64,000 nt of DNA from an uncultured beta proteobacterium (GTDB lineage: Bacteria > Pseudomonadota > Gammaproteobacteria > Burkholderiales > Burkholderiaceae_C): NCBI GenBank assembly GCA_903845935.1, contig CAIMZI010000118.1:1-64000 (forward strand). Direction: 5' to 3'. Below the pieces are notes generated by a model. That model ran no database searches. It had not been told where the DNA came from and was given only the letters and a program-made list of their open reading frames with translations. Below, in pieces: positions 1 through 64,000 of this stretch. The number at the start of each line of letters is the position of its first letter. Within the stretch, counting starts at the first letter, position 1. Position numbers and translations under genes: made by a program.

Positions 1-123
1 CATGTCAAGCGTCTGCGTGAAGCGCTGGGTGCTGCGGGCACCATGGTGGAGACTGTGCGCGGTGCCGGTTACCGCCTGACCGCCAAGCCCCTGGTGCCGG
101 TGGCTGAAAAAAGCAGCGCCTGA
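1..123 (+). CDS. phoB: C-terminal end of OmpR/PhoB-type response regulator (partial, runs off left edge)
   Basis: Frame 1 reads HVKRLREALGAAGTMVETVRGAGYRLTAKP...*, a winged-helix C-terminus, immediately upstream of a PhoR-like kinase. Confidence 0.75.
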   Translation, partial: HVKRLREALGAAGTMVETVRGAGYRLTAKPLVPVAEKSSA

Positions 124-159
124 GCCTTGCAGGCCTGGGCCAAGAGATTACATTAGCCC

Positions 160-1476
160 ATGTTTTGGCGTGCGATTACCTTTGTTATGTGCCAGGCCCT
201 GGTGGGACTGGCGGTTTACCTGCTGGATGCGGGGCCGCAGCGTCTGACGCTGGCCCTGCTGGCGGCCTTGTTGGGCAGTTATGCCTGGTTGGTGTTCGAC
301 ACCCTGCGCGGTATGCGCCTGCTCAAGTGGCTGCGAGATGGCGACACCTCGGACATTCCGCTGGGCAGCGGTTACTGGGGTGAGCTATTTGACCGGGTGC
401 GCAAGCTGGTGCGCCTGCGCGACCGGGCGGTGCAAGACAGCGCCAACCGTTTGCAGGAGTTCCTGGCCGCACTGCAGGCCTCACCCAATGGTGTGCTGCT
501 GCTCGACCACGAGGGCCGCATTGAATGGCTGAATCAGACTGCGGCCGAGCATTTCGGTCTCGATGCCCGCCGCGACATGCTGCAGCATCTGGGCAATCTG
601 GTGCGCGACCCGGCCTTTGCCGCTTACTTTGCTGCGCGCGACTTTCGCGACGATGTGGTGATGCCGGGGCGCAACAGCTCCAACGCCATACCGGTCAAGC
701 TCTCGGTCCACATGCATCCCTATGGCGAGGGGCGCAGCCTGCTGCTGTCGCGCGACATCACGGCGGTGGAGCAGGCCGAGGCCATGCGGCGCGACTTTGT
801 GGCCAATGTGTCGCATGAGATCCGTACCCCGCTGACGGTGCTGGCGGGCTTTGTCGAGACGCTGCAGTCGCTGCGACTCGACGAGGACGAGCGCGAGCGT
901 TATTTGGGGCTGATGGCTGTGCAGGCGACACGCATGCAGACCCTGGTCAGCGATTTGCTGACGCTCTCCAGGTTGGAGGGCAGTCCGCTGCCACCGGCGC
1001 AGGATTGGCATGCGCTGTCCATTTTGATGGCGCAATGCGAGCAGGAGGCACATGAACTCTCGGCTCTGCTGTGGGGCAAGGCGCACGAGCTACAGTTCAG
1101 GTTGGAAGGACCGCTGGAAATTGCTGGTTCCCTGTCGGAGTTGCACAGCGCCATGTCGAACCTGATTGGCAATGCGGTGCGTTACTCCGCGCCGGACAAG
1201 CCGATTGCGGTGCGTTGGACCGGCCTGCCCAACGGTGGCGCGGTGTTCAGCGTGCAAGACCATGGCGCGGGCATTGCACCCGAACATCTGCCGCGCCTGA
1301 CAGAGCGCTTTTACCGGGTTGACCGCAGTCGCTCGCGCGAGACCGGCGGCACCGGACTGGGCCTGGCCATCGTTAAGCATGTGGCACAGCGCCATGGCGC
1401 CGAGCTGGGCATAGAGAGTGCGCAGGGCAAGGGCGCCTGCTTCTCCATCGCCTTTGCGGCACAGCGGGTGCGCTAG
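160..1476 (+). CDS. phoR: Phosphate regulon sensor histidine kinase PhoR
   Basis: N-terminal TM segments, PAS, H-box FVANVSHEIRTPLTVLAGFVETL, HATPase GGTGLGLAIVKHV; follows phoB end. Confidence 0.9.
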   Translation: MFWRAITFVMCQALVGLAVYLLDAGPQRLTLALLAALLGSYAWLVFDTLRGMRLLKWLRDGDTSDIPLGSGYWGELFDRVRKLVRLRDRAVQDSANRLQEFLAALQASPNGVLLLDHEGRIEWLNQTAAEHFGLDARRDMLQHLGNLVRDPAFAAYFAARDFRDDVVMPGRNSSNAIPVKLSVHMHPYGEGRSLLLSRDITAVEQAEAMRRDFVANVSHEIRTPLTVLAGFVETLQSLRLDEDERERYLGLMAVQATRMQTLVSDLLTLSRLEGSPLPPAQDWHALSILMAQCEQEAHELSALLWGKAHELQFRLEGPLEIAGSLSELHSAMSNLIGNAVRYSAPDKPIAVRWTGLPNGGAVFSVQDHGAGIAPEHLPRLTERFYRVDRSRSRETGGTGLGLAIVKHVAQRHGAELGIESAQGKGACFSIAFAAQRVR

Positions 1477-1617
1477 CCGAAAGCTATTTCGGCAGCCTGT
1501 GCGCCACTACGCTGGCCGCAAAATACCCACTTTACGGTATCTACAGCGCAGCCGATCTCGGTCAGAATTCCATCCACGCCGGGACATCTGCTTCGATGGA
1601 AGCGGCACCTTGCGCAT

Positions 1618-1656
1618 GCGGCTAGGGCTGACTTCCATCAATCAGCCGCTTTTTTG
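1618..1656 (+). terminator. Putative intrinsic terminator downstream of phoR
   Basis: GCGGCT...AGCCGC with about 20-nt loop followed by TTTTTTT. Confidence 0.5.
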
Positions 1657-1770
1657 TCAATATTTAGTAAAGCTTTTGTAAATGTCAGCCGGAGCAAAAT
1701 CGACCACTGGATTAGAACGCGCTGCTCCAGCATGCATGCACGCTAGATCAATCTCTTTGCGCGTGAGCCG

Positions 1771-2220
1771 ATGCAAAACTTAAAAGCCCTGATCTACGTT
1801 TCCACTGCGGCGGAGCACATTCAGGCCATGGATGTGGCACGCATCATCGAGCGCTCGGAAGAAAACAATAAGCGCTCCGGTGTTTGTGGCATGTTGCTCT
1901 ATTCCAAGGGTCAATTCATGCAGTGCATCGAAGGAACGACCATGGGGGTAGAGCATACCCTTGGAAAGATACTCCAATCTTGTCTGCACCACAGCGTTGT
2001 CGAATTGTTTAAGGGAGAGGTCACCGAGCGGCGTTTTTCAAGCTGGGATTGGGCTTATTATTCGGGTAGCACCAAGCAGTTTTCATCGCCAGAAATACAG
2101 TATTTTCTGGAAAGCAGGGCTTGCACCGATCCCGTTCAGAAGAATCACATTGAACAATCCATTCTCACTACATTTTGGCAGGGCTCTGCCGATAGCAATC
2201 ACTTCTGGACTTCCCGGTGA
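1771..2220 (+). CDS. BLUF-domain (blue-light, FAD) photoreceptor, short form
   Basis: LIYVSTA N-terminus with conserved Tyr, ENNKRSGVCGMLLYSKGQFMQCIEG with conserved Asn/Gln, and RRFSSWDWAY; matches BLUF core. Confidence 0.88.
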   Translation: MQNLKALIYVSTAAEHIQAMDVARIIERSEENNKRSGVCGMLLYSKGQFMQCIEGTTMGVEHTLGKILQSCLHHSVVELFKGEVTERRFSSWDWAYYSGSTKQFSSPEIQYFLESRACTDPVQKNHIEQSILTTFWQGSADSNHFWTSR

Positions 2221-2249
2221 TTGCCTTGGTTATTTTGTGACGCGGATGC

Positions 2250-4124
2250 ATGGCACACACTGAGCTGCGGGAAGACCCCCCTTCTCTGGCTCCACAGGGT
2301 GTCGCTGCCAGAATCTTGCAGGCCTGCCAGCAGGAGTCGTGCTCGCTCTCCACGTTGGCAACTCTGGTGACAGAAGACCCGGTCCTAGGCGCCAGACTGC
2401 GCCGGTTTTGCACCGCAGCCAAGGGGCTGAGTTCGGGCGATCCGATAGGCGATTGCATAGGCCTGCTGGGTGTGACGGCGGTGAAAAATCTGGCGCTGGT
2501 GTTTTCGCTATGGGACCAGCACCGCAACGGCCCCTGTCGGGGTTTTGACTACCGCCGGTATTGGAGCGAAGTGTTGCTGACCTACTTCATCATGATGGAG
2601 ATGCAGGAGGAGGAAACACCGCGCGTGGCCCATGAGACCGGCACCTGGGCGATGCTGTCTAGCCTGGGCTGTCTCGCCCTGGCAACGACCCATCCCCTGG
2701 AATATACCGAGATCTTGGGCTGTGGTGGCGAGTTGGCGGCGCTGGAGGACGCCCGGTTGAACACCAACCATCTGCGCCTGAGCGTGGAACTGTTGACCCC
2801 CTGGGGACTTCCCAGTAGCTTGGCCGGTCGCGTCTTGGCGCAACAGGAGCCGGGCCGGATGGTAGAAGATGGCGCACCCGCCACGTCCTTTGCCGTGGAT
2901 GTCTGGCATTTTTCCTGCCGTACCGCCCGGCAGTTGTGCCAGGCCAAGGAACAAGCCGGCAGCCTGGCGAGTGTGCTGTTTGCCTTTGCCAATGCTTATG
3001 GCAAGTCGCATGCGCAGCTGATCACCAAAATCCAGCAAGCCGTTGCCAAGTCGCTGGCTGCTGCCGAAGCGCTCGGGCTCGAACTCTCGGTCACCTCCGT
3101 GATGCCGCTTGGCAAGCTGCCTGACGGTACGGCTAACAGCGTGGCAGACAGCTGGCTGCGGATTCTGATTGTCGAGGATGACCCGATTGTTCGCACCCTG
3201 TTGGAAACCTGGCTCAAGGTCCAGGTCGGCCATAGCGTGATTTCGGCCGACAACGGAGAGCAGGCGTTGGAGCTGGCACGTCAGCACTTGCCGCAGTTGA
3301 TCATCACAGATTGGAGCATGCCGGTCATGGACGGCATTGCGTTTTGCAAGGCGCTGCGGCAAGCCGATTGGGGCAAGAGTATTTATGTGCTGATGCTCAC
3401 CGCATCCAGCGGCGACGACGACCTGGTGGAAGCCTTTGAGGCCGGCGTGGATGACTTTTTGCTCAAGCCGGTCAAGCGCCAGGCGCTGGGCGCCAGACTG
3501 CAGGCCGCCTGGCGCTATATCCACTTTCGGGAACAATGGCGGCAGGACAATCAACGGTTGGTACATGCCAATGAACAACTGGAGTTGAAGAATCGGCAAC
3601 TGCAACTCCATTCCACAGCCGATACCCTGACCGGGCTACCCAACCGACGCGCCGGTCAGCGGGCACTGACGCAGGCCATGAGTGCGGCGCAACGCCACGG
3701 TTTGCAAATGTGCGTGTTCTGCTTTGATCTGGATTGCATGCAATTGCTGCAGGACAGTGCCGGCCATGTCACGGGCGACGAGATCTTGCAGCTGATAGGG
3801 GTCACGGTGCAACAGACGCTGCGCAATGAAGACACGGTGTGCCGTTGGGGTGAGGATGCTTTCCTGATCATTGCACCAGGAACCGCTGTGGCCGATGGCA
3901 TCAAGGCCGCACAACGATTGCGCGAAGCGGTGGTCGGCCACCTGATCGCGCTGGAATCCAGTTCGATCAGCGTCACCATCCACATTGGCGTGGCCTGCTG
4001 GGATGCGGAGTCCAAAAGCCGGGAGCAGCTCTTGCTTGAGGTGGAGCAGGCCTTGGGCGCGGCCAAGCAGGCGGGGAAAAACCGCATCGCGGTGTTGGTG
4101 GATGAGAGAACGCAGCTTATTTGA
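2250..4124 (+). CDS. HDOD - receiver - degenerate GGDEF signalling protein
   Basis: N-terminal HDOD-like region; REC with ILIVEDDPIVRTLL, IITDWSMPVMDG, LMLTAS, KPVKRQ; C-terminal GGDEF fold with GEDAF at the active site and RNED at the I-site. Confidence 0.8.
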   Translation: MAHTELREDPPSLAPQGVAARILQACQQESCSLSTLATLVTEDPVLGARLRRFCTAAKGLSSGDPIGDCIGLLGVTAVKNLALVFSLWDQHRNGPCRGFDYRRYWSEVLLTYFIMMEMQEEETPRVAHETGTWAMLSSLGCLALATTHPLEYTEILGCGGELAALEDARLNTNHLRLSVELLTPWGLPSSLAGRVLAQQEPGRMVEDGAPATSFAVDVWHFSCRTARQLCQAKEQAGSLASVLFAFANAYGKSHAQLITKIQQAVAKSLAAAEALGLELSVTSVMPLGKLPDGTANSVADSWLRILIVEDDPIVRTLLETWLKVQVGHSVISADNGEQALELARQHLPQLIITDWSMPVMDGIAFCKALRQADWGKSIYVLMLTASSGDDDLVEAFEAGVDDFLLKPVKRQALGARLQAAWRYIHFREQWRQDNQRLVHANEQLELKNRQLQLHSTADTLTGLPNRRAGQRALTQAMSAAQRHGLQMCVFCFDLDCMQLLQDSAGHVTGDEILQLIGVTVQQTLRNEDTVCRWGEDAFLIIAPGTAVADGIKAAQRLREAVVGHLIALESSSISVTIHIGVACWDAESKSREQLLLEVEQALGAAKQAGKNRIAVLVDERTQLI

Positions 4125-4692
4125 GCTTGCGCGCTGGAGCTGGCTTCAAGCCCGGTAGCAACGGACCTGTGGCCGGCGCAGAAAAGCCGGCACCTACCGA
4201 GAGCTGCGGATTGGCAGCAGGTAAGGCCGAACGGAACACCCATTCAGAGTAGCGCGTCTTGTCCAGAAAATCCTTGTCACGCAAGGCAAAACCAGATTGT
4301 TTGAGTGCGCTGTCGCCCGACTGGCTGTAGACTCCCACGAGTTGTCCACCGGGCAGCCGCATCTCGCCCCAATCGGCTGCGCGTGTCATCGGATCGACAT
4401 AGGCCTTTCGCAAATGGTGCATTGGCTTGTCTGGTGCGCGCGTGTCATCCACCAGCTCATCGAGCGTCAAAGGAAAGCGCCGCGCCGCCGGTGGCGACTG
4501 CAGGTAAAAGCGGGTGATCGCAAGGCGATACTGGTTGCCCACAAACAGCAGCTCCTGTTCGCGCTCGCGCTGGCTGGTCAGCGTCCAGACCTCGGCCGTC
4601 GCGCCCAGGCCCACGCCAATAATGACTAGCCCGATCAGCAGGGCGAGATAGACAAAGCCGCCTTCGCGCGCGGCGGACCTACCAGTCCGCAT
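4117..4692 (-). CDS. Atypical pseudopilin-like protein of the secretion cluster (no Glu+5)
   Basis: MRTGRSAAREGGFVYLALLIGLVIIGVGL N-terminus; last gene of the operon; start inferred inside longer ORF 4117..4812. Confidence 0.65.
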   Translation of the reverse strand: MRTGRSAAREGGFVYLALLIGLVIIGVGLGATAEVWTLTSQREREQELLFVGNQYRLAITRFYLQSPPAARRFPLTLDELVDDTRAPDKPMHHLRKAYVDPMTRAADWGEMRLPGGQLVGVYSQSGDSALKQSGFALRDKDFLDKTRYSEWVFRSALPAANPQLSVGAGFSAPATGPLLPGLKPAPARKLK

Positions 4693-5083
4693 AGGGTATG
4701 CCGTCGGCGCTGGCACCTGGCGCACCGCTGATGAGGTTGTAAACGCCCGTGCCCTGCGCATCCGGCGGGGACACCAGCACCCAGGAGGTGGAACTTTCGG
4801 CAATCGGATCAAAGGGCAGGGTGCGCAGGTAGCGCTTGCTCACCAACTCATCGAGTTGATCCGGGTAGTGACCGGTATCGGCGTGAAATTTGTCCAGTGC
4901 ATCCCGCGTCGCTGCCAGATTGGCCTTGAGCACGGTCTCCTTGCTGCGCTCTATGGAGCGAAAATAGCGCGGCGCTGCCAGGCTCAACAGCAGGCTGACA
5001 ATGGTCATCACCACCATCAGTTCGATCAGGGTAAAGCCCGAGCGTCTGGCGCGCGAACCTGCTGCTGGCAAGTACATCACCAT
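4679..5083 (-). CDS. Type II secretion pseudopilin (GspG-like)
   Basis: RRSGFTLIELMVVMTIVSLLLSLAAPRYF prepilin motif, DTGHYPDQLDEL. Confidence 0.85.
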   Translation of the reverse strand: MVMYLPAAGSRARRSGFTLIELMVVMTIVSLLLSLAAPRYFRSIERSKETVLKANLAATRDALDKFHADTGHYPDQLDELVSKRYLRTLPFDPIAESSTSWVLVSPPDAQGTGVYNLISGAPGASADGIPYADW

Positions 5084-5571
5084 TCCTTGTAGGGCACGCC
5101 ATTGAGGCCTATGCCTGGCGCTTGCGAGTAGACATCAAACACATCGACGCCGGGCTGTGGCTTGTCGTGCGGACTGGCGTAGCTGCGTAGGCCCCAGATG
5201 CTGGTGCCGGCTTCGGCTGCCACCGTTGCGAAGGGGTCGGCCGGAATACGGCGCAGAAAAATCAGCTTGCTGGCTTGCGACGGACTCTTGGCGTCACTCA
5301 CGCCATCGACCAATATTTCCAGGCTGGGTGGGTAACCCGAGCCCTTGGTGGTCTCGACCACGCGACCCTCATCCACCGCCTGTTTGTAGCTGTCAATCGC
5401 GCTGCGGATCTGGCGCAGTGCCACGCGCAGCTCCTGCTCGTGGCTGCGCCGTTCGGTCAGTTCCAGCAGGGGGAAGGCCACGGTGGACAGCAGACCGACG
5501 ATGGCCACGGTGACCAGCATTTCAATTAGCGTGAAGCCGCGCAGGTGCGGGGCCGAACGGCACAGCCTCAT
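5077..5571 (-). CDS. Type II secretion pseudopilin (GspG/H-like)
   Basis: LRGFTLIEMLVTVAIVGLLSTVAFP prepilin motif; ATG at 5571 overlaps secretin stop; ORF track start is upstream. Confidence 0.85.
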   Translation of the reverse strand: MRLCRSAPHLRGFTLIEMLVTVAIVGLLSTVAFPLLELTERRSHEQELRVALRQIRSAIDSYKQAVDEGRVVETTKGSGYPPSLEILVDGVSDAKSPSQASKLIFLRRIPADPFATVAAEAGTSIWGLRSYASPHDKPQPGVDVFDVYSQAPGIGLNGVPYKEW

Positions 5572-7580
5572 GGTGTGGGCTTCTCTTCCGGCTCCGGCTC
5601 CGGCGCCGCAGCCTGGGCTGGTTGCGTGGCTTCGGGCGCCGTCACCATCGGCGTTTGCAGGGGCACGATTGGCAGCGTACCCATCGCCGTCGGAGCCGCT
5701 GGAGCTGGAGTAGCCGGTGTTGCAGGAGTAGCCGGTGTTGCAGGAGCAGCCGGTGTTGCAGGAGCAGCAGCGGGGTTTGGTGTGGCCAGCGGTGCCCGGG
5801 CGGCCGCAGCGCTGACGGGTGCCTTGGACGCTACGCCCTGGCGTGGTCCAAAGCGCATATTGCTTTCGGTGCCCGACCACATTTCCAGCAGGTCGTTGTC
5901 TATTTGTTTGCTGTTGCGAACAATGCGCGGCGTGATGGAAATGATGACTTCCTTTTTGTTCTTTTCGTCGGTCTGGGTACCAAACAAGCGGCCCAGGATG
6001 GGGATATCGCCGAAGCCCGGAATGCGGGTGGCGCCGGTGCGGTCCTGGTCCTGGATCAGGCCGCCAATGATTTCGGTCTGCCCGTCCTTGAGGCGCAGCA
6101 CCGTGTTCACGCTGCGCGTGCTGATGGTGTAGGCAATGGTGCCGTTTTTGGCCGCGTCCGGGTTCTGGCCGCTGTTGGAGCTGACCTCCAGCGCCAGCCG
6201 GATGGCAACCTCGCCGTCGGCATAAATGGTGGGCTCGACCTCGATCTTGATGCCCACGTCCACATACTGGATGTTGGTGTTGTAGACCGGCGAAGTGGTG
6301 GCCGCTCCCGGCACCGCCGCGGTGGAGATCACCGGCAGGCGGTCGCCGACCAAAAATTTGGCCTTTTCCTTGTTGCGTACGCGGATGCGGGGTGTGGCCA
6401 GGTCGTTGATGTCGGAGTCGGTTTTCTTGGCGTTGATGGCGCCGCTCAAGGGCGAGACATTGACGTCCGCCGAGCTCAGCGCGCGGAACTGTTGCAGCGT
6501 CATGCCGCTGGTGCTGGCGCCAAAGCTGGTGGGCAGGTCAATACCCAGGGCCATCAGCCTGGCATGCGACACCTCCATCACATCCACCTCCAGCATCACC
6601 TCGGGTTCGGGCTGGTCCATGGCGGAAATCAGCTTCTCGATCAGGCGGATGATCTGCGGCGTGTCGCGTACCACCAGGGCATTGGTCTTTTCGTCAATGA
6701 ACATATCCTTGGTCTTGACCATGGTTTTGACCATGGCCATCACGTTCTTGGGGTCGGCATTGGTCATGGAAAAGCGGCGAATCTTGAGCTCGGCGTAATC
6801 GCGCGACTTGGCCTCGGTGTCCGGGTAAATCAAAAACGAGTTCTCGCCCATCACCCGTTTGGCGGTCTGGGTTTGCATCAGGATCAGGTCGATCGCCTCT
6901 TCAACCGGCGTATCGCGCACAAAGATGCTGACCTTCAGGTCGCTCTTGACGTCCTTGTCAAACAGGATGTTCAGGCCGGTGGTGCGGGCAATTGCCTCCA
7001 TCACCATACGCAGATTGGCATCGCGGAACTGCAGCGTCACGGGCTTGCGGCCCTTGAGGTTTAGGCTCACGCCATTGAGCGAATTGTTTTGCGTGGCCTC
7101 GGCAATCTGGGTGCGCAGTTGCTGTGCCCGCGGCTGGGTCGGATTTTCCACCAGCACCCGAGCCAGCAGGTTGGAGGCCTGCTCCAGTTCGCCCTTGCCA
7201 TAGAGCAGGGCGGCCTCATCCAGCCGAGTGGCTTGCTTGCGCTCATGTGTGATGTCATTGATCGCCTGGGCCGCAGCGATATGGCCCGGATCCAACGCCA
7301 GCACCTTGGCATAGCGAGCCTGGGCCAAATCCCAACGCTCCGCCGTTTCGTCGCGCCGGCCCTCTGACATCATCCGCTGGGTGATCTGGTCGCGCTGCAG
7401 CAGCCAGTCCTTCTTGAAGTCTGCATTGCCCGGGTCGGCCAGCTTGGCCTGCGCCAGCTTGCCCAGGCCCTCTTCTATTTTGCCCTCGTCAATCAGGCTC
7501 ACGCCCTCGCGGTGCAGGCGTTCACCGGCGCAGGCCGTCAGTACCAGGGCCAGACAAAAAATGGATAAGGTGCGGAACAT
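5568..7580 (-). CDS. gspD: Secretin (GspD/MshL/PilQ family) lipoprotein with N-terminal TPR-like region
   Basis: Lipobox LTACAGE, secretin N1-like domains, C-terminal NTVLRLKDGQTEIIGGLIQDQDRTGATRIPGFGDIPILGRLFGT. Confidence 0.92.
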   Translation of the reverse strand: MFRTLSIFCLALVLTACAGERLHREGVSLIDEGKIEEGLGKLAQAKLADPGNADFKKDWLLQRDQITQRMMSEGRRDETAERWDLAQARYAKVLALDPGHIAAAQAINDITHERKQATRLDEAALLYGKGELEQASNLLARVLVENPTQPRAQQLRTQIAEATQNNSLNGVSLNLKGRKPVTLQFRDANLRMVMEAIARTTGLNILFDKDVKSDLKVSIFVRDTPVEEAIDLILMQTQTAKRVMGENSFLIYPDTEAKSRDYAELKIRRFSMTNADPKNVMAMVKTMVKTKDMFIDEKTNALVVRDTPQIIRLIEKLISAMDQPEPEVMLEVDVMEVSHARLMALGIDLPTSFGASTSGMTLQQFRALSSADVNVSPLSGAINAKKTDSDINDLATPRIRVRNKEKAKFLVGDRLPVISTAAVPGAATTSPVYNTNIQYVDVGIKIEVEPTIYADGEVAIRLALEVSSNSGQNPDAAKNGTIAYTISTRSVNTVLRLKDGQTEIIGGLIQDQDRTGATRIPGFGDIPILGRLFGTQTDEKNKKEVIISITPRIVRNSKQIDNDLLEMWSGTESNMRFGPRQGVASKAPVSAAAARAPLATPNPAAAPATPAAPATPATPATPATPAPAAPTAMGTLPIVPLQTPMVTAPEATQPAQAAAPEPEPEEKPTP
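5707..5760. repeat. 18-bp tandem repeat, 3 copies, in the Pro/Ala/Thr tail of the secretin gene
   Basis: (GGAGTAGCCGGTGTTGCA) x3 with one T/C variant; encodes ATPATP units. Confidence 0.85.
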
Positions 7581-7594
7581 GGTGGGTCTATGCC

Positions 7595-8137
7595 TCAGGG
7601 GGGAGTAGCCAGGGACTGGGGCGTGCCCAGCGGCAAATAGGTGAACAGCACGCGGGCGGGCTCAATGCGTTCGATGCGGTAGTTGGTTTCAATCACGTCG
7701 CCCTGGGCGGCCGTCAGCACGCGGTTGCCACGCGACAGAATGACCAGCTGCAGGCTGCCTTCGCTGTACTTGCCCAGAAAGACAAAGGGCAGGGCTGGCG
7801 CGGTGGGAGCGGGCGGCGGTGGCGGCGGGCCGGGCGGCGGCGCAGGAGGAGGAGGTGGCGGCGCCAGCACCCAGGTGCTTTGCGCGAACAGTTCGCCGGC
7901 CAGGCCCTCACCGACCGTCGGCCGCTCTGCCGGGACTGTCAGCTGATTGCCCATGACCGCCGGTGGCTGGCGTTCGGCCTGGCCCTGGACCGGACTGCTG
8001 GCGGCAGCCGTGGGCGTCTTGGTGGACTTGACGGCTTCAGACACCGTCGCCGCTTCCTCATGCGGTGCGAACCACAGCAGCAGCGCGGTCAGCACGGCAG
8101 CAGCCAGCATCAGCAGGCGGGGGCGTGTGATGTTCAT
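7595..8137 (-). CDS. Inner-membrane GspC/PilP-like protein with polyproline linker
   Basis: One TM, PPPPPPAPPPGPPPPPPAP linker, C-terminal FVFLGKYSEGSLQLVILSRGNRVLTAAQGDVIETNYRIERIEPARVLFTYLPLG, typical HR/PilP domain. Confidence 0.75.
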   Translation of the reverse strand: MNITRPRLLMLAAAVLTALLLWFAPHEEAATVSEAVKSTKTPTAAASSPVQGQAERQPPAVMGNQLTVPAERPTVGEGLAGELFAQSTWVLAPPPPPPAPPPGPPPPPPAPTAPALPFVFLGKYSEGSLQLVILSRGNRVLTAAQGDVIETNYRIERIEPARVLFTYLPLGTPQSLATPP

Positions 8138-8691
8138 GGTGTGCTATCCACAAACAACACGAAAACCAGCCTGGCATCGACGTTGTCGTCGCTGACCTTG
8201 TCACGCTTAAAGCTGGCGCTTTCCAGTGCCACCGTGTTGTCGGCCTTGAGCGCGCGGTCGACAAAGTTGATCAGCTGCTTGAAGCTGCCCTTGAGCGGCA
8301 GCGCCACGCGAAAGCGCTGCAGCCGCTCGCTGCCCTGGCCCACCAGCGCATAGTCGCCGCTCTCCAGCACCACGCCGCTTTCATCGGCTGCACGGTACAG
8401 CCTTTGCAGGGCCTGCGGTACCTTGGCTGCAGGTGAAAAGCTGCGGTAGAAAAGGTCTAGTTGCTCCTCTTGCGGCAGCACAGAGGCCGCCGGCAGACTG
8501 GTCCGGGTGGCGTCCTGCTGCTGCAGGGCCGCCAAGGTGCGCTCCAGTTGCAGCTGCTCCAAATCGCCCGCATGCAGCAGAAAAATCCAGACCGCCAGAG
8601 CCGCCAATAGCAGCGCCAGCCCGGCGCAACCCGTTACGCCGAGTTGTGCGGCACGGTATTGCAGTTGGCGTTGTAGTGCGATGCGGTTCAT
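8134..8691 (-). CDS. PilO/GspM-like secretion protein
   Basis: Single N-terminal TM, coiled-coil, ferredoxin-like C-terminus; overlaps neighbours by 4 nt; real start ATG 8691 inside ORF 8134..9267. Confidence 0.65.
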   Translation of the reverse strand: MNRIALQRQLQYRAAQLGVTGCAGLALLLAALAVWIFLLHAGDLEQLQLERTLAALQQQDATRTSLPAASVLPQEEQLDLFYRSFSPAAKVPQALQRLYRAADESGVVLESGDYALVGQGSERLQRFRVALPLKGSFKQLINFVDRALKADNTVALESASFKRDKVSDDNVDARLVFVLFVDSTP

Positions 8692-9374
8692 GGGGCGGTA
8701 CTCCGCTTGGAGCTCAGGTGCAAACGGGTGTCGCTCAGGGACTTGGCCAGGCGCAGTTGCACCGGGCGCTCCACGCTGTCCAACGGCTTGGGCTCGGCGC
8801 GAACCACGGCGGGCGGCGGGTTGCTCACGGCTGCCGGCCTTGTTTCTGTGGTACTCCACTTGGCGCTGAGGCGGAACCGGATCGGCTTTTCTGGCAGGGC
8901 GCGGTTGATGAGGTGTGACTGCAGCGTCACTCCGGAGAAGCCCGCGCTGTCCTGCAGGGTGGCTACAAATTTCAACATGGCGCCCATGTCGCGCGCCTCG
9001 GCCAAGACCACCAGTTGGCCTTTTTGTGCATCGGGCTCGACGCTGATCAGTGCCACGCGGCTCTCTGCTGCGGTCTGTCCCAGCGACAGGAAAAAGCGGC
9101 TCCAGGGCAGATTGAGTTGTTGTGACACGGTTTGCGCGCGTTGCCAGGCGATTGTCATTTCGGCCGGCTTCATGCGAGCGACCGGCAGCTGGCTGCCCAT
9201 GCGCGCACGTTGCTCCTGCACCTCTTGGCGCGCCGCGAGTAACTGCGGTGCGCTGACCAGCTGCCATTGCGCCAGTGTGCCAAACAGGCAGGCCGTGCCC
9301 AGCAGCGCCATGGCCCAGCGCAGCAGTTGGCGGCCCCGGCTTGGCGCGACCAGGTCGAAGTAAAGGCTCTTCAT
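8688..9374 (-). CDS. PilN/GspL-C-like secretion protein
   Basis: Short cytoplasmic N-terminus, TM, periplasmic domain; position between PilM-like and PilO-like genes. Confidence 0.65.
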   Translation of the reverse strand: MKSLYFDLVAPSRGRQLLRWAMALLGTACLFGTLAQWQLVSAPQLLAARQEVQEQRARMGSQLPVARMKPAEMTIAWQRAQTVSQQLNLPWSRFFLSLGQTAAESRVALISVEPDAQKGQLVVLAEARDMGAMLKFVATLQDSAGFSGVTLQSHLINRALPEKPIRFRLSAKWSTTETRPAAVSNPPPAVVRAEPKPLDSVERPVQLRLAKSLSDTRLHLSSKRSTAP

Positions 9375-10165
9375 GCCGTCAGCCCGCCGATGGCTGGCAA
9401 GGCCGAGTCCAGCACCACCAGACGCAGGCCGGTGGCGTTCAGGCCCGTGGTTGCGTTCAGGCCCGGTGCGTGCAGATAGACCTGGACCGGTGCCTCAGCC
9501 GTCGCTGCCAGACCTAGTAGCTTGAGCTCGCGCCGAAAAAATGCCAGCAGCGCCTGGGTCGTGGGTAGGCTGATCTGCTGCGAATGCACGCGGTTCCAAC
9601 CATCCAGGTTCCAGCTGCCCCAGCTAACCCGGTCTGCTTCCCAATGGATCAGCCAGGCCTCGTCTGCCAGGTGCTTGCGGTGTGAGCGCAGCGCCGAGCT
9701 AAAGGCCGTGCTAATCGAGGTCACCGGTGGCAGGGTGCCCGCGCAGCGTGCGTGCAGCAGGTCCAGCAGCGACTGCGGAATCGCCACCGACAGGCGCGCC
9801 GCACCGGGCGCATCCTGGGTGAATGCGAAGTGCCATCCGGCACTGGACTGGGCGCCATAGACATCGTCAAATTGCAGCATCGCCAGGGCACAGTCTTCCT
9901 GGTGGTTGCGCAGCTGCGCCTGCCAGGGGGCACAGGCATAGCGCACCAGTCCGTCCGACAGAATCACGCGGGTTTGCTGGTAGCGTGCGGTTTTAGTCAG
10001 ACTAGCGCAGGCATCGCTCAGTCCTTGCCAGCCGTCGGCGGCGTGGACCGCCACGGCCACCGCTGGCAGCGCCGTGCGGCGGCGCCGCCAGCCACTACAG
10101 GCGACGGCGCGCACGCCCTGGGGCGACACCTGCAGCGTCAATACATCAGGCAATAAAAGTGACAC
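9371..10165 (-). CDS. PilM/GspL-N-like actin-fold secretion protein
   Basis: Position and overlap with gspE and pilN-like genes; weak sequence motifs only. Confidence 0.5.
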   Translation of the reverse strand: MSLLLPDVLTLQVSPQGVRAVACSGWRRRRTALPAVAVAVHAADGWQGLSDACASLTKTARYQQTRVILSDGLVRYACAPWQAQLRNHQEDCALAMLQFDDVYGAQSSAGWHFAFTQDAPGAARLSVAIPQSLLDLLHARCAGTLPPVTSISTAFSSALRSHRKHLADEAWLIHWEADRVSWGSWNLDGWNRVHSQQISLPTTQALLAFFRRELKLLGLAATAEAPVQVYLHAPGLNATTGLNATGLRLVVLDSALPAIGGLTA

Positions 10166-11834
10166 GGTTGATTTCGCTTAAGGTGGTTTCGCCGCGGCGC
10201 ACCAGGTCCAATGCGGACGCGCGCAACAGCCGCGTTCCATTGGCCTGGGCCGCTTGTTTGAGTTGGCGGATCGGGGCACGGGCAATGATCAGCTCGCGGA
10301 TTTCGTCGTTCATGTGCAGCACCTCGGCAATTGCCTTGCGGCCCTTGAAGCCACTGCCACGGCAGTGACCACAACCGGTGCCGGCCTTGAACTGCCAGCC
10401 GATCACATCGCTGGCTTGCAGGCCCGAGACCTGCAGCAGTTCCTCGCTCGGGTGGTCGGCTTCGCAGCAGTGCACGCAGTTGACGCGCAACAGGCGCTGC
10501 GCCAGCACGCCGTTCAGCGCCGACACCAGGCTGTACATGTCCACGCCCATGTGCATGAAGCGCCCGATCACGTCAAACACATTGTTGGCGTGTACGGTGG
10601 TGAACACCAGATGGCCGGTCAGCGCCGATTGGATGGCAATCTGCGCGGTCTCGGAGTCGCGGATTTCGCCGACCATGATCTTGTCCGGGTCGTGGCGCAA
10701 GATGGAGCGCAGGCCGCGCGCAAAGGTCAGGCCCTTTTTTTCGTTGACCGGAATCTGCAGCACGCCGGGCAACTGGTATTCCACCGGGTCTTCAATGGTG
10801 ACGATTTTTTCCGAGCCATTGTTGATTTCGGAAATGGCGGCATACAGAGTGGTGGTCTTGCCGCTGCCGGTGGGGCCGGTCACCAGCATCATGCCGTAGG
10901 GCTCGCTGGCCAGGCGACGCAGCACCAGGGCCACGTCCTCGTCAAAGCCCAGGGTGGTGAGCTGCAGACCCTTCATCTGGTCGGACAGCGATTGTTTGTC
11001 CAGAATCCGCAGCACCGCGTCTTCGCCATGGATGCTGGGGATGATGGAGACGCGCAGGTCGATCAGCCGACCCTGCAGGCTGACCCGAAAGCGCCCGTCC
11101 TGCGGTACCCGGCTCTCGGAAATATCCAGCTCCGACATCACCTTGATGCGCGAGATGGTCTGCCCGGCCAGCTCCGCCGAGTCGGCCGAGCCCACCGTGC
11201 TGAGCACGCCGTCGACCCGGTATTTGATGACCATGCCTGAGCTGGTGGATTCCAGGTGGATGTCGCTGGCGCCGGCGCGCAGCGCGTCAAACACGGTGGA
11301 GTTGACGAACTTGATGACCGGGCTGGCGTCCTCGCTGATGCCTCTAAAGCTCAGCTCCTCGACACTGCTGTCGGGCGGGGCCTGGGTATCCTCGCGCCCC
11401 ACCAGCGACTCCATGGCGCGCAGGCCGCCCTCGAACTGGTGCAGCCAGGCGGCAATGTCGCTGCGGTGCGCCAGACAGCGCTGCACCGAGCTGTCAAACA
11501 GCGCATCCGACCAGGTGCGCAGGCGTTCGTCAAAGGGGTCGGACAACACCAGGCGCAACTGGCCCTGCTGGTTCTGCAACAGCAGGCATTCGCGCCTGAG
11601 CATCTCGCCAAAGGGTAGGCGCTCGATGGCCGCCTCCAGCAGATGCAGCGCCGCCATGGAGAGCACCGGCAGTTCCAGCTGCTGACCCAGAACGGCGCTG
11701 AAGTCCTCGTCTTCCAGTTGCAGGGCTTCCTGCAGCAGCTCCACCAAGGCTCGGCCACTTTGGGGCGCTTGGCTGCGGGACTGCGCCAGCGCCTGGGCAA
11801 AGGGCAGGCTTGTCACTTCGTTCAGGGTGCTCAT
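10146..11834 (-). CDS. gspE: Type II secretion ATPase GspE
   Basis: Walker A GPTGSGKTTTLYAAI, Asp box EDPVEY, Walker B GEIRDSETAQIAIQSALTGHLVFTTVHAN, zinc CVHC...CGHC. Confidence 0.95.
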   Translation of the reverse strand: MSTLNEVTSLPFAQALAQSRSQAPQSGRALVELLQEALQLEDEDFSAVLGQQLELPVLSMAALHLLEAAIERLPFGEMLRRECLLLQNQQGQLRLVLSDPFDERLRTWSDALFDSSVQRCLAHRSDIAAWLHQFEGGLRAMESLVGREDTQAPPDSSVEELSFRGISEDASPVIKFVNSTVFDALRAGASDIHLESTSSGMVIKYRVDGVLSTVGSADSAELAGQTISRIKVMSELDISESRVPQDGRFRVSLQGRLIDLRVSIIPSIHGEDAVLRILDKQSLSDQMKGLQLTTLGFDEDVALVLRRLASEPYGMMLVTGPTGSGKTTTLYAAISEINNGSEKIVTIEDPVEYQLPGVLQIPVNEKKGLTFARGLRSILRHDPDKIMVGEIRDSETAQIAIQSALTGHLVFTTVHANNVFDVIGRFMHMGVDMYSLVSALNGVLAQRLLRVNCVHCCEADHPSEELLQVSGLQASDVIGWQFKAGTGCGHCRGSGFKGRKAIAEVLHMNDEIRELIIARAPIRQLKQAAQANGTRLLRASALDLVRRGETTLSEINRVTFIA

Positions 11835-13024
11835 CGGATGCTTCCCGCCAGTTCAAAAATCGGGAAGTACATCACGACCACGATAAAGCCAATCACCAGA
11901 CCGATAAAGGCCATCAGCAGCGGCTCGAAAAGTTTCACAAACATGTCTATCCACTGGCTGATTTCGCTGTCGTAAAACTGCGCAATGCGCTCCATCATTT
12001 CGCCCATCTGGCCGGTGCGCTCGCCCACGCGCAGCATGCGCGCCGACACCGCCGTGGTCAGACCGGCAAGCTCCATGGATTTGGAAATCGGCACCCCCTG
12101 GCGCACCGATTGCATGGCGGTCTGCAACTGCTGTCCCAGGGCGCCGGGCAGCAGGCCCATCACCAGTTCCAGCGAGGCCACGGCCGGCATGCCGCCGCGC
12201 AGCAGCATGCCCAGCGAGCGGTAAAAGCGCGCCAGCTGGTAGATGCGGATGCGCTCGCCGATGGTGGGCAGTTTTTGCAGGGCATGTACCAGCTTGGCTG
12301 CGGTGCCGGGGCGCGACAACCAGATCGCGATGGACACGATGCCGGTGGCGATAGCGCCCAGCAACAAGAGGCCGTAGTCGTGCGCAAAGTGGCCCCAGGA
12401 AATCAGCAGTTGCGACATCCAGGGCACCTCGCCTCCCAGATCCTCAAAGATGCGGGCAAAGCGCGGCACCACGTAGCCCAGCAGGAATGCAATCACCAGG
12501 CTGCCGGCAAAAATCAGCAGGGCCGGATAGATGCTGGCGCTGATCACCTTCTTTTTGACGCCGTCGAGCTGGCCTTGGTAGGCCACATATTTTTCCAACG
12601 CCTCGGGCAGGCCGCCGGTGCGTTCGCTGGCGCGCACGGTAGCCACAAACAGGGGCGGAAAAACCGTAGGGAATTGCGCCAGGGCGCTGGACAGCGAACT
12701 GCCCTGGAACAAATGGTCCACCAGTTTTTCCAGCAGGGCGCGGCGCTCGGCGTGGCTTTCTTTTTCGCACAGGGTCTCAATCGACTCCACCAGTGCCAGG
12801 CCGGCATTCAACAGCGTCAGCAGTTCCTGGCCAAATTGTGCCAGCGGAAAGGCCGCCGGTCTGCGCCCACTGCGCGCCAGCCAGGCGTTGCCCGTGGCCT
12901 GCACCGACAGCACCCGCAGGCCGCGTTGAAGCGCCAGGGCACGCGCCTGGTCGACGCCTGGCGCCTCCAGTTGCAAGGTCTGCAGGCCGGCTCGGCTGTC
13001 TACATAGCGAACGGAAAACTGCAT
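11831..13024 (-). CDS. gspF: Type II secretion inner-membrane platform protein GspF
   Basis: FAQELLTLLNAGLALVESIE, multiple TM helices, GERTGQMGEMMERIAQFYD; start at MQFSVRYVD. Confidence 0.92.
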   Translation of the reverse strand: MQFSVRYVDSRAGLQTLQLEAPGVDQARALALQRGLRVLSVQATGNAWLARSGRRPAAFPLAQFGQELLTLLNAGLALVESIETLCEKESHAERRALLEKLVDHLFQGSSLSSALAQFPTVFPPLFVATVRASERTGGLPEALEKYVAYQGQLDGVKKKVISASIYPALLIFAGSLVIAFLLGYVVPRFARIFEDLGGEVPWMSQLLISWGHFAHDYGLLLLGAIATGIVSIAIWLSRPGTAAKLVHALQKLPTIGERIRIYQLARFYRSLGMLLRGGMPAVASLELVMGLLPGALGQQLQTAMQSVRQGVPISKSMELAGLTTAVSARMLRVGERTGQMGEMMERIAQFYDSEISQWIDMFVKLFEPLLMAFIGLVIGFIVVVMYFPIFELAGSIR

Positions 13025-13031
13025 GCAGCGC

Positions 13032-13451
13032 TTATTCCCAGCTGACGATGTCTGCGTCTTCGCCGGTGCCGCCGGCCACGCCGTCGCGACCAAAGGAGAT
13101 GATGTCGTATTCGCCGTGGCTGCCGGGGCGCTTGTAGGTATAGGCGTTGCCCCAAGGATCGGTGGGCACGCCCTTCTTTAGGTAGGGGCCGTCCCAGCGC
13201 GCCTCATCCGCGGGCTTGGCACCCAGCGCCGCCAGGCCTTGTTCGGTCGTGGGGTAGTGGCCGGTGTCCAAGCGATACTGGTCCAGCGCCTTACCAAAGG
13301 ACTCGATTTGTGCCTTGGTGACCTTAACCTCCGACTTGCCGACCTGCTTGAAATACATGGGCGCCACATAGCCCACCAGCAGGCCGATGATGACCATCAC
13401 CACCAGCAGTTCGAGCAGCGTGAAGCCGCGATTATTTTGCTTGCGTGTCAT
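13032..13451 (-). CDS. gspG: Major type II pseudopilin GspG
   Basis: NRGFTLLELLVVMVIIGLLVGYVAP, LDTGHYPTTEQGLAAL, DPWGNAYTYKRPGSHGEYDIISFGRDGVAGG. Confidence 0.95.
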   Translation of the reverse strand: MTRKQNNRGFTLLELLVVMVIIGLLVGYVAPMYFKQVGKSEVKVTKAQIESFGKALDQYRLDTGHYPTTEQGLAALGAKPADEARWDGPYLKKGVPTDPWGNAYTYKRPGSHGEYDIISFGRDGVAGGTGEDADIVSWE

Positions 13452-13452
13452 G

Positions 13453-14067
13453 TCATCCCTTGCTCTGTTCGTGCAACTCATGCACCAGTTGCTCGGCCGC
13501 AGGGAAGCCCTCGAACTTGACCCAGGCCTTGTGCTTGCCGCCGCTGACAAAGATAAAGGAGTCATGGTTCATCTTGTCGCCGCGGTAGGTGCCAAAGGCC
13601 TTTTGCAAGGCCACCACATTGGCTAGCGTGCCGCTGTAGTGCTGCCAAGCGGGCAGGGCGCCTAGCTTCTTGCTATAGGCCAGCAGGCGCGCCGGGGTGT
13701 CGTATTCGGGGTCTATCGACACCGACACGATGCGCACCTGGTCCAGCTCCTTGCCCAGCAGAGTCTGCAGATTGGCAAGGATCTGGCTGGTGATGGGGCA
13801 GACCGCGGTGCAGGAGGTGTAGATAAAGGCCAGCACCACCGGCTTGCCGCTGTCGAGTTCATTGCGAATGTTGACCTTGGTACCGTCCTGGCGCACCAGG
13901 CTTCCGTTGTTCAGGTTGACATCGACCAGGCTGCGCTTGGCCTCGCCGCCCATATCCATGGCGGAGTGCATATCGCCATGGGCCTGGGCTGCAGGCAGAA
14001 TCGCCAGTTGCAGCAGGAGCAGCAGGCCGGCCAGGCGGGTCGAAAAATAAAGTTTGGAATGTGTCAT
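13453..14067 (-). CDS. SCO1/SenC-type copper chaperone
   Basis: Signal peptide, FIYTSCTAVCPITSQ (CxxxC), SVSIDPEYDTPARLLAYSKKLG, distal His in MNHDSFIFV. Confidence 0.88.
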   Translation of the reverse strand: MTHSKLYFSTRLAGLLLLLQLAILPAAQAHGDMHSAMDMGGEAKRSLVDVNLNNGSLVRQDGTKVNIRNELDSGKPVVLAFIYTSCTAVCPITSQILANLQTLLGKELDQVRIVSVSIDPEYDTPARLLAYSKKLGALPAWQHYSGTLANVVALQKAFGTYRGDKMNHDSFIFVSGGKHKAWVKFEGFPAAEQLVHELHEQSKG

Positions 14068-14070
14068 GGT

Positions 14071-14526
14071 TTAGTTGCCCAGGCCCGTGAGGTAACTTTC
14101 GCGATCGATCTTCAAGTATTTGCGTGCGGATGCCAGATTGCCATTGGCGCCGCCGTTGAAACTGGCTTGTTGCACCATCAGTTCGCGGTACTTCTGTTCT
14201 GCCGGAGCGCTCGCGTCAAGACGCTCCTGCACGGCCGCCAGCGCTGCGCTGCGCTCTGGCCTGGCAGCAAAACCTGCAGTGTCCGTAGCCGCTCCGGAGG
14301 CCGCCAGGTTGGCGGGTGCCAGTGCGGAGCCGGCCTGGGCCGGACTGGCTACTGCAGACTCCACCAGCACTTCCTGACCCTGCTCGCCGTTGTCGAGGTT
14401 GCTCAGTTCGATGGCGCCGCTGTCTGCCGTGCGCTGGTACACCGCATCAGCGGCCAGGGCCGGTGTCAACAGGGCAGCGCCGACCGACAGCAGCAGGGAG
14501 ATGGTCAGTGTTTTGGCTTGCATCAT
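14071..14526 (-). CDS. Exported protein of unknown function
   Basis: Signal peptide, 151 aa, embedded in operon; no family recognised. Confidence 0.6.
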   Translation of the reverse strand: MMQAKTLTISLLLSVGAALLTPALAADAVYQRTADSGAIELSNLDNGEQGQEVLVESAVASPAQAGSALAPANLAASGAATDTAGFAARPERSAALAAVQERLDASAPAEQKYRELMVQQASFNGGANGNLASARKYLKIDRESYLTGLGN

Positions 14527-14550
14527 GGTTTTGCTTTCGGGTTGGAGCGA

Positions 14551-15237
14551 TTACTTGGCCTCGACCAGTTCCACGTCAAAGCGCAGCGCCTGGTTGGGGG
14601 CTATCAGGCGACCGGCACCGCGCTCGCCATAGGCCAGTTGGGCCGGGATAAAGACCTGCCATTTGGAGCCCACCGGCATCAGCAACATGGCCTCGCGCCA
14701 GCCGGGTATGACGCCGGAAAGTTTGAAGGAGGCGGGCTTGCCCGGCGCGGTGGCATCGAATTCGGTGCCGTCCAGCAACTGGCCCTTGTAGTTGGCCTGC
14801 ACCGTCATGGCCTCGGTGGCGCGCGCTCCGTGGCCTTCCTTCACGATGCTGTATTGCAGGCCGCTGGGCAGGGTGATCACGCCAGGCTTTTTGGCATTGG
14901 CGGCAAAAAAGTCATCGCTTATTTTTTGATTGGCTTCGGCCTCGAGCTTGCGTGCCGCAATCATCTTGCGGCGCACTTCTTGTTCCAATTCATTGACCTG
15001 GTGCTTGACTTCGGCGTCAGACATCAGCAGTTTGCCGGTGCCGGCTGCATCGCGCAGGCCGCGCACCACAGCCTCCAGATCGAAGCTGACGTCTTGCGCC
15101 TTGAAGTTGCGCACCATGTCGGCACCTACTGCGTAGCTGGTGGCCTCCAGCGGCGTCTTAAAGGCTGAGGTCTGTGCCGCGGCTGCCGTGGCCAACAGGG
15201 CGCAGGCGATGCACAGGGCTAAGGGTTTGATTTGCAT
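14551..15237 (-). CDS. FKBP-type peptidyl-prolyl cis-trans isomerase, periplasmic
   Basis: Signal peptide; FkpA-like N-terminal helices; VQANYKGQLLDGTEFDAT...LPVGSKWQVFIPAQLAYGERG; DVELVE. Confidence 0.9.
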   Translation of the reverse strand: MQIKPLALCIACALLATAAAAQTSAFKTPLEATSYAVGADMVRNFKAQDVSFDLEAVVRGLRDAAGTGKLLMSDAEVKHQVNELEQEVRRKMIAARKLEAEANQKISDDFFAANAKKPGVITLPSGLQYSIVKEGHGARATEAMTVQANYKGQLLDGTEFDATAPGKPASFKLSGVIPGWREAMLLMPVGSKWQVFIPAQLAYGERGAGRLIAPNQALRFDVELVEAK

Positions 15238-15257
15238 ACAATTTTCCTTGTCGAGGT

Positions 15258-17081
15258 TCAGGGCACGATCCAGTCGGAGATCGCTTCGAGTGTATGTGCG
15301 GGGCCGGGCGCCAGGCGCACGATATAGGCGCCGCGCGAGGCATAACGCTGGCCGGGGCCCAACGTCAAGTGCGGATAGATGGTGGTGCCTTCGCTGATTC
15401 CCACGCCAAAGGCCCGGCGCTGAGCGCCCTCGGCATTGAGCGCGTCCGGTACCGCCGTGCCACTCAGGCTTTCGCTCTTCACCGCCACACGGCCCAGGCG
15501 GCCCAGTGTCTGGCGATCGCGGCTTTCTTGCCAGGCCTTGGCGCTTTCGCGCTTGCCCAACATGTCCTCGGTGCGCTCCATCAGGTAGTCGCGGTACAGG
15601 TTGTCCAGCATGTCCTGCAAGGTGTCGGTCATCAGATTCAGTGAGAAAAACAGTTCCGACTGCAGCACTTCGTCAACCAGCGGAATGTTGCGCAGCTTGA
15701 GCCAGGCATGCAGATAGGCCAGGTTGGCGGCGCGCTCTTGCGGCAGCTGGTAGGGATAGATGCCGTGCAGCACCGGCTGCCAGGCAGCAGGCACGGTGGA
15801 CCAGGCCGCGTCTTGCCCCAGCGTGCTGGAGGCATAGAACTGCACTCCCTGGGGCGGCGTCAGCATCTCCAGCAGTGGCCACTGCGCAGGGCTTAGCCAC
15901 AGGGCCACGGCGTCACCCGCATGGGTGGCCTGAAGGGCTTTGCGCAGGCTGACCAAGGCCTGGGCCGGGTCGGCACTGAGTGCCACGTCTTGCAAGGCAT
16001 GGCCTTTGGGCAGCCAGGCCTGGCGCAGTTCCGTGGCAGCGGCCCGGGCGGCTGCGTTGTCTGCCGAAACCACCTGAACCATCTGCCGCACGGGTGCAGC
16101 GTCGGCCAGGTAGCTGGCCAGCACGTCGGCTTCAAGTGCCACACCGCGCGAGAAATACAGCCCGTATTGCGCATCGCCCGCTGTGGCCAAGGCCACGCTG
16201 GGAAACCAGCAGGGCAAGGCCTGGCTGCGACAAAACGCATCCACCGGCGCCCAGTTGGAGTCCGACAGGCCCGACAGCAGCGCGAACACCGGTGTGGCGG
16301 CATAGTGCGCATTCAGTTGGGCGCCCCAGGTGTCGGCGCTGCCGCTGAGCTCCCAGACCTGCACGTCCCAGTGCCGCTCGGTTTGGGTGGCAAAGCTGGC
16401 GGCTGCGGCCATGTGGCGCTTGCGCGGCGCGGTGCTGCTGTTTTTGGAGGCCAGGGCCGACTGCAGCATGGACTTGAAAACACTGCGGCGTGCTTCGCTG
16501 ACCTCGGGGGTGATCACGGTGGCAAAGCGAATCACATCCTTGCCAACGCCGGGCGAGTATTCGGAGGACAGCTGCTGCAGGTAGCTGCGCAAGGCTTGCA
16601 GCTCGGACGGCTGCAGTGTGAAGTGCGGCATGACATCGCTGACCTGGCGGCCTGCGGGACTGATGCCATCCTGTAGCAGGTGGCCCAGGGTCGCCTCGGT
16701 ATAACCCGACAGGCCCCGGTTCAGGGTTTTGCCGCGGCGTCCGTCTACATTGGCCATCACCAGATCGTCGGCCTGTCCAAATAAATAACGCTGGCTGATG
16801 GGGGGCACGCGCGCCTGCCCCTCCACACTGCCCATGCCGCTGGCGCGGTGGCAGTTGGTACAGGCCGCGTCGCGTCCGCTCAGGGCCGCGCCGCTGTTGC
16901 GCGTGGCCTGCAGGGCTGCACCGGATGCCAGGCGGCCCTCCACGTAAATAAGCCGCCCCTGTTCCACCAGATCAGGCTGCAACGCCGTGTCGGGCAATGC
17001 CGCCGCAGCGCACACGCCGCCCAGAAAGCTGGCCAGCAGCAGGCAGGCGCGCAGGCCGACAGGAAACAGGGAGATGGACAT
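15258..17081 (-). CDS. Secreted c-type cytochrome fused to periplasmic-binding-protein-like domain (MofC-like by position)
   Basis: Signal peptide, single heme motif CTNCH with GMGSVEGQARVPPIS; long C-terminal region resembling a type 1 periplasmic binding fold. Confidence 0.75.
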   Translation of the reverse strand: MSISLFPVGLRACLLLASFLGGVCAAAALPDTALQPDLVEQGRLIYVEGRLASGAALQATRNSGAALSGRDAACTNCHRASGMGSVEGQARVPPISQRYLFGQADDLVMANVDGRRGKTLNRGLSGYTEATLGHLLQDGISPAGRQVSDVMPHFTLQPSELQALRSYLQQLSSEYSPGVGKDVIRFATVITPEVSEARRSVFKSMLQSALASKNSSTAPRKRHMAAAASFATQTERHWDVQVWELSGSADTWGAQLNAHYAATPVFALLSGLSDSNWAPVDAFCRSQALPCWFPSVALATAGDAQYGLYFSRGVALEADVLASYLADAAPVRQMVQVVSADNAAARAAATELRQAWLPKGHALQDVALSADPAQALVSLRKALQATHAGDAVALWLSPAQWPLLEMLTPPQGVQFYASSTLGQDAAWSTVPAAWQPVLHGIYPYQLPQERAANLAYLHAWLKLRNIPLVDEVLQSELFFSLNLMTDTLQDMLDNLYRDYLMERTEDMLGKRESAKAWQESRDRQTLGRLGRVAVKSESLSGTAVPDALNAEGAQRRAFGVGISEGTTIYPHLTLGPGQRYASRGAYIVRLAPGPAHTLEAISDWIVP

Positions 17082-17788
17082 TAGCGCTGTGCCGGGGTAG
17101 TGCCCAACAGTTCAATGTCATATACCAGCAGCTCGTTGGGGCCAATGTCACTGCCGACACCGCGCTCACCGTAGCCCATGTTGGGCGGGATCCAGAGTGT
17201 CCAGTGCGAACCCACGTTCATGTGCTGTATGCCGGCACGCAGGCCGTTGAACAGATCGTAGAGTTTGGTCGTGCCAGCCTTGCCTGGCTCGGTGGCATCA
17301 AACTGTGTGCCGTCCAGCAGCGTGCCGCGGTATTTGATTTGCACCGTGTCGGAGTCCAACGGCAGCGGACCTTGACCGGCCTGAAGCACCTTGTACTGCA
17401 GGCCGCCAGGAAGGGTGACGACGCCGTCACGGCTCTTGTTGGACTGCAAAAATTCTTCCGCTTTTTTGCGGTTTTCAAAGCTCAGGGCGCGCAGATTGAC
17501 TGAGGTCTTTTGCCGCATCTGGAGCTGAAATTCTCCAATGACCTTGCGAAATTCTTTTTCGGACAGTTGCGCGCGAATGCCTGCCAACCCATCCTGCATG
17601 CCCCGCATCACCATGTCGGGATCCAGTGGCACATCGCCCTTCTTGAAGTTGCGCGCCACGTCCATGCCTATGGCATAGCTCAGCTTGTCCTGCTCGCGCA
17701 GTGGCTGGCCTTGTTCGGCATGTACCACCATCGCTACCAGCGCCATCACCAGCGTGGCCCACGTTCTAAACCTATTCATCACTTTCAT
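17081..17788 (-). CDS. FKBP-type peptidyl-prolyl cis-trans isomerase (MofB-like by position)
   Basis: IKYRGTLLDGTQFDATEPGKAGTTKLYDLFNGLRAGIQHMNVGSHWTLWIPPNMGYGERG; FkpA-like N-terminus. Confidence 0.88.
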   Translation of the reverse strand: MKVMNRFRTWATLVMALVAMVVHAEQGQPLREQDKLSYAIGMDVARNFKKGDVPLDPDMVMRGMQDGLAGIRAQLSEKEFRKVIGEFQLQMRQKTSVNLRALSFENRKKAEEFLQSNKSRDGVVTLPGGLQYKVLQAGQGPLPLDSDTVQIKYRGTLLDGTQFDATEPGKAGTTKLYDLFNGLRAGIQHMNVGSHWTLWIPPNMGYGERGVGSDIGPNELLVYDIELLGTTPAQR

Positions 17789-17818
17789 CCCTCACCATTC
17801 TTTGTTCTATTTTAAAGA

Positions 17819-17857
17819 AACGGCGCCACCCTTGCAGGCGGCGCCGTTCATTTTTTT
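17819..17857 (-). terminator. Intrinsic terminator between multicopper oxidase gene and downstream PPIase gene
   Basis: Perfect 9-bp stem AACGGCGCC/GGCGCCGTT, 12-nt loop; minus-strand tail TCTTT, plus-strand tail CATTTTTTT. Confidence 0.8.
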
Positions 17858-17867
17858 ACTTACACAT

Positions 17868-20800
17868 TTACTTCAAAGAGCCCTTGGCTACGGTCAGCGT
17901 TGCTCCTGCTGTCGAGTTACCGACTGCGTTGGCCGCACGTACCCGGAAGTACGCTGCCGAAGTAGGCGCTGCCGGTGAAGTCGTACCCCGTGCTACTGCG
18001 GTAAACGTTGCCGTTTGCGTACCGCTCAAGGTGGTGCCGGTTGGGACCGTCACTGTCTGCGTCACCAGACCGGTGGTAAAGCCGGTGTTGGTTGCGTAGT
18101 CAATGTAGAAGGTCGTTACCGGTTGGCCATTCACCGTGTTGGCAACAGGGGTCCATTTCACCGCTACCGTGTCGGTGGCCAAGCTCGCCGTGTTCAGCGT
18201 CGCAGTGCCCAAAGTCGGCGCCACCGGTGTGGCCGGCACGGTGTTGACCACCGTGGTGCTGGTGCCAGCTGCCGACAGGCCGGTCAGATTGACCGCCTTA
18301 ACGTTGAACGCGTAGCTGCTACCGACCGCTGTTGTCGCCGTGTAGCTCGTTGCTGTTGCAGCCAGCGGCGTCGCATTCAACAGCGTGGTGCCGTTGTACA
18401 CGTTGTAGCCGGTAATCGCCGGTGCATTGGCAGCCACCGTCGTTTGCGTCCAGTTCACTGTGGTCGAAGTCGGGCTGACAAAGGTGGCAGTGGGTGCTGC
18501 TACCGTTGTTGGCACGGTGTTCGACATCACGATGGCGTTAGACGCCGCCGACAGACCAGCCAGATTCACCGCCTTGATGGTGAAGTTGTAGCTATTGCCA
18601 GCTGCAGTCGTTGCCACGTAGGACGTCGCGCTGGCTGCCAGTGGCGTTGCGTTCAGCAGGGTGGCTCCGTTGTACACGTTAAAGCCCGTCACCGCCGGGT
18701 TGCCCGCAGTTGCCGCCTCGGCCCAAGCCAGGGTCACGGAAGTGCCTGAGGTAAAGCTTGCAGCGGCTTGCACCGGCGCGGCCTGAACCAGGTCAGCCAC
18801 CGAGCGGGTGTTCGAGTCCGCACTGCTGCCGATCAAGTTGACTGCACGCACCGAGAACACATAGCTGTTGCCAGCGACGGTGGTCACGGTGGCCGAGGTG
18901 GCTGTGGCTGCTGTGTTAGCACCCATTTGCACTGCGGCGGCTCCGTTCACCGAAGCCCAGATCTGGTAGGCGGTGACTGCAGGTGCCGTGGCAATCGCGG
19001 CTTCAGACCAGGTCACGACGGTTGCCGTGGCACTGCTCATCACTGCGCTGGCCAGCACCGGAGCGGCTTGCACCACCAGGTTGGCGGTCGTCGTAGCAGT
19101 TGCTGCAGAGGCACCCACCACGTTCATCGCCAGCACGGTGTAGTTATGCACTCCAGGCACCGTGGTGTCGGTGTAGGTCACAGCGCCCTTGGCGGCGGTG
19201 GTGATCAAGGTTCCATCGCGGTAGACCTGGAAGCCAGTGACGGCCGGGCCTGCATTGACGGTCTCGGTCCAGTTCAGTTTCACCGTAGGTGCGGCTGCTG
19301 TGCCAGCGATCACCGATGCTGCCATCACCGGTGCGGCTTGCACGATGTAGGCGGCGCTCTGTGTGGCCGATGGAGAAGAGCTCACCACCACGCTGCCAAT
19401 GGTTTGCGTTGCGATGATGCGATAGAGGTAGGTCGTGCCTGCCACCACCGATGCATCGGCAAAACTCACCACCGTGCGGCTGGCCGTCGTACCCACCTGG
19501 GTCCAGCTCACACCGTTGTCAGCAGAACGCTGCACGGCATAGCCGGTCACTGGAGCGGCACTGGCTACCCAGGTCACCGACACAGAGCCGGCGGAGATCA
19601 CCGGCGCAGCAGTAAACGCGGGCACTGCAAGTATCGTTGCCACGGCCACGGAAACCGTTGCGGGCAGCGACTTGTTGATCGGGCCGTTGGACGCTGTGAC
19701 CTTGTAGGTGTAAGCGCTGCTGGATGCCACGGTGGAATCCACATAGCTGGCTGTCGTCACGGTGCTGGAGAGCACGGTGAATACGCTGGATGCGTTGGTG
19801 CAATTGGCGTTGAGTGCCGATTGCAGGCAACGGGTCACGGTGTAGGAGGTCACCGTGCCTGCCGCCGGAGCGGTCCACGACAGAGCTACCGTCGAACCAG
19901 CCTGTGCACCGCTCAGAGCCGCGATGGCACCAGCGGGCGCATAGGGGGTGGTCACCGTGGCCGACGACGCGGCGCCGACGTTGGGACCATTGACCCACTG
20001 CACGCTATAGGTGTAGCTGGTGTTGGCCGCAGCGGTGGCATCCACATAGCTGGTGGTCACGCCTGCAGGCACTGCCAGGGTCACCGTGGTGGTGCCGTTG
20101 GTGCGCTTGATGACGTAGCCCGTGGTCGAGCTGCCGACCGGCTGCGCAGGCCAGCTGACCGTCACCGAGGTGGCGCTGGTTGCAGCCAGGCTCACCGCAC
20201 CGATGGCCGGTGGCAGGGCGTAGGCCGCCAAAATCGTGACCGACTTGGATGCGCCCACGCTGGTTCCGTTAAGCACCTGCACCGCATAGCTGTAGGTATG
20301 ACCCGCAACCGTGGAGTTATCCAGGTAGGTGGTGACCGGAGCCGTGATGGTGCCCGACAGCGGGTTGATCACCTGCGTGACCTGGAACGTGGCTGGCGCC
20401 GCTGGCACCAGAGGAGACACCGATACATCGGTGCGCACGATCTGGTAGGACGTGACGAAGGTCGCGCCCGGTGCCACCCAGTTCAGCTGCACGGCTGCGC
20501 CGTTCAGCGTGCTGGCGGTCGGGTTGGCCGTCATTGCCGGAGCCGGAGCCCAGTCGGTGTTGACCACCACCTGGGTGGATGCGCCTTGCTGCGTGCCATT
20601 CATGCCGACGATCGAGTAGGTGTAGGTGGAGATTTGCTGCACGCCCGGATCGGTAAAGGTGGTTGCATTGCCCGCCACATTGAAGCTCACCGGCAGCGTT
20701 GCCGTTCCATTGGCCGTGAAGCCGCCGGTACGGGTGATGACATAGCCGCTGGCTGGTTGGGTAGCCGAAGTCCAGCTCAGTGTGACCGGGAAGCCGCCGA

Positions 20801-23800
20801 TGATGGCGGTCTGGCCGGTGGCCACGACCTCATTCACCGTGGGGTTCCAGGCTCCGATGCTGGCAGCCATGGCGTTCACCGCACCGGGTGCGCCTGCCGT
20901 GGCCGAGGCCACGGAATAGCCCGACGAGTTGAAGGCCACCACGCGGTACTCGGTGGTTCCTACTGGTGCGACCAGGTCGGTCCAGGAGGTGGAGTTGGCA
21001 GCCGCCACCGTGGGCATTGCGTTACCAGGGTTTTGAGTGGTCTGTGCCGCGCTTTGCGGAATCGTAGCGGGCAGGGTCGGCGTGGTCCAAACACCGTTGA
21101 CGATGTTGGAGTTCCAGGTTCTGCCACCGTCGTCCGAACGCTGGACCAGGAAGCCCAGTTCGTTCTTCTTGTTGCCGGGCGTCGCCACGCCAAAGGCATC
21201 CACACCACCGGCCGGTGTCGGGTCGGTCCAGGTCACGGTCTGGGTGCCGGGGTTGAAGGCAATACCGCTTACCGCGTCCGGCACGACTGCGCCGAAGTTG
21301 AAGGAGATGACGCGCATGAAGTCGTTTTCTTCGTGGCCGAGGATGTGGCAATGCCAGATGTATTCCCAGTCGAAGTTGTGCATTTCATTGACCACGGTGG
21401 TGGCCAGACCGGTGGTTGGGTCCAACTGGCTGAAGCCAGTGGACACGCCCAGGGGTTGCGTCGGATCCAGCGCACGCACCGATTGCGGCACGCCAAACGG
21501 CGCCTTGGGAGTCTTGGGCTTGACGGCCACATAGACGTCTTCCAGCGGGTTCATCTTGACGGTTTCTTTCCAGCCGAATTCGGCCGGATCAAGCGCTACG
21601 ACGGTGCCGTCCCAGCCCACGCGGTTGACAACCTGCACATTGAACAGGTGGAAGTGCACGACGTGGGTGTCCACGCCGTTGTGCGTGACCTTCCAGATCT
21701 GGGTCTCGCCGTCGGCGATTTGTTCGGTCGGAGGATCGACATAGCCCACTGGAATAGTGGTCTGCGTCAGCACCGAGGTGTAGGGAAGTTCGACCGAGAA
21801 GGTCGCGTTCATGCGGCCATAGTTCTGGTCAAACAGTTCCTGAATGCCCTTGTTTTGCACCTTCCAGGATTGCGTGGTGTTGGTGATGACCGAGGCGGCG
21901 GCACCGATACCACCGGTGTTGGTGCCCGCTGCACCATTGGTCAGAACCACCGAGGGGGCGCTGATGTAGGGTCCACCGGCGCTGTCCAGAACGATGCTTT
22001 GCAGGCGCTGACCGGCCACGTCGATCACCGCATGTGCGGTGCCAGCGACGGCATTGGGGAATGCAGGATCCAATCCACCCACCAGGGTGACTGTGGGAGC
22101 GGTGGTGTAGCCCGTGCCCTGGCTGTCCACGGAGAAGCCGGTAACGATCTGCGCGCCGGGAGGCGAGAAGCTGAAGTTGGGCTGCTGCGTGGTACCGGCA
22201 TAAATGCGTCCCAGGTTGTCCTGGAAGGTCTTGCCATAGGCGGCGCTCTGCCAGGATTCCGTAACGATAGGCGCATCTTGAGAGGCGGCAAAGGCTGCGG
22301 GCAGGGCCGTGACGAAAGGTCCGCCTTGTTGTGCGGTCAGGTTATTGGAGTTGAGAACCGGGTCAAGCGCTGCTGCGGGAGCTGCACCATTGAACTGCTT
22401 GGCAGCCACGTTGATGCGCATGATGGTGCGCGTGTTGGGACCTTGGCCTGGCAGGGTAGTGGGCGCACCACCGGAGCCGGTCTGGTCGGCATCGCCGGTG
22501 TAGTAGTCGACGCGGGCGTCAAAGCCTGGGTTGGGAGCCGGGCAGTCGTTGTACAGGATGATGGTCTTGCCAGCGTACTGCGAGAAGTCGATGACAAAGT
22601 CGGCGCGCTCGGCCGGGCCAAGGTACAGGCCGTGGTCCAGCACGTTGAGCACGGTGACGATGCGGCGCAGTTGCTGATAGGACACCGGAGTCGACGGGAT
22701 CACGTTGGGCACGGCCAGGAAGCCACCCTCGGTGCCGATCTGGATGATGTTCGGACCTGCAGCCTTCGGATCAGGAATGCCACCTGGGCGACCGTCGTAG
22801 GTGTTCTGCGAATAGTAGGCAATGCTGCCATCGGGGTTGAAGCTGTTGCCCACTGTTGGCAGGCTGGACGTGATGTTGCCCGGCAGGCTGGCTGCAACCA
22901 TCGGCACTTCGGTGTTGACCGACACGACTAGGCTGGCGCCGGAGCCCGGAGTGGCGGCCGGATCGTTCAAGGTGACGACGGGCGCGGTGGTGTAGCTCAA
23001 TGTCTTGCCGGCCGGTGCCGTGACGCTGACAGCAGCAATGCTGCCGTCGATGGAGCTGATGGTCAGAGCGATGTTGGGCACTACGCCGTTGTCATCGGCT
23101 GCCGCGACTGCGGTGGTGGTAGCCGAGTAACCGGTGCCGCCATTGGAGATGCCAATGGACAGGGGCTCGGCCACATACAGACCCAGATTGACATAGCGCT
23201 GGCCGTCGGCATTGAGCATGCGGAAGCGGTAGGACTTGGGCTCGACATTCAGCTTGGGGTATGCCACGCCGTTGATCAGAGGGGTGTCGGCATAGGCTTC
23301 TTGCACGGCACTGACGTTGTCCACGTCACCGGCCGGCAGGGCCAGGGGCGCGGGGAACACCGGCCAGAACCAGGGACCGTAATCCCAGCGACCGGCGGGG
23401 TTGGTGCCGTCGATGGAGTTGGGGTTCTGGTTGGTTTCATACACGTGGGGGAACCACAGGTCACCATAGGTGCCCCAGCGCTGCTTGGCGTTGCCAGCAG
23501 CGTCCGTATTCCACTTGGCATCTTCGATCTTGATGTCCTTGGGAACGAAGGTTTTGGTTTCGTAGATCAGCGGAATTTCATCCATGCCGGCCAATGCGCC
23601 GGGGATATTGACCATGGCGCCGCTGACGGCCTTGACCGTTGCACCGCCGGCCGTCTTCAAAGCGGCTTCGGTTGCGTCGTGAATCATGAAGGCCGAGACA
23701 ATGCCGGCATAGACGTTGATGCGGGTGGCTGCGTAGCTGTGGTCGTGGTACCACTCCATGCGCGAGCTTTGGTTGTTCGGGTAGTAATAGGTTTGTGTGC

Positions 23801-24815
23801 CGGCGCCGTAGTCGGGCATATCGGGCACGTTTTGCGTGGTTTCTCCGCGCAGGTAAGGGGTGCCGGTTTCGCCCGCTGGCGTGATCCAGGAGTGGGGTTG
23901 GCCGTCAGAGATCCAGGGCGTGTCGCCGCCGTGCAGGTGAATCATGGCACGGTTCTGGGAATACAGTTCGGTGGGCAGGGGCGCCAGCGGATTGGCCGAG
24001 CCCAAGGGGCCCAGGCCAGCGCCAGGCACGGTCACATCGGTGGGGATAAAGATGTCGCCGCCGCGGGTGTTGGTCAGCGGGTCAAAGCGGCCGGTGGGCA
24101 GGTAGTTGTCGAACTTCAGGCGTACAGGAACACCGGACTGGCTGTCGATGATGGGGCCCAGGTAATGTGGCTTGTCGCCCACGCCAAAAACGATTTGGCC
24201 CTGGTTGTCCAGCACCGGGGTGCCGTCGAGGTAGAAGAGCTGGTATTTGGGTGTGCTGGAAGGCAGGTTGGCGGTCCAGATCTGCACATAGCCGCGCAGC
24301 GCGGTGCCGCCGGTGACGGCATTGCCGGTTTTGACCACGGCAGGCAGGTCGGGGTGCAACTGTTCACGGTACTCGACCACGGCGATTTCATAGTAGTCGG
24401 CATCCGGAAAGCTCACGGAATGCGCAGGCGACAGGGCCACTTCCTTGACGGCCGTGGGAATGTGCTTGCCCAGCAGGCTGGGATTGGCGGCCAGCAGGGC
24501 AGGGTTCACGGTGTAACCGTCGACCATGGGCAGGTTGTCGACAAACTTGCGCAGTGCGGTGCCGGTGTCGCGCGTGGCGCCGGGAGCAGCATTGGGGCTG
24601 TAGTCGATCTGAATGCCTTGCGGGCTGTTGGCAAAAAAGGTGCCTTGCTTGAAGGGGTTGCCGGCCTTGTCGGTGTTGTCGGCCCAGCCGGCACCGGCCA
24701 GCGCTGCCGGTGCAAACGCGGCGCCAGAAAGCAGCAGTCCCAGGGTGATGCAGGCATTGGCCACAGGCCGAAGTGCCGACTTTTGGAATCGACTACGTGG
24801 TTGATAAAGTTTCAT
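17868..24815 (-). CDS. Giant secreted multicopper oxidase with C-terminal Fn3-like repeats; MofA-like candidate Mn(II) oxidase
   Basis: Four copper motifs: IHLHGG, EWYHDHSYA, THVVHFHLF (HxxHxH), WHCHILGHEENDFM (HCHxxxHxxxxM); signal peptide; about 11 Fn3-like units after the cupredoxin part. Confidence 0.9.
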   Translation of the reverse strand: MKLYQPRSRFQKSALRPVANACITLGLLLSGAAFAPAALAGAGWADNTDKAGNPFKQGTFFANSPQGIQIDYSPNAAPGATRDTGTALRKFVDNLPMVDGYTVNPALLAANPSLLGKHIPTAVKEVALSPAHSVSFPDADYYEIAVVEYREQLHPDLPAVVKTGNAVTGGTALRGYVQIWTANLPSSTPKYQLFYLDGTPVLDNQGQIVFGVGDKPHYLGPIIDSQSGVPVRLKFDNYLPTGRFDPLTNTRGGDIFIPTDVTVPGAGLGPLGSANPLAPLPTELYSQNRAMIHLHGGDTPWISDGQPHSWITPAGETGTPYLRGETTQNVPDMPDYGAGTQTYYYPNNQSSRMEWYHDHSYAATRINVYAGIVSAFMIHDATEAALKTAGGATVKAVSGAMVNIPGALAGMDEIPLIYETKTFVPKDIKIEDAKWNTDAAGNAKQRWGTYGDLWFPHVYETNQNPNSIDGTNPAGRWDYGPWFWPVFPAPLALPAGDVDNVSAVQEAYADTPLINGVAYPKLNVEPKSYRFRMLNADGQRYVNLGLYVAEPLSIGISNGGTGYSATTTAVAAADDNGVVPNIALTISSIDGSIAAVSVTAPAGKTLSYTTAPVVTLNDPAATPGSGASLVVSVNTEVPMVAASLPGNITSSLPTVGNSFNPDGSIAYYSQNTYDGRPGGIPDPKAAGPNIIQIGTEGGFLAVPNVIPSTPVSYQQLRRIVTVLNVLDHGLYLGPAERADFVIDFSQYAGKTIILYNDCPAPNPGFDARVDYYTGDADQTGSGGAPTTLPGQGPNTRTIMRINVAAKQFNGAAPAAALDPVLNSNNLTAQQGGPFVTALPAAFAASQDAPIVTESWQSAAYGKTFQDNLGRIYAGTTQQPNFSFSPPGAQIVTGFSVDSQGTGYTTAPTVTLVGGLDPAFPNAVAGTAHAVIDVAGQRLQSIVLDSAGGPYISAPSVVLTNGAAGTNTGGIGAAASVITNTTQSWKVQNKGIQELFDQNYGRMNATFSVELPYTSVLTQTTIPVGYVDPPTEQIADGETQIWKVTHNGVDTHVVHFHLFNVQVVNRVGWDGTVVALDPAEFGWKETVKMNPLEDVYVAVKPKTPKAPFGVPQSVRALDPTQPLGVSTGFSQLDPTTGLATTVVNEMHNFDWEYIWHCHILGHEENDFMRVISFNFGAVVPDAVSGIAFNPGTQTVTWTDPTPAGGVDAFGVATPGNKKNELGFLVQRSDDGGRTWNSNIVNGVWTTPTLPATIPQSAAQTTQNPGNAMPTVAAANSTSWTDLVAPVGTTEYRVVAFNSSGYSVASATAGAPGAVNAMAASIGAWNPTVNEVVATGQTAIIGGFPVTLSWTSATQPASGYVITRTGGFTANGTATLPVSFNVAGNATTFTDPGVQQISTYTYSIVGMNGTQQGASTQVVVNTDWAPAPAMTANPTASTLNGAAVQLNWVAPGATFVTSYQIVRTDVSVSPLVPAAPATFQVTQVINPLSGTITAPVTTYLDNSTVAGHTYSYAVQVLNGTSVGASKSVTILAAYALPPAIGAVSLAATSATSVTVSWPAQPVGSSTTGYVIKRTNGTTTVTLAVPAGVTTSYVDATAAANTSYTYSVQWVNGPNVGAASSATVTTPYAPAGAIAALSGAQAGSTVALSWTAPAAGTVTSYTVTRCLQSALNANCTNASSVFTVLSSTVTTASYVDSTVASSSAYTYKVTASNGPINKSLPATVSVAVATILAVPAFTAAPVISAGSVSVTWVASAAPVTGYAVQRSADNGVSWTQVGTTASRTVVSFADASVVAGTTYLYRIIATQTIGSVVVSSSPSATQSAAYIVQAAPVMAASVIAGTAAAPTVKLNWTETVNAGPAVTGFQVYRDGTLITTAAKGAVTYTDTTVPGVHNYTVLAMNVVGASAATATTTANLVVQAAPVLASAVMSSATATVVTWSEAAIATAPAVTAYQIWASVNGAAAVQMGANTAATATSATVTTVAGNSYVFSVRAVNLIGSSADSNTRSVADLVQAAPVQAAASFTSGTSVTLAWAEAATAGNPAVTGFNVYNGATLLNATPLAASATSYVATTAAGNSYNFTIKAVNLAGLSAASNAIVMSNTVPTTVAAPTATFVSPTSTTVNWTQTTVAANAPAITGYNVYNGTTLLNATPLAATATSYTATTAVGSSYAFNVKAVNLTGLSAAGTSTTVVNTVPATPVAPTLGTATLNTASLATDTVAVKWTPVANTVNGQPVTTFYIDYATNTGFTTGLVTQTVTVPTGTTLSGTQTATFTAVARGTTSPAAPTSAAYFRVRAANAVGNSTAGATLTVAKGSLK

Positions 24816-24912
24816 ATTAATCCCGGTTATGTGACAGAAAAAACAGAAGCCACGTGGAGTGGATTCCTAGCCTCTACTGTCCGCTTTGCCGGATTTATTT
24901 GAAATATCAATT

Positions 24913-24944
24913 TACCTATATTTTTCACTACCGGTAAACCGGTA
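24913..24944. promoter_or_regulatory. Candidate NarL-family operator upstream of the multicopper oxidase gene
   Basis: 7-2-7 inverted repeat TACCGGT-AA-ACCGGTA (24929-24944) plus TACCTAT (24913-24919), which fits the NarL heptamer TACYYMT. Confidence 0.45.
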
Positions 24945-24955
24945 TTCGCATGCCA

Positions 24956-25582
24956 CTAGACCGAAATTAGCCCGTTGCGGATCGCGTATTGCGTCAATCC
25001 AGCCACATTGCGTTGATCCAGTTTGCGCATGATGTTGCGCCGGTGTACCTCCACCGTACCCAAGGCAATAAACAGTTTTTTGGAAATCTCGATGGAGGTC
25101 AGGCCGGCCGCAATCAGGGTCAGCACTTCAATTTCGCGCCGTCCGAGCAAGGCCTCGGCATTGCTGGCAACGGGTTGGGCGATCAGCAGCGACATGCAAT
25201 GCTGGCACATGTATTTTCCGCCCGCTGCCACGGCACGAATGCCGGCCAGCAACTCCAAGCGACCGGCCGCCTTGTTAACGTAGCCCAGCGCACCGGCATC
25301 CAGCATATTGGCCAGGATGCGCCGGTCCAGGTGGCTGGACAGGGCCAATATGCGCACCTGGGGTGCATCGCGCTGCATGCGCTTGGTCAGCGCTACGCCA
25401 TCGAGTCCGGGCATGGAAATATCGGTCACCAGCACATCCGGTGCGGTCTGGATCGCGAGCTTCAAGGCGCCGTCGCCATCACCGGCCTCGCCCAGCACCT
25501 GCAGGTCGGGCTCGCGCTCCAGCACCCCACGCAAGGACTCACGGACAATGGCATGGTCATCTGCCAGCAGTATTCGGATCAA
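24956..25582 (-). CDS. NarL/FixJ-family response regulator
   Basis: REC: IRILLADDHAIVRE, DVLVTDISMPGLDG; HTH: VLTLIAAGLTSIEISKKLFIALGTVEVHRRNIMRKL. Confidence 0.93.
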   Translation of the reverse strand: MIRILLADDHAIVRESLRGVLEREPDLQVLGEAGDGDGALKLAIQTAPDVLVTDISMPGLDGVALTKRMQRDAPQVRILALSSHLDRRILANMLDAGALGYVNKAAGRLELLAGIRAVAAGGKYMCQHCMSLLIAQPVASNAEALLGRREIEVLTLIAAGLTSIEISKKLFIALGTVEVHRRNIMRKLDQRNVAGLTQYAIRNGLISV

Positions 25583-25594
25583 GGCAGCGCTCTC

Positions 25595-27136
25595 TTAAAA
25601 AAGGGTGGTCGTCAAAATGCGCGCCGGAAACTGCAAACGAGCCAGGGTTCCAAGCCCTGGACTGCTGTCTATGCGCAGCGTTCCACCAATCAGGTTCATG
25701 CGCTCGCGGATGCTGTAGATGCCAAAACTCAGCTTGGAGGAAGGCTTTTGCATTTCGATGACATCAAAGCCCAGGCCCTCATCGGCCACCATGATTTCCA
25801 CCATATCTTTGCCTTCGCTCAGGCGTATCGAGACCTCGGCGCTATCCACACTGGCATGCTTCCAGACGTTGATCAGCAGCTCACGCACGGTGCGATAAAT
25901 GGAGCCGTTCACGGCATCGTTCAAGGGCAGGTTTTCCTCGCAATCCAGGTTCACCTGCAGGCCATAGGTGCGCAGCATTTCTTCGGCCAGCCAGTGCATG
26001 GCCGCGTTGATGCCATCCTGGTGCAGCACGGGCGGACTCAGGTGGGTGGAGATGGAGCGCACCGACTCGGTGGATCTATCCACAATGCTCTCGATGTCCC
26101 TGAGCTGCTCCAGCAGCTCGGTGTGGCCGGCATAGGGCCCGGGCAGGGCCAGGGACGACAGCTTGAGCTTGAGGATGCTCAGATGCTGGCCCAGGTCGTC
26201 ATGCAAGTCTTCGGCCAGCGAGCGGCGCTCGCGCGTTTCGGTCTTCATCAATTCAAAGGCCAGCGTACCGAGTTGGCGTGTGCTGTTGCCCACCATGTGC
26301 TCCAGTCCATCCTGGTAGCGTTTGGTTTCCAGTTCCATTTCCTTGCGCGCCGTAATGTCGCTGCTCGATAGCACCGCGCCGGACTGGCCAGGCCCCAAGG
26401 GCGTTGCCGTCAGGCTGAACCAGAGCGGCTTGGGCCTGGCCTTGCACAGGTAGTCGTGGGTGAAATGCGCCAGGCGGCCGCTCAGCACGGCCTGCACCCC
26501 GGCGCGCACCGCGTCGGCGTCGGCGTCCGACGCAAAGAACAGCCCATGACCGCAGAGTGCCAGGAAATTGCAGTCGATCCCGGTGTGTACCGCAGCCGCA
26601 TGGGGGCAGGCACCGGACTCATCTGTAAAACTGCGCCAGGCCCGATTGAACTGGACGATCACCGCTCTGCGGTCCACTACCACGATGGCGTCGGCGATGG
26701 ACTCCATGATGGCCAGGGCAAAGGCCTCGCTGCGCAGCGACTTTTCTTCGGCCTTTTTGCGCTGAGACACATTTTCCTTGGACAGCAGCAACTGAATCAG
26801 TTGTCCCTCGTCGTCCCTAATTCCGGAGAAGGTTTGCGTCTCCCAAAACTGGGTGCCATTCTTTCTGCGGCTTTGCACCGTACCGCGCAGCACACCACCA
26901 CCCCGGATCCTGTCCCATAGCTGGTTGTGCGTGCAGGCCAATGCGTAATGCGGTTCAAACTGGGCAATCGACTGGCCCAACATTTCCTGCGCTGTAAATC
27001 CGGTTTGCTGCGTGTAGCCCGCACTGACATAGGCGATGCAACCCTCGGTGTCGGTAATCAGGGTGGCAACCGGGCTCTGTTCAACAGCACACCTGAGCTT
27101 TTGCAGTTCATCAAGGAGCGGGTTTGCAATGTTCAT
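25595..27136 (-). CDS. PAS-PAS histidine kinase, NarX/HisKA_3 type
   Basis: RRSLAEDLHDDLGQHLSILKLKLSSL H-box, HATPase VADEGLGFDV; adjacent to NarL-type regulator. Confidence 0.9.
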   Translation of the reverse strand: MNIANPLLDELQKLRCAVEQSPVATLITDTEGCIAYVSAGYTQQTGFTAQEMLGQSIAQFEPHYALACTHNQLWDRIRGGGVLRGTVQSRRKNGTQFWETQTFSGIRDDEGQLIQLLLSKENVSQRKKAEEKSLRSEAFALAIMESIADAIVVVDRRAVIVQFNRAWRSFTDESGACPHAAAVHTGIDCNFLALCGHGLFFASDADADAVRAGVQAVLSGRLAHFTHDYLCKARPKPLWFSLTATPLGPGQSGAVLSSSDITARKEMELETKRYQDGLEHMVGNSTRQLGTLAFELMKTETRERRSLAEDLHDDLGQHLSILKLKLSSLALPGPYAGHTELLEQLRDIESIVDRSTESVRSISTHLSPPVLHQDGINAAMHWLAEEMLRTYGLQVNLDCEENLPLNDAVNGSIYRTVRELLINVWKHASVDSAEVSIRLSEGKDMVEIMVADEGLGFDVIEMQKPSSKLSFGIYSIRERMNLIGGTLRIDSSPGLGTLARLQFPARILTTTLF

Positions 27137-27284
27137 GGAAAATTCTATGGACGCACACCCATGTGGCTCCGATGCGGTTCATTTATATTGTGGCTGGCAG
27201 ACCAATTCTGCATAAACCCCGTCGATTGATCATAGGGGCGAACGAGCCATCCGCCAATCGTGTCAAAAAAATGACGACGGAGGC

Positions 27285-27485
27285 TCACATTTTCGCCAGC
27301 CCGGAGGGAGTGTACTGTGCCGGGGAATGAGCGTGCTGGCCCTCGGTCATTCTGGCGAAGTCCCGTAACGTATCCACATTGGCCAGCAGCCGGTCCAGAC
27401 TTTTGTGCAGCAGTTCCTCGAAGCCCAGAAAGTGCACAGGGTCCTGGTCTTCGCTGGCTTGGCGGTGAATTTCTTGCGATTGCAT
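27285..27485 (-). CDS. Possible small protein (66 aa), unknown
   Basis: ORF only, in gap between two kinase genes; codirectional. Confidence 0.3.
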   Translation of the reverse strand: MQSQEIHRQASEDQDPVHFLGFEELLHKSLDRLLANVDTLRDFARMTEGQHAHSPAQYTPSGLAKM

Positions 27486-27565
27486 AAGGGTATTCCAAGA
27501 TGAATGCGTACATCCAATAGGAATAATTTTCCCCGCACGGCGCCGGGCTGGAAATACCGTAAAAC

Positions 27566-30016
27566 CTATACTTTCCAGGCCTGCGCATCAAAATCTGCCT
27601 TGCTAAACGGTTTGACCAACAGCGGCCAGGGCACATCCACACGGGATTTGGCGGTCGCCCTGGAGTAGCCCGACATCAGCAGGATCCGCAGCTTGGGATA
27701 GGTCGCCTGGGCCCTGTGGGCCAACTGGATTCCGTCGAGTTCACCGGGCATGGTGATATCGCTCAGCATGATCTGAAATACGTTGCTTGACAACAAGACC
27801 AAGGCATCTTCGGCGCAACTGGCCAGCACCGTGCTATGCCCGTCCTGCTCCAACCAGACGCGCAGCAGTGCCGCAATATCTGGTTGATCGTCGACCACCA
27901 AAATGCGGCAGGGAACGTGCTTGAAGGCCGCTGGCGTGGCCTGCTCATGTGTCAGCTGCGTCGGCATAGCCGGCGCAACCAGGGGCAGAAAAATGCCAAT
28001 GCAGGTGCCCTTGCCCAGCGTGCTTTGGATCTCCAGCCTGCCACCGGACTGGCTGACAAAACCAGACACCATGGACAGGCCGAGCCCGGTGCCGTGGTCG
28101 CGCGTCTTGGTGGTGAAAAACGGCTCCGTGGCGCGCCTTAAAACCGTCTCAGACATACCGACACCGTTGTCGCAGACCGTCATGTGTGCCATGCCTTCCG
28201 ATGCGTTGAACGCCAGCACCAGCGTGCCGCCGTCCGGCATGGCGTCCCTGGCGTTGACGCACAAATTGAGCAGAACCGACTCCAAGCCGGCGCCATCCAC
28301 TTCCACCGACAGGGCCGTTGGCGGCGCTTGCGTTAGCAACTGAATGCGTTGGCCCAGGGCGGTGCGCAACAGGGGCGCGATGCTTTCCACCAGGGCATAC
28401 AAATCCATGGTGGCGGGCAGCAAGGGGGTTTTGCTGGCCAAGGCCAGCAAGGACTTCACCAGTTGCACGCCGCGCTGTGCCGCACCCAGGGCCACGCCGA
28501 GCCGCTTGGCGTCCTTTTCTTCCGAAACCGTGGGCTTCAGCAAGTCCAGATTGCCCACAATAATGGCCAACAGATTGTTAAAGTCATGCGCCATGCCGCC
28601 GGTCAACTGCCCAATCGATTCGAGTTGTTGGGTGATGCGCGTGCGCTCCTCGGTCATTCTGCGGTCATGGATGTCGGTGGCGGTTTGAAGAAAGGAGGTG
28701 CCCAGGCCGTCCTTGTCCAGAATCAACGTAATTTGCGCCGAAAACCACAGGTAGTCACCATCGAAACGGCGATTGCGGTACTCGCACGATTCGGCGCTTG
28801 GCCGCGCCTGCAAGGCATCGGATAGGAAGGCCTTGACGCGGCCCTGGTCAGCGGGATGGATGGCGCCCAGCACCCAGTCATACCCCTGCGCCCGGGCCTC
28901 GGGGCTGGCGCCTATGAAATGCACCGTGCGTTGGTTGACCCACTGGATGTTGCCCTGCAGGTCCAGGTTGGATACCAGCTGGGGCACCATTTCAATCAAC
29001 TGCTGAAATCGTTGTTGGCTATCGATGAGCTTTTTCTGGCGCAGGACCCCCACGATCAACACGCCAGACAGCGCCAGGCTCAGCGCGGCGACCAGGGAAG
29101 CGGTCGTGATGTAGCCGTGCACCTCCGCGCGATACGAGGCCTCGATGCTGTCCACCGAGGACTCGCCCGCAACGACGAGTGCATACGGATCGATAACGCG
29201 GTAACTGACCAAGCGCTTGTCACCGTCGGAGACCGCAACCGAGGTATAGGTGCCGACCGTAGACTTCTTGATTTCCTTGAATAGTTGGGATTTGTGGATG
29301 TCGCCGCCAAACTCAAATTTGCCATCGCTGAGGCGTATGCGGGTGTAACCGTCCAGGCCGACGATGGCACGCGAGGTCTCGACGCCAAGGCTGGTCTTTT
29401 CGAAGCTGTCGCTGAACAGGCCGGGCTCCACCGACATCAACACGATGCCAGCAAAGCTGCCATCCTTGTTGCTGATGCGACGCACCAGCGGGATCACCCA
29501 CTTGCCGCTGATCCGGCTTTGCACCGGTACTGCCACGTTCAGCAGGTCGTCCTGGCGGGTAATTTGTGTCTGAAAATACTCGCGATCGGCCAGGCTGAGC
29601 GTGCGCCCATCGGCGCTGTCACTGCGTCCGGTGGATAACACCACCGAACCGGAGGCGTCGGTAAAGGTGATGCGCGGATTGAGCTCCGCACCGAGCTTGA
29701 GCCGGTAGATTCGGCTCAGCAAATGCGCCTTGCTCATGTGCGGCTGCTCAGAAAAATCTTCGCGCAACACCAGCAGCACCTTGTCCAGCGATGCCAGCAG
29801 GTTGCGAATGCGCACTTCGTCGGAGCGTGCAATTTCGCTATTGAAGTCTGCCACCTGAGCATAGGCATTCTCGCGCTCGCGCGACACCGCGCCTTGCGTG
29901 ATAAAGAACACGCTCAGCAACAGCAGGCAGGTGAGGCAGACAATGACCAAGACCCGCCTATCGGTGCGCCCCAATCCCTTGGCTTGTCCATAGCGGTGCG
30001 CCACGGTCTCGGTCAT
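27566..30016 (-). CDS. Hybrid histidine kinase (periplasmic Cache-like sensor, PAS, HisKA, HATPase, REC)
   Basis: GGMAHDFNNLLAIIVGNLDLL, GTGLGLSMVSGFVSQSGG, C-terminal REC RILVVDDQPDIAALL...MLSDITMPGELDG; start inferred at ATG 30016. Confidence 0.88.
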   Translation of the reverse strand: MTETVAHRYGQAKGLGRTDRRVLVIVCLTCLLLLSVFFITQGAVSRERENAYAQVADFNSEIARSDEVRIRNLLASLDKVLLVLREDFSEQPHMSKAHLLSRIYRLKLGAELNPRITFTDASGSVVLSTGRSDSADGRTLSLADREYFQTQITRQDDLLNVAVPVQSRISGKWVIPLVRRISNKDGSFAGIVLMSVEPGLFSDSFEKTSLGVETSRAIVGLDGYTRIRLSDGKFEFGGDIHKSQLFKEIKKSTVGTYTSVAVSDGDKRLVSYRVIDPYALVVAGESSVDSIEASYRAEVHGYITTASLVAALSLALSGVLIVGVLRQKKLIDSQQRFQQLIEMVPQLVSNLDLQGNIQWVNQRTVHFIGASPEARAQGYDWVLGAIHPADQGRVKAFLSDALQARPSAESCEYRNRRFDGDYLWFSAQITLILDKDGLGTSFLQTATDIHDRRMTEERTRITQQLESIGQLTGGMAHDFNNLLAIIVGNLDLLKPTVSEEKDAKRLGVALGAAQRGVQLVKSLLALASKTPLLPATMDLYALVESIAPLLRTALGQRIQLLTQAPPTALSVEVDGAGLESVLLNLCVNARDAMPDGGTLVLAFNASEGMAHMTVCDNGVGMSETVLRRATEPFFTTKTRDHGTGLGLSMVSGFVSQSGGRLEIQSTLGKGTCIGIFLPLVAPAMPTQLTHEQATPAAFKHVPCRILVVDDQPDIAALLRVWLEQDGHSTVLASCAEDALVLLSSNVFQIMLSDITMPGELDGIQLAHRAQATYPKLRILLMSGYSRATAKSRVDVPWPLLVKPFSKADFDAQAWKV

Positions 30017-30399
30017 GCTGGAATGCCTATCGCCATCAACAGCTCGTCGCGCGAAAAGGGCTTGCAAATTGCCGCACGCACATCCAGGCCAATGCCCTTG
30101 GCGTACAGGCTTGAGGCTTGGAGCGCTGCCTGTGCGTGGCCGGTCATCAACACCAGGGAACAGGCCAGCCCCATGGGTGCGATCCGGTCCATCAGTTCGA
30201 AGCCGTCAATATCTGGCAGCGACAGGTCCAGTATGAGGGTGTCGAACGAAAAAATTTCCCGGCTTTTGAGGAAGTCCGCAGCCAGGTAGAACAGCTCCGT
30301 GTCGACGTTGGCGCTGCTCAGCATGTCGCTGACCAGATTGGCCATGAGGGGCTCATCGTCCACAATCGCTATGCGCATGCGAGCCGTGCCGCGGCTCAT
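30013..30399 (-). CDS. Receiver-only response regulator
   Basis: MRIAIVDDEPLMANLVSD, TLILDLSLPDIDGFEL, LVLMTGHA; no output domain. Confidence 0.8.
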   Translation of the reverse strand: MSRGTARMRIAIVDDEPLMANLVSDMLSSANVDTELFYLAADFLKSREIFSFDTLILDLSLPDIDGFELMDRIAPMGLACSLVLMTGHAQAALQASSLYAKGIGLDVRAAICKPFSRDELLMAIGIPA

Positions 30400-30490
30400 G
30401 GATGGAGCCTGGGGGAGGGGCCAGCAAGTGCCGACGCGCAAAAATATTCAAGCTTCACGTTTTTCATCATGCAATCGTTCATCCATATCA

Positions 30491-33262
30491 TTATTTAACC
30501 GACCCGTTGGGCCGCTCCATTGGCAGGTCCAGCGCATCGGTTCGAGTGACATACACCAAGCGGTGTGCCCCGTCTTTGATGCTTGGCACCCGGACCGATT
30601 CGGAGCTCACCGCAAGTCGGGTACCGTCCTTGCGCACCACCACCCAACTGCCCTTGAGTTCACCGCCATCGTTGACATATTTGCGGTTCAGCTCCAGCAC
30701 CCTTTGCCGGTCCTCCGGGGGGAACAACAGGCTGAAGCTTGAGCCAATCAGTTCCTCGCGCTCGAAGCCGTAGATGTTGCAGTAATTGGCATTCACATTT
30801 TCAAAGATTCCCTGGGGGTCGATGATGGCCACCCCCACCGGAGCGCTGCGGATCAGTTCATCGAGCAGCATAGAGGGCTCCTTGGGGACATAGGTCTGAT
30901 TGCTCCAAGACAGGGGCGGGGTCCATGTGGCCAACCAGCCCGGAACATCCGCTGCCGCCATGGGGCGCGCAATGCCGTAGCCTTGGCCCAGTTCGCAGCC
31001 AAGCTGCAACAGCAGCTCGCCCTGCGCTGCCGTCTCCACCCCTTCTGCAATCACGTTGCGTCTGAAGGCGCGGGCCAGACTGGTGACGCCCTCCACGATC
31101 GACAGATGGTTGCGGTCTTGTGCCATCTGACCGACAAAGCTCTGGTCTACCTTGAGTTCCTGTGCGGGCAAATTGCTCAGGTAGGTCAGCGAGGAGTAAC
31201 CGGTACCGAAGTCATCGAGTGCAAAGTCCACACCAATGGAGTGGCACTGTTGCATGGTTTTGCGAACCCGGTCCATGTCCGACAGCGCCGTGGTCTCCAG
31301 GATCTCGATAGACAGCATGCCGTGGCAGGCTGGATGGGCCTCGCTGAGCTTGAGCAGGTCGGTATAGAAGTCCTCCTGCTGCAGGTGAAAAGCGGCTACG
31401 TTCACGCTGACCGGAAGCCTGAGGTCCTGGTCCAGCCAGGCCTGCATTTGCCGCATGGCGGTGGCAATCACCCATTTGCTGATTTCCAGACTGACGGGAC
31501 GGTCTTCAATCAGGGGTAAAAAGGCGGCTGGCAACAAAAAGCCATGGGTCGGATGGTTCCAGCGTATCAGCGCCTCCAGGCCCACCGTCTTGCCGGTCTT
31601 CATGTTGACCTTGGGCTGGTAGTGCAGCTCAAACTCGGACCTCTCCAGTCCCGTCTTGATCTGGGGCAACGTGGCCATCTGCGCCTTGCTTTCTTTTTCA
31701 CGGTCGGCATCAAAAAAGGCGAACTGGTTTTTACCGCTTTGCTTGGCCACATACATGGACTGGTCGGCGTGGCGCACCAGTTGGTCGGCGTCGAAGTTGT
31801 CGTTGGGATAGACCGTGACACCAATGCTGGCGGACACGCGCAGCATGTGTGTGCCCACCGGCAAGACGGCGGAGCTTGCCTCCAGCAACCGCTCCAGCAC
31901 CGGGATGCAGTCCTCGGGCGCATCGAGTCCGGTGATCAGCGCCACAAATTCATCGCCGCCAAAGCGGGCAATGGAGTCGCCGGCGCGCAGGGCCTGCTGC
32001 ATTCTGGCTGCCAGGCCAATCAGCAACTGGTCACCCACGGGGTGGCCGTAGTTGTCGTTGATGACCTTGAAACCATCCAGATCCAGAAACGCCACGGCCA
32101 GCGACTGCTCGCTGCGGGCGCAGGTGGCAATCGCCTTGTGCAACCGATCCAGCAGCAAGGAGCGGTTGGGCAGGCCGGTCAGCAAATCGTAATGCGCCAC
32201 GTACTCCAGTTGCTTCTGCTTGTTTTTGAGGCTGGTGATGTCGTTAAAAAATAGCGCGTAGCTGGTGAGCACACCCTGCGCGTTGTGCACCGCGCTGACG
32301 CTGACCATGGCCGGATATTCGCTGGCGTCCTTGCGTTGGCTGATGCGTTCTCCCGACCAATGGCCCTGGCTGTCCACGCTTTGCAGCAGGCTGTCCACAT
32401 CGTCCACACCGTCTGGCGTGCGGCACAGCAACTGCCGCACATGCACGCCCAGCAGGTCGGCCTGCGTGTAACAGGTCTCCTTGCAGAAGTTTTCGTTGAT
32501 CTCCAGAATCAGGCCGGCAGCATCTGCCACGACAATGCTCTCGCGTGCGTGCTTGAACACGTTGGCGGCCAGGATCAGTTTTTCTTCGTTGACCTGCAGC
32601 CGCTCGCTGGTCTGCTTGAGCACCTCGCGTTCACGCCTTTGCTGGCGCTTTCGGCGCAGATGCGACAGGGTCGCCAGGCCCAGAAATGCCAACTGGAAAA
32701 TTGCCAACGCCAGAATCAGTGCGTTCTGGTTGAGCAGGCGAAGAGAGGCCGCCTCCATGTTGCGCGCCGATCGGATGGTCGCCACATGGCTGAGCATTTG
32801 TATGGGAATTTCCAGGTCCCACATGGAGCGCACCAGGCCATTGATCAGCACGGGGTCCAGACGTGGCGCGGCCAGCATCGTGTCCATGCTGCGGCTGAAT
32901 TCCGCGATCGCCGAGAGGGTGTAGGTGTATTCAGGCTCCGCGGCGATTTCGGCCATGATGGGACTGTTTTTCACCAGTTCCACCCGGCTGCTCAGGATGT
33001 CATAGCGCAGGGAGAGCGTGTCTCGGTCCAGGTTGCCGGGCTGCTGCAATGCCAGCAACATGGCCTGGCGCAGGCGCAGAAATTCACGGTCGAACTGGAA
33101 CACCAGGCCGGCCAGCGAATCCCCGCGGTCTTCAAAACTGCTTTTGATTTCGCGTCTTTGCAGCAAGGTAAATGCCACCACCGCCGACATGATCAGGGCA
33201 ATAAACCCAGATGCCAGGGCCAGCCATCCCAGTTGGTGGCGCAATGAACGGAGGGGATGCAT
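30491..33262 (-). CDS. PAS-GGDEF-EAL-PAS bifunctional c-di-GMP enzyme candidate
   Basis: ARFGGDEFVALITG intact, I-site RAGD, YQPKVNMKTGKTVGLEALIRWNHP intact EAL, PAS domains on both sides. Confidence 0.92.
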   Translation of the reverse strand: MHPLRSLRHQLGWLALASGFIALIMSAVVAFTLLQRREIKSSFEDRGDSLAGLVFQFDREFLRLRQAMLLALQQPGNLDRDTLSLRYDILSSRVELVKNSPIMAEIAAEPEYTYTLSAIAEFSRSMDTMLAAPRLDPVLINGLVRSMWDLEIPIQMLSHVATIRSARNMEAASLRLLNQNALILALAIFQLAFLGLATLSHLRRKRQQRREREVLKQTSERLQVNEEKLILAANVFKHARESIVVADAAGLILEINENFCKETCYTQADLLGVHVRQLLCRTPDGVDDVDSLLQSVDSQGHWSGERISQRKDASEYPAMVSVSAVHNAQGVLTSYALFFNDITSLKNKQKQLEYVAHYDLLTGLPNRSLLLDRLHKAIATCARSEQSLAVAFLDLDGFKVINDNYGHPVGDQLLIGLAARMQQALRAGDSIARFGGDEFVALITGLDAPEDCIPVLERLLEASSAVLPVGTHMLRVSASIGVTVYPNDNFDADQLVRHADQSMYVAKQSGKNQFAFFDADREKESKAQMATLPQIKTGLERSEFELHYQPKVNMKTGKTVGLEALIRWNHPTHGFLLPAAFLPLIEDRPVSLEISKWVIATAMRQMQAWLDQDLRLPVSVNVAAFHLQQEDFYTDLLKLSEAHPACHGMLSIEILETTALSDMDRVRKTMQQCHSIGVDFALDDFGTGYSSLTYLSNLPAQELKVDQSFVGQMAQDRNHLSIVEGVTSLARAFRRNVIAEGVETAAQGELLLQLGCELGQGYGIARPMAAADVPGWLATWTPPLSWSNQTYVPKEPSMLLDELIRSAPVGVAIIDPQGIFENVNANYCNIYGFEREELIGSSFSLLFPPEDRQRVLELNRKYVNDGGELKGSWVVVRKDGTRLAVSSESVRVPSIKDGAHRLVYVTRTDALDLPMERPNGSVK

Positions 33263-33339
33263 GGTATGAATGGATAGAAAGCGCCGAAAAAAATCTCGAC
33301 GTTTTTATCATTTCATGAAAATGCTGCAAAAGCAAACTC

Positions 33340-33371
33340 TCAAAAAATCTGAGGATTGATCCTCAGATTCA
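33340..33371 (-). terminator. Intrinsic terminator of the HTH-REC gene
   Basis: Minus strand AATCTGAGGA-TCAA-TCCTCAGATT followed by TTTT; 10-bp perfect stem. Confidence 0.85.
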
Positions 33372-33959
33372 GGTGCTAATCCCGCTGGCCGCCTTCCACA
33401 AGCCTTCGGCCAGGGTTTGGAGTTTGTCATAGGCCACCGGCTTGGCCATGACCGTCACACGTTCGGGCAGGCCGCCGTGCGCGTTGATCTCGGCCAGCGG
33501 CAGTCCCGACACCACGACGATGCCCATGTCCTTGAAGCGCTCTACCTGGCACAGCCCGCGCACGATGTTGAAGCCGTTGACACCGGGCAGGCGCAGGTCG
33601 CAGACCAGCAGCTTGGGTTGCACCTCGCCGGCCAGGATCAGCGCCTCGTAGCCATTCGGTGCCACATAAACCGTGACGGGAAAGGGCCACTGGCTCATAT
33701 GGTCCTCATACAACTCCACCAGATGCGGATCGTCTTCGACTATCAGAACTGGCATGGTGTAGGGCGCTTGCGCCTGCGCCGCAGCCGCTCGCCTGGACTC
33801 CATCAGCTCGGCCACCGAGGACTGGAGGATGCGCCGGTGACCGCCCTCGGTTTTCCAGCTTTTCAACATGCCGCGTTCCACCCATTGCTGAGCCGTCGAA
33901 AGTGAGATGCCAAGAAGCTCGGCCGCTTGACGTGTGGTGAGATAGTTTGTGGAAGTCAA
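33369..33959 (-). CDS. MerR/excisionase-type HTH fused to C-terminal receiver domain
   Basis: NYLTTRQAAELLGISLSTAQQWVERGMLKSWKTEGGHRRI (HTH_17-like) then PVLIVEDDPHLVELYEDH...LLVCDLRLPGVNGF; TTG start at 33959 inferred, ORF is open further upstream. Confidence 0.75.
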   Translation of the reverse strand: MTSTNYLTTRQAAELLGISLSTAQQWVERGMLKSWKTEGGHRRILQSSVAELMESRRAAAAQAQAPYTMPVLIVEDDPHLVELYEDHMSQWPFPVTVYVAPNGYEALILAGEVQPKLLVCDLRLPGVNGFNIVRGLCQVERFKDMGIVVVSGLPLAEINAHGGLPERVTVMAKPVAYDKLQTLAEGLWKAASGIST

Positions 33960-34321
33960 GCGGAAGCCGCCCTGCAATAAACTCGAAAGACTCGAAAAAT
34001 CCGAAAGCACCAAAAGCCCAATACCCAGTGCCCAGTGGCGAACCGACCCGGTCAGAGTTGCAGTGGGCGACTGAATGGGTGAATGCAGCGCGACCCGAGT
34101 GTAGACTTTTCTTTCACCCTGATTTTTACCGCTAACGCTTTGATTTTGCGCGGTTTTATCTTTGCTTGCATGCTGTGTTAATGAGTGTTCGTAATGTGGC
34201 AAACCTGTTAAGGCCTACCTTCGTGATGCGCTTCTTGCCAGGGATGAACAGCCGCCTCGCTGGGTTGCTGCAACCCGCATGCTGCTATGGTGCAGGGCTT
34301 CAGGACAACAAGGCCCCCAAG

Positions 34322-36467
34322 CGTGAACGACCACTGGATAGCAAACTGGAAACGAGCCCTCAACCACGAGGGTGTCATCCGCGGCGCGCAGGCCCTGCTG
34401 GCCCTGGGCTGCGTGCTGGCGCTGGGCTGGCAGGCCGAGTGGCAGGACGAGCTGATGCCGGTGGTGCTGGGCGTGTTGGCCAGCGCCTTCACCGAAACTG
34501 ACGACAACTGGAGCGGACGCCTGAAGGCACAGCTGCTAAGCCTGGGCGCCTTTGCCCTGGTGGCCGCCGCCGTCTGGGCGGCATTGCCATCGTTTGTGAC
34601 GCTGGCGGCGGTGCTGGCGTTGTCGGCCTTTGTGCTGACCATGCTGGGCGCTTTAGGCGAGCGCTACCGGGCGATTGCCTTTGGCGCCTTGGTGCTGTTT
34701 ATCTACACCGCGCTGTCGGCGCAAAACAACCGCGACCAGGCGCTCGAGGTCGCCCCCTATTTGCTGGGTGGTGCCGCCTGGTACGGTCTGGTGTCGCTGT
34801 GCTGGGCCGCCGCCTGGCCACGGCCGACGGTGCGCCATCGCCTGTCGCAACTCTATGCCCTGCTGGGTGAATACCTGCGTCTGAAGGCGCAGCTGCTGGA
34901 GCCGGTCAGCGACATCGACCTGGCCGGTCGCCGACTGCAACTCGCGCTGCACAACGGTCGCGTGGTGGATGCGCTGAACGCCACCAAGGAGAGCCTGTTG
35001 AGTCGCTTGGGCTCTGGCGAGCCGCCGGCCTGGATGCAGGAGGCCATGCGCCAATACTTGGCTGCACAGGACATCCACGAGCGCGTCAGCTCCTCACACG
35101 AAAGCTATGCCGTGCTGGCCGAGGCCTTTCCGCGTTCCGACGCGCTCTACCGCTGCCAGCGCGTGCTCAGCGTGCTGGGCGAGCAGGCGCACAAGTTTGC
35201 GCGGGCCATACGGGATCGCAGCCGGGCGCAACATGCCGGCACGACCGCCCGGGCGATTGAAGACATGCAAAGCGCCATGCAATTTCTGGACGCATCGCAA
35301 GCTGCGCCCGCGTTGCAGCGGCCCTTGAGCGCTCTGCATGCGCTGGGCGACAACCTGACCAGTCTGGCCAGCGTATTTGCCAGCGCCATGCGCCATGGTG
35401 GTGTGGCCCCCGACCTGAGTCTGATTGACCGCAAGCCACGTAGCCTGGGCGAGGCCTGGGGCCGGGTGCGTGCCCAGTTGAACCTGCGCTCCCCCCTAAT
35501 GCGCCATGCCCTGCGCCTTTCCCTGGCCTTGTTGGTGGCCTTCGCGGTGATGCGCGCCACCCACGATCCGCACGGCTACTGGATCTTGTTGACGGTGGTG
35601 TTCACCAGCCAGCCCCACTTTGCCGCTACGTTGAGCCGGGCTGTGCAACGCGCGGTTGGCACTGTGGTGGGCCTGGCGCTGGGGTGGGCGCTGATCCGGC
35701 TGTTTCCCGGGGCCTTGCTGCAGGCCGGCTGCATGGTGCTGGCCGGCGCCCTGTTTATCGGTAAACGCCAGACCGACCTGCGCGGCGCCACGGCCGCCAT
35801 CACCGCGCTGGTGCTGCTGAGCTTTCACCAGATGGGTATGTCGCAGGGCGTGATTCCGGCGCGGCTGCTGGATGCCGCACTGGGCAGCGCGATATCGGCG
35901 CTGGCGGCCTGGTTGGTGCTGCCCAACTGGCAGGCGCGCCAGCTGCCGCACCTGGCGGCGCAGGCCCTGCGCGCCCAGGCCGGTTATCTGCATGAAATCC
36001 TGCTGCAGTACCAGGACGGCAAGCAGGACCACCTGGCCTACCGGCTGGCGCGCCGCAATGCGCACAACGCCGACGCTGCGCTGGCCAACGCCTTTGGCGC
36101 GATGCGCAAGGAGCCTGCCGGCACGCGCCTGAACGAGGCCGCCTGCGCTCAATTTGTGGTGCTGTCGCACATGCTGCTGAATTTTCTCTCGGCGCTGGGC
36201 GCACACCGCGGCGAGATCGAGGTGGGCAGGCTGGACGCGCCTACCCGCCAGGTCGCCGAGCAGCTGCAACAGGGGCTGCAGAGTCTGTCGCAACTGCTGG
36301 AGCAACCGCGTCTGCCGGTGGTGCGCCGCAGCGCGCCCGGTGCCAGCACGGCCGCGCCCGATGACGCTCTGGAGGCTCAGAGCCTGCTGCTTTCGCAACT
36401 GCGCCTGGCCAGTCGCCTGCTGCCCGAGCTGGGTCAGCAGGCGCTGCTGTTCGGTGCGCCGCGCTGA
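34322..36467 (+). CDS. FUSC/YccS-family inner-membrane transporter
   Basis: Two TM bundles, YccS-like N-terminus and C-terminal repeated FUSC domain; GTG start at 34322 inferred, ORF track start 34287. Confidence 0.8.
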
Positions 36468-36598
36468 CCCTGCGGCACCGGCGCAAACTGCCTGGGGAAT
36501 CGCAGTGGATGCCACTGGGGCAGTGACAAGGGCGATCAAAATAGGGCCATCCATCAGGCTATCGAATATTTAATCGACTGGAAGCAAAGAGGACAACC

Positions 36599-36943
36599 AT
36601 GCCCGAGGGCAAGCGCGGCGGGCAGTTCTACGCCCCGGCCAGCATCGTCAAGACCCTGGTGGCCGTACTCAACCCGCACACCGGCAAGGTCTACGACCCC
36701 TGCTGCGGCTCGGGCGGCATGTTTGTGCAGTCCGAGCGATTCATTGAAGCGCATGGCGGCAAGATCGGCGACGTGTCGATCTACGGCTAAGAGGCCAACC
36801 CGACCACATGGCGCCTGGCGGCGATGAACCTCGCCACCAAGATGCAGCAGTTGACCGAGAAACTGGGGGAGCAGATGGCAAAGGGCTCAGAGCTTGACCA
36901 GTTGATCCGGCAGAAGCTGGGGGGGCTGGGGTATGAGTTCTGA
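36599..36943 (+). pseudogene. Type I restriction-modification methyltransferase (HsdM) remnant
   Basis: [44 protein letters not shown]...ISIYG-like, then TAA 36788-36790, then EANPTTWRLAAMNLA joined to a C-terminal LGEQMAKGSELDQLIRQKLGGLGYEF. Confidence 0.85.
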
Positions 36944-37110
36944 AGTGACGCTCCACACAGCCGACTACCGGCAATGGCTGGGCGAACTGAAAGTCCGCTT
37001 TCGCCAAGTTCAGCTTAAAGCTGCCGTCGCGGTCAACACTGCCATGCTCCAGTTCTACTGGGACTTGGGGGCCGACATGGTGGTCAAACAAACGCAGTTC
37101 GCGTGGGGTA
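36933..37110 (+). pseudogene. DUF1016/YhcG-family nuclease N-terminal fragment
   Basis: ADYRQWLGELKVRFRQVQLKAAVAVNTAMLQFYWDLGADMVVKQTQFAWG, then abrupt loss of homology. Confidence 0.75.
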
Positions 37111-37112
37111 CC

Positions 37113-37214
37113 TGTGACCGGGATATGAACCTGCCGGGATGGGGCTTACACCCATTGTCAGAAGATTTGAAGGGTCATTGGGCCGTATCAGTCAATGGCA
37201 ATTGGCGGATGACG
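37113..37214 (+). pseudogene. HigB-like toxin C-terminal fragment
   Basis: MNLPGWGLHPLSEDLKGHWAVSVNGNWRMT matches HigB pattern PGxxLHPLxGDLxGxWSVxVNGNWRxTF. Confidence 0.75.
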
Positions 37215-37258
37215 TGTTGCCCGCATTGGGGCTGGGTGTGACCCAAGCCGCCGAACAG
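37208..37258 (+). pseudogene. HigA-like antitoxin N-terminal fragment (different frame from HigB fragment)
   Basis: DDVLPALGLGVTQAAEQ resembles HigA EDVLPALGLxVTxAAxQLGV. Confidence 0.65.
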
Positions 37259-37715
37259 CGATTCAAGACCACACCCATGCGCGTGAAGCCTGCGCCAGCA
37301 ATGGCCGCATAGAGATTCCGCGAAGCCCTGGCGCGGTTCCGAGAAGCAGCGTCAGCAGCACAGTAACCAGTTTGGCCCCAGCCTAGCACTCCGCCATCGC
37401 CATCTTCAGTCCTGCGGATCAGCCCGACCCGCAAGCATCATGAAAACCGATACCGCTGGCTGACCAAAGGCCAAAGCGTATTCATTGCGAAATTGACCGC
37501 CACATCCCAAGCCCTCACGCACTTGGAAACCAAAACCATGAAAACACTTTCCCACTCAGAGTTAAAGGCCGAGATGTTCGCCGAACCCTTGGAGGTGACC
37601 ATGCCATCATGTCCGCCGTTGTCTTCTGTGGGACGGCAGGCCTTGCCGGGTTCGATTGGTACAAAGCAATGTACCGATGGCGGCACACCGCAGGTATGAG
37701 GGTGTGGAAACAAGA

Positions 37716-37747
37716 AAGGGTTAGCAGTCACTTACCTGCTAACCCTT
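37716..37747 (-). terminator. Intrinsic terminator downstream of tRNA-Thr
   Basis: 12-bp perfect inverted repeat AAGGGTTAGCAG/CTGCTAACCCTT, 8-nt loop, followed by TTCTTGTTT on minus strand. Confidence 0.8.
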
Positions 37748-37755
37748 GTGTCTAT

Positions 37756-37831
37756 TGGTGCCGCTTGACGGAATCGAACTGTCGACCTTCTCCTTACGAA
37801 GGAGCTGCTCTACCAACTGAGCTAAAGCGGC
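37756..37831 (-). tRNA. tRNA-Thr(CGT)
   Basis: Minus strand GCCGCTTTAGCTCAGTTGGTAGAGCAGCTCCTTCGTAAGGAGAAGGTCGACAGTTCGATTCCGTCAAGCGGCACCA; cloverleaf with CGT anticodon and encoded CCA. Confidence 0.95.
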
Positions 37832-37844
37832 ACTAAGCCCGAGA

Positions 37845-38855
37845 TTATAACGGCGTGAAATAGCTGGCGGCGCGCTCCACCTCATTCTTGGAACCCAGAA
37901 TCACACTGACGCGCTGGTGCAACTGGTTGGGTTCTATGTCCAGGATGCGCTGGGTGCCGGTGCTGGCTGCGCCGCCGGCTTGTTCCACGATCCAGCCCAT
38001 GGGGTTGGCTTCGTACATCAGGCGCAGCTTGCCGGGCTTGCCCGGTTCGCGCTTGTCCCAGGGGTAGAGGAAGACGCCGCCACGGGTCAGGATGCGGTGC
38101 ACGTCGGCCACCATGCTGGCAATCCAGCGCATATTGAAGTCCTTGCCGCGTGGGCCGGTCTGACCAGCCAGGCATTCGTCGATGTAGCGCTTCACCGGCT
38201 CGTCCCAGTGCCGCATATTGCTCATGTTGATGGCAAATTCCTTGGTGTCTTCCGGGATGCGCATGTCCTTCTGGGTCAGCACAAAGGAACCCTGCTCGCG
38301 GTCCAGGGTGAACATGGACACACCGTCACCAACGGTCAGCACCAGCGTGGTTTGCGGGCCATAAATGCAGTAGCCGGCCGCGACCTGCTTGGTGCCGGCC
38401 TGTAAAAAGTCTTGTTCGGATACGCCCGCGCCTTCTGGCTTTTTGAGCACGCTGAAGATGGTGCCAATGCTGACGTTGACGTCGATGTTGCTGGAGCCGT
38501 CCAGGGGATCAAACAGCAGCAGGTACTCGCCCTGCGGGTAGCGATTGGGCACCACGTGTATGCCTTCCATTTCCTCGCTGGCCATGGCCGCCAGGTGGCC
38601 GCCCCATTCGTTGGCTTCGATCAGCACATCGTTGGCAATGATGTCCAGCTTCTTCTGGATCTCGCCCTGGATGTTTTCGCTCTCGGCCTCGGCCACACCC
38701 AGCACGCCACCCAGGGCGCCCTTGTTGACAGCCAGGCTGATGCTCTTGCAGGCGCGCGCCACCACTTCCAGCAGCAGCCGCAGCTGCGCCGGAATGGTGC
38801 CGTCCCGGCGTTGCTCTTCGACCAGATAACGGGTCAGTGAAATTTTCGGTGACAT
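37845..38855 (-). CDS. fbp: Fructose-1,6-bisphosphatase class I
   Basis: [48 protein letters not shown]; start [11 protein letters not shown]. Confidence 0.95.
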
Positions 38856-38875
38856 GTTTTTCCTTCCTTGGTTTA

Positions 38876-41605
38876 TCAATCTGCCAGGGCGCGAGCGACG
38901 ACTTCGCGCACATCGTTGCTCAAATCCGTCTTGGCGGCGACGCGCTTGAGCGCCTCGCAAGCAGCGCTGCGATAGGGCTCGGCCAGGCGCTTCCAGCGGT
39001 CCATGGCGCGCGCCAGGCGGGCGGCCACTTGCGGGTTGGTGGCGTCGAGTTCGATCACGCGCTCGCTCCAGAACACATAGCCGGCCGCGTCCGGGCGGTG
39101 GAAAGCGCCGGGGTTGGCGCTGCAGTAGCTGAAGATGACGCTGCGTGCCCGGTTCGGGTTGCGCAGATTGAAGTCGGGGTGCGTCATCAACTGGCGCACG
39201 GCGGGCAGCACGTTGCCGCCACGGTCCGGCGCGCCGGCCTGCAGCGCAAACCACTTGTCCAGCACCAGCGCTTCGTCCTTGAACAGGGCGTGGAAGCGCG
39301 CCAATGCGCCAGTAGCCAGCTCGTGACCGCTGCTGACCAGGGCCTGCAGTGCGTTGAAGCGGTCGGTCATATTGCCCGCATCCTTGAAGCGCTGCAGCGT
39401 CTTGCCGGGCCAGATCGCTTCACCGCTTTGGGTGGCAGCCAGGCACAGGAAGTTGAGCGCCATACCGGCCAGGGCGCGGCGGCCGCTGGAAAGGGGGTCG
39501 GGGCGGTAAGCGCCATTGTCCTGGTGCATCGCAAATGCCCATTCCCAATCAGCCAACAGGACGGTGGCCAGTTGCAAGCGCATGCTTTCGCGCACCGCAT
39601 GGATGCGCTGCGGGTCAACCTGTTCCAGTTGCTCGGCGAGGTAGGTTTCGCTGGGGAGGGTCAGCACCAGCTCCTTGAACGCGGCGTCCAGCGTGGGGTG
39701 GCGCAGCACGGTGCGCATGGCTTCCAGATAGGCCGCGTTCAGCACGCTGCCCGTGCTGTCGCCCGAGGCGATGGCAGCCAGTGCGCTGCGAACCGCCAGA
39801 CGCTGACCGGCCTCCCAGCGGTTGAAGGCATCGGGGTCATGGGCCAACAGGGTCAGCAACTGGGCGTCGCTGTACTCAAAGTCCAGCAGCACCGGTGCCG
39901 AGAAACCGCGCAGGATGGAAGGCACAGGCTCCTCCAGCACATTCTCAAAGGTGATGGATTCATCGGAGCCGGTCATCACGAACAGGTGGCTGGCCTCGGG
40001 CACAACGCCACCGCCCACCACATGCAAGGGCAGGGCGGAACCGCTGGCCGCACCCAGCAGGCCCAGGCTGATCGGGATGACGAAGGGCAGCTTGTCGGCC
40101 TGGCCAGCGGTGGGCGCGCAGCTCTGGCTGAAGTGCAGGGTGTAGCGCTGTGATTCGGCGTGGTATTCGCCGCGGGCGCTCACACGTGGTGTGCCTGCCT
40201 GGCTGTACCAGCGCTTGAACTGGGGCAGCAGCTTGGCCAGTGGGGATTCGGGGTTGGCTTCGGCAATCGACGAGGCGAAGTCGTCGCAAGTGACGGCCTG
40301 GCCGTCAAAGCGTTCGAAGTACAGCTTCATGCCGCGCTCAAAGCCCTTGCGTCCGGAAAGCCCCGGCGCACCCGCGAGCGTCTGCATCATGCGCACCACT
40401 TCCGCACCTTTTTCGTAAATGGTGACGGTGTAGAAGTTGTTGATTTCGATATAGCTGTCGGGCCGCACCGGGTGCGCCATGGGGCCGGCGTCTTCCGGGA
40501 ACTGACTGGTGCGCAGCACGCGCACATCCTCAATGCGCTTGACGGCGCGGGCGCTGGGGTCGGCGCACAGGTCTTGGCTGAATTCCTGGTCGCGGAAAAC
40601 GGTCAGGCCTTCTTTCAGCGACAGCTGGAACCAGTCGCGGCAGGTGATGCGGTTGCCGGTCCAGTTGTGAAAATACTCGTGGCCGACCACGCTTTCGATG
40701 TTGGAGTAATCCACATCGGTGGCCGTGGCCTGGTTCGCCAGCACGTATTTGGTGTTGAAGATGTTGAGGCCCTTGTTCTCCATGGCGCCCATGTTGAAGT
40801 CGCTGGTGGCCACAATCATGAAGCGCTCCAGGTCCAGTGGCAGGCCGAAGCGCGCCTCATCCCAGACGACAGACGCCATCAGCGAGTTCATGGCGTGCTC
40901 GGTCTTGTCCAGGTCGCCGGGGCGCACATAGACCTGCAGCAGATGGTCGCTACCCGTGCGCGAGGTGATGCGCTGCTCGCGGCTGACCAGCTGGCCGGCC
41001 ACCAGGGCAAACAGGTAGCAGGGTTTTTTGTGCGGATCGGCCCACTTGGCAAAGTGGCGGCCGTCTTCGAGTGCACCTTGCTCGACCAGATTGCCGTTGC
41101 TCAAGAGCACCGGGAACTTGGCCTTGTCGGCGCGCAACGTGACGGTGTAGCTCGACATCACATCCGGGCGGTCCAGGAAGTAGGTGATGCGTCTAAAGCC
41201 CTCGGCCTCGCACTGGGTGAAGAAGGAGTCGTTGCTGACGTACAGGCCCATCAGCTTGGTGTTCTTGGCCGGCAGGCAGGTGGTGAAGATTTCCAGCGCA
41301 AAGGGCTCGGGTCCTTCGGGCAGATTTTCCAGCACCAGTTTGTCGCCGTCCATCTTGAACGAGGTGCCGGCGCCATTGACCAGCACGCGGGCCAGGTTCA
41401 GCTCTTCGCCGTCCAGACGCAGCGCCTGTGGCGCCACATCCGGGTTGCGGCGCAGCGTCATCTTGTTGAGGACGCGGGTCTTGGCCGGATCGAGGTCAAA
41501 GCACAGGTCTACCGTGTCAATCCAGAAGGCCGGGGCGCTGTAGGCTTCGCGCAGAACCGTGGTCGGCGCGGCGGGCGCACCATCGCCTTTAAGGCTTTGC
41601 AACAT
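38876..41605 (-). CDS. pepN: Aminopeptidase N
   Basis: [49 protein letters not shown]. Confidence 0.96.
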
Positions 41606-42362
41606 GGTGTTTCTCCAAAAATCGGTTGTTCATTAATTCGGTGAAATTCTTCGCATGGGCCAGCACATGCTCGCCCGCCAGTTCAGCGGCTGAGTGTCCG
41701 GTGCAGATGCCCACGGCCCGCATACCGGCGCGCCGGGCGGCCTCGATGCCCAGCGGAGCGTCTTCAAACACAATACAGTGCGCCGGTGACACTCCGAGGC
41801 GGCGCGCCACTTCCAGAAAAATGGCGGGTTCTGGCTTGCCGGGCAGGCCTTCGTCACCGCCCACGGCCACAGCGGGAAGGGGGCGCAGCTTGAGGTGGGC
41901 GTAGGCAAAGGCGACGTTGTGCCGGTCTCCGGCGGTGCCGACACCGATCTGCAGGCCGCGTTCCCTGGCGGCTTCGGCAAAGGCGCTAAAGCCAAGTACC
42001 TCCGCAAACTTCGGCGCAAAAATCTCGCGGTACAGCGTTTCCTTTTCCTGCACATAGGCCAGCGCCTCGGCATCACTCAGTTCACGCTCGAACAGTATGC
42101 GCATGCACTCCAGACCGGTGCGACCGGTGGTGCGGCGCATCAGCTCGGGCAGGTCGACTTCAATGCCGTGACGACGCGCCAGTTCGCCCCAGCTCTGGGC
42201 ATGCGAAGGCATGGAGTCAACCATGGTGCCGTCCATGTCGAAGATGAGGGCCCCCACGCTTGCCGCTTCGCGTGCTGCGCTGCCCCCCGAGGAGGCCGTC
42301 ATCGGCTTGGGGCGGCCCGGCGCCGATGGAGCCTCCACGCTTGCCGCTTCGCTCAAACTCAT
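41589..42362 (-). CDS. HAD-family phosphatase (beta-phosphoglucomutase-like)
   Basis: [56 protein letters not shown]-terminus derived from a repeat element. Confidence 0.88.
42306..42322. repeat. Copy 1 of structured repeat core CTTGGGGCGGCCCGGCG (full stem about 42300-42328)
   Basis: CATCGGC-TTGGGGCGGCCCGGC-GCCGATG. Confidence 0.75.
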
Positions 42363-43463
42363 ACGCCCTGCTTCAACGAGGCTTCAATGAACACATCCAG
42401 GTCGCCGTCCAGCACCTTTTGCGTGGCCGAGACTTCGACATTGGTGCGCAGGTCCTTGATGCGGCTGTTGTCCAGCACGTAGCTGCGGATCTGGTGGCCC
42501 CAGCCGACGTCGGTCTTGGTGTCTTCCAGCTTTTGCTGTTCGGCCTGGCGCTTGCGCATCTCAAAGTCGTACAGACGGCTACGCAGGCGCTTCCAGGCCA
42601 CCTCACGGTTGCCGTGCTGGCTGCGTCCGTCCTGGCACTGCACCACGATATTGGTCGGGATGTGGGTCAGGCGGACGGCCGAATCGGTCTTGTTGATGTG
42701 CTGGCCACCGGCGCCGCTGGCGCGGAAGGTGTCCACCCGCACATCGGCCGGGTTGATGTCGATCTCAATCGTGTCGTCAATTTCGGGATAGACGAAAACG
42801 CTGGCAAAGCTGGTGTGGCGTCCGCCCGAGGAGTCGAAGGGTGACTTGCGCACCAGGCGGTGCACACCGGTCTCGGTGCGCAACAGGCCAAAGGCGTATT
42901 CGCCGTCGATCTTGATGGTGGCGCCCTTGATACCTGCCGTGTCGCCATCGGTCAGGTCTTCCACGGTGGCGGTGAAACCCTTGCGCTCGGCGTATTTCAG
43001 GTACTGGCGCAGCAACATGCTGGCCCAGTCGCAGGCTTCCGTGCCGCCGGCGCCGGCCTGGATGTCCAGAAAGCAGGGCAGGGGGTCGGCCGGATTGTTG
43101 AACATGCGCCGGAATTCCAGGTCTTCGATGATCTTGGCCAGCTTGGCGGTCTCGCCCTCAATGGTGATCAGGCCCGCCTCATCGTCGTCTTCGCGGCTCA
43201 TCTCGTAGAGCTCGGTGTTGTCGGAGAGTTCGCTCTCCAGCTGGTTCAGCGTGAGGACCACGCCGTCGAGCATTTTCTTTTCCTTGCCCAGTTCTTGGGC
43301 CTTCTTGGGGTCGTTCCAGACCGTCGGATCTTCCAGGCTGGCGTTTACCGTGCGCAGGCGCTCTGATTTGGCATCGTAGTCAAAGATACCCCCGTAACGC
43401 CAGCGCTCGGGCGCTCAGGTCGTTGAGGGTGGTGCCGATGAGGTTGCTGCGTTCGATTTCCAT
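42359..43463 (-). CDS. prfB: Peptide chain release factor 2, with programmed +1 frameshift at 43380-43382
   Basis: [30 protein letters not shown] then +1 to [10 protein letters not shown]; site CGGGGGTATCTTTGAC; GGQ motif in [15 protein letters not shown] track shows only the downstream frame. Confidence 0.96.
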
Positions 43464-43572
43464 GATGTTCTTTTCTTGAGGTGTGCGGTTCGTTAATGCC
43501 GCATTTTCTCACGCTTAGGGATGGTTGCCCCCAGACCAGGCTTTGCCTGGCCCCCCGGGGGGTGCAGTCGTT

Positions 43573-43589
43573 CTTGGGGCGGCCCGGCG
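43573..43589. repeat. Copy 2 of structured repeat core CTTGGGGCGGCCCGGCG (full stem about 43567-43595)
   Basis: GTCGTTC-TTGGGGCGGCCCGGC-GAACGAC. Confidence 0.75.
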
Positions 43590-43595
43590 AACGAC

Positions 43596-44498
43596 TTAAT
43601 CAATAAAGCGCTCGATCAGCGCGGCCAACTGCTCGGGCTGGTCATGGTGCAGCATGTGGCCGGCATTGGCAATGTGGGCGGTTTCCAGCTGCGGCACGGC
43701 CTTGATGCGTTCATGGAATTCGGGCAAGTTGTAGGTGCCCTTCCACCAAAAGTCCATGCTGTTGTCCGAGGCCTCTACGGATAGCACCGGAGCCGTGATG
43801 CGTTTGAAGATTTCTTGCACCTCTTCCACCCGGTAGAGCTGGGCGTTGCTGAGTTTGTGGGCCGGATGGCCCAGGATTTGCCATTGGCCCGGGGCACTTT
43901 CTCGGGCCCAGTGGCCGGCTAGCCAATGCGCCTTGTCGGTACCCAAGCGCGGATTGGTGCGCATCAGGCGCTGGGCCACGGCCTCCAGGCTGTCGTAGTG
44001 GCGCATATCGCGCGCTCCCTGGTGCAGCGCCTTGAGCTCATCCATCCAGCGCGCATAGCGGCCCGGCGCCTGGGCCGGCACGGTGGCGGGCATACCAAAG
44101 CCTTCCAGATTGATCAGGCGGCGCACCCGCTCGGGCCGCACCCCGGCGTACATCATGACGATATTGCCGCCCATGCTGTGGCCCACCAGGTTGACGGCCT
44201 GTTGCGGGGCGTAGTGGTCCAGCAAAAAGTCCAGATCGGCCAGATAGTCCGGAAACCAGAAGTGGTCTACATCCGTCACAGCGGTCTGGCCAAAGCCGCG
44301 CCAGTCCGGGGCGATCACGTAGAGGTCGGCCGCCAGCGCGTCCACCACAAACTGGTAACTGGCAGCCACATCCATCCAGCCATGCACCATCACCAGCGGT
44401 GTCTTGCCCGGTGTCGGCTCGCCCCAGACCTGGACGTGGTAGCGGAGCCCGCGCACAGGGATAAATTCGCTCTTGAAACTTCGTTTGACTTGGTACAT
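43596..44498 (-). CDS. Alpha/beta hydrolase
   Basis: LVMVHGWMDVAASYQF, NLVGHSMGGNIVMMYAG nucleophile elbow, catalytic His in NAGHMLHHDQPEQL. Confidence 0.9.
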   Translation of the reverse strand: MYQVKRSFKSEFIPVRGLRYHVQVWGEPTPGKTPLVMVHGWMDVAASYQFVVDALAADLYVIAPDWRGFGQTAVTDVDHFWFPDYLADLDFLLDHYAPQQAVNLVGHSMGGNIVMMYAGVRPERVRRLINLEGFGMPATVPAQAPGRYARWMDELKALHQGARDMRHYDSLEAVAQRLMRTNPRLGTDKAHWLAGHWARESAPGQWQILGHPAHKLSNAQLYRVEEVQEIFKRITAPVLSVEASDNSMDFWWKGTYNLPEFHERIKAVPQLETAHIANAGHMLHHDQPEQLAALIERFID

Positions 44499-44523
44499 TC
44501 GGGCAATCATAAGGAGAAGCGCC

Positions 44524-46320
44524 GTGTCCCCTCGTCCTGCCCATGTCACCAAGGTGATCACTGAGACCCTGCCCGAGGGCTATCGCCGCCTGCACAGCAG
44601 TTTTCGCTGGCAGGTGCCGGCGCAATTCAACATTGCCCAGGTCTGCAGCCAGCGCTGGGCCGAGCGTCCGGATGCGGCCACTCGTGTCGCCATCCGCAGC
44701 TACGCCGACGGCGCGCCGCAGGCCGCCTGGAGTTACACCGAGCTGCAGGAGCAGGCCAATCGCTTGTCCCATGTTCTTGCTGGCCTGGGCGTTCAGCGCG
44801 GCGACCGGGTGGCGATTGTGATGCCGCAACGCTTCGAGACGGCTGTCGCCTACATGGCCGTGCTGCAAATGGGGGCGGTGGCCATGCCGCTGTCGATGCT
44901 GTTTGGCCCGGAAGCTTTGGAATACCGGCTGCAAAACAGCGAGGCGGTGTTGGTGATTGCCGACGCGCTGGCCTTGCCAGGGCTGCGCCTGGTGCGTGGT
45001 GACTGCCCCTTGTTGCACAACGTGATCGGCGTGGGCATGTTGTACGCCACGCAGGAGGTGGCCGAGGTCAATTACGCCGAGGCGCTGCGTGCGGCCGCAC
45101 CGATCTTTGAGCCGGTGGACAGTGCTGCCGATGATCCGGCCATCCTGATCTACACCAGCGGCACCACCGGCAACCCCAAGGGCGCGCTGCTTGCACACCG
45201 CGCGCTGATTGGCAACCTGAGCGGCTTTGTCTGCAGCCAGAACTGGTTTGGCTTTGATGGGGTAGACAACGCCGATTCCAAGGCGGTGTTCTGGTAGCCC
45301 GCCGACTGGGCCTGGACCGGCGGCCTGATGGACGCCTTGCTGCCCACGCTGTATTTTGGTTGCACCATCGTCGCCCACTCCGGGCGCTTTGATCCGCAGG
45401 GTGCGCTCGAATTGATGGGGCGCTGCGGCGTGACGCACACGTTTTTGTTTCCAACCGCCATCAAGTCCATGATGAAGGCCTGCCCTGGAACAAAGCGTAA
45501 AACGGTGCAGGCGCAGTACGGCTTGCAGCTGCAGGCCCTGATGAGCGCCGGTGAGGCCATGGGCGATGCGGTGTTTGGCTATTGCGAGCAGCAGCTCGGC
45601 ATCACACCCAATGAAATGTTTGGCCAAACGGAAATCAACTACATCGTCGGGAATTGCGCCAAGCAATGGCCGCCCAAACCCGGCAGCATGGGCATGGGCT
45701 ATCCCGGCCACCGGGTGGCGGTGATTGACGAGGACGGATGCGAATGCGCGGTGGGTGTGCCGGGCGATGTGGCGCTGAACCGCTTCGACATCCATGGCGA
45801 TCCGGACCCGATCTTTTTTCTGGGCTATTGGAAGAACGATGCCGCCACCCAGGAGAAGTTCACCGGCGACTGGTGTCGCACTGGCGACCTGGCGGTGCGC
45901 GATGACCAGGGCTATCTTTGGTACCAGGGTCGCAGCGACGATATCTTCAAGTCCTCCGGCTACCGCATTGGTCCGGGCGAGATCGAGAACTGCCTGGTCA
46001 AACACCCTGCCGTGGCCAATGCCGCCGTGGTGCCCAAGCCCGACGCCGAGCGCGGCGCCGTGGTCAAGGCCTATGTAGTGCTGGCGCCCGACGCCCTGGC
46101 CGCCTGCGGCAACAGCAGCAGCGCACGTGCGGAGCTGCATGCAGAGATCACCAAAGCCTTGCAGTTGCATGTAAAGGGCCTGCTGGCGCCCTATGAATAC
46201 CCCAAGGAAATCGAGTTTGTCGACGCCCTGCCCATGACCACCACCGGCAAGGTGCAGCGCCGCGTGCTGCGTCTGCAGGAGCAGGCCAGGGCGCGCGGCG
46301 AGGGGGAGCCGCAAGCCTGA
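44524..46320 (+). pseudogene. AMP-dependent acyl-CoA synthetase interrupted by in-frame TAG at 45295-45297
   Basis: Halves 44473..45297 and 45328..46320 are in the same frame; LIYTSGTTGNPKGALL in first half, WYQGRSDDIFKSSGYRIGPGEIEN in second; stop lies in FW*PADWAWTGGLMDALLP. Confidence 0.85.
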
Positions 46321-46330
46321 GCGCTGCGAG

Positions 46331-47908
46331 TTAGGTGAGTGCGAGCAAGGACCGGCTTTGCCCTTCGTCGAGTTGAAAGACGGACACCGCATGGACCAGA
46401 TCGCCGGCCTGTGCCTTCAGGCCGCTGGCGGCGGCGGCAATCTGTTCCACCAGGGCGGCATTCTGTTGCGTTACGCGATCCATTTGCGTGACCGCATCGC
46501 CCACCTGGGCCACACCCGACGCCTGTTCGTTGCTGGCCGCGCTGATGTCGCCCATCATGTCCGTGACGCGCCGGATGGATGCGACCACTTCGCTCATGGT
46601 GCTGCCGGCTTCATCGACCAGGGCCGTACCCTGGCCCACCCGCTCCACGCTGGCATTGATCAGCAGTTTGATTTCCTTGGCCGCCTCAGCCGAACGCCCG
46701 GCCAGCGAGCGCACCTCACTGGCCACAACGGCAAAGCCGCGTCCCTGCTCACCGGCACGGGCCGCTTCCACGGCGGCATTGAGGGCCAGGATATTGGTCT
46801 GAAAGGCGATGCCGTCGATGACCGAAATAATGTCCGAAATCCGGCGCGAGGAGCTGTTGATTTCCTTCATGGTGTCCACCACCTTGCCCACCACATTGCC
46901 ACCCCGGGCCGCAACCTCGCACGCATGGGCGGCGAGCTGATTGGCCTCGCGGGCGTTGTCGGCGTTGTGCTTGACCTGGGAACTCAGCTCCTCCATGGAG
47001 GCGGCGGTTTCTTCCAAGGCGCTGGCCTGCTGTTCGGTGCGGGCGCTGAGGTCGTGGTTGCCCTGCGCAATTTCGGAACTGGCCGTTGCCACGCCTTCCG
47101 AGCCCCGGCGCACGTTGGAGACCACCGTGGAGAGGTTCTGGCGCATGGATTCCAGTGAGCGCAGCAGTTCGGCAATTTCGTCGTTGCCTTCGGGCTGCAG
47201 GGCTTGCGTCATGTTGCCGCTGGACATCTCTTTGGCCACGCGCACCGCATCGGCAATCGGGCCGGTGATGGCCCGGGTGATCGTCACGGCCAGGGCGGCG
47301 CCGATCAGCATTGCGGCAAGCATGGCGCCGATGACGGTCAGGCGGCCTTTGGACACCACCTTCTGGGTCTCCGCCCAGACCGCATCGCCCTCGCTTGCGT
47401 TGTAGGAGGAGATCTTGTTCATGGCTTCCATGGCCGCGTCGAAGGGCTTGCCCACCTGGTCCTTGTACATGTCCTCGGCCATGCTGGCGTTGTTTACGCG
47501 GGACAGTTCCAGCATTTTGGCGCCCGCCGCGTACCACGCATCGCGCGACTTCTTGTAGCTGGCAAAGGCCTGGACTTCGACCTCCGAGCTGAAGACGTTC
47601 GTCGCCTTGGCGTCCAGACCATCCATCTGCTTGCGCATGTCGGCAATGGCCGCTTCCTGCTGTTCCTTGATGGCGGGATCGGAGGCCAGCAGATGCAGGG
47701 CTTCTGCGCGGCGCACGCCGTTGAGCAGACCGCTGAGCTTGGCCGCATATTGCACGCTGGGCAGGTTGTTGGTGGCGATCAGTTCGGTCTTGACGGACAG
47801 ATTGGAAAATTGCGACAAGGCCAGCCAGCCCAGCAGCAGGGTGAGGGCCAGCACGCTGGAAAATCCAAGGGCAAGTTTGCTGCCAATTTTTAAATTGGAG
47901 AGATGCAT
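46331..47908 (-). CDS. Methyl-accepting chemotaxis protein
   Basis: 4HB-type N-terminus, [61 protein letters not shown]. Confidence 0.95.
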
Positions 47909-48120
47909 GGCGCGTGGCCTTCCTGAAGTTGTTATTGGGTTTTGTCACAGCGACAGCCCGATGCTAGGGTCTTAATCTGAATTGAACGCGAGGGTTATCC
48001 CTGTGCAATCAGCACCTATGTGTGCCCAGCAAGCGCCGTCAGGCCTTCGTCGCTACACTAACTTCCGATAGGCTGTGCATGCCGCACGCCGCAACCCTCC
48101 ACCCTACCGTTTTACGTCCC

Positions 48121-49188
48121 ATGAATCTTGTACCACTCGGTCAAAGCGACCTGCGCGTCACCCCCATCTGCCTGGGCACCATGACCTTTGGCGAACAGGT
48201 CAGCGAGGCCGACAGCCACGCCATCCTGAGCCGCTCGCTGGAGCGCGGCGTCAACTTCATCGACACCGCCGAAATGTACGCCGTGCCGCCCAAGGCCGAG
48301 ACCTTTCAGACCACCGAAAAAATTGTCGGCAACTGGCTGGAACAAAACCCCGGCGCACGCGACAAACTGGTGCTGGCCACCAAGGTAGCCGGCCCTTCGC
48401 GCGGCATGCCCTGGATTCGCGGCGGCAGCCCGGACCTGACGGGCGCCGACATCATTGCGGCCTGCGAGGGCAGCCTGAAGCGACTGAAGACCGATGTGAT
48501 CGACCTCTACCAAATCCATTGGCCCACGCGCACTGTGCCCATGTTTGGCGGCGTGTACTACGAGCCTTCCAAGGAAACGCCGGGACTCACCTCCATTCAT
48601 GACCAGTTGCAAGCCCTGCAAACCCTGGTAAAAGCCGGCAAGGTGCGCGCCATCGGCCTGTCGAACGAAACGCCGTATGGCGTGCATGAATTTGTGCGCC
48701 TGGCCGAGCAGCATGGCCTGCCGCGCATTGCCACGGTGCAAAACGCCTATTGCCTGATCAATCGTGGGCTGGAAAATGGCCTGGACGAAACCATGCACCG
48801 CCTGGACGTGTCGCTGTTGGCCTATTCGCCGCTGGGCTTTGGTCTCTTGAGCGGCAAATACGATGCCTCGGGCATCAGCGGTCCGGACGCACCGGCACAA
48901 GGGCGCATGACCAAGTTTGAATCCATGCGCAAGCAGCGCTGGGGTCGCGCCGAGTCGCTTGCCGCAGCATGCCGCTATAACGCATTGGCGCGCGAATACG
49001 GACTCACACCCACGCAAATGGCGCTGGCCTTTTGCTACACCAAGTGGCAGGTGAAGAGCACCATCATCGGCGTGACCTCGCTGGCGCAACTCGATGAGGA
49101 TCTGGACGCCTGGGGCACCACGCTGCCCGAGGAGCTGCTGAAAAAGATTGACGCTGTGCGTTGGGACATCCGCGACCCAGCGGCCTGA
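48121..49188 (+). CDS. tas: Aldo/keto reductase, Tas family
   Basis: LRVTPICLGTMTFGEQVSEADSHAILSRSLERGVNFIDTAEMYAVPPKAET, KVRAIGLSNETPYGV. Confidence 0.92.
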   Translation: MNLVPLGQSDLRVTPICLGTMTFGEQVSEADSHAILSRSLERGVNFIDTAEMYAVPPKAETFQTTEKIVGNWLEQNPGARDKLVLATKVAGPSRGMPWIRGGSPDLTGADIIAACEGSLKRLKTDVIDLYQIHWPTRTVPMFGGVYYEPSKETPGLTSIHDQLQALQTLVKAGKVRAIGLSNETPYGVHEFVRLAEQHGLPRIATVQNAYCLINRGLENGLDETMHRLDVSLLAYSPLGFGLLSGKYDASGISGPDAPAQGRMTKFESMRKQRWGRAESLAAACRYNALAREYGLTPTQMALAFCYTKWQVKSTIIGVTSLAQLDEDLDAWGTTLPEELLKKIDAVRWDIRDPAA

Positions 49189-49195
49189 GACAGGG

Positions 49196-51148
49196 TTAAG
49201 CCACGGTGCGGTGGCCGATGGCGCCGTGGCCGGGCAAATGAAACACCGCCACCGTGGCCAGCAGGTCTTGTGCCTGAGACTTGAGGCTGCTGGCGGCGGC
49301 CGCCATTTGTTCCACCAGCGCGGCATTCTGCTGCGTCACCTGATCCATCTGGCCCACCGCTTCGCCGATCTCGGCCACGCCAAGCGACTGCTCACTGCTG
49401 GCGGAACTGATCTCGCCCATGATGTCGGTGACCCGCTTGATGGCGTCCACCACCTCGGTCATGGTGGCACCGGCGTGGTCCACCAAGGTGCTGCCATGTT
49501 CCACCCGTTCCACGCTGGCGGTGATCAGCGCCTTGATTTCGCGGGCCGCCTCGGCCGAGCGACCGGCCAGCAAGCGCACCTCGCTGGCCACCACGGCAAA
49601 GCCGCGGCCTTGTTCGCCGGCGCGGGCCGCTTCCACTGCGGCGTTGAGCGCCAGGATATTGGTTTGAAAGGCAATGCCGTCGATCACGCTGATGATGTCG
49701 GCAATTTTGCGCGAGGAATTGTTGATGTCGCGCATGGTGTTCACCACCTGACCCACCACGTCGCCACCGCGCACCGCCACCGTGCTGGCGCTTTGCGCCA
49801 ACTGGTTGGCCTGGCGCGCACTGTCGGCGTTCTGGTTGACGGTGGAGCCGAGTTGCTCCATCGAGGCTGCGGTTTGCTCCAACGCACTGGCCTGCTGTTC
49901 GGTGCGGTCGGACAGGTCGTTATTGCCCTGGGCGATTTCTGCGCTGGCCGTGGCCACGCTCTCGGAGCCGTGCATCACGGCGGTCACCACCTGCTCCAGG
50001 TGTTCGCGCATGTCGGATAAGGCCGCCATCAGCTGCCCCAGTTCATTGCTGCCAAGCACCGGCACTTCGATTGCCAGATTGCCATCGGCAACGGCGCGCG
50101 CCACCCGCACGGCGTCGCCCACCGGCCCGGTAATGCTGCGCACAAAGAATACCGACAGCGCAGCACCGCCACCGAGCCCCAGCAGCAACATCAAAAGCAC
50201 CAGCAACATGGCGCGCTGCGTGGCGTCGGCACGCTCTTGCAGCACCCGGTCCATCATCTGCATGGCGTCGGCATTGAAGGCAAACAGGCCGTCTATGGTG
50301 GTGGTGAATGCGTCAAAGTACTGGGGCGCCGGGTAGTTGATTTCGGTTGCGCCCATCAGCGCCTGGTTGGCCAGCGTCAATGCTTGGTCCACGGCTGCAC
50401 GGTGGGTTTGGGCCTTGCTGTCCAATGCGGCCTGCAGCGCGGCATCGGCGTCGGTGGAAACCTTCAGGTTTCTGAACATCTGTGCCTGCAGCTCCAGCAC
50501 GCGCTTTTGCAGTGCCAGCAGGGTGGCGCGCCCTTCGGGTGGCAGCGCGCCCTGGGTCAGAAAGCCGCTGCCTATGGCGCGCATCACGCCCAGGTTTTCT
50601 GCCAGCCAGGGCATGTCGATCAGGGAGGCGCGTATCAGGTAGGCGGTGCCGGTGTCGGCGTCCAAATTCAGACCGAAGTCAGTCAGAAGCTCCTCGCTCA
50701 GCAGCAGTTCGCCGGCAATCAGCTGGGTGTGCAGCTTGGTGCTCTCTGTCGCCTTCAGCTGTTTGGTCGCCACAGCTTGCTCTAGCGTGCGCCAGCTCTG
50801 GCGCAGGTTTTGCCACTCGCTCAGGCGTTGTGCTGCCACACCGGCGGTTTTGAACTGTGCATCGGCCGCGTCCAGCGCCAGCACCAGTTTGTCCTTGAGG
50901 GCCGGGCGACGTGCCTCAAGGGCCTGGTTGCCATTGAGCATGCCAGCGGACATGCCGCGGTGGATCTGGCTGAGCTGTATCACCTTGTTGAGCGCGATCA
51001 GTGGCGCACTGCCGCGTTTTTCCAGTGTGGCCTTTTCCTGTTGCTTGAAGGAATTGCTGAAGTACAGCAGCGCTGGAAGGGCGGCAATGATCAGGGCCAG
51101 CAGGCCCAGGATCATGAACTTCTGAATCAGGCTAAGGCGGTGCTGCAT
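49196..51148 (-). CDS. Methyl-accepting chemotaxis protein with NIT-like/periplasmic sensor
   Basis: [63 protein letters not shown]; start [11 protein letters not shown]. Confidence 0.94.
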
Positions 51149-51239
51149 ACAAGTCTCCTGCATTGATATTTGATCGCACAGGTGCGGTGCGAATAGTGAG
51201 CCCCGATGACTCCGGGCACCGAATGATATTACGCGGAAT

Positions 51240-51830
51240 TCAAGCGCTGCCGGATTGCGCCGCGTTCTTACCCTTGAAGGGGGCGTAAAACGCCTGAATG
51301 CGGGCCATGTCGGCCTCCAGATCGCCGCTGGGGTGAAACACCGGGCCCAGGCCGCTGAGCTTGCGCTCGTAATCCATATAGGCCAGAACGATGGGCACGC
51401 CCGCGCCGGTGGCAATGTAGTAGAAGCCGGTTTTCCAGTAGCGCACCTTGCTGCGCGTGCCCTCTGGTGGCACCACCAATTGCAGCGGCCCGTCGGCTGC
51501 TTGTATGGCCTGTACCGAGGCCGCCACCAGATTGTTGGCACTTTCGCGTTGCACCGGAATGCCGCCCAGCCACATCATCAGTCCGCGAAACGGTGGCTTG
51601 AAAATTTGCTCCTTGCCCATCCAGTAGATGCGCAGGCGCAGCGCAAAGGCCACCATCAAGGTGTAGGGCAGGTCCCAGTTGCTGGTGTGGGGTGCGGCGA
51701 TCAGTACGCTTTTTTGCCCATCGGGCGGCAGGCTGCCTTCGATCTTCCAGCCTGTGAGTCTGAGAAAGGCGATGGAAAAGCCGCGCAGCAGGGTATTCAC
51801 TGCCGGCGTATCAAAAATCGTTCTATGCAT
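51240..51830 (-). CDS. 1-acyl-glycerol-3-phosphate acyltransferase-like protein
   Basis: [64 protein letters not shown]. Confidence 0.9.
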
Positions 51831-51874
51831 ATAGGAGGCGGATTCTAGTTGGCAGCACAAGCGAAAATGCTGAC

Positions 51875-52360
51875 ATGGCAAAACACGTTTCAGAAACCCC
51901 GGCGACCCAGCTGCTCAAGGCCAACAAGGTGGTATTTACCGAGCATCCTTACGACTATCTGGAGCATGGCGGTGCCCTGCATAGCGCCGAGCTGCTGGGC
52001 TTGGATCCGTTCATGGTGGTGAAGACCCTGATCATGCAGGACCAGGATGCCAAGCCACTGGTGGTGCTGATGCATGGCAACCGCAAGGTCTCCACCAAAA
52101 ACCTGGCGCGCCAGATCGGCGCCAAATCGGTGGAGCCCTGCGCCCCCGAGGTGGCTAACCGGCACAGCGGCTATTTGGTGGGTGGCACCTCGCCCTTTGG
52201 CACGCGCAAGTCCATGCCTGTGTATATCGAGGAAACGATTCTGAGCCTGCCCCGGATACTGATCAATGGCGGGCGGCGCGGTTATCTGGTGGGCTTGGAT
52301 CCGCAACTCTGCCTGGTATTGCTGTCGGCAAAAAAGGTACAGTGCGCGCTGGCCGATTGA
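51875..52360 (+). CDS. ybaK: Cys-tRNA(Pro)/Cys-tRNA(Cys) deacylase YbaK
   Basis: FMVVKTLIMQDQDAKPLVVLMHGNRKVSTKNLARQIGAKSVEPC, VGGTSPFGTRKSMPVYIEE. Confidence 0.93.
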   Translation: MAKHVSETPATQLLKANKVVFTEHPYDYLEHGGALHSAELLGLDPFMVVKTLIMQDQDAKPLVVLMHGNRKVSTKNLARQIGAKSVEPCAPEVANRHSGYLVGGTSPFGTRKSMPVYIEETILSLPRILINGGRRGYLVGLDPQLCLVLLSAKKVQCALAD

Positions 52361-52396
52361 GAAGCAACAGGCGGCCTTTTCACAGGAGAACTTGGT

Positions 52397-53035
52397 TTGA
52401 ATTCGATTGCAGTGGTGTATCCCCTTTTGGCAACCCTGGCGGCCTATGCCGTGGGTTCGCTCTCGTTTGCCGTCATCGTCAGCCGCGCCATGGGCTTGAA
52501 CGACCCGCGCAGCTATGGCAGCAAGAACCCGGGCGCCACCAATGTGCTGCGCTCCGGCAGCAAGCTTGCGGCCATCGTGACGCTGTTGCTGGACGCGCTC
52601 AAGGGCTGGCTGCCGTTGGTGCTGGTCAAGTGGTTTGGCAAGCCCTATGGGCTGGAAGAGGGCACGCTGGCCCTGGTCGCCCTGGCCGCATTCCTGGGCC
52701 ATTTGTATCCGGTGTTTTTCCGCTTCATAGGCGGCAAGGGCGTGGCCACGGCACTTGGTGTGATTGTCGGCATCAACCCGTTGCTGGGTCTGGCCGTGCT
52801 CGCGTCTTTTGCGATCGTAGTGTTCTTTTCTCGCTATGTCTCACTGGCTTCCATGGTTGCCGCGGTGTTTGCGCCGGTGTATTACGTGTTTGGCGACGGC
52901 ATGGCCTGGTACGCTGACAACCGGGTGCTGCTGTCCATGGCGCTGATGTCAGGTCTGCTGGTCTGGCGCCACTACGAGAACGTCAACCGCCTGCTCAAGG
53001 GCACCGAGTCGCGCCTAGGCAAGAAGAAAGTTTGA
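52397..53035 (+). CDS. plsY: Glycerol-3-phosphate acyltransferase PlsY
   Basis: [43 protein letters not shown]. Confidence 0.95.
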
Positions 53036-53057
53036 AGCTGGCGTGGGGGCGATATCT

Positions 53058-54014
53058 TCAGGCGAACAGTTCGCCCGCAAAGCTGCCCAGTCGCAGAATT
53101 TGGTAATGGTTGAGTTGGGCCCGCAGGCCGGAGGCCGGTAATGCCACGCGGATGGCCGGCGTGCCCTGGGCGGTGGCATGCAGGCGCGGGGCAGACAGCA
53201 ACTGCCCTTCGGCCGAGCCCACAATGGCCACATAGGGCAGGTTGGCCTTCAGGCTGCGGCGCAGCACCACGCCAAGTTCATCGTTGTCCATGCGCACAAA
53301 GGTGCCGGGCGGGCACAGACCCACCACGCACATCAGAGCCTGGCCAATTACGTCGGCAGGGCTGTTGGCCATCACCGAAAGTGCCGACTCGGTGGCCGTG
53401 CGGCCGGCCCGTGACAGGCGCGGACTGATCATGGCCGCGTAACGGTCCACCATCTTCAGAATGCGGCACAGTCGCACGGTAATCGGTGCGCTGCCAAGGT
53501 CGCCGCTGTCCATGCGGCTATCGTGGTGGCTGCCCACGATCTCCAGCCAGTCCTCATCCTGCACACCCAAGTTGCCCAGCAGCATGGCGCCCTTGACCGG
53601 GTGCAGGCGGATCATCTCCTGCTGTGCCTGCGAGGGCCTTTCGCTCTGATTGGCCAGCAGGTCCTGCATGGCAGTCATGGCCACATTCATGGTCAGGGCG
53701 GCACGCACCAGACTGTCGCGCTCGCGGGGTGCAAGCTTCAGCATCGCCGCCGTCAGGTGGCACAGCACGGCGCAGATCAGCGAATGCGAGGCGCTATAAC
53801 CCACCGGCGAATTGCTGGCCAGCTGGAACAGCAGATACAGGCCAGCATCCGGGTCGCGCTGCATCAGGGCTTGCATCCAGCGGTCGTATTGCAGCACGCG
53901 GGGGGCAAACTCCTGGCTGCTTTGCGGGTGGCTCAGGATGATGCCCAGGCCCGACTCCAGGTCCGACCATTCGGCCAACAGGTCCTCGTATTCGTTGGCG
54001 TCCTTTACGTGCAT
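53058..54014 (-). CDS. HD-GYP-like protein with degenerate metal-binding motif
   Basis: HPVKGAMLLGNLG and SHHDSRMDSGDLG resemble HD-GYP motifs, but the HD dyad position reads ALTMNVAMTAM. Confidence 0.65.
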   Translation of the reverse strand: MHVKDANEYEDLLAEWSDLESGLGIILSHPQSSQEFAPRVLQYDRWMQALMQRDPDAGLYLLFQLASNSPVGYSASHSLICAVLCHLTAAMLKLAPRERDSLVRAALTMNVAMTAMQDLLANQSERPSQAQQEMIRLHPVKGAMLLGNLGVQDEDWLEIVGSHHDSRMDSGDLGSAPITVRLCRILKMVDRYAAMISPRLSRAGRTATESALSVMANSPADVIGQALMCVVGLCPPGTFVRMDNDELGVVLRRSLKANLPYVAIVGSAEGQLLSAPRLHATAQGTPAIRVALPASGLRAQLNHYQILRLGSFAGELFA

Positions 54015-54045
54015 GGCGCTGCCGGTTCTTTAGTCGCCTGTTGGC

Positions 54046-54543
54046 CTAATCGCGGAAGTTGTCAAAACTCAGCGGCATGTCGGGCACTTCCTTTTTGATC
54101 AGGGCCATGGCGGCCTGCAGGTCGTCGCGCTTGGTGCCGCTGACGCGCAATTTGCCGTCTTGAATCGCGGCCTGGACCTTCATCTTGCTGTCCTTGATGA
54201 TGCGTTGGATTTTTTTGCCCAGTTCGGTCTCGATGCCATCGCGCAGCTTGATCACCTGCTTGACCTTGTCGCCGCCTATCTTGGCCACGTCGCCCTTGTC
54301 CAGAAAACGCACGTCGATGTTCTGTTTGGTGAGTTTGTTGCGCAGGATGTCCTCGATCTGGCCAAGCTGGAAGTCGGCGTCGCCAATCAGGGTGATTTCC
54401 TTGTCTTTGAGCTCAATGCTGGCGGGTGTGCCCTTGAAGTCAAAGCGCGTACCAATTTCTTTGGCGGTGTTTTCCACGGCGTGTTTCACGTCAACCATCT
54501 TGGCTTCGCAAACGGTGTCAAAAGAGGGCATAGGGGTACTCAA
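54046..54543 (-). CDS. yajQ: YajQ family nucleotide-binding protein
   Basis: [35 protein letters not shown]...[22 protein letters not shown]. Confidence 0.95.
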
Positions 54544-54567
54544 AAAAAGCGGTGAGACAATCCCGCC

Positions 54568-55638
54568 ATGTTAGTCGAGAAAAACGTCCCCCTCCAGCCC
54601 TATAACAGCTTCCACATTGTGGCCAAGGCCCAGACGCTGGTGCGCATTGCCAGTGAGCAGGACCTGCTTTGCGTGCTGGCCGATCCGGAACTGGCGGCTC
54701 TGCCCAAATTTGTGCTGGGTGGCGGCAGCAATATTGTGCTCACCGGCGACGTCAAGCCCCTGGTGCTCAAGGTCGAGATTCCGGGCAAGCGCCTGCTGCA
54801 GGAAACCGAGCGCCACTTCATTTTGGAGGCCGGTGCCGGTGAAAATTGGCACGAGTTTGTGGCCTGGACGCTGGAACAGGGTTACCCAGGTCTGGAGAAC
54901 ATGGCCCTGATTCCGGGCACGGTGGGGGCCTCGCCGGTGCAAAACGTGGGTGCCTACGGCGTGGAGCTGCAGGACCGTTTTGATTCACTGGACGCCATGG
55001 ACCTGGAGACCGGTGTGATTTTCACGCTGAACGCTGCCCAATGCGCCTTTGGCTACCGTGACTCGGTATTCAAACACGCCAGCAACGGCGGCAGTCCCGC
55101 TCACCAAGCCCTGGGTCTGAAGGACCGGGCGCTGATTTTGCGCGTGCGTTTTGCCCTACCCAAGGTTTGGAAGCCGGTGCTGGGCTATGCGGACATCGAA
55201 AAAAAGATGGTAGCCGATGGCGTCAGCAAGCCCGATGCCCGGCAGATTTTTGACTGGATCTGCGCCATTCGACGCGCCAAGTTGCCGGACCCTGCCGTCA
55301 TCGGCAATGCCGGCAGCTTCTTCAAAAATCCCACCGTCAGCCGCGAGCAATGCGCCGACATCATCGCGCGCGATCCCAAGGTAGTGCATTACCTGTTGGC
55401 CGATGGTTCGGTCAAGCTGGCCGCCGGTTGGCTGATCGACTCCTGTGGCTGGCGCGGCAAGTCAGTGGGGCAGGCAGGGGTCTACGAAAAGCAGGCCCTG
55501 GTGCTGGTCAATCGGGGCAAGGGCAGCAACGGCCTGGGTGCCACCGGCGGCGAGGTGATGACGCTGGCTAAGGCGATACAGACCAGCGTCTACGAGCGCT
55601 TTGGCCTGATGCTGGAGCCCGAGCCTGTGACCATTTAG
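54568..55638 (+). CDS. murB: UDP-N-acetylmuramate dehydrogenase
   Basis: [55 protein letters not shown]. Confidence 0.97.
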
Positions 55639-55688
55639 AAGAATCCCCTGCGGCGCATGGGGCTCATGCAAAAGACTACAGTGTCCCC

Positions 55689-56621
55689 ATGAAAAACGTT
55701 TTGATTTTGGGCGGCTCCGGTTTTGTTGGCAGCCATGTTTGTGAAAAGCTGGTGCGTGCCGGTTGGAGCGTGACGGTGGCGACCCGCAGGCGCAGCAACG
55801 CTCGCCAGGTGCAACACCTGCCGGGTCTGACGGTGCAGGAGCTGGATGTCCATGACGCCGCAGCCCTGGCCCGCGCCGCAGCAGGGCACGATGCCGTGGT
55901 CAATCTGATTGCGATTCTGCATGGCACGCAAGCGGCCTTTAACAGGGTGCATGTGGAGCTGCCGCAAAAAATAGCTGCGGCCTGCACCAGCGCTGGCGTG
56001 GGCCGCCTGGTGCATGTCAGCGCCCTGGGTGCCAATGCGCAAAAGCCTGGCTCGCTGCCTTCCATGTATCTGCGCAGCAAAAGCCTGGGCGAGGCGATGT
56101 TGCTGGCCAGTTGCAGTCCGTTGGCCCTGACGATTCTGCGGCCCAGCGTGATTTTTGGTGCCGGTGACAAATTCCTGAATCTGTTTGCCAGCCTGCAAAA
56201 AGTGTTTCCCTTGATGCCCCTGGCCGGTGCCGACGCGCGCTTCCAACCGGTGTGGGTGGAGGACGTGGCCAGCGCCGTGGTGAAAAGCCTGGAGCGCAGC
56301 GGCACGGGTGCGCTAACGATTGAGGCCTGCGGCCCCGAGGTGTTTACGCTTAAACAACTGGTGGAGATTTCGGCCAGGCTGGCTGGAGTCAACTATGGGC
56401 GCGGACGCCCGGTCATTGGCTTGCCCGCCTGGGCCGGTGCGTTGCAGGCCCGTCTGATGGAGCTCAAGCCCGGCGAGCCGCTGATGAGCAGGGACAATCT
56501 GGCCTCCATGCGGGTGCCCAATGTCGCCACACCCGGTATGCCCGGGCTGGAAACCTTGGGCATTCAAGCGGCGGCGCTGCAGGGGATTGCCCGCAGCTAC
56601 CTATCGCAGGGTTCTTCTTGA
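55689..56621 (+). CDS. NAD(P)-binding epimerase/complex I NDUFA9-like protein
   Basis: LILGGSGFVGSHVCEKLVRAGWSVTVATR, LRPSVIFGAGDKFLNLFA. Confidence 0.9.
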   Translation: MKNVLILGGSGFVGSHVCEKLVRAGWSVTVATRRRSNARQVQHLPGLTVQELDVHDAAALARAAAGHDAVVNLIAILHGTQAAFNRVHVELPQKIAAACTSAGVGRLVHVSALGANAQKPGSLPSMYLRSKSLGEAMLLASCSPLALTILRPSVIFGAGDKFLNLFASLQKVFPLMPLAGADARFQPVWVEDVASAVVKSLERSGTGALTIEACGPEVFTLKQLVEISARLAGVNYGRGRPVIGLPAWAGALQARLMELKPGEPLMSRDNLASMRVPNVATPGMPGLETLGIQAAALQGIARSYLSQGSS

Positions 56622-56622
56622 A

Positions 56623-58303
<1,681 letters not shown>

Positions 58304-58336
58304 GGGAGATGCTGGCTGGGAGGTAAAGCGCTGATT

Positions 58337-58693
58337 TTAAGGGAGGCGCTCTGCAAACAACTCCGGCTTGAAACCCACGGTTACTTTTCCATCCAGCCAG
58401 GCCACCACCGGGCGCTTGATGACGCTGCTGTTTGCCACCATCACGGAAATGGCCGAGGCGTCGTCGACCACGGTGGCGTGGACCGCCGGGCCCAGATTGC
58501 GCCAGGTCGGGCCCTTGCGGTTGATGAGGGTGTCGCGGCCCACGGCTGCTAGCCAGTCTGGCAACAGCTCGGCCGGCACACCTTGCTTTTTGAAGTCGTG
58601 AAAGGTGTAGTCCAGGCCCTGCGCCGTCAGCCAGTCACGCGCCTTTTTGACGGTGTCGCAGTTCGGGATGCCATAGAGGTGAATGGTTTTCAT
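58337..58693 (-). CDS. ArsC/Spx-family (YffB-like) protein
   Basis: MKTIHLYGIPNCDTVKKARDWLTAQGLDYTFHDFKKQG, SVIKRPVV. Confidence 0.92.
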   Translation of the reverse strand: MKTIHLYGIPNCDTVKKARDWLTAQGLDYTFHDFKKQGVPAELLPDWLAAVGRDTLINRKGPTWRNLGPAVHATVVDDASAISVMVANSSVIKRPVVAWLDGKVTVGFKPELFAERLP

Positions 58694-58740
58694 GGTCGCC
58701 ATCATGCCAGCCCGGTCGCACTGGGCGACAATTCCCGGCT

Positions 58741-60051
58741 ATGACCTCATCCTTCACGACGCTGCCTGAGTGGCTGGCCTATTGCGAGCAGCTGCATTCC
58801 AAGAACATCGACATGGGCCTGGAGCGCGTACGCGCCGTGGCCGACCGCATGGGCCTCTGCTTCACCTGCCCGGTGATTACCGTGGCAGGCACCAATGGCA
58901 AGGGCTCGACCTGCGCCATGCTGGAATCCATTCTTGGCCAGGCCGGTTACAAGACCGGCGTCTACAGCTCGCCCCATCTGGTGCATTTTGAGGAGCGGCT
59001 GCGCCTAAACGGTGTGTCGGTGTCGGCCGACGCTCTGGTGACCGGTTTTGCCGCGGTTGAAAAGGCCCGCCTGCAGCTGGAGCCGGTGTCGCTGAGCTAT
59101 TTTGAATTCAGCACCCTGGCCATCTTCGATGTCATGCAGCGCGCAGAGCTGGATGCAGTGATCCTGGAGGTGGGCCTGGGCGGGCGCCTGGATGCCGTCA
59201 ACATCATCGACACCGATTGCGCCATCATCACCAGCATTGACCTGGACCACATGGAACTGCTGGGCCATGACCGCGAGACCATCGGTTACGAGAAGGCCGG
59301 CATCATGCGCACCGGTCGCCCGGTGGTGGTGAGCGATCCTGTGCCACCGCAAAGCGTGCTGGACCGCGCCCTGGAAGTCGGTGCCGACCTGTGGCGCGTG
59401 GGCGAGGACTTCAATATCTCCGGCGACAAGCAGCAGTGGGGCTGGGCCGGGCGCGGCAGGCGTTACAGCGGTCTGGCCTACCCGGCGCTGCGCGGTGCCA
59501 ACCAGTTGGTCAATGCGGCGGGTGTGCTGGCGGCGCTAACCGCCTTGCGCGAGTTGCTGCCGGTGACGGCCCAGGCGGTGCGCAACGGGCTGGCCTTTGT
59601 TGAGCTGAGTGGGCGCTTCCAGATCATCCCGGGCCAGCCCACCCTGGTGCTGGACGTGGCGCACAACCCGCATTCGGTGGCGGCGCTGGCCGCCAATCTG
59701 GATGCCATGGGCTTTTTTCCGACCACCCATGCCATCTTTGGCGCCATGGCCGACAAGGACCTCTCGCCCATGCTGGCCAAGGTCGCTCCGGTGCTGGACC
59801 GCTGGTATTTCACCGACCTGCCGACCGAGCGCGCCGCCAGCGGTGCTGCGCTGCAGCTGGCTTGGCAGGCGCAAAACACGCGCAAGGATGCCTCGGCCCA
59901 GGCCTTTGGCTCGCCGTCGGAGGCGCTGAAGGCGGCCATCGCCGCTGCCGACCCCGCTGATAGAATCGTTGTCTTCGGGTCCTTCTACACGGTGGGAGGC
60001 ATCTTGCAAGAGGGCATACCCCGTCTGCATGCGGCCCACCTCAACCCTTAA
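58741..60051 (+). CDS. folC: Bifunctional folylpolyglutamate/dihydrofolate synthase
   Basis: VAGTNGKGSTCAMLESIL, YSSPHLVHFEERLRLNG, LEVGLGGRLDAVN, DVAHNPHSV. Confidence 0.96.
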   Translation: MTSSFTTLPEWLAYCEQLHSKNIDMGLERVRAVADRMGLCFTCPVITVAGTNGKGSTCAMLESILGQAGYKTGVYSSPHLVHFEERLRLNGVSVSADALVTGFAAVEKARLQLEPVSLSYFEFSTLAIFDVMQRAELDAVILEVGLGGRLDAVNIIDTDCAIITSIDLDHMELLGHDRETIGYEKAGIMRTGRPVVVSDPVPPQSVLDRALEVGADLWRVGEDFNISGDKQQWGWAGRGRRYSGLAYPALRGANQLVNAAGVLAALTALRELLPVTAQAVRNGLAFVELSGRFQIIPGQPTLVLDVAHNPHSVAALAANLDAMGFFPTTHAIFGAMADKDLSPMLAKVAPVLDRWYFTDLPTERAASGAALQLAWQAQNTRKDASAQAFGSPSEALKAAIAAADPADRIVVFGSFYTVGGILQEGIPRLHAAHLNP

Positions 60052-60075
60052 ACCCAATATCTCGCAACTGCGCCC

Positions 60076-60801
60076 ATGGCATTTTTCAAACTTCGCAAAG
60101 CCGCAGGTGAAACTGCGGCCCCAGCGCCGGCCCCCGAGAGCGTGGACGCCTTGCGCAGGCGGGCGCGCTATCGGCTGGCCGGTGCGGCGATTCTGGTGCT
60201 GGCCGGGGTGATCGGCTTTCCGCTGCTGTTTGACAATCAGCCACGCCCGATTGCGGTCGATATTCCGATTGAGATTCCGGACAAGGCCAAGGTCAAACCG
60301 CTGGCGAGCGACCCGGCTGCTGAAACCAAGCCGGTGGAGTCGGCCAAACCGATGGGGGCGGCGGCTCAGCCCTCGTTAGCGTCGAGCAGTGCGGCGCCAA
60401 GCGCCGCCGCTTCGCTGGCCGTGGTCGGCACGGTGGCAGCAGTAACGGCGCTCAAGGAAGCCAAGCCAAGCCCCAAGGAACAGCAAAAAGAGGAAGTGAT
60501 TATTTCCTCTTCCAAGCCCGCGGCCAAGCCTGCCGACAAGCCGGTGGACAAGCCGGCAGACAAGGTAGCCGCAGGTCGCTTCATCGTGCAATTTGGCGCC
60601 TTTACCGATTCCGCACATGCCCACGAGGCCCGCCTCAAGGTCGAAAAGGCCGGTCTCAAGACCTATGCGCAAATTGCCGACACCCCGGAGGGCAAGAAAT
60701 TCCGCGTCCGGGTGGGGCCGTTTGACAAACACACGGACGCCGACAAGGCTGCTGAAAAGATCAAGAAGCTTGGCCTGCCTGCCGCCATTCTGGGGCTCTA
60801 G
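60076..60801 (+). CDS. SPOR-domain protein
   Basis: TM anchor, low-complexity Lys/Pro linker, C-terminal FIVQFGAFTDSAHAHEARLKVEKAGLKTY...KFRVRVGPFDKHTDADKAAEKIKKLG. Confidence 0.92.
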   Translation: MAFFKLRKAAGETAAPAPAPESVDALRRRARYRLAGAAILVLAGVIGFPLLFDNQPRPIAVDIPIEIPDKAKVKPLASDPAAETKPVESAKPMGAAAQPSLASSSAAPSAAASLAVVGTVAAVTALKEAKPSPKEQQKEEVIISSSKPAAKPADKPVDKPADKVAAGRFIVQFGAFTDSAHAHEARLKVEKAGLKTYAQIADTPEGKKFRVRVGPFDKHTDADKAAEKIKKLGLPAAILGL

Positions 60802-60804
60802 TCA

Positions 60805-61308
60805 GTGCCTGTTGTATTAGCGCCGCTGGATTGGATTTGCCTTGCCGTCCTGGCCGTCTCGCTGCTGGTGGGCGCCTGGCGCGGACTGGTGGTGGAGCTG
60901 CTGTCGGTCCTCAGTTGGTTTGCCGCATTCATTTTGGCTCAGTGGTTTGCCCCCGATGTGGCCGCCAAACTTCCCATGGCCGGCGCGGCCGAACCGGTGC
61001 GCTATGCCGCCGGATTTGTGCTGGTGTTTGTGGCCACCCTGTTTGCCGGTGCCCTGATTGGTTTTGTCGTCTCCAAGCTGCTGTCCGCCGTGGGGCTGGG
61101 TGCCATCAACCGCCTGCTGGGCGCCCTGTTTGGTGTGCTGCGCGGGGTTCTATTGATTTTGGCCGCCACCGTGGTGGTGGGCATGACACCCTGGAAGTCC
61201 TCGGCCGAATGGCAGGCTTCAGTGGGCGCGCGTTGGGCGACAGCCGCATTGGGCATTTTGAAGCCGGTGCTGCCGCAAGAGTTCGGAAAATATTTACCTA
61301 CTACCTGA
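60805..61308 (+). CDS. cvpA: CvpA family protein
   Basis: DWICLAVLAVSLLVGAWRGLVVELLSVLSWFAAFILA; directly upstream of purF. Confidence 0.93.
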   Translation: MPVVLAPLDWICLAVLAVSLLVGAWRGLVVELLSVLSWFAAFILAQWFAPDVAAKLPMAGAAEPVRYAAGFVLVFVATLFAGALIGFVVSKLLSAVGLGAINRLLGALFGVLRGVLLILAATVVVGMTPWKSSAEWQASVGARWATAALGILKPVLPQEFGKYLPTT

Positions 61309-61318
61309 GTAATCAAAC

Positions 61319-62821
<1,503 letters not shown>

Positions 62822-62828
62822 AGCGCCC

Positions 62829-64000
62829 ATGACGCAAAGAAAACTGCCATCCGGCCTGCGCCCTGAAACGTTGGCCCTGCGCACCGCACTGGAACCCAGC
62901 CAGTACGGCGAAAACTCCGAAGCCCTGTTCCTGACCAGCAGCTTTTTGCAGCCCGATGCCGCCACCGCAGCGCGGCGTTTTGCCATGGAAGAAGAGGGTT
63001 ACACCTACACCCGCGTCGGCAATCCGACCGTCACCAGCATGGAGATGCGCCTGGCTGCCCTCGAAGGCACCGAGTCCGCAGTCGGCACCGCCACCGGCAT
63101 GGCCGCCATTCTGTTGCTGGGCATGGGCGTGTTGCGTGCCGGTGACCATGTGATCTGTTCGCAGTCGGTGTTCGGCTCGACCATCCGCCTGTTCTCCGGT
63201 GAGTTCGGCAAGTTTGGTGTGGAGACGACTTATGTGCCGCAGTCCGATGTGGCGGCCTGGGCGGCTGCGGTCAAGCCCAACACCAAGCTGCTGTTTGCCG
63301 AGACGCCGACCAACCCGCTGACCGATGTCTGCGATATCCAGGCGCTGGCGGACATTGCCCACCAGGCCGGTGCCTTGCTGGCGGTGGACAACTGCTTTGC
63401 CACGCCTATTCTGCAAAAGCCCACCGAAATGGGTGCCGACTTTGTCATCCATTCCGGCACCAAGTACCTGGATGGCCAGGGCCGTGTCATGGCCGGCGCC
63501 ATTTGCTGCAGCCAGAAGCACAAGGACGAGGTGTTTCTGCCGATCACGCGGACTGCGGGTATGGTGCTGGCGCCGTTCAATGCCTGGGTCGTGCTCAAGG
63601 GCATGGAGACGCTGGGTATCCGCATGAAGGCGCATTGCGACAACGCGCTGGCGCTGGCCACTTGGCTGGAGACGCAACCGCAAGTGGCGCGTGTGTACTA
63701 CCCCGGCCTCAAGTCCCATGCGCAACATGCACTGGCCATGCGCCAGCAGAGCGGCCTGGGCGGGCCGGTGGTGTCGTTTGACGTCAAGGCCGCTGACCCG
63801 GAAGATGCACGCAAGCGCGCCTTCCACGTGATCGACAGCACCCTGGTGTGCTCCATCACCACCAACCTGGGCGACACCAAGACCACCATCTGCCATCCGG
63901 CCACCACCTCGCACGGCCGCCTGAGCGAAGCCCAGCGCCAGGCCGCCGGTGTCGGCCAGGGCCTGATCCGGCTGGCCGTGGGACTGGACCATATTGAAGA
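62829..64000 (+). CDS. metZ: O-succinylhomoserine sulfhydrylase (partial, runs off right edge; absent from ORF track)
   Basis: MTQRKLPSGLRPETLALRTALEPSQYGENSEALFLTSSFLQPDAATAARRF...; IHSGTKYLDGQGRVMAG PLP-lysine motif. Confidence 0.93.
   Translation, partial: MTQRKLPSGLRPETLALRTALEPSQYGENSEALFLTSSFLQPDAATAARRFAMEEEGYTYTRVGNPTVTSMEMRLAALEGTESAVGTATGMAAILLLGMGVLRAGDHVICSQSVFGSTIRLFSGEFGKFGVETTYVPQSDVAAWAAAVKPNTKLLFAETPTNPLTDVCDIQALADIAHQAGALLAVDNCFATPILQKPTEMGADFVIHSGTKYLDGQGRVMAGAICCSQKHKDEVFLPITRTAGMVLAPFNAWVVLKGMETLGIRMKAHCDNALALATWLETQPQVARVYYPGLKSHAQHALAMRQQSGLGGPVVSFDVKAADPEDARKRAFHVIDSTLVCSITTNLGDTKTTICHPATTSHGRLSEAQRQAAGVGQGLIRLAVGLDHIE

What the first reader, a model, noticed from the sequence alone, without database searches (positions are those of the whole stretch)
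4117..24815. Candidate metal-oxidation and dedicated-secretion locus: MofA-like oxidase, PPIases, cytochrome c, SCO chaperone and a compact T2SS
Seen: one minus-strand run encodes a giant multicopper oxidase, FKBP PPIase, c-type cytochrome, second FKBP PPIase, small exported protein, SCO1-like protein, then GspG-F-E, PilM/N/O-like, GspC-like, secretin and three more pseudopilins. Known: the Leptothrix discophora mof operon is mofA (multicopper oxidase), mofB (FKBP PPIase), mofC (heme c protein), in this order; in Geobacter the multicopper protein OmpB depends on the T2SS pseudopilin OxpG. Inference: this is a self-contained module that folds (PPIases), metallates (SCO), exports (T2SS) and wires electrons from (cytochrome) an extracellular Mn(II)/Fe(II) oxidase. 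The link between the mof-type genes and a full secretion apparatus may be undescribed.
Basis: partly seen in the sequence, partly recalled or inferred. Interest (0 to 1): 0.93.

Follow-up and report, generated by a model that had tools for sequence, protein, structure and literature searches.

The report
Metal-oxidase operon fused to T2SS
A freshwater bacterium carries one tight 17-gene run that encodes a giant copper oxidase of the putative manganese/iron-oxidising kind, its folding and copper-loading helpers, and a complete secretion machine, and the same pairing recurs in several branches of related bacteria, so the machine very probably exports the oxidase.

Summary
One minus-strand run (24815 to 4117) encodes a MofA-type multicopper oxidase with all copper ligands, two periplasmic FKBP isomerases, a MofC-type cytochrome, a small exported protein, SCO, and a compact type II secretion system (T2SS: GspG-F-E, PilM/N/O, GspC, secretin, three pseudopilins).

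For: 18 of about 30 MofA-bearing betaproteobacterial genomes have this T2SS type within about 10 kb of mofA, in four arrangements. Linked T2SSs are not one clade (AU p 4e-38), so the pairing arose repeatedly. In 60 congeners all seven MofA carriers have the T2SS, against two of 53 others. SCO sits 5' of the first T2SS gene in all 11 window-clade loci and in none of 40 T2SS loci sampled without regard to MofA.

Against: the T2SS type occurs in about 140 of 399 genomes of the order, nearly all without MofA, so it is a general chassis recruited by MofA, not a MofA invention. Its peptidase lies elsewhere.

mofABC, SCO in mof clusters, and secretion of the homologue OmpB by an atypical T2SS are published. 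I found no report of the physical, recurrent mof-T2SS linkage. The metal substrate is unproven.

The parts
25595..27136 (-). PAS-HisKA_3 sensor kinase, upstream of the regulator; likely regulates mof
   Evidence: Pfam; position only for the regulatory role
24956..25582 (-). LuxR/NarL-type response regulator; a 75% identical one precedes the 84% identical mofA in L016/L212
   Evidence: Pfam
17868..24815 (-). MofA-type multicopper oxidase, 2315 aa, Sec-type signal peptide, all 12 Cu ligands, fibronectin-III tail
17081..17788 (-). MofB-type periplasmic FKBP peptidyl-prolyl isomerase
   Evidence: Pfam FKBP_N/FKBP_C; signal peptide read from sequence
15258..17081 (-). MofC-type c-type cytochrome (one CTNCH) with a type-1 periplasmic-binding domain
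14551..15237 (-). second FKBP isomerase; first gene of the FKBP2-exported-SCO-T2SS module
   Evidence: module seen apart in L020
14071..14526 (-). small exported protein (151 aa), conserved next to SCO in window-clade loci
   Evidence: no Pfam hit
13453..14067 (-). SCO1/SenC copper chaperone (TSCTAVC motif)
   Evidence: Pfam
13032..13451 (-). GspG major pseudopilin
   Evidence: TIGR01710 175 bits, over cut-off
11831..13024 (-). GspF inner-membrane platform
   Evidence: Pfam T2SSF; below the TIGR02120 cut-off
10146..11834 (-). GspE/PilB-type assembly ATPase
   Evidence: Pfam T2SSE and MshEN; scores equally to GspE and PilB models
9371..10165 (-). PilM/GspL-cyto-like actin-fold protein
   Evidence: AlphaFold model and Foldseek to 5eq6/1yf5
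8688..9374 (-). PilN-like membrane protein
   Evidence: position, TM helix, conservation
8134..8706 (-). PilO/GspM-like membrane protein
   Evidence: position, TM helix, conservation
7595..8137 (-). GspC-like proline-rich protein
   Evidence: position, conservation; no Pfam hit
5568..7580 (-). secretin, lipobox (LTAC) and N-terminal TPR
   Evidence: Pfam Secretin, Secretin_N, STN, TPR; lipobox read from sequence
5077..5574 (-). pseudopilin
   Evidence: N_methyl, TIGR02532
4679..5083 (-). pseudopilin
   Evidence: N_methyl, TIGR02532
4117..4677 (-). atypical pseudopilin without Glu+5
   Evidence: sequence; orthologues follow the other pseudopilins in relatives

Best explanation
This is an operon that makes, matures and exports a surface multicopper oxidase of the MofA/OmpB family. 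Proposed mechanism: apo-MofA crosses the inner membrane by Sec; the two periplasmic FKBPs fold it and SCO supplies copper; the folded holo-enzyme is pushed through the lipoprotein secretin by the GspG pseudopilus, powered by GspE on the PilM/N/O-GspF platform; the fibronectin tail holds it at or near the cell surface, where it oxidises an extracellular metal, Mn(II) or Fe(II); MofC takes part in electron transfer or sensing. The T2SS is a widespread betaproteobacterial chassis that has repeatedly been placed beside mofABC. In the window's lineage it travels with SCO and appears specialised for this cargo. Shown here: gene content, linkage, recurrence, co-occurrence. Inferred: export of MofA by this T2SS, copper loading by SCO, metal substrate.
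For: Gene set and tight spacing. T2SS of this type near mofA in 18 MofA genomes, in same-strand downstream, same-strand upstream, divergent and convergent arrangements; chance expectation is about 0.6% per genome. Linked T2SSs are not one clade, while the window's MofA, 80-86% identical to that of L016-L019, is paired there with a different T2SS lineage. Genus test: MofA in 7 of 60, all 7 with the T2SS type, 2 of 53 others. In an order sample of 399 drawn without regard to MofA, the one other MofA genome has its T2SS about 9 kb away. SCO directly 5' of gspG/gspF in all 11 window-clade loci, 0 of 40 other T2SS loci. Published: OmpB needs the OxpG/Pul T2SS (cited in PMC3543383 and PMC5566968), and Geobacteraceae MofA genomes carry the homologous GspF-E-PilN-O-C-D-pseudopilin cluster.
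Against: About 138 of 140 T2SS-bearing genomes of the order sample lack MofA. Eleven or twelve MofA genomes show no T2SS beside mofA in the contigs held, including Leptothrix discophora and Sphaerotilus. My prediction for congener G780 failed: MofA present, but only a 45% GspF. No promoter or terminator evidence for a single transcript. No direct evidence of metal oxidation; MofA-bearing Sphaerotilus is reported not to oxidise Mn (PMC13386937).
Confidence: 0.68

Rival explanations
1. General-purpose T2SS: the secretion genes are a housekeeping exporter with many cargoes, and mofABC sits beside it only because secreted-protein genes drift next to exporters; MofA may use any T2SS in the cell.
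For: T2SS type in about 140 of 399 genomes with very varied neighbours: 125 Pfam families among 88 neighbouring ORFs, none in more than 4. The genome of Rubrivivax A210 has several such T2SSs.
Against: Within the genus the window-clade T2SS occurs only in MofA genomes, and SCO is embedded in that clade's run even where MofA lies on another contig (L165, L174, L204).
Confidence: 0.22
2. The run serves MofA, but the enzyme is not a Mn/Fe oxidase for gain: it could be a copper-handling, phenol- or humic-oxidising laccase, or work as OmpB does in metal-oxide reduction.
For: Nearest solved structures are CotA laccase and bilirubin oxidase. Mn oxidation by MofA is described as putative in the papers read; OmpB is needed for Fe(III) oxide reduction; Sphaerotilus has mofA without Mn oxidation.
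Against: mofA is among the top expressed genes in iron mats of L. ochracea (PMC11412304), and carriers here include Fe oxidisers (Ferriphaselus, Ferrigenium).
Confidence: 0.35
3. The pseudopilin-like genes and PilM/N/O make a type IV pilus rather than a secretion pseudopilus.
For: GspE scores equally to PilB and GspE models (497.7 against 493.6 bits, both below cut-off), and PilM/N/O replace GspL/M.
Against: GspG passes the T2SS equivalog cut-off (175 against 88.9 bits), there is no PilT/PilA/PilY1 in the run, and the Geobacter relatives act as a T2SS in published work.
Confidence: 0.06

Closest known systems
mof operon of Leptothrix discophora SS-1 and its relatives (Rubrivivax sp. A210, Ferriphaselus R-1, Gallionellaceae KS)
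   Same: mofA-mofB-mofC order and domain content; SCO and a small exported protein in the same cluster are already described for A210 (PMC8218464) and SCO for FeOB (PMC5566968)
   Different: The window run adds a second FKBP and a whole T2SS. A210 and Ferriphaselus also have the T2SS beside mof, but the papers read do not mention it
Geobacter sulfurreducens OmpB with the OxpG/Pul atypical T2SS (Mehta et al. 2006, as cited in PMC5566968 and PMC3543383)
   Same: MofA-family oxidase with fn3, MofC- and SCO-type neighbours, secretion by a T2SS homologous to this one (GspF 28-34%, GspE 48-59%)
   Different: In the Geobacteraceae loci examined the T2SS is not near the oxidase
Xcm Gsp-related pathway of Pseudomonas putida GB-1 (de Vrind et al. 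2003)
   Same: A T2SS-like system needed for secretion of a Mn-oxidising factor
   Different: Homology with the window T2SS was not testable here; the full paper is not in the library, and Pseudomonas uses MnxG/McoA
Canonical T2SS (Gsp/Xcp)
   Same: Major pseudopilin, platform, ATPase, secretin
   Different: PilM/N/O in place of GspL/M, no recognisable GspK, no peptidase in the cluster, GspE/F/D below the NCBIfam T2SS cut-offs

Membership tests
MofA/OmpB multicopper oxidases | four copper motifs (12 ligand positions) in a protein over 1000 aa | tested here: met
MofA/OmpB multicopper oxidases | homology of the oxidase domains with a Leptothrix MofA | tested here: met
   40-42%, E 5e-115 against L. 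discophora CCM 2812; strain SS-1 itself was not available
MofA/OmpB multicopper oxidases | Mn(II) oxidation | not testable with these tools
   needs assay
mof operon | order mofA, mofB (FKBP), mofC (cytochrome c) | tested here: met
   MofC 41%, FKBP 41-46% to L056
T2SS | GspG over the equivalog cut-off with ATPase, platform and secretin in one cluster | tested here: met
canonical T2SS | GspE, GspF and GspD over the canonical T2SS equivalog cut-offs | tested here: not met
   497.7/630, 266/424, 195/351 bits: an atypical T2SS
T2SS | prepilin peptidase available | tested here: met
   one PF01478 gene in the genome, beside a pilC-like gene on contig C103
OxpG/Pul-type T2SS of Geobacteraceae | homologous cluster GspF-E-PilM/N/O-C-D-pseudopilins | tested here: met
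   L185-L189; used as outgroup in the tree
Xcm system of P. putida | orthology of components | not tested
dedicated MofA secretion system | secretin or ATPase mutants lose surface MofA | not testable with these tools
   needs mutants

The most novel reading that the evidence does not exclude
A lineage of atypical T2SS has become a dedicated exporter of copper oxidases, with its copper chaperone built into the secretion operon so that metallation and export are coupled; such exporters were recruited beside mofABC independently at least three or four times.
Probability: 0.45. Interest if true: 0.75.

Novelty: new variant of a known kind. Interest (0 to 1): 0.62.

Why it matters
How MofA, a long-known putative metal oxidase, reaches the cell surface, and whether it oxidises Mn or Fe, have stayed open. 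A conserved, repeatedly formed link to one T2SS type names the likely exporter and maturation factors, ties the betaproteobacterial Mn/Fe oxidisers to the Geobacter OmpB work, and gives cultivable strains (Rhodoferax lacus, Rubrivivax sp. A210, Ferriphaselus R-1) in which single deletions would decide the matter.

Tried and rejected
Two GspD surveys of the family failed on the server but counted as searches; GspF was used instead because its orthologues (about 240 bits and above) separate cleanly from PilC and canonical GspF (172 bits and below). Looked for a constant alternative cargo beside MofA-less T2SS clusters: none. Considered that linkage reflects one ancestral cluster inherited vertically: rejected by the T2SS tree (AU p 4e-38). 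Considered MofA as Tat cargo: no twin-arginine motif read in the signal peptide. Terminators or promoters inside the run: none above chance. The secretin beside L. discophora mof is alone, not a T2SS cluster. A pattern search for a regulator site gave nothing. Literature searches for mof plus T2SS gave only the Geobacter/Pelobacter and P. putida precedents.
Full report
OBSERVATION. The window is contig 118 of a 3.9 Mb, 134-contig genome. On the minus strand, from 24815 down to 4117, lie 17 genes that overlap or are separated by 1-79 bases, read from the ORF table. Pfam and NCBIfam assign the oxidase, two FKBPs, cytochrome, SCO, GspG, GspF, GspE, secretin and pseudopilins. MofA keeps all twelve copper-ligand positions and matches L. 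discophora MofA at 40-42% over its oxidase domains. The PilM-like protein, which has no Pfam hit, models as an actin-like PilM/EpsL fold. MofC models as a c-type cytochrome segment plus a type-1 periplasmic-binding domain (the model is of modest confidence), which agrees with the description of MofC-like proteins in PMC5566968. Upstream lie a PAS histidine kinase and a LuxR-type regulator. The only prepilin peptidase of the genome is elsewhere.

SURVEY FROM MofA. A scan of one genome per species (GTDB 220) with a five-member MofA alignment gave 78 loci. Mechanical annotation against the window's proteins, with further stretches fetched around GspF hits, shows this T2SS type within about 10 kb of mofA in 18 betaproteobacterial genomes: the window; L013, L021, L023, L027, L032, L042 and L101 (downstream, same strand); L033, L036, L054, L057, L061 and L121/L206 (same strand, T2SS upstream or nearby); L020 and L048/L099 (divergent); L017 and L018/L175 (convergent). 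No adjacent cluster was seen in the contigs held for L019 (contig end), L022, L024, L025, L029, L034, L035, L041, L052, L056, L059 and G776. Three of these have a lone piece: gspG beside mofA in Ca. Ferrigenium straubiae (L025), whose T2SS cluster elsewhere shows no gspG (L166), and a lone secretin in Leptothrix and Sphaerotilus (L056, L059). MofA loci outside Betaproteobacteria show no linked cluster, but the Geobacteraceae among them carry the homologous T2SS elsewhere in the genome.

SURVEY FROM THE T2SS. GspF of this type separates cleanly from other GspF/PilC proteins. In 399 genomes of the order about 140 have it (the count was made by hand from the table), but only the window's genome and G690 have a true MofA. 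In G690 the two lie about 9 kb apart. Of 40 T2SS loci fetched from that sample, none had MofA or SCO inside the fetched stretch; in one of them, L121 of G690, mofA lay just outside it. Their neighbours are diverse.

GENUS TEST. Among the first 36 genomes of the genus, the MofA carriers and the carriers of a GspF of at least 57% identity were the same five (Fisher 2.7e-6). I wrote down a prediction for 24 more: G776 and G780 positive, 22 negative. G776 was positive (67%) and all 22 were negative, but G780 had only a 45% GspF, so the prediction was met in 23 of 24. For the T2SS type as a whole: 7 of 7 MofA carriers against 2 of 53 others (Fisher 9e-8, no correction for kinship).

HISTORY. In a GspE+GspF tree of 79 loci the window falls in a 99-supported set of 10 loci, all from MofA genomes. 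The Rubrivivax/Leptothrix/Comamonadaceae loci form a second such set, Gallionellaceae loci a third mixed with MofA-less ones, and Methylotenera stands apart. Linked loci as one clade are rejected. The window's MofA is 80-86% identical to MofA of L016-L019, yet L018 and L019 have T2SSs of the second set (GspF 41-43%). The same oxidase lineage has thus paired with two T2SS lineages. The window run looks like two modules joined head to tail: mofABC, and FKBP2-exported protein-SCO-T2SS; in L020 the same two modules are divergent.

MECHANISM. A Sec-type signal on MofA, the FKBPs and SCO (read from sequence) places folding and metallation in the periplasm, and T2SSs export folded proteins (established knowledge). 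Homologous OmpB depends on an atypical T2SS in Geobacter (cited in PMC3543383 and PMC5566968). Hence export of holo-MofA through this T2SS is the best reading. That SCO loads MofA is inferred from its place directly 5' of the first T2SS gene in all window-clade loci. The metal remains open: MofA is a putative Mn oxidase, is highly expressed in iron mats (PMC11412304), and occurs in Sphaerotilus, which is reported not to oxidise Mn (PMC13386937).

LIMITS. ORFs were called mechanically; many loci are draft MAGs; trees are quick ones without bootstrap; co-occurrence tests ignore kinship; the MofA scan kept the best 80 of 118 hits, so counts are lower bounds; the open-access library lacks the 2003 and 2006 primary papers.

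Noticed in passing
L014:5167-10059, L021:4462, L022:2392, L023:6812, L024:4303, L028:14762, L032:4404, L048:9818, L013:1569, L058:5007, L218:2321: A single well-supported clade (100 SH-aLRT) of MofA paralogues that have lost 8-10 of 12 copper ligands with conserved replacements (HVQRNHSGSAHT in place of HHHHHHHHCHHM), mostly in tandem with an intact MofA: a conserved copper-less partner, possibly a scaffold or substrate-binding subunit.
   Followed up: partly
L056:19018-20877 and L059:18806-20698 (minus strand): In Leptothrix discophora and Sphaerotilus mobilis a lone GspD-type secretin (34-35% identical) sits convergent to mofABC-sco, while the T2SS cluster with its own secretin is elsewhere.
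   Followed up: partly
L025:7760-8209 and L166: In Ca. Ferrigenium straubiae a gspG lies beside mofA while the T2SS cluster roughly 180 kb away shows no gspG, as if the major pseudopilin had moved to the cargo operon; in Methylotenera L033 gspG likewise lies at the end of the mof run.
   Followed up: partly
L112:3911-7717, L113:12788-15931, L117:12038-15730: Very large ORFs (1000-1270 aa) beside MofA-less T2SS clusters of the same type, candidate cargoes; astacin and ricin-type lectin domains recur among such neighbours.
   Followed up: no
window 2250-4124 (+) and 30491-33262 (-): The run is flanked by c-di-GMP signalling genes (HDOD-receiver-GGDEF; PAS-GGDEF-EAL), and GGDEF/receiver proteins often lie near related T2SS clusters.
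   Followed up: no
window 24816-24955: The 140-base gap between the regulator and mofA holds the repeat ACCGGTttACCGGT (two copies of a palindromic hexamer), a possible regulator site.
   Followed up: no
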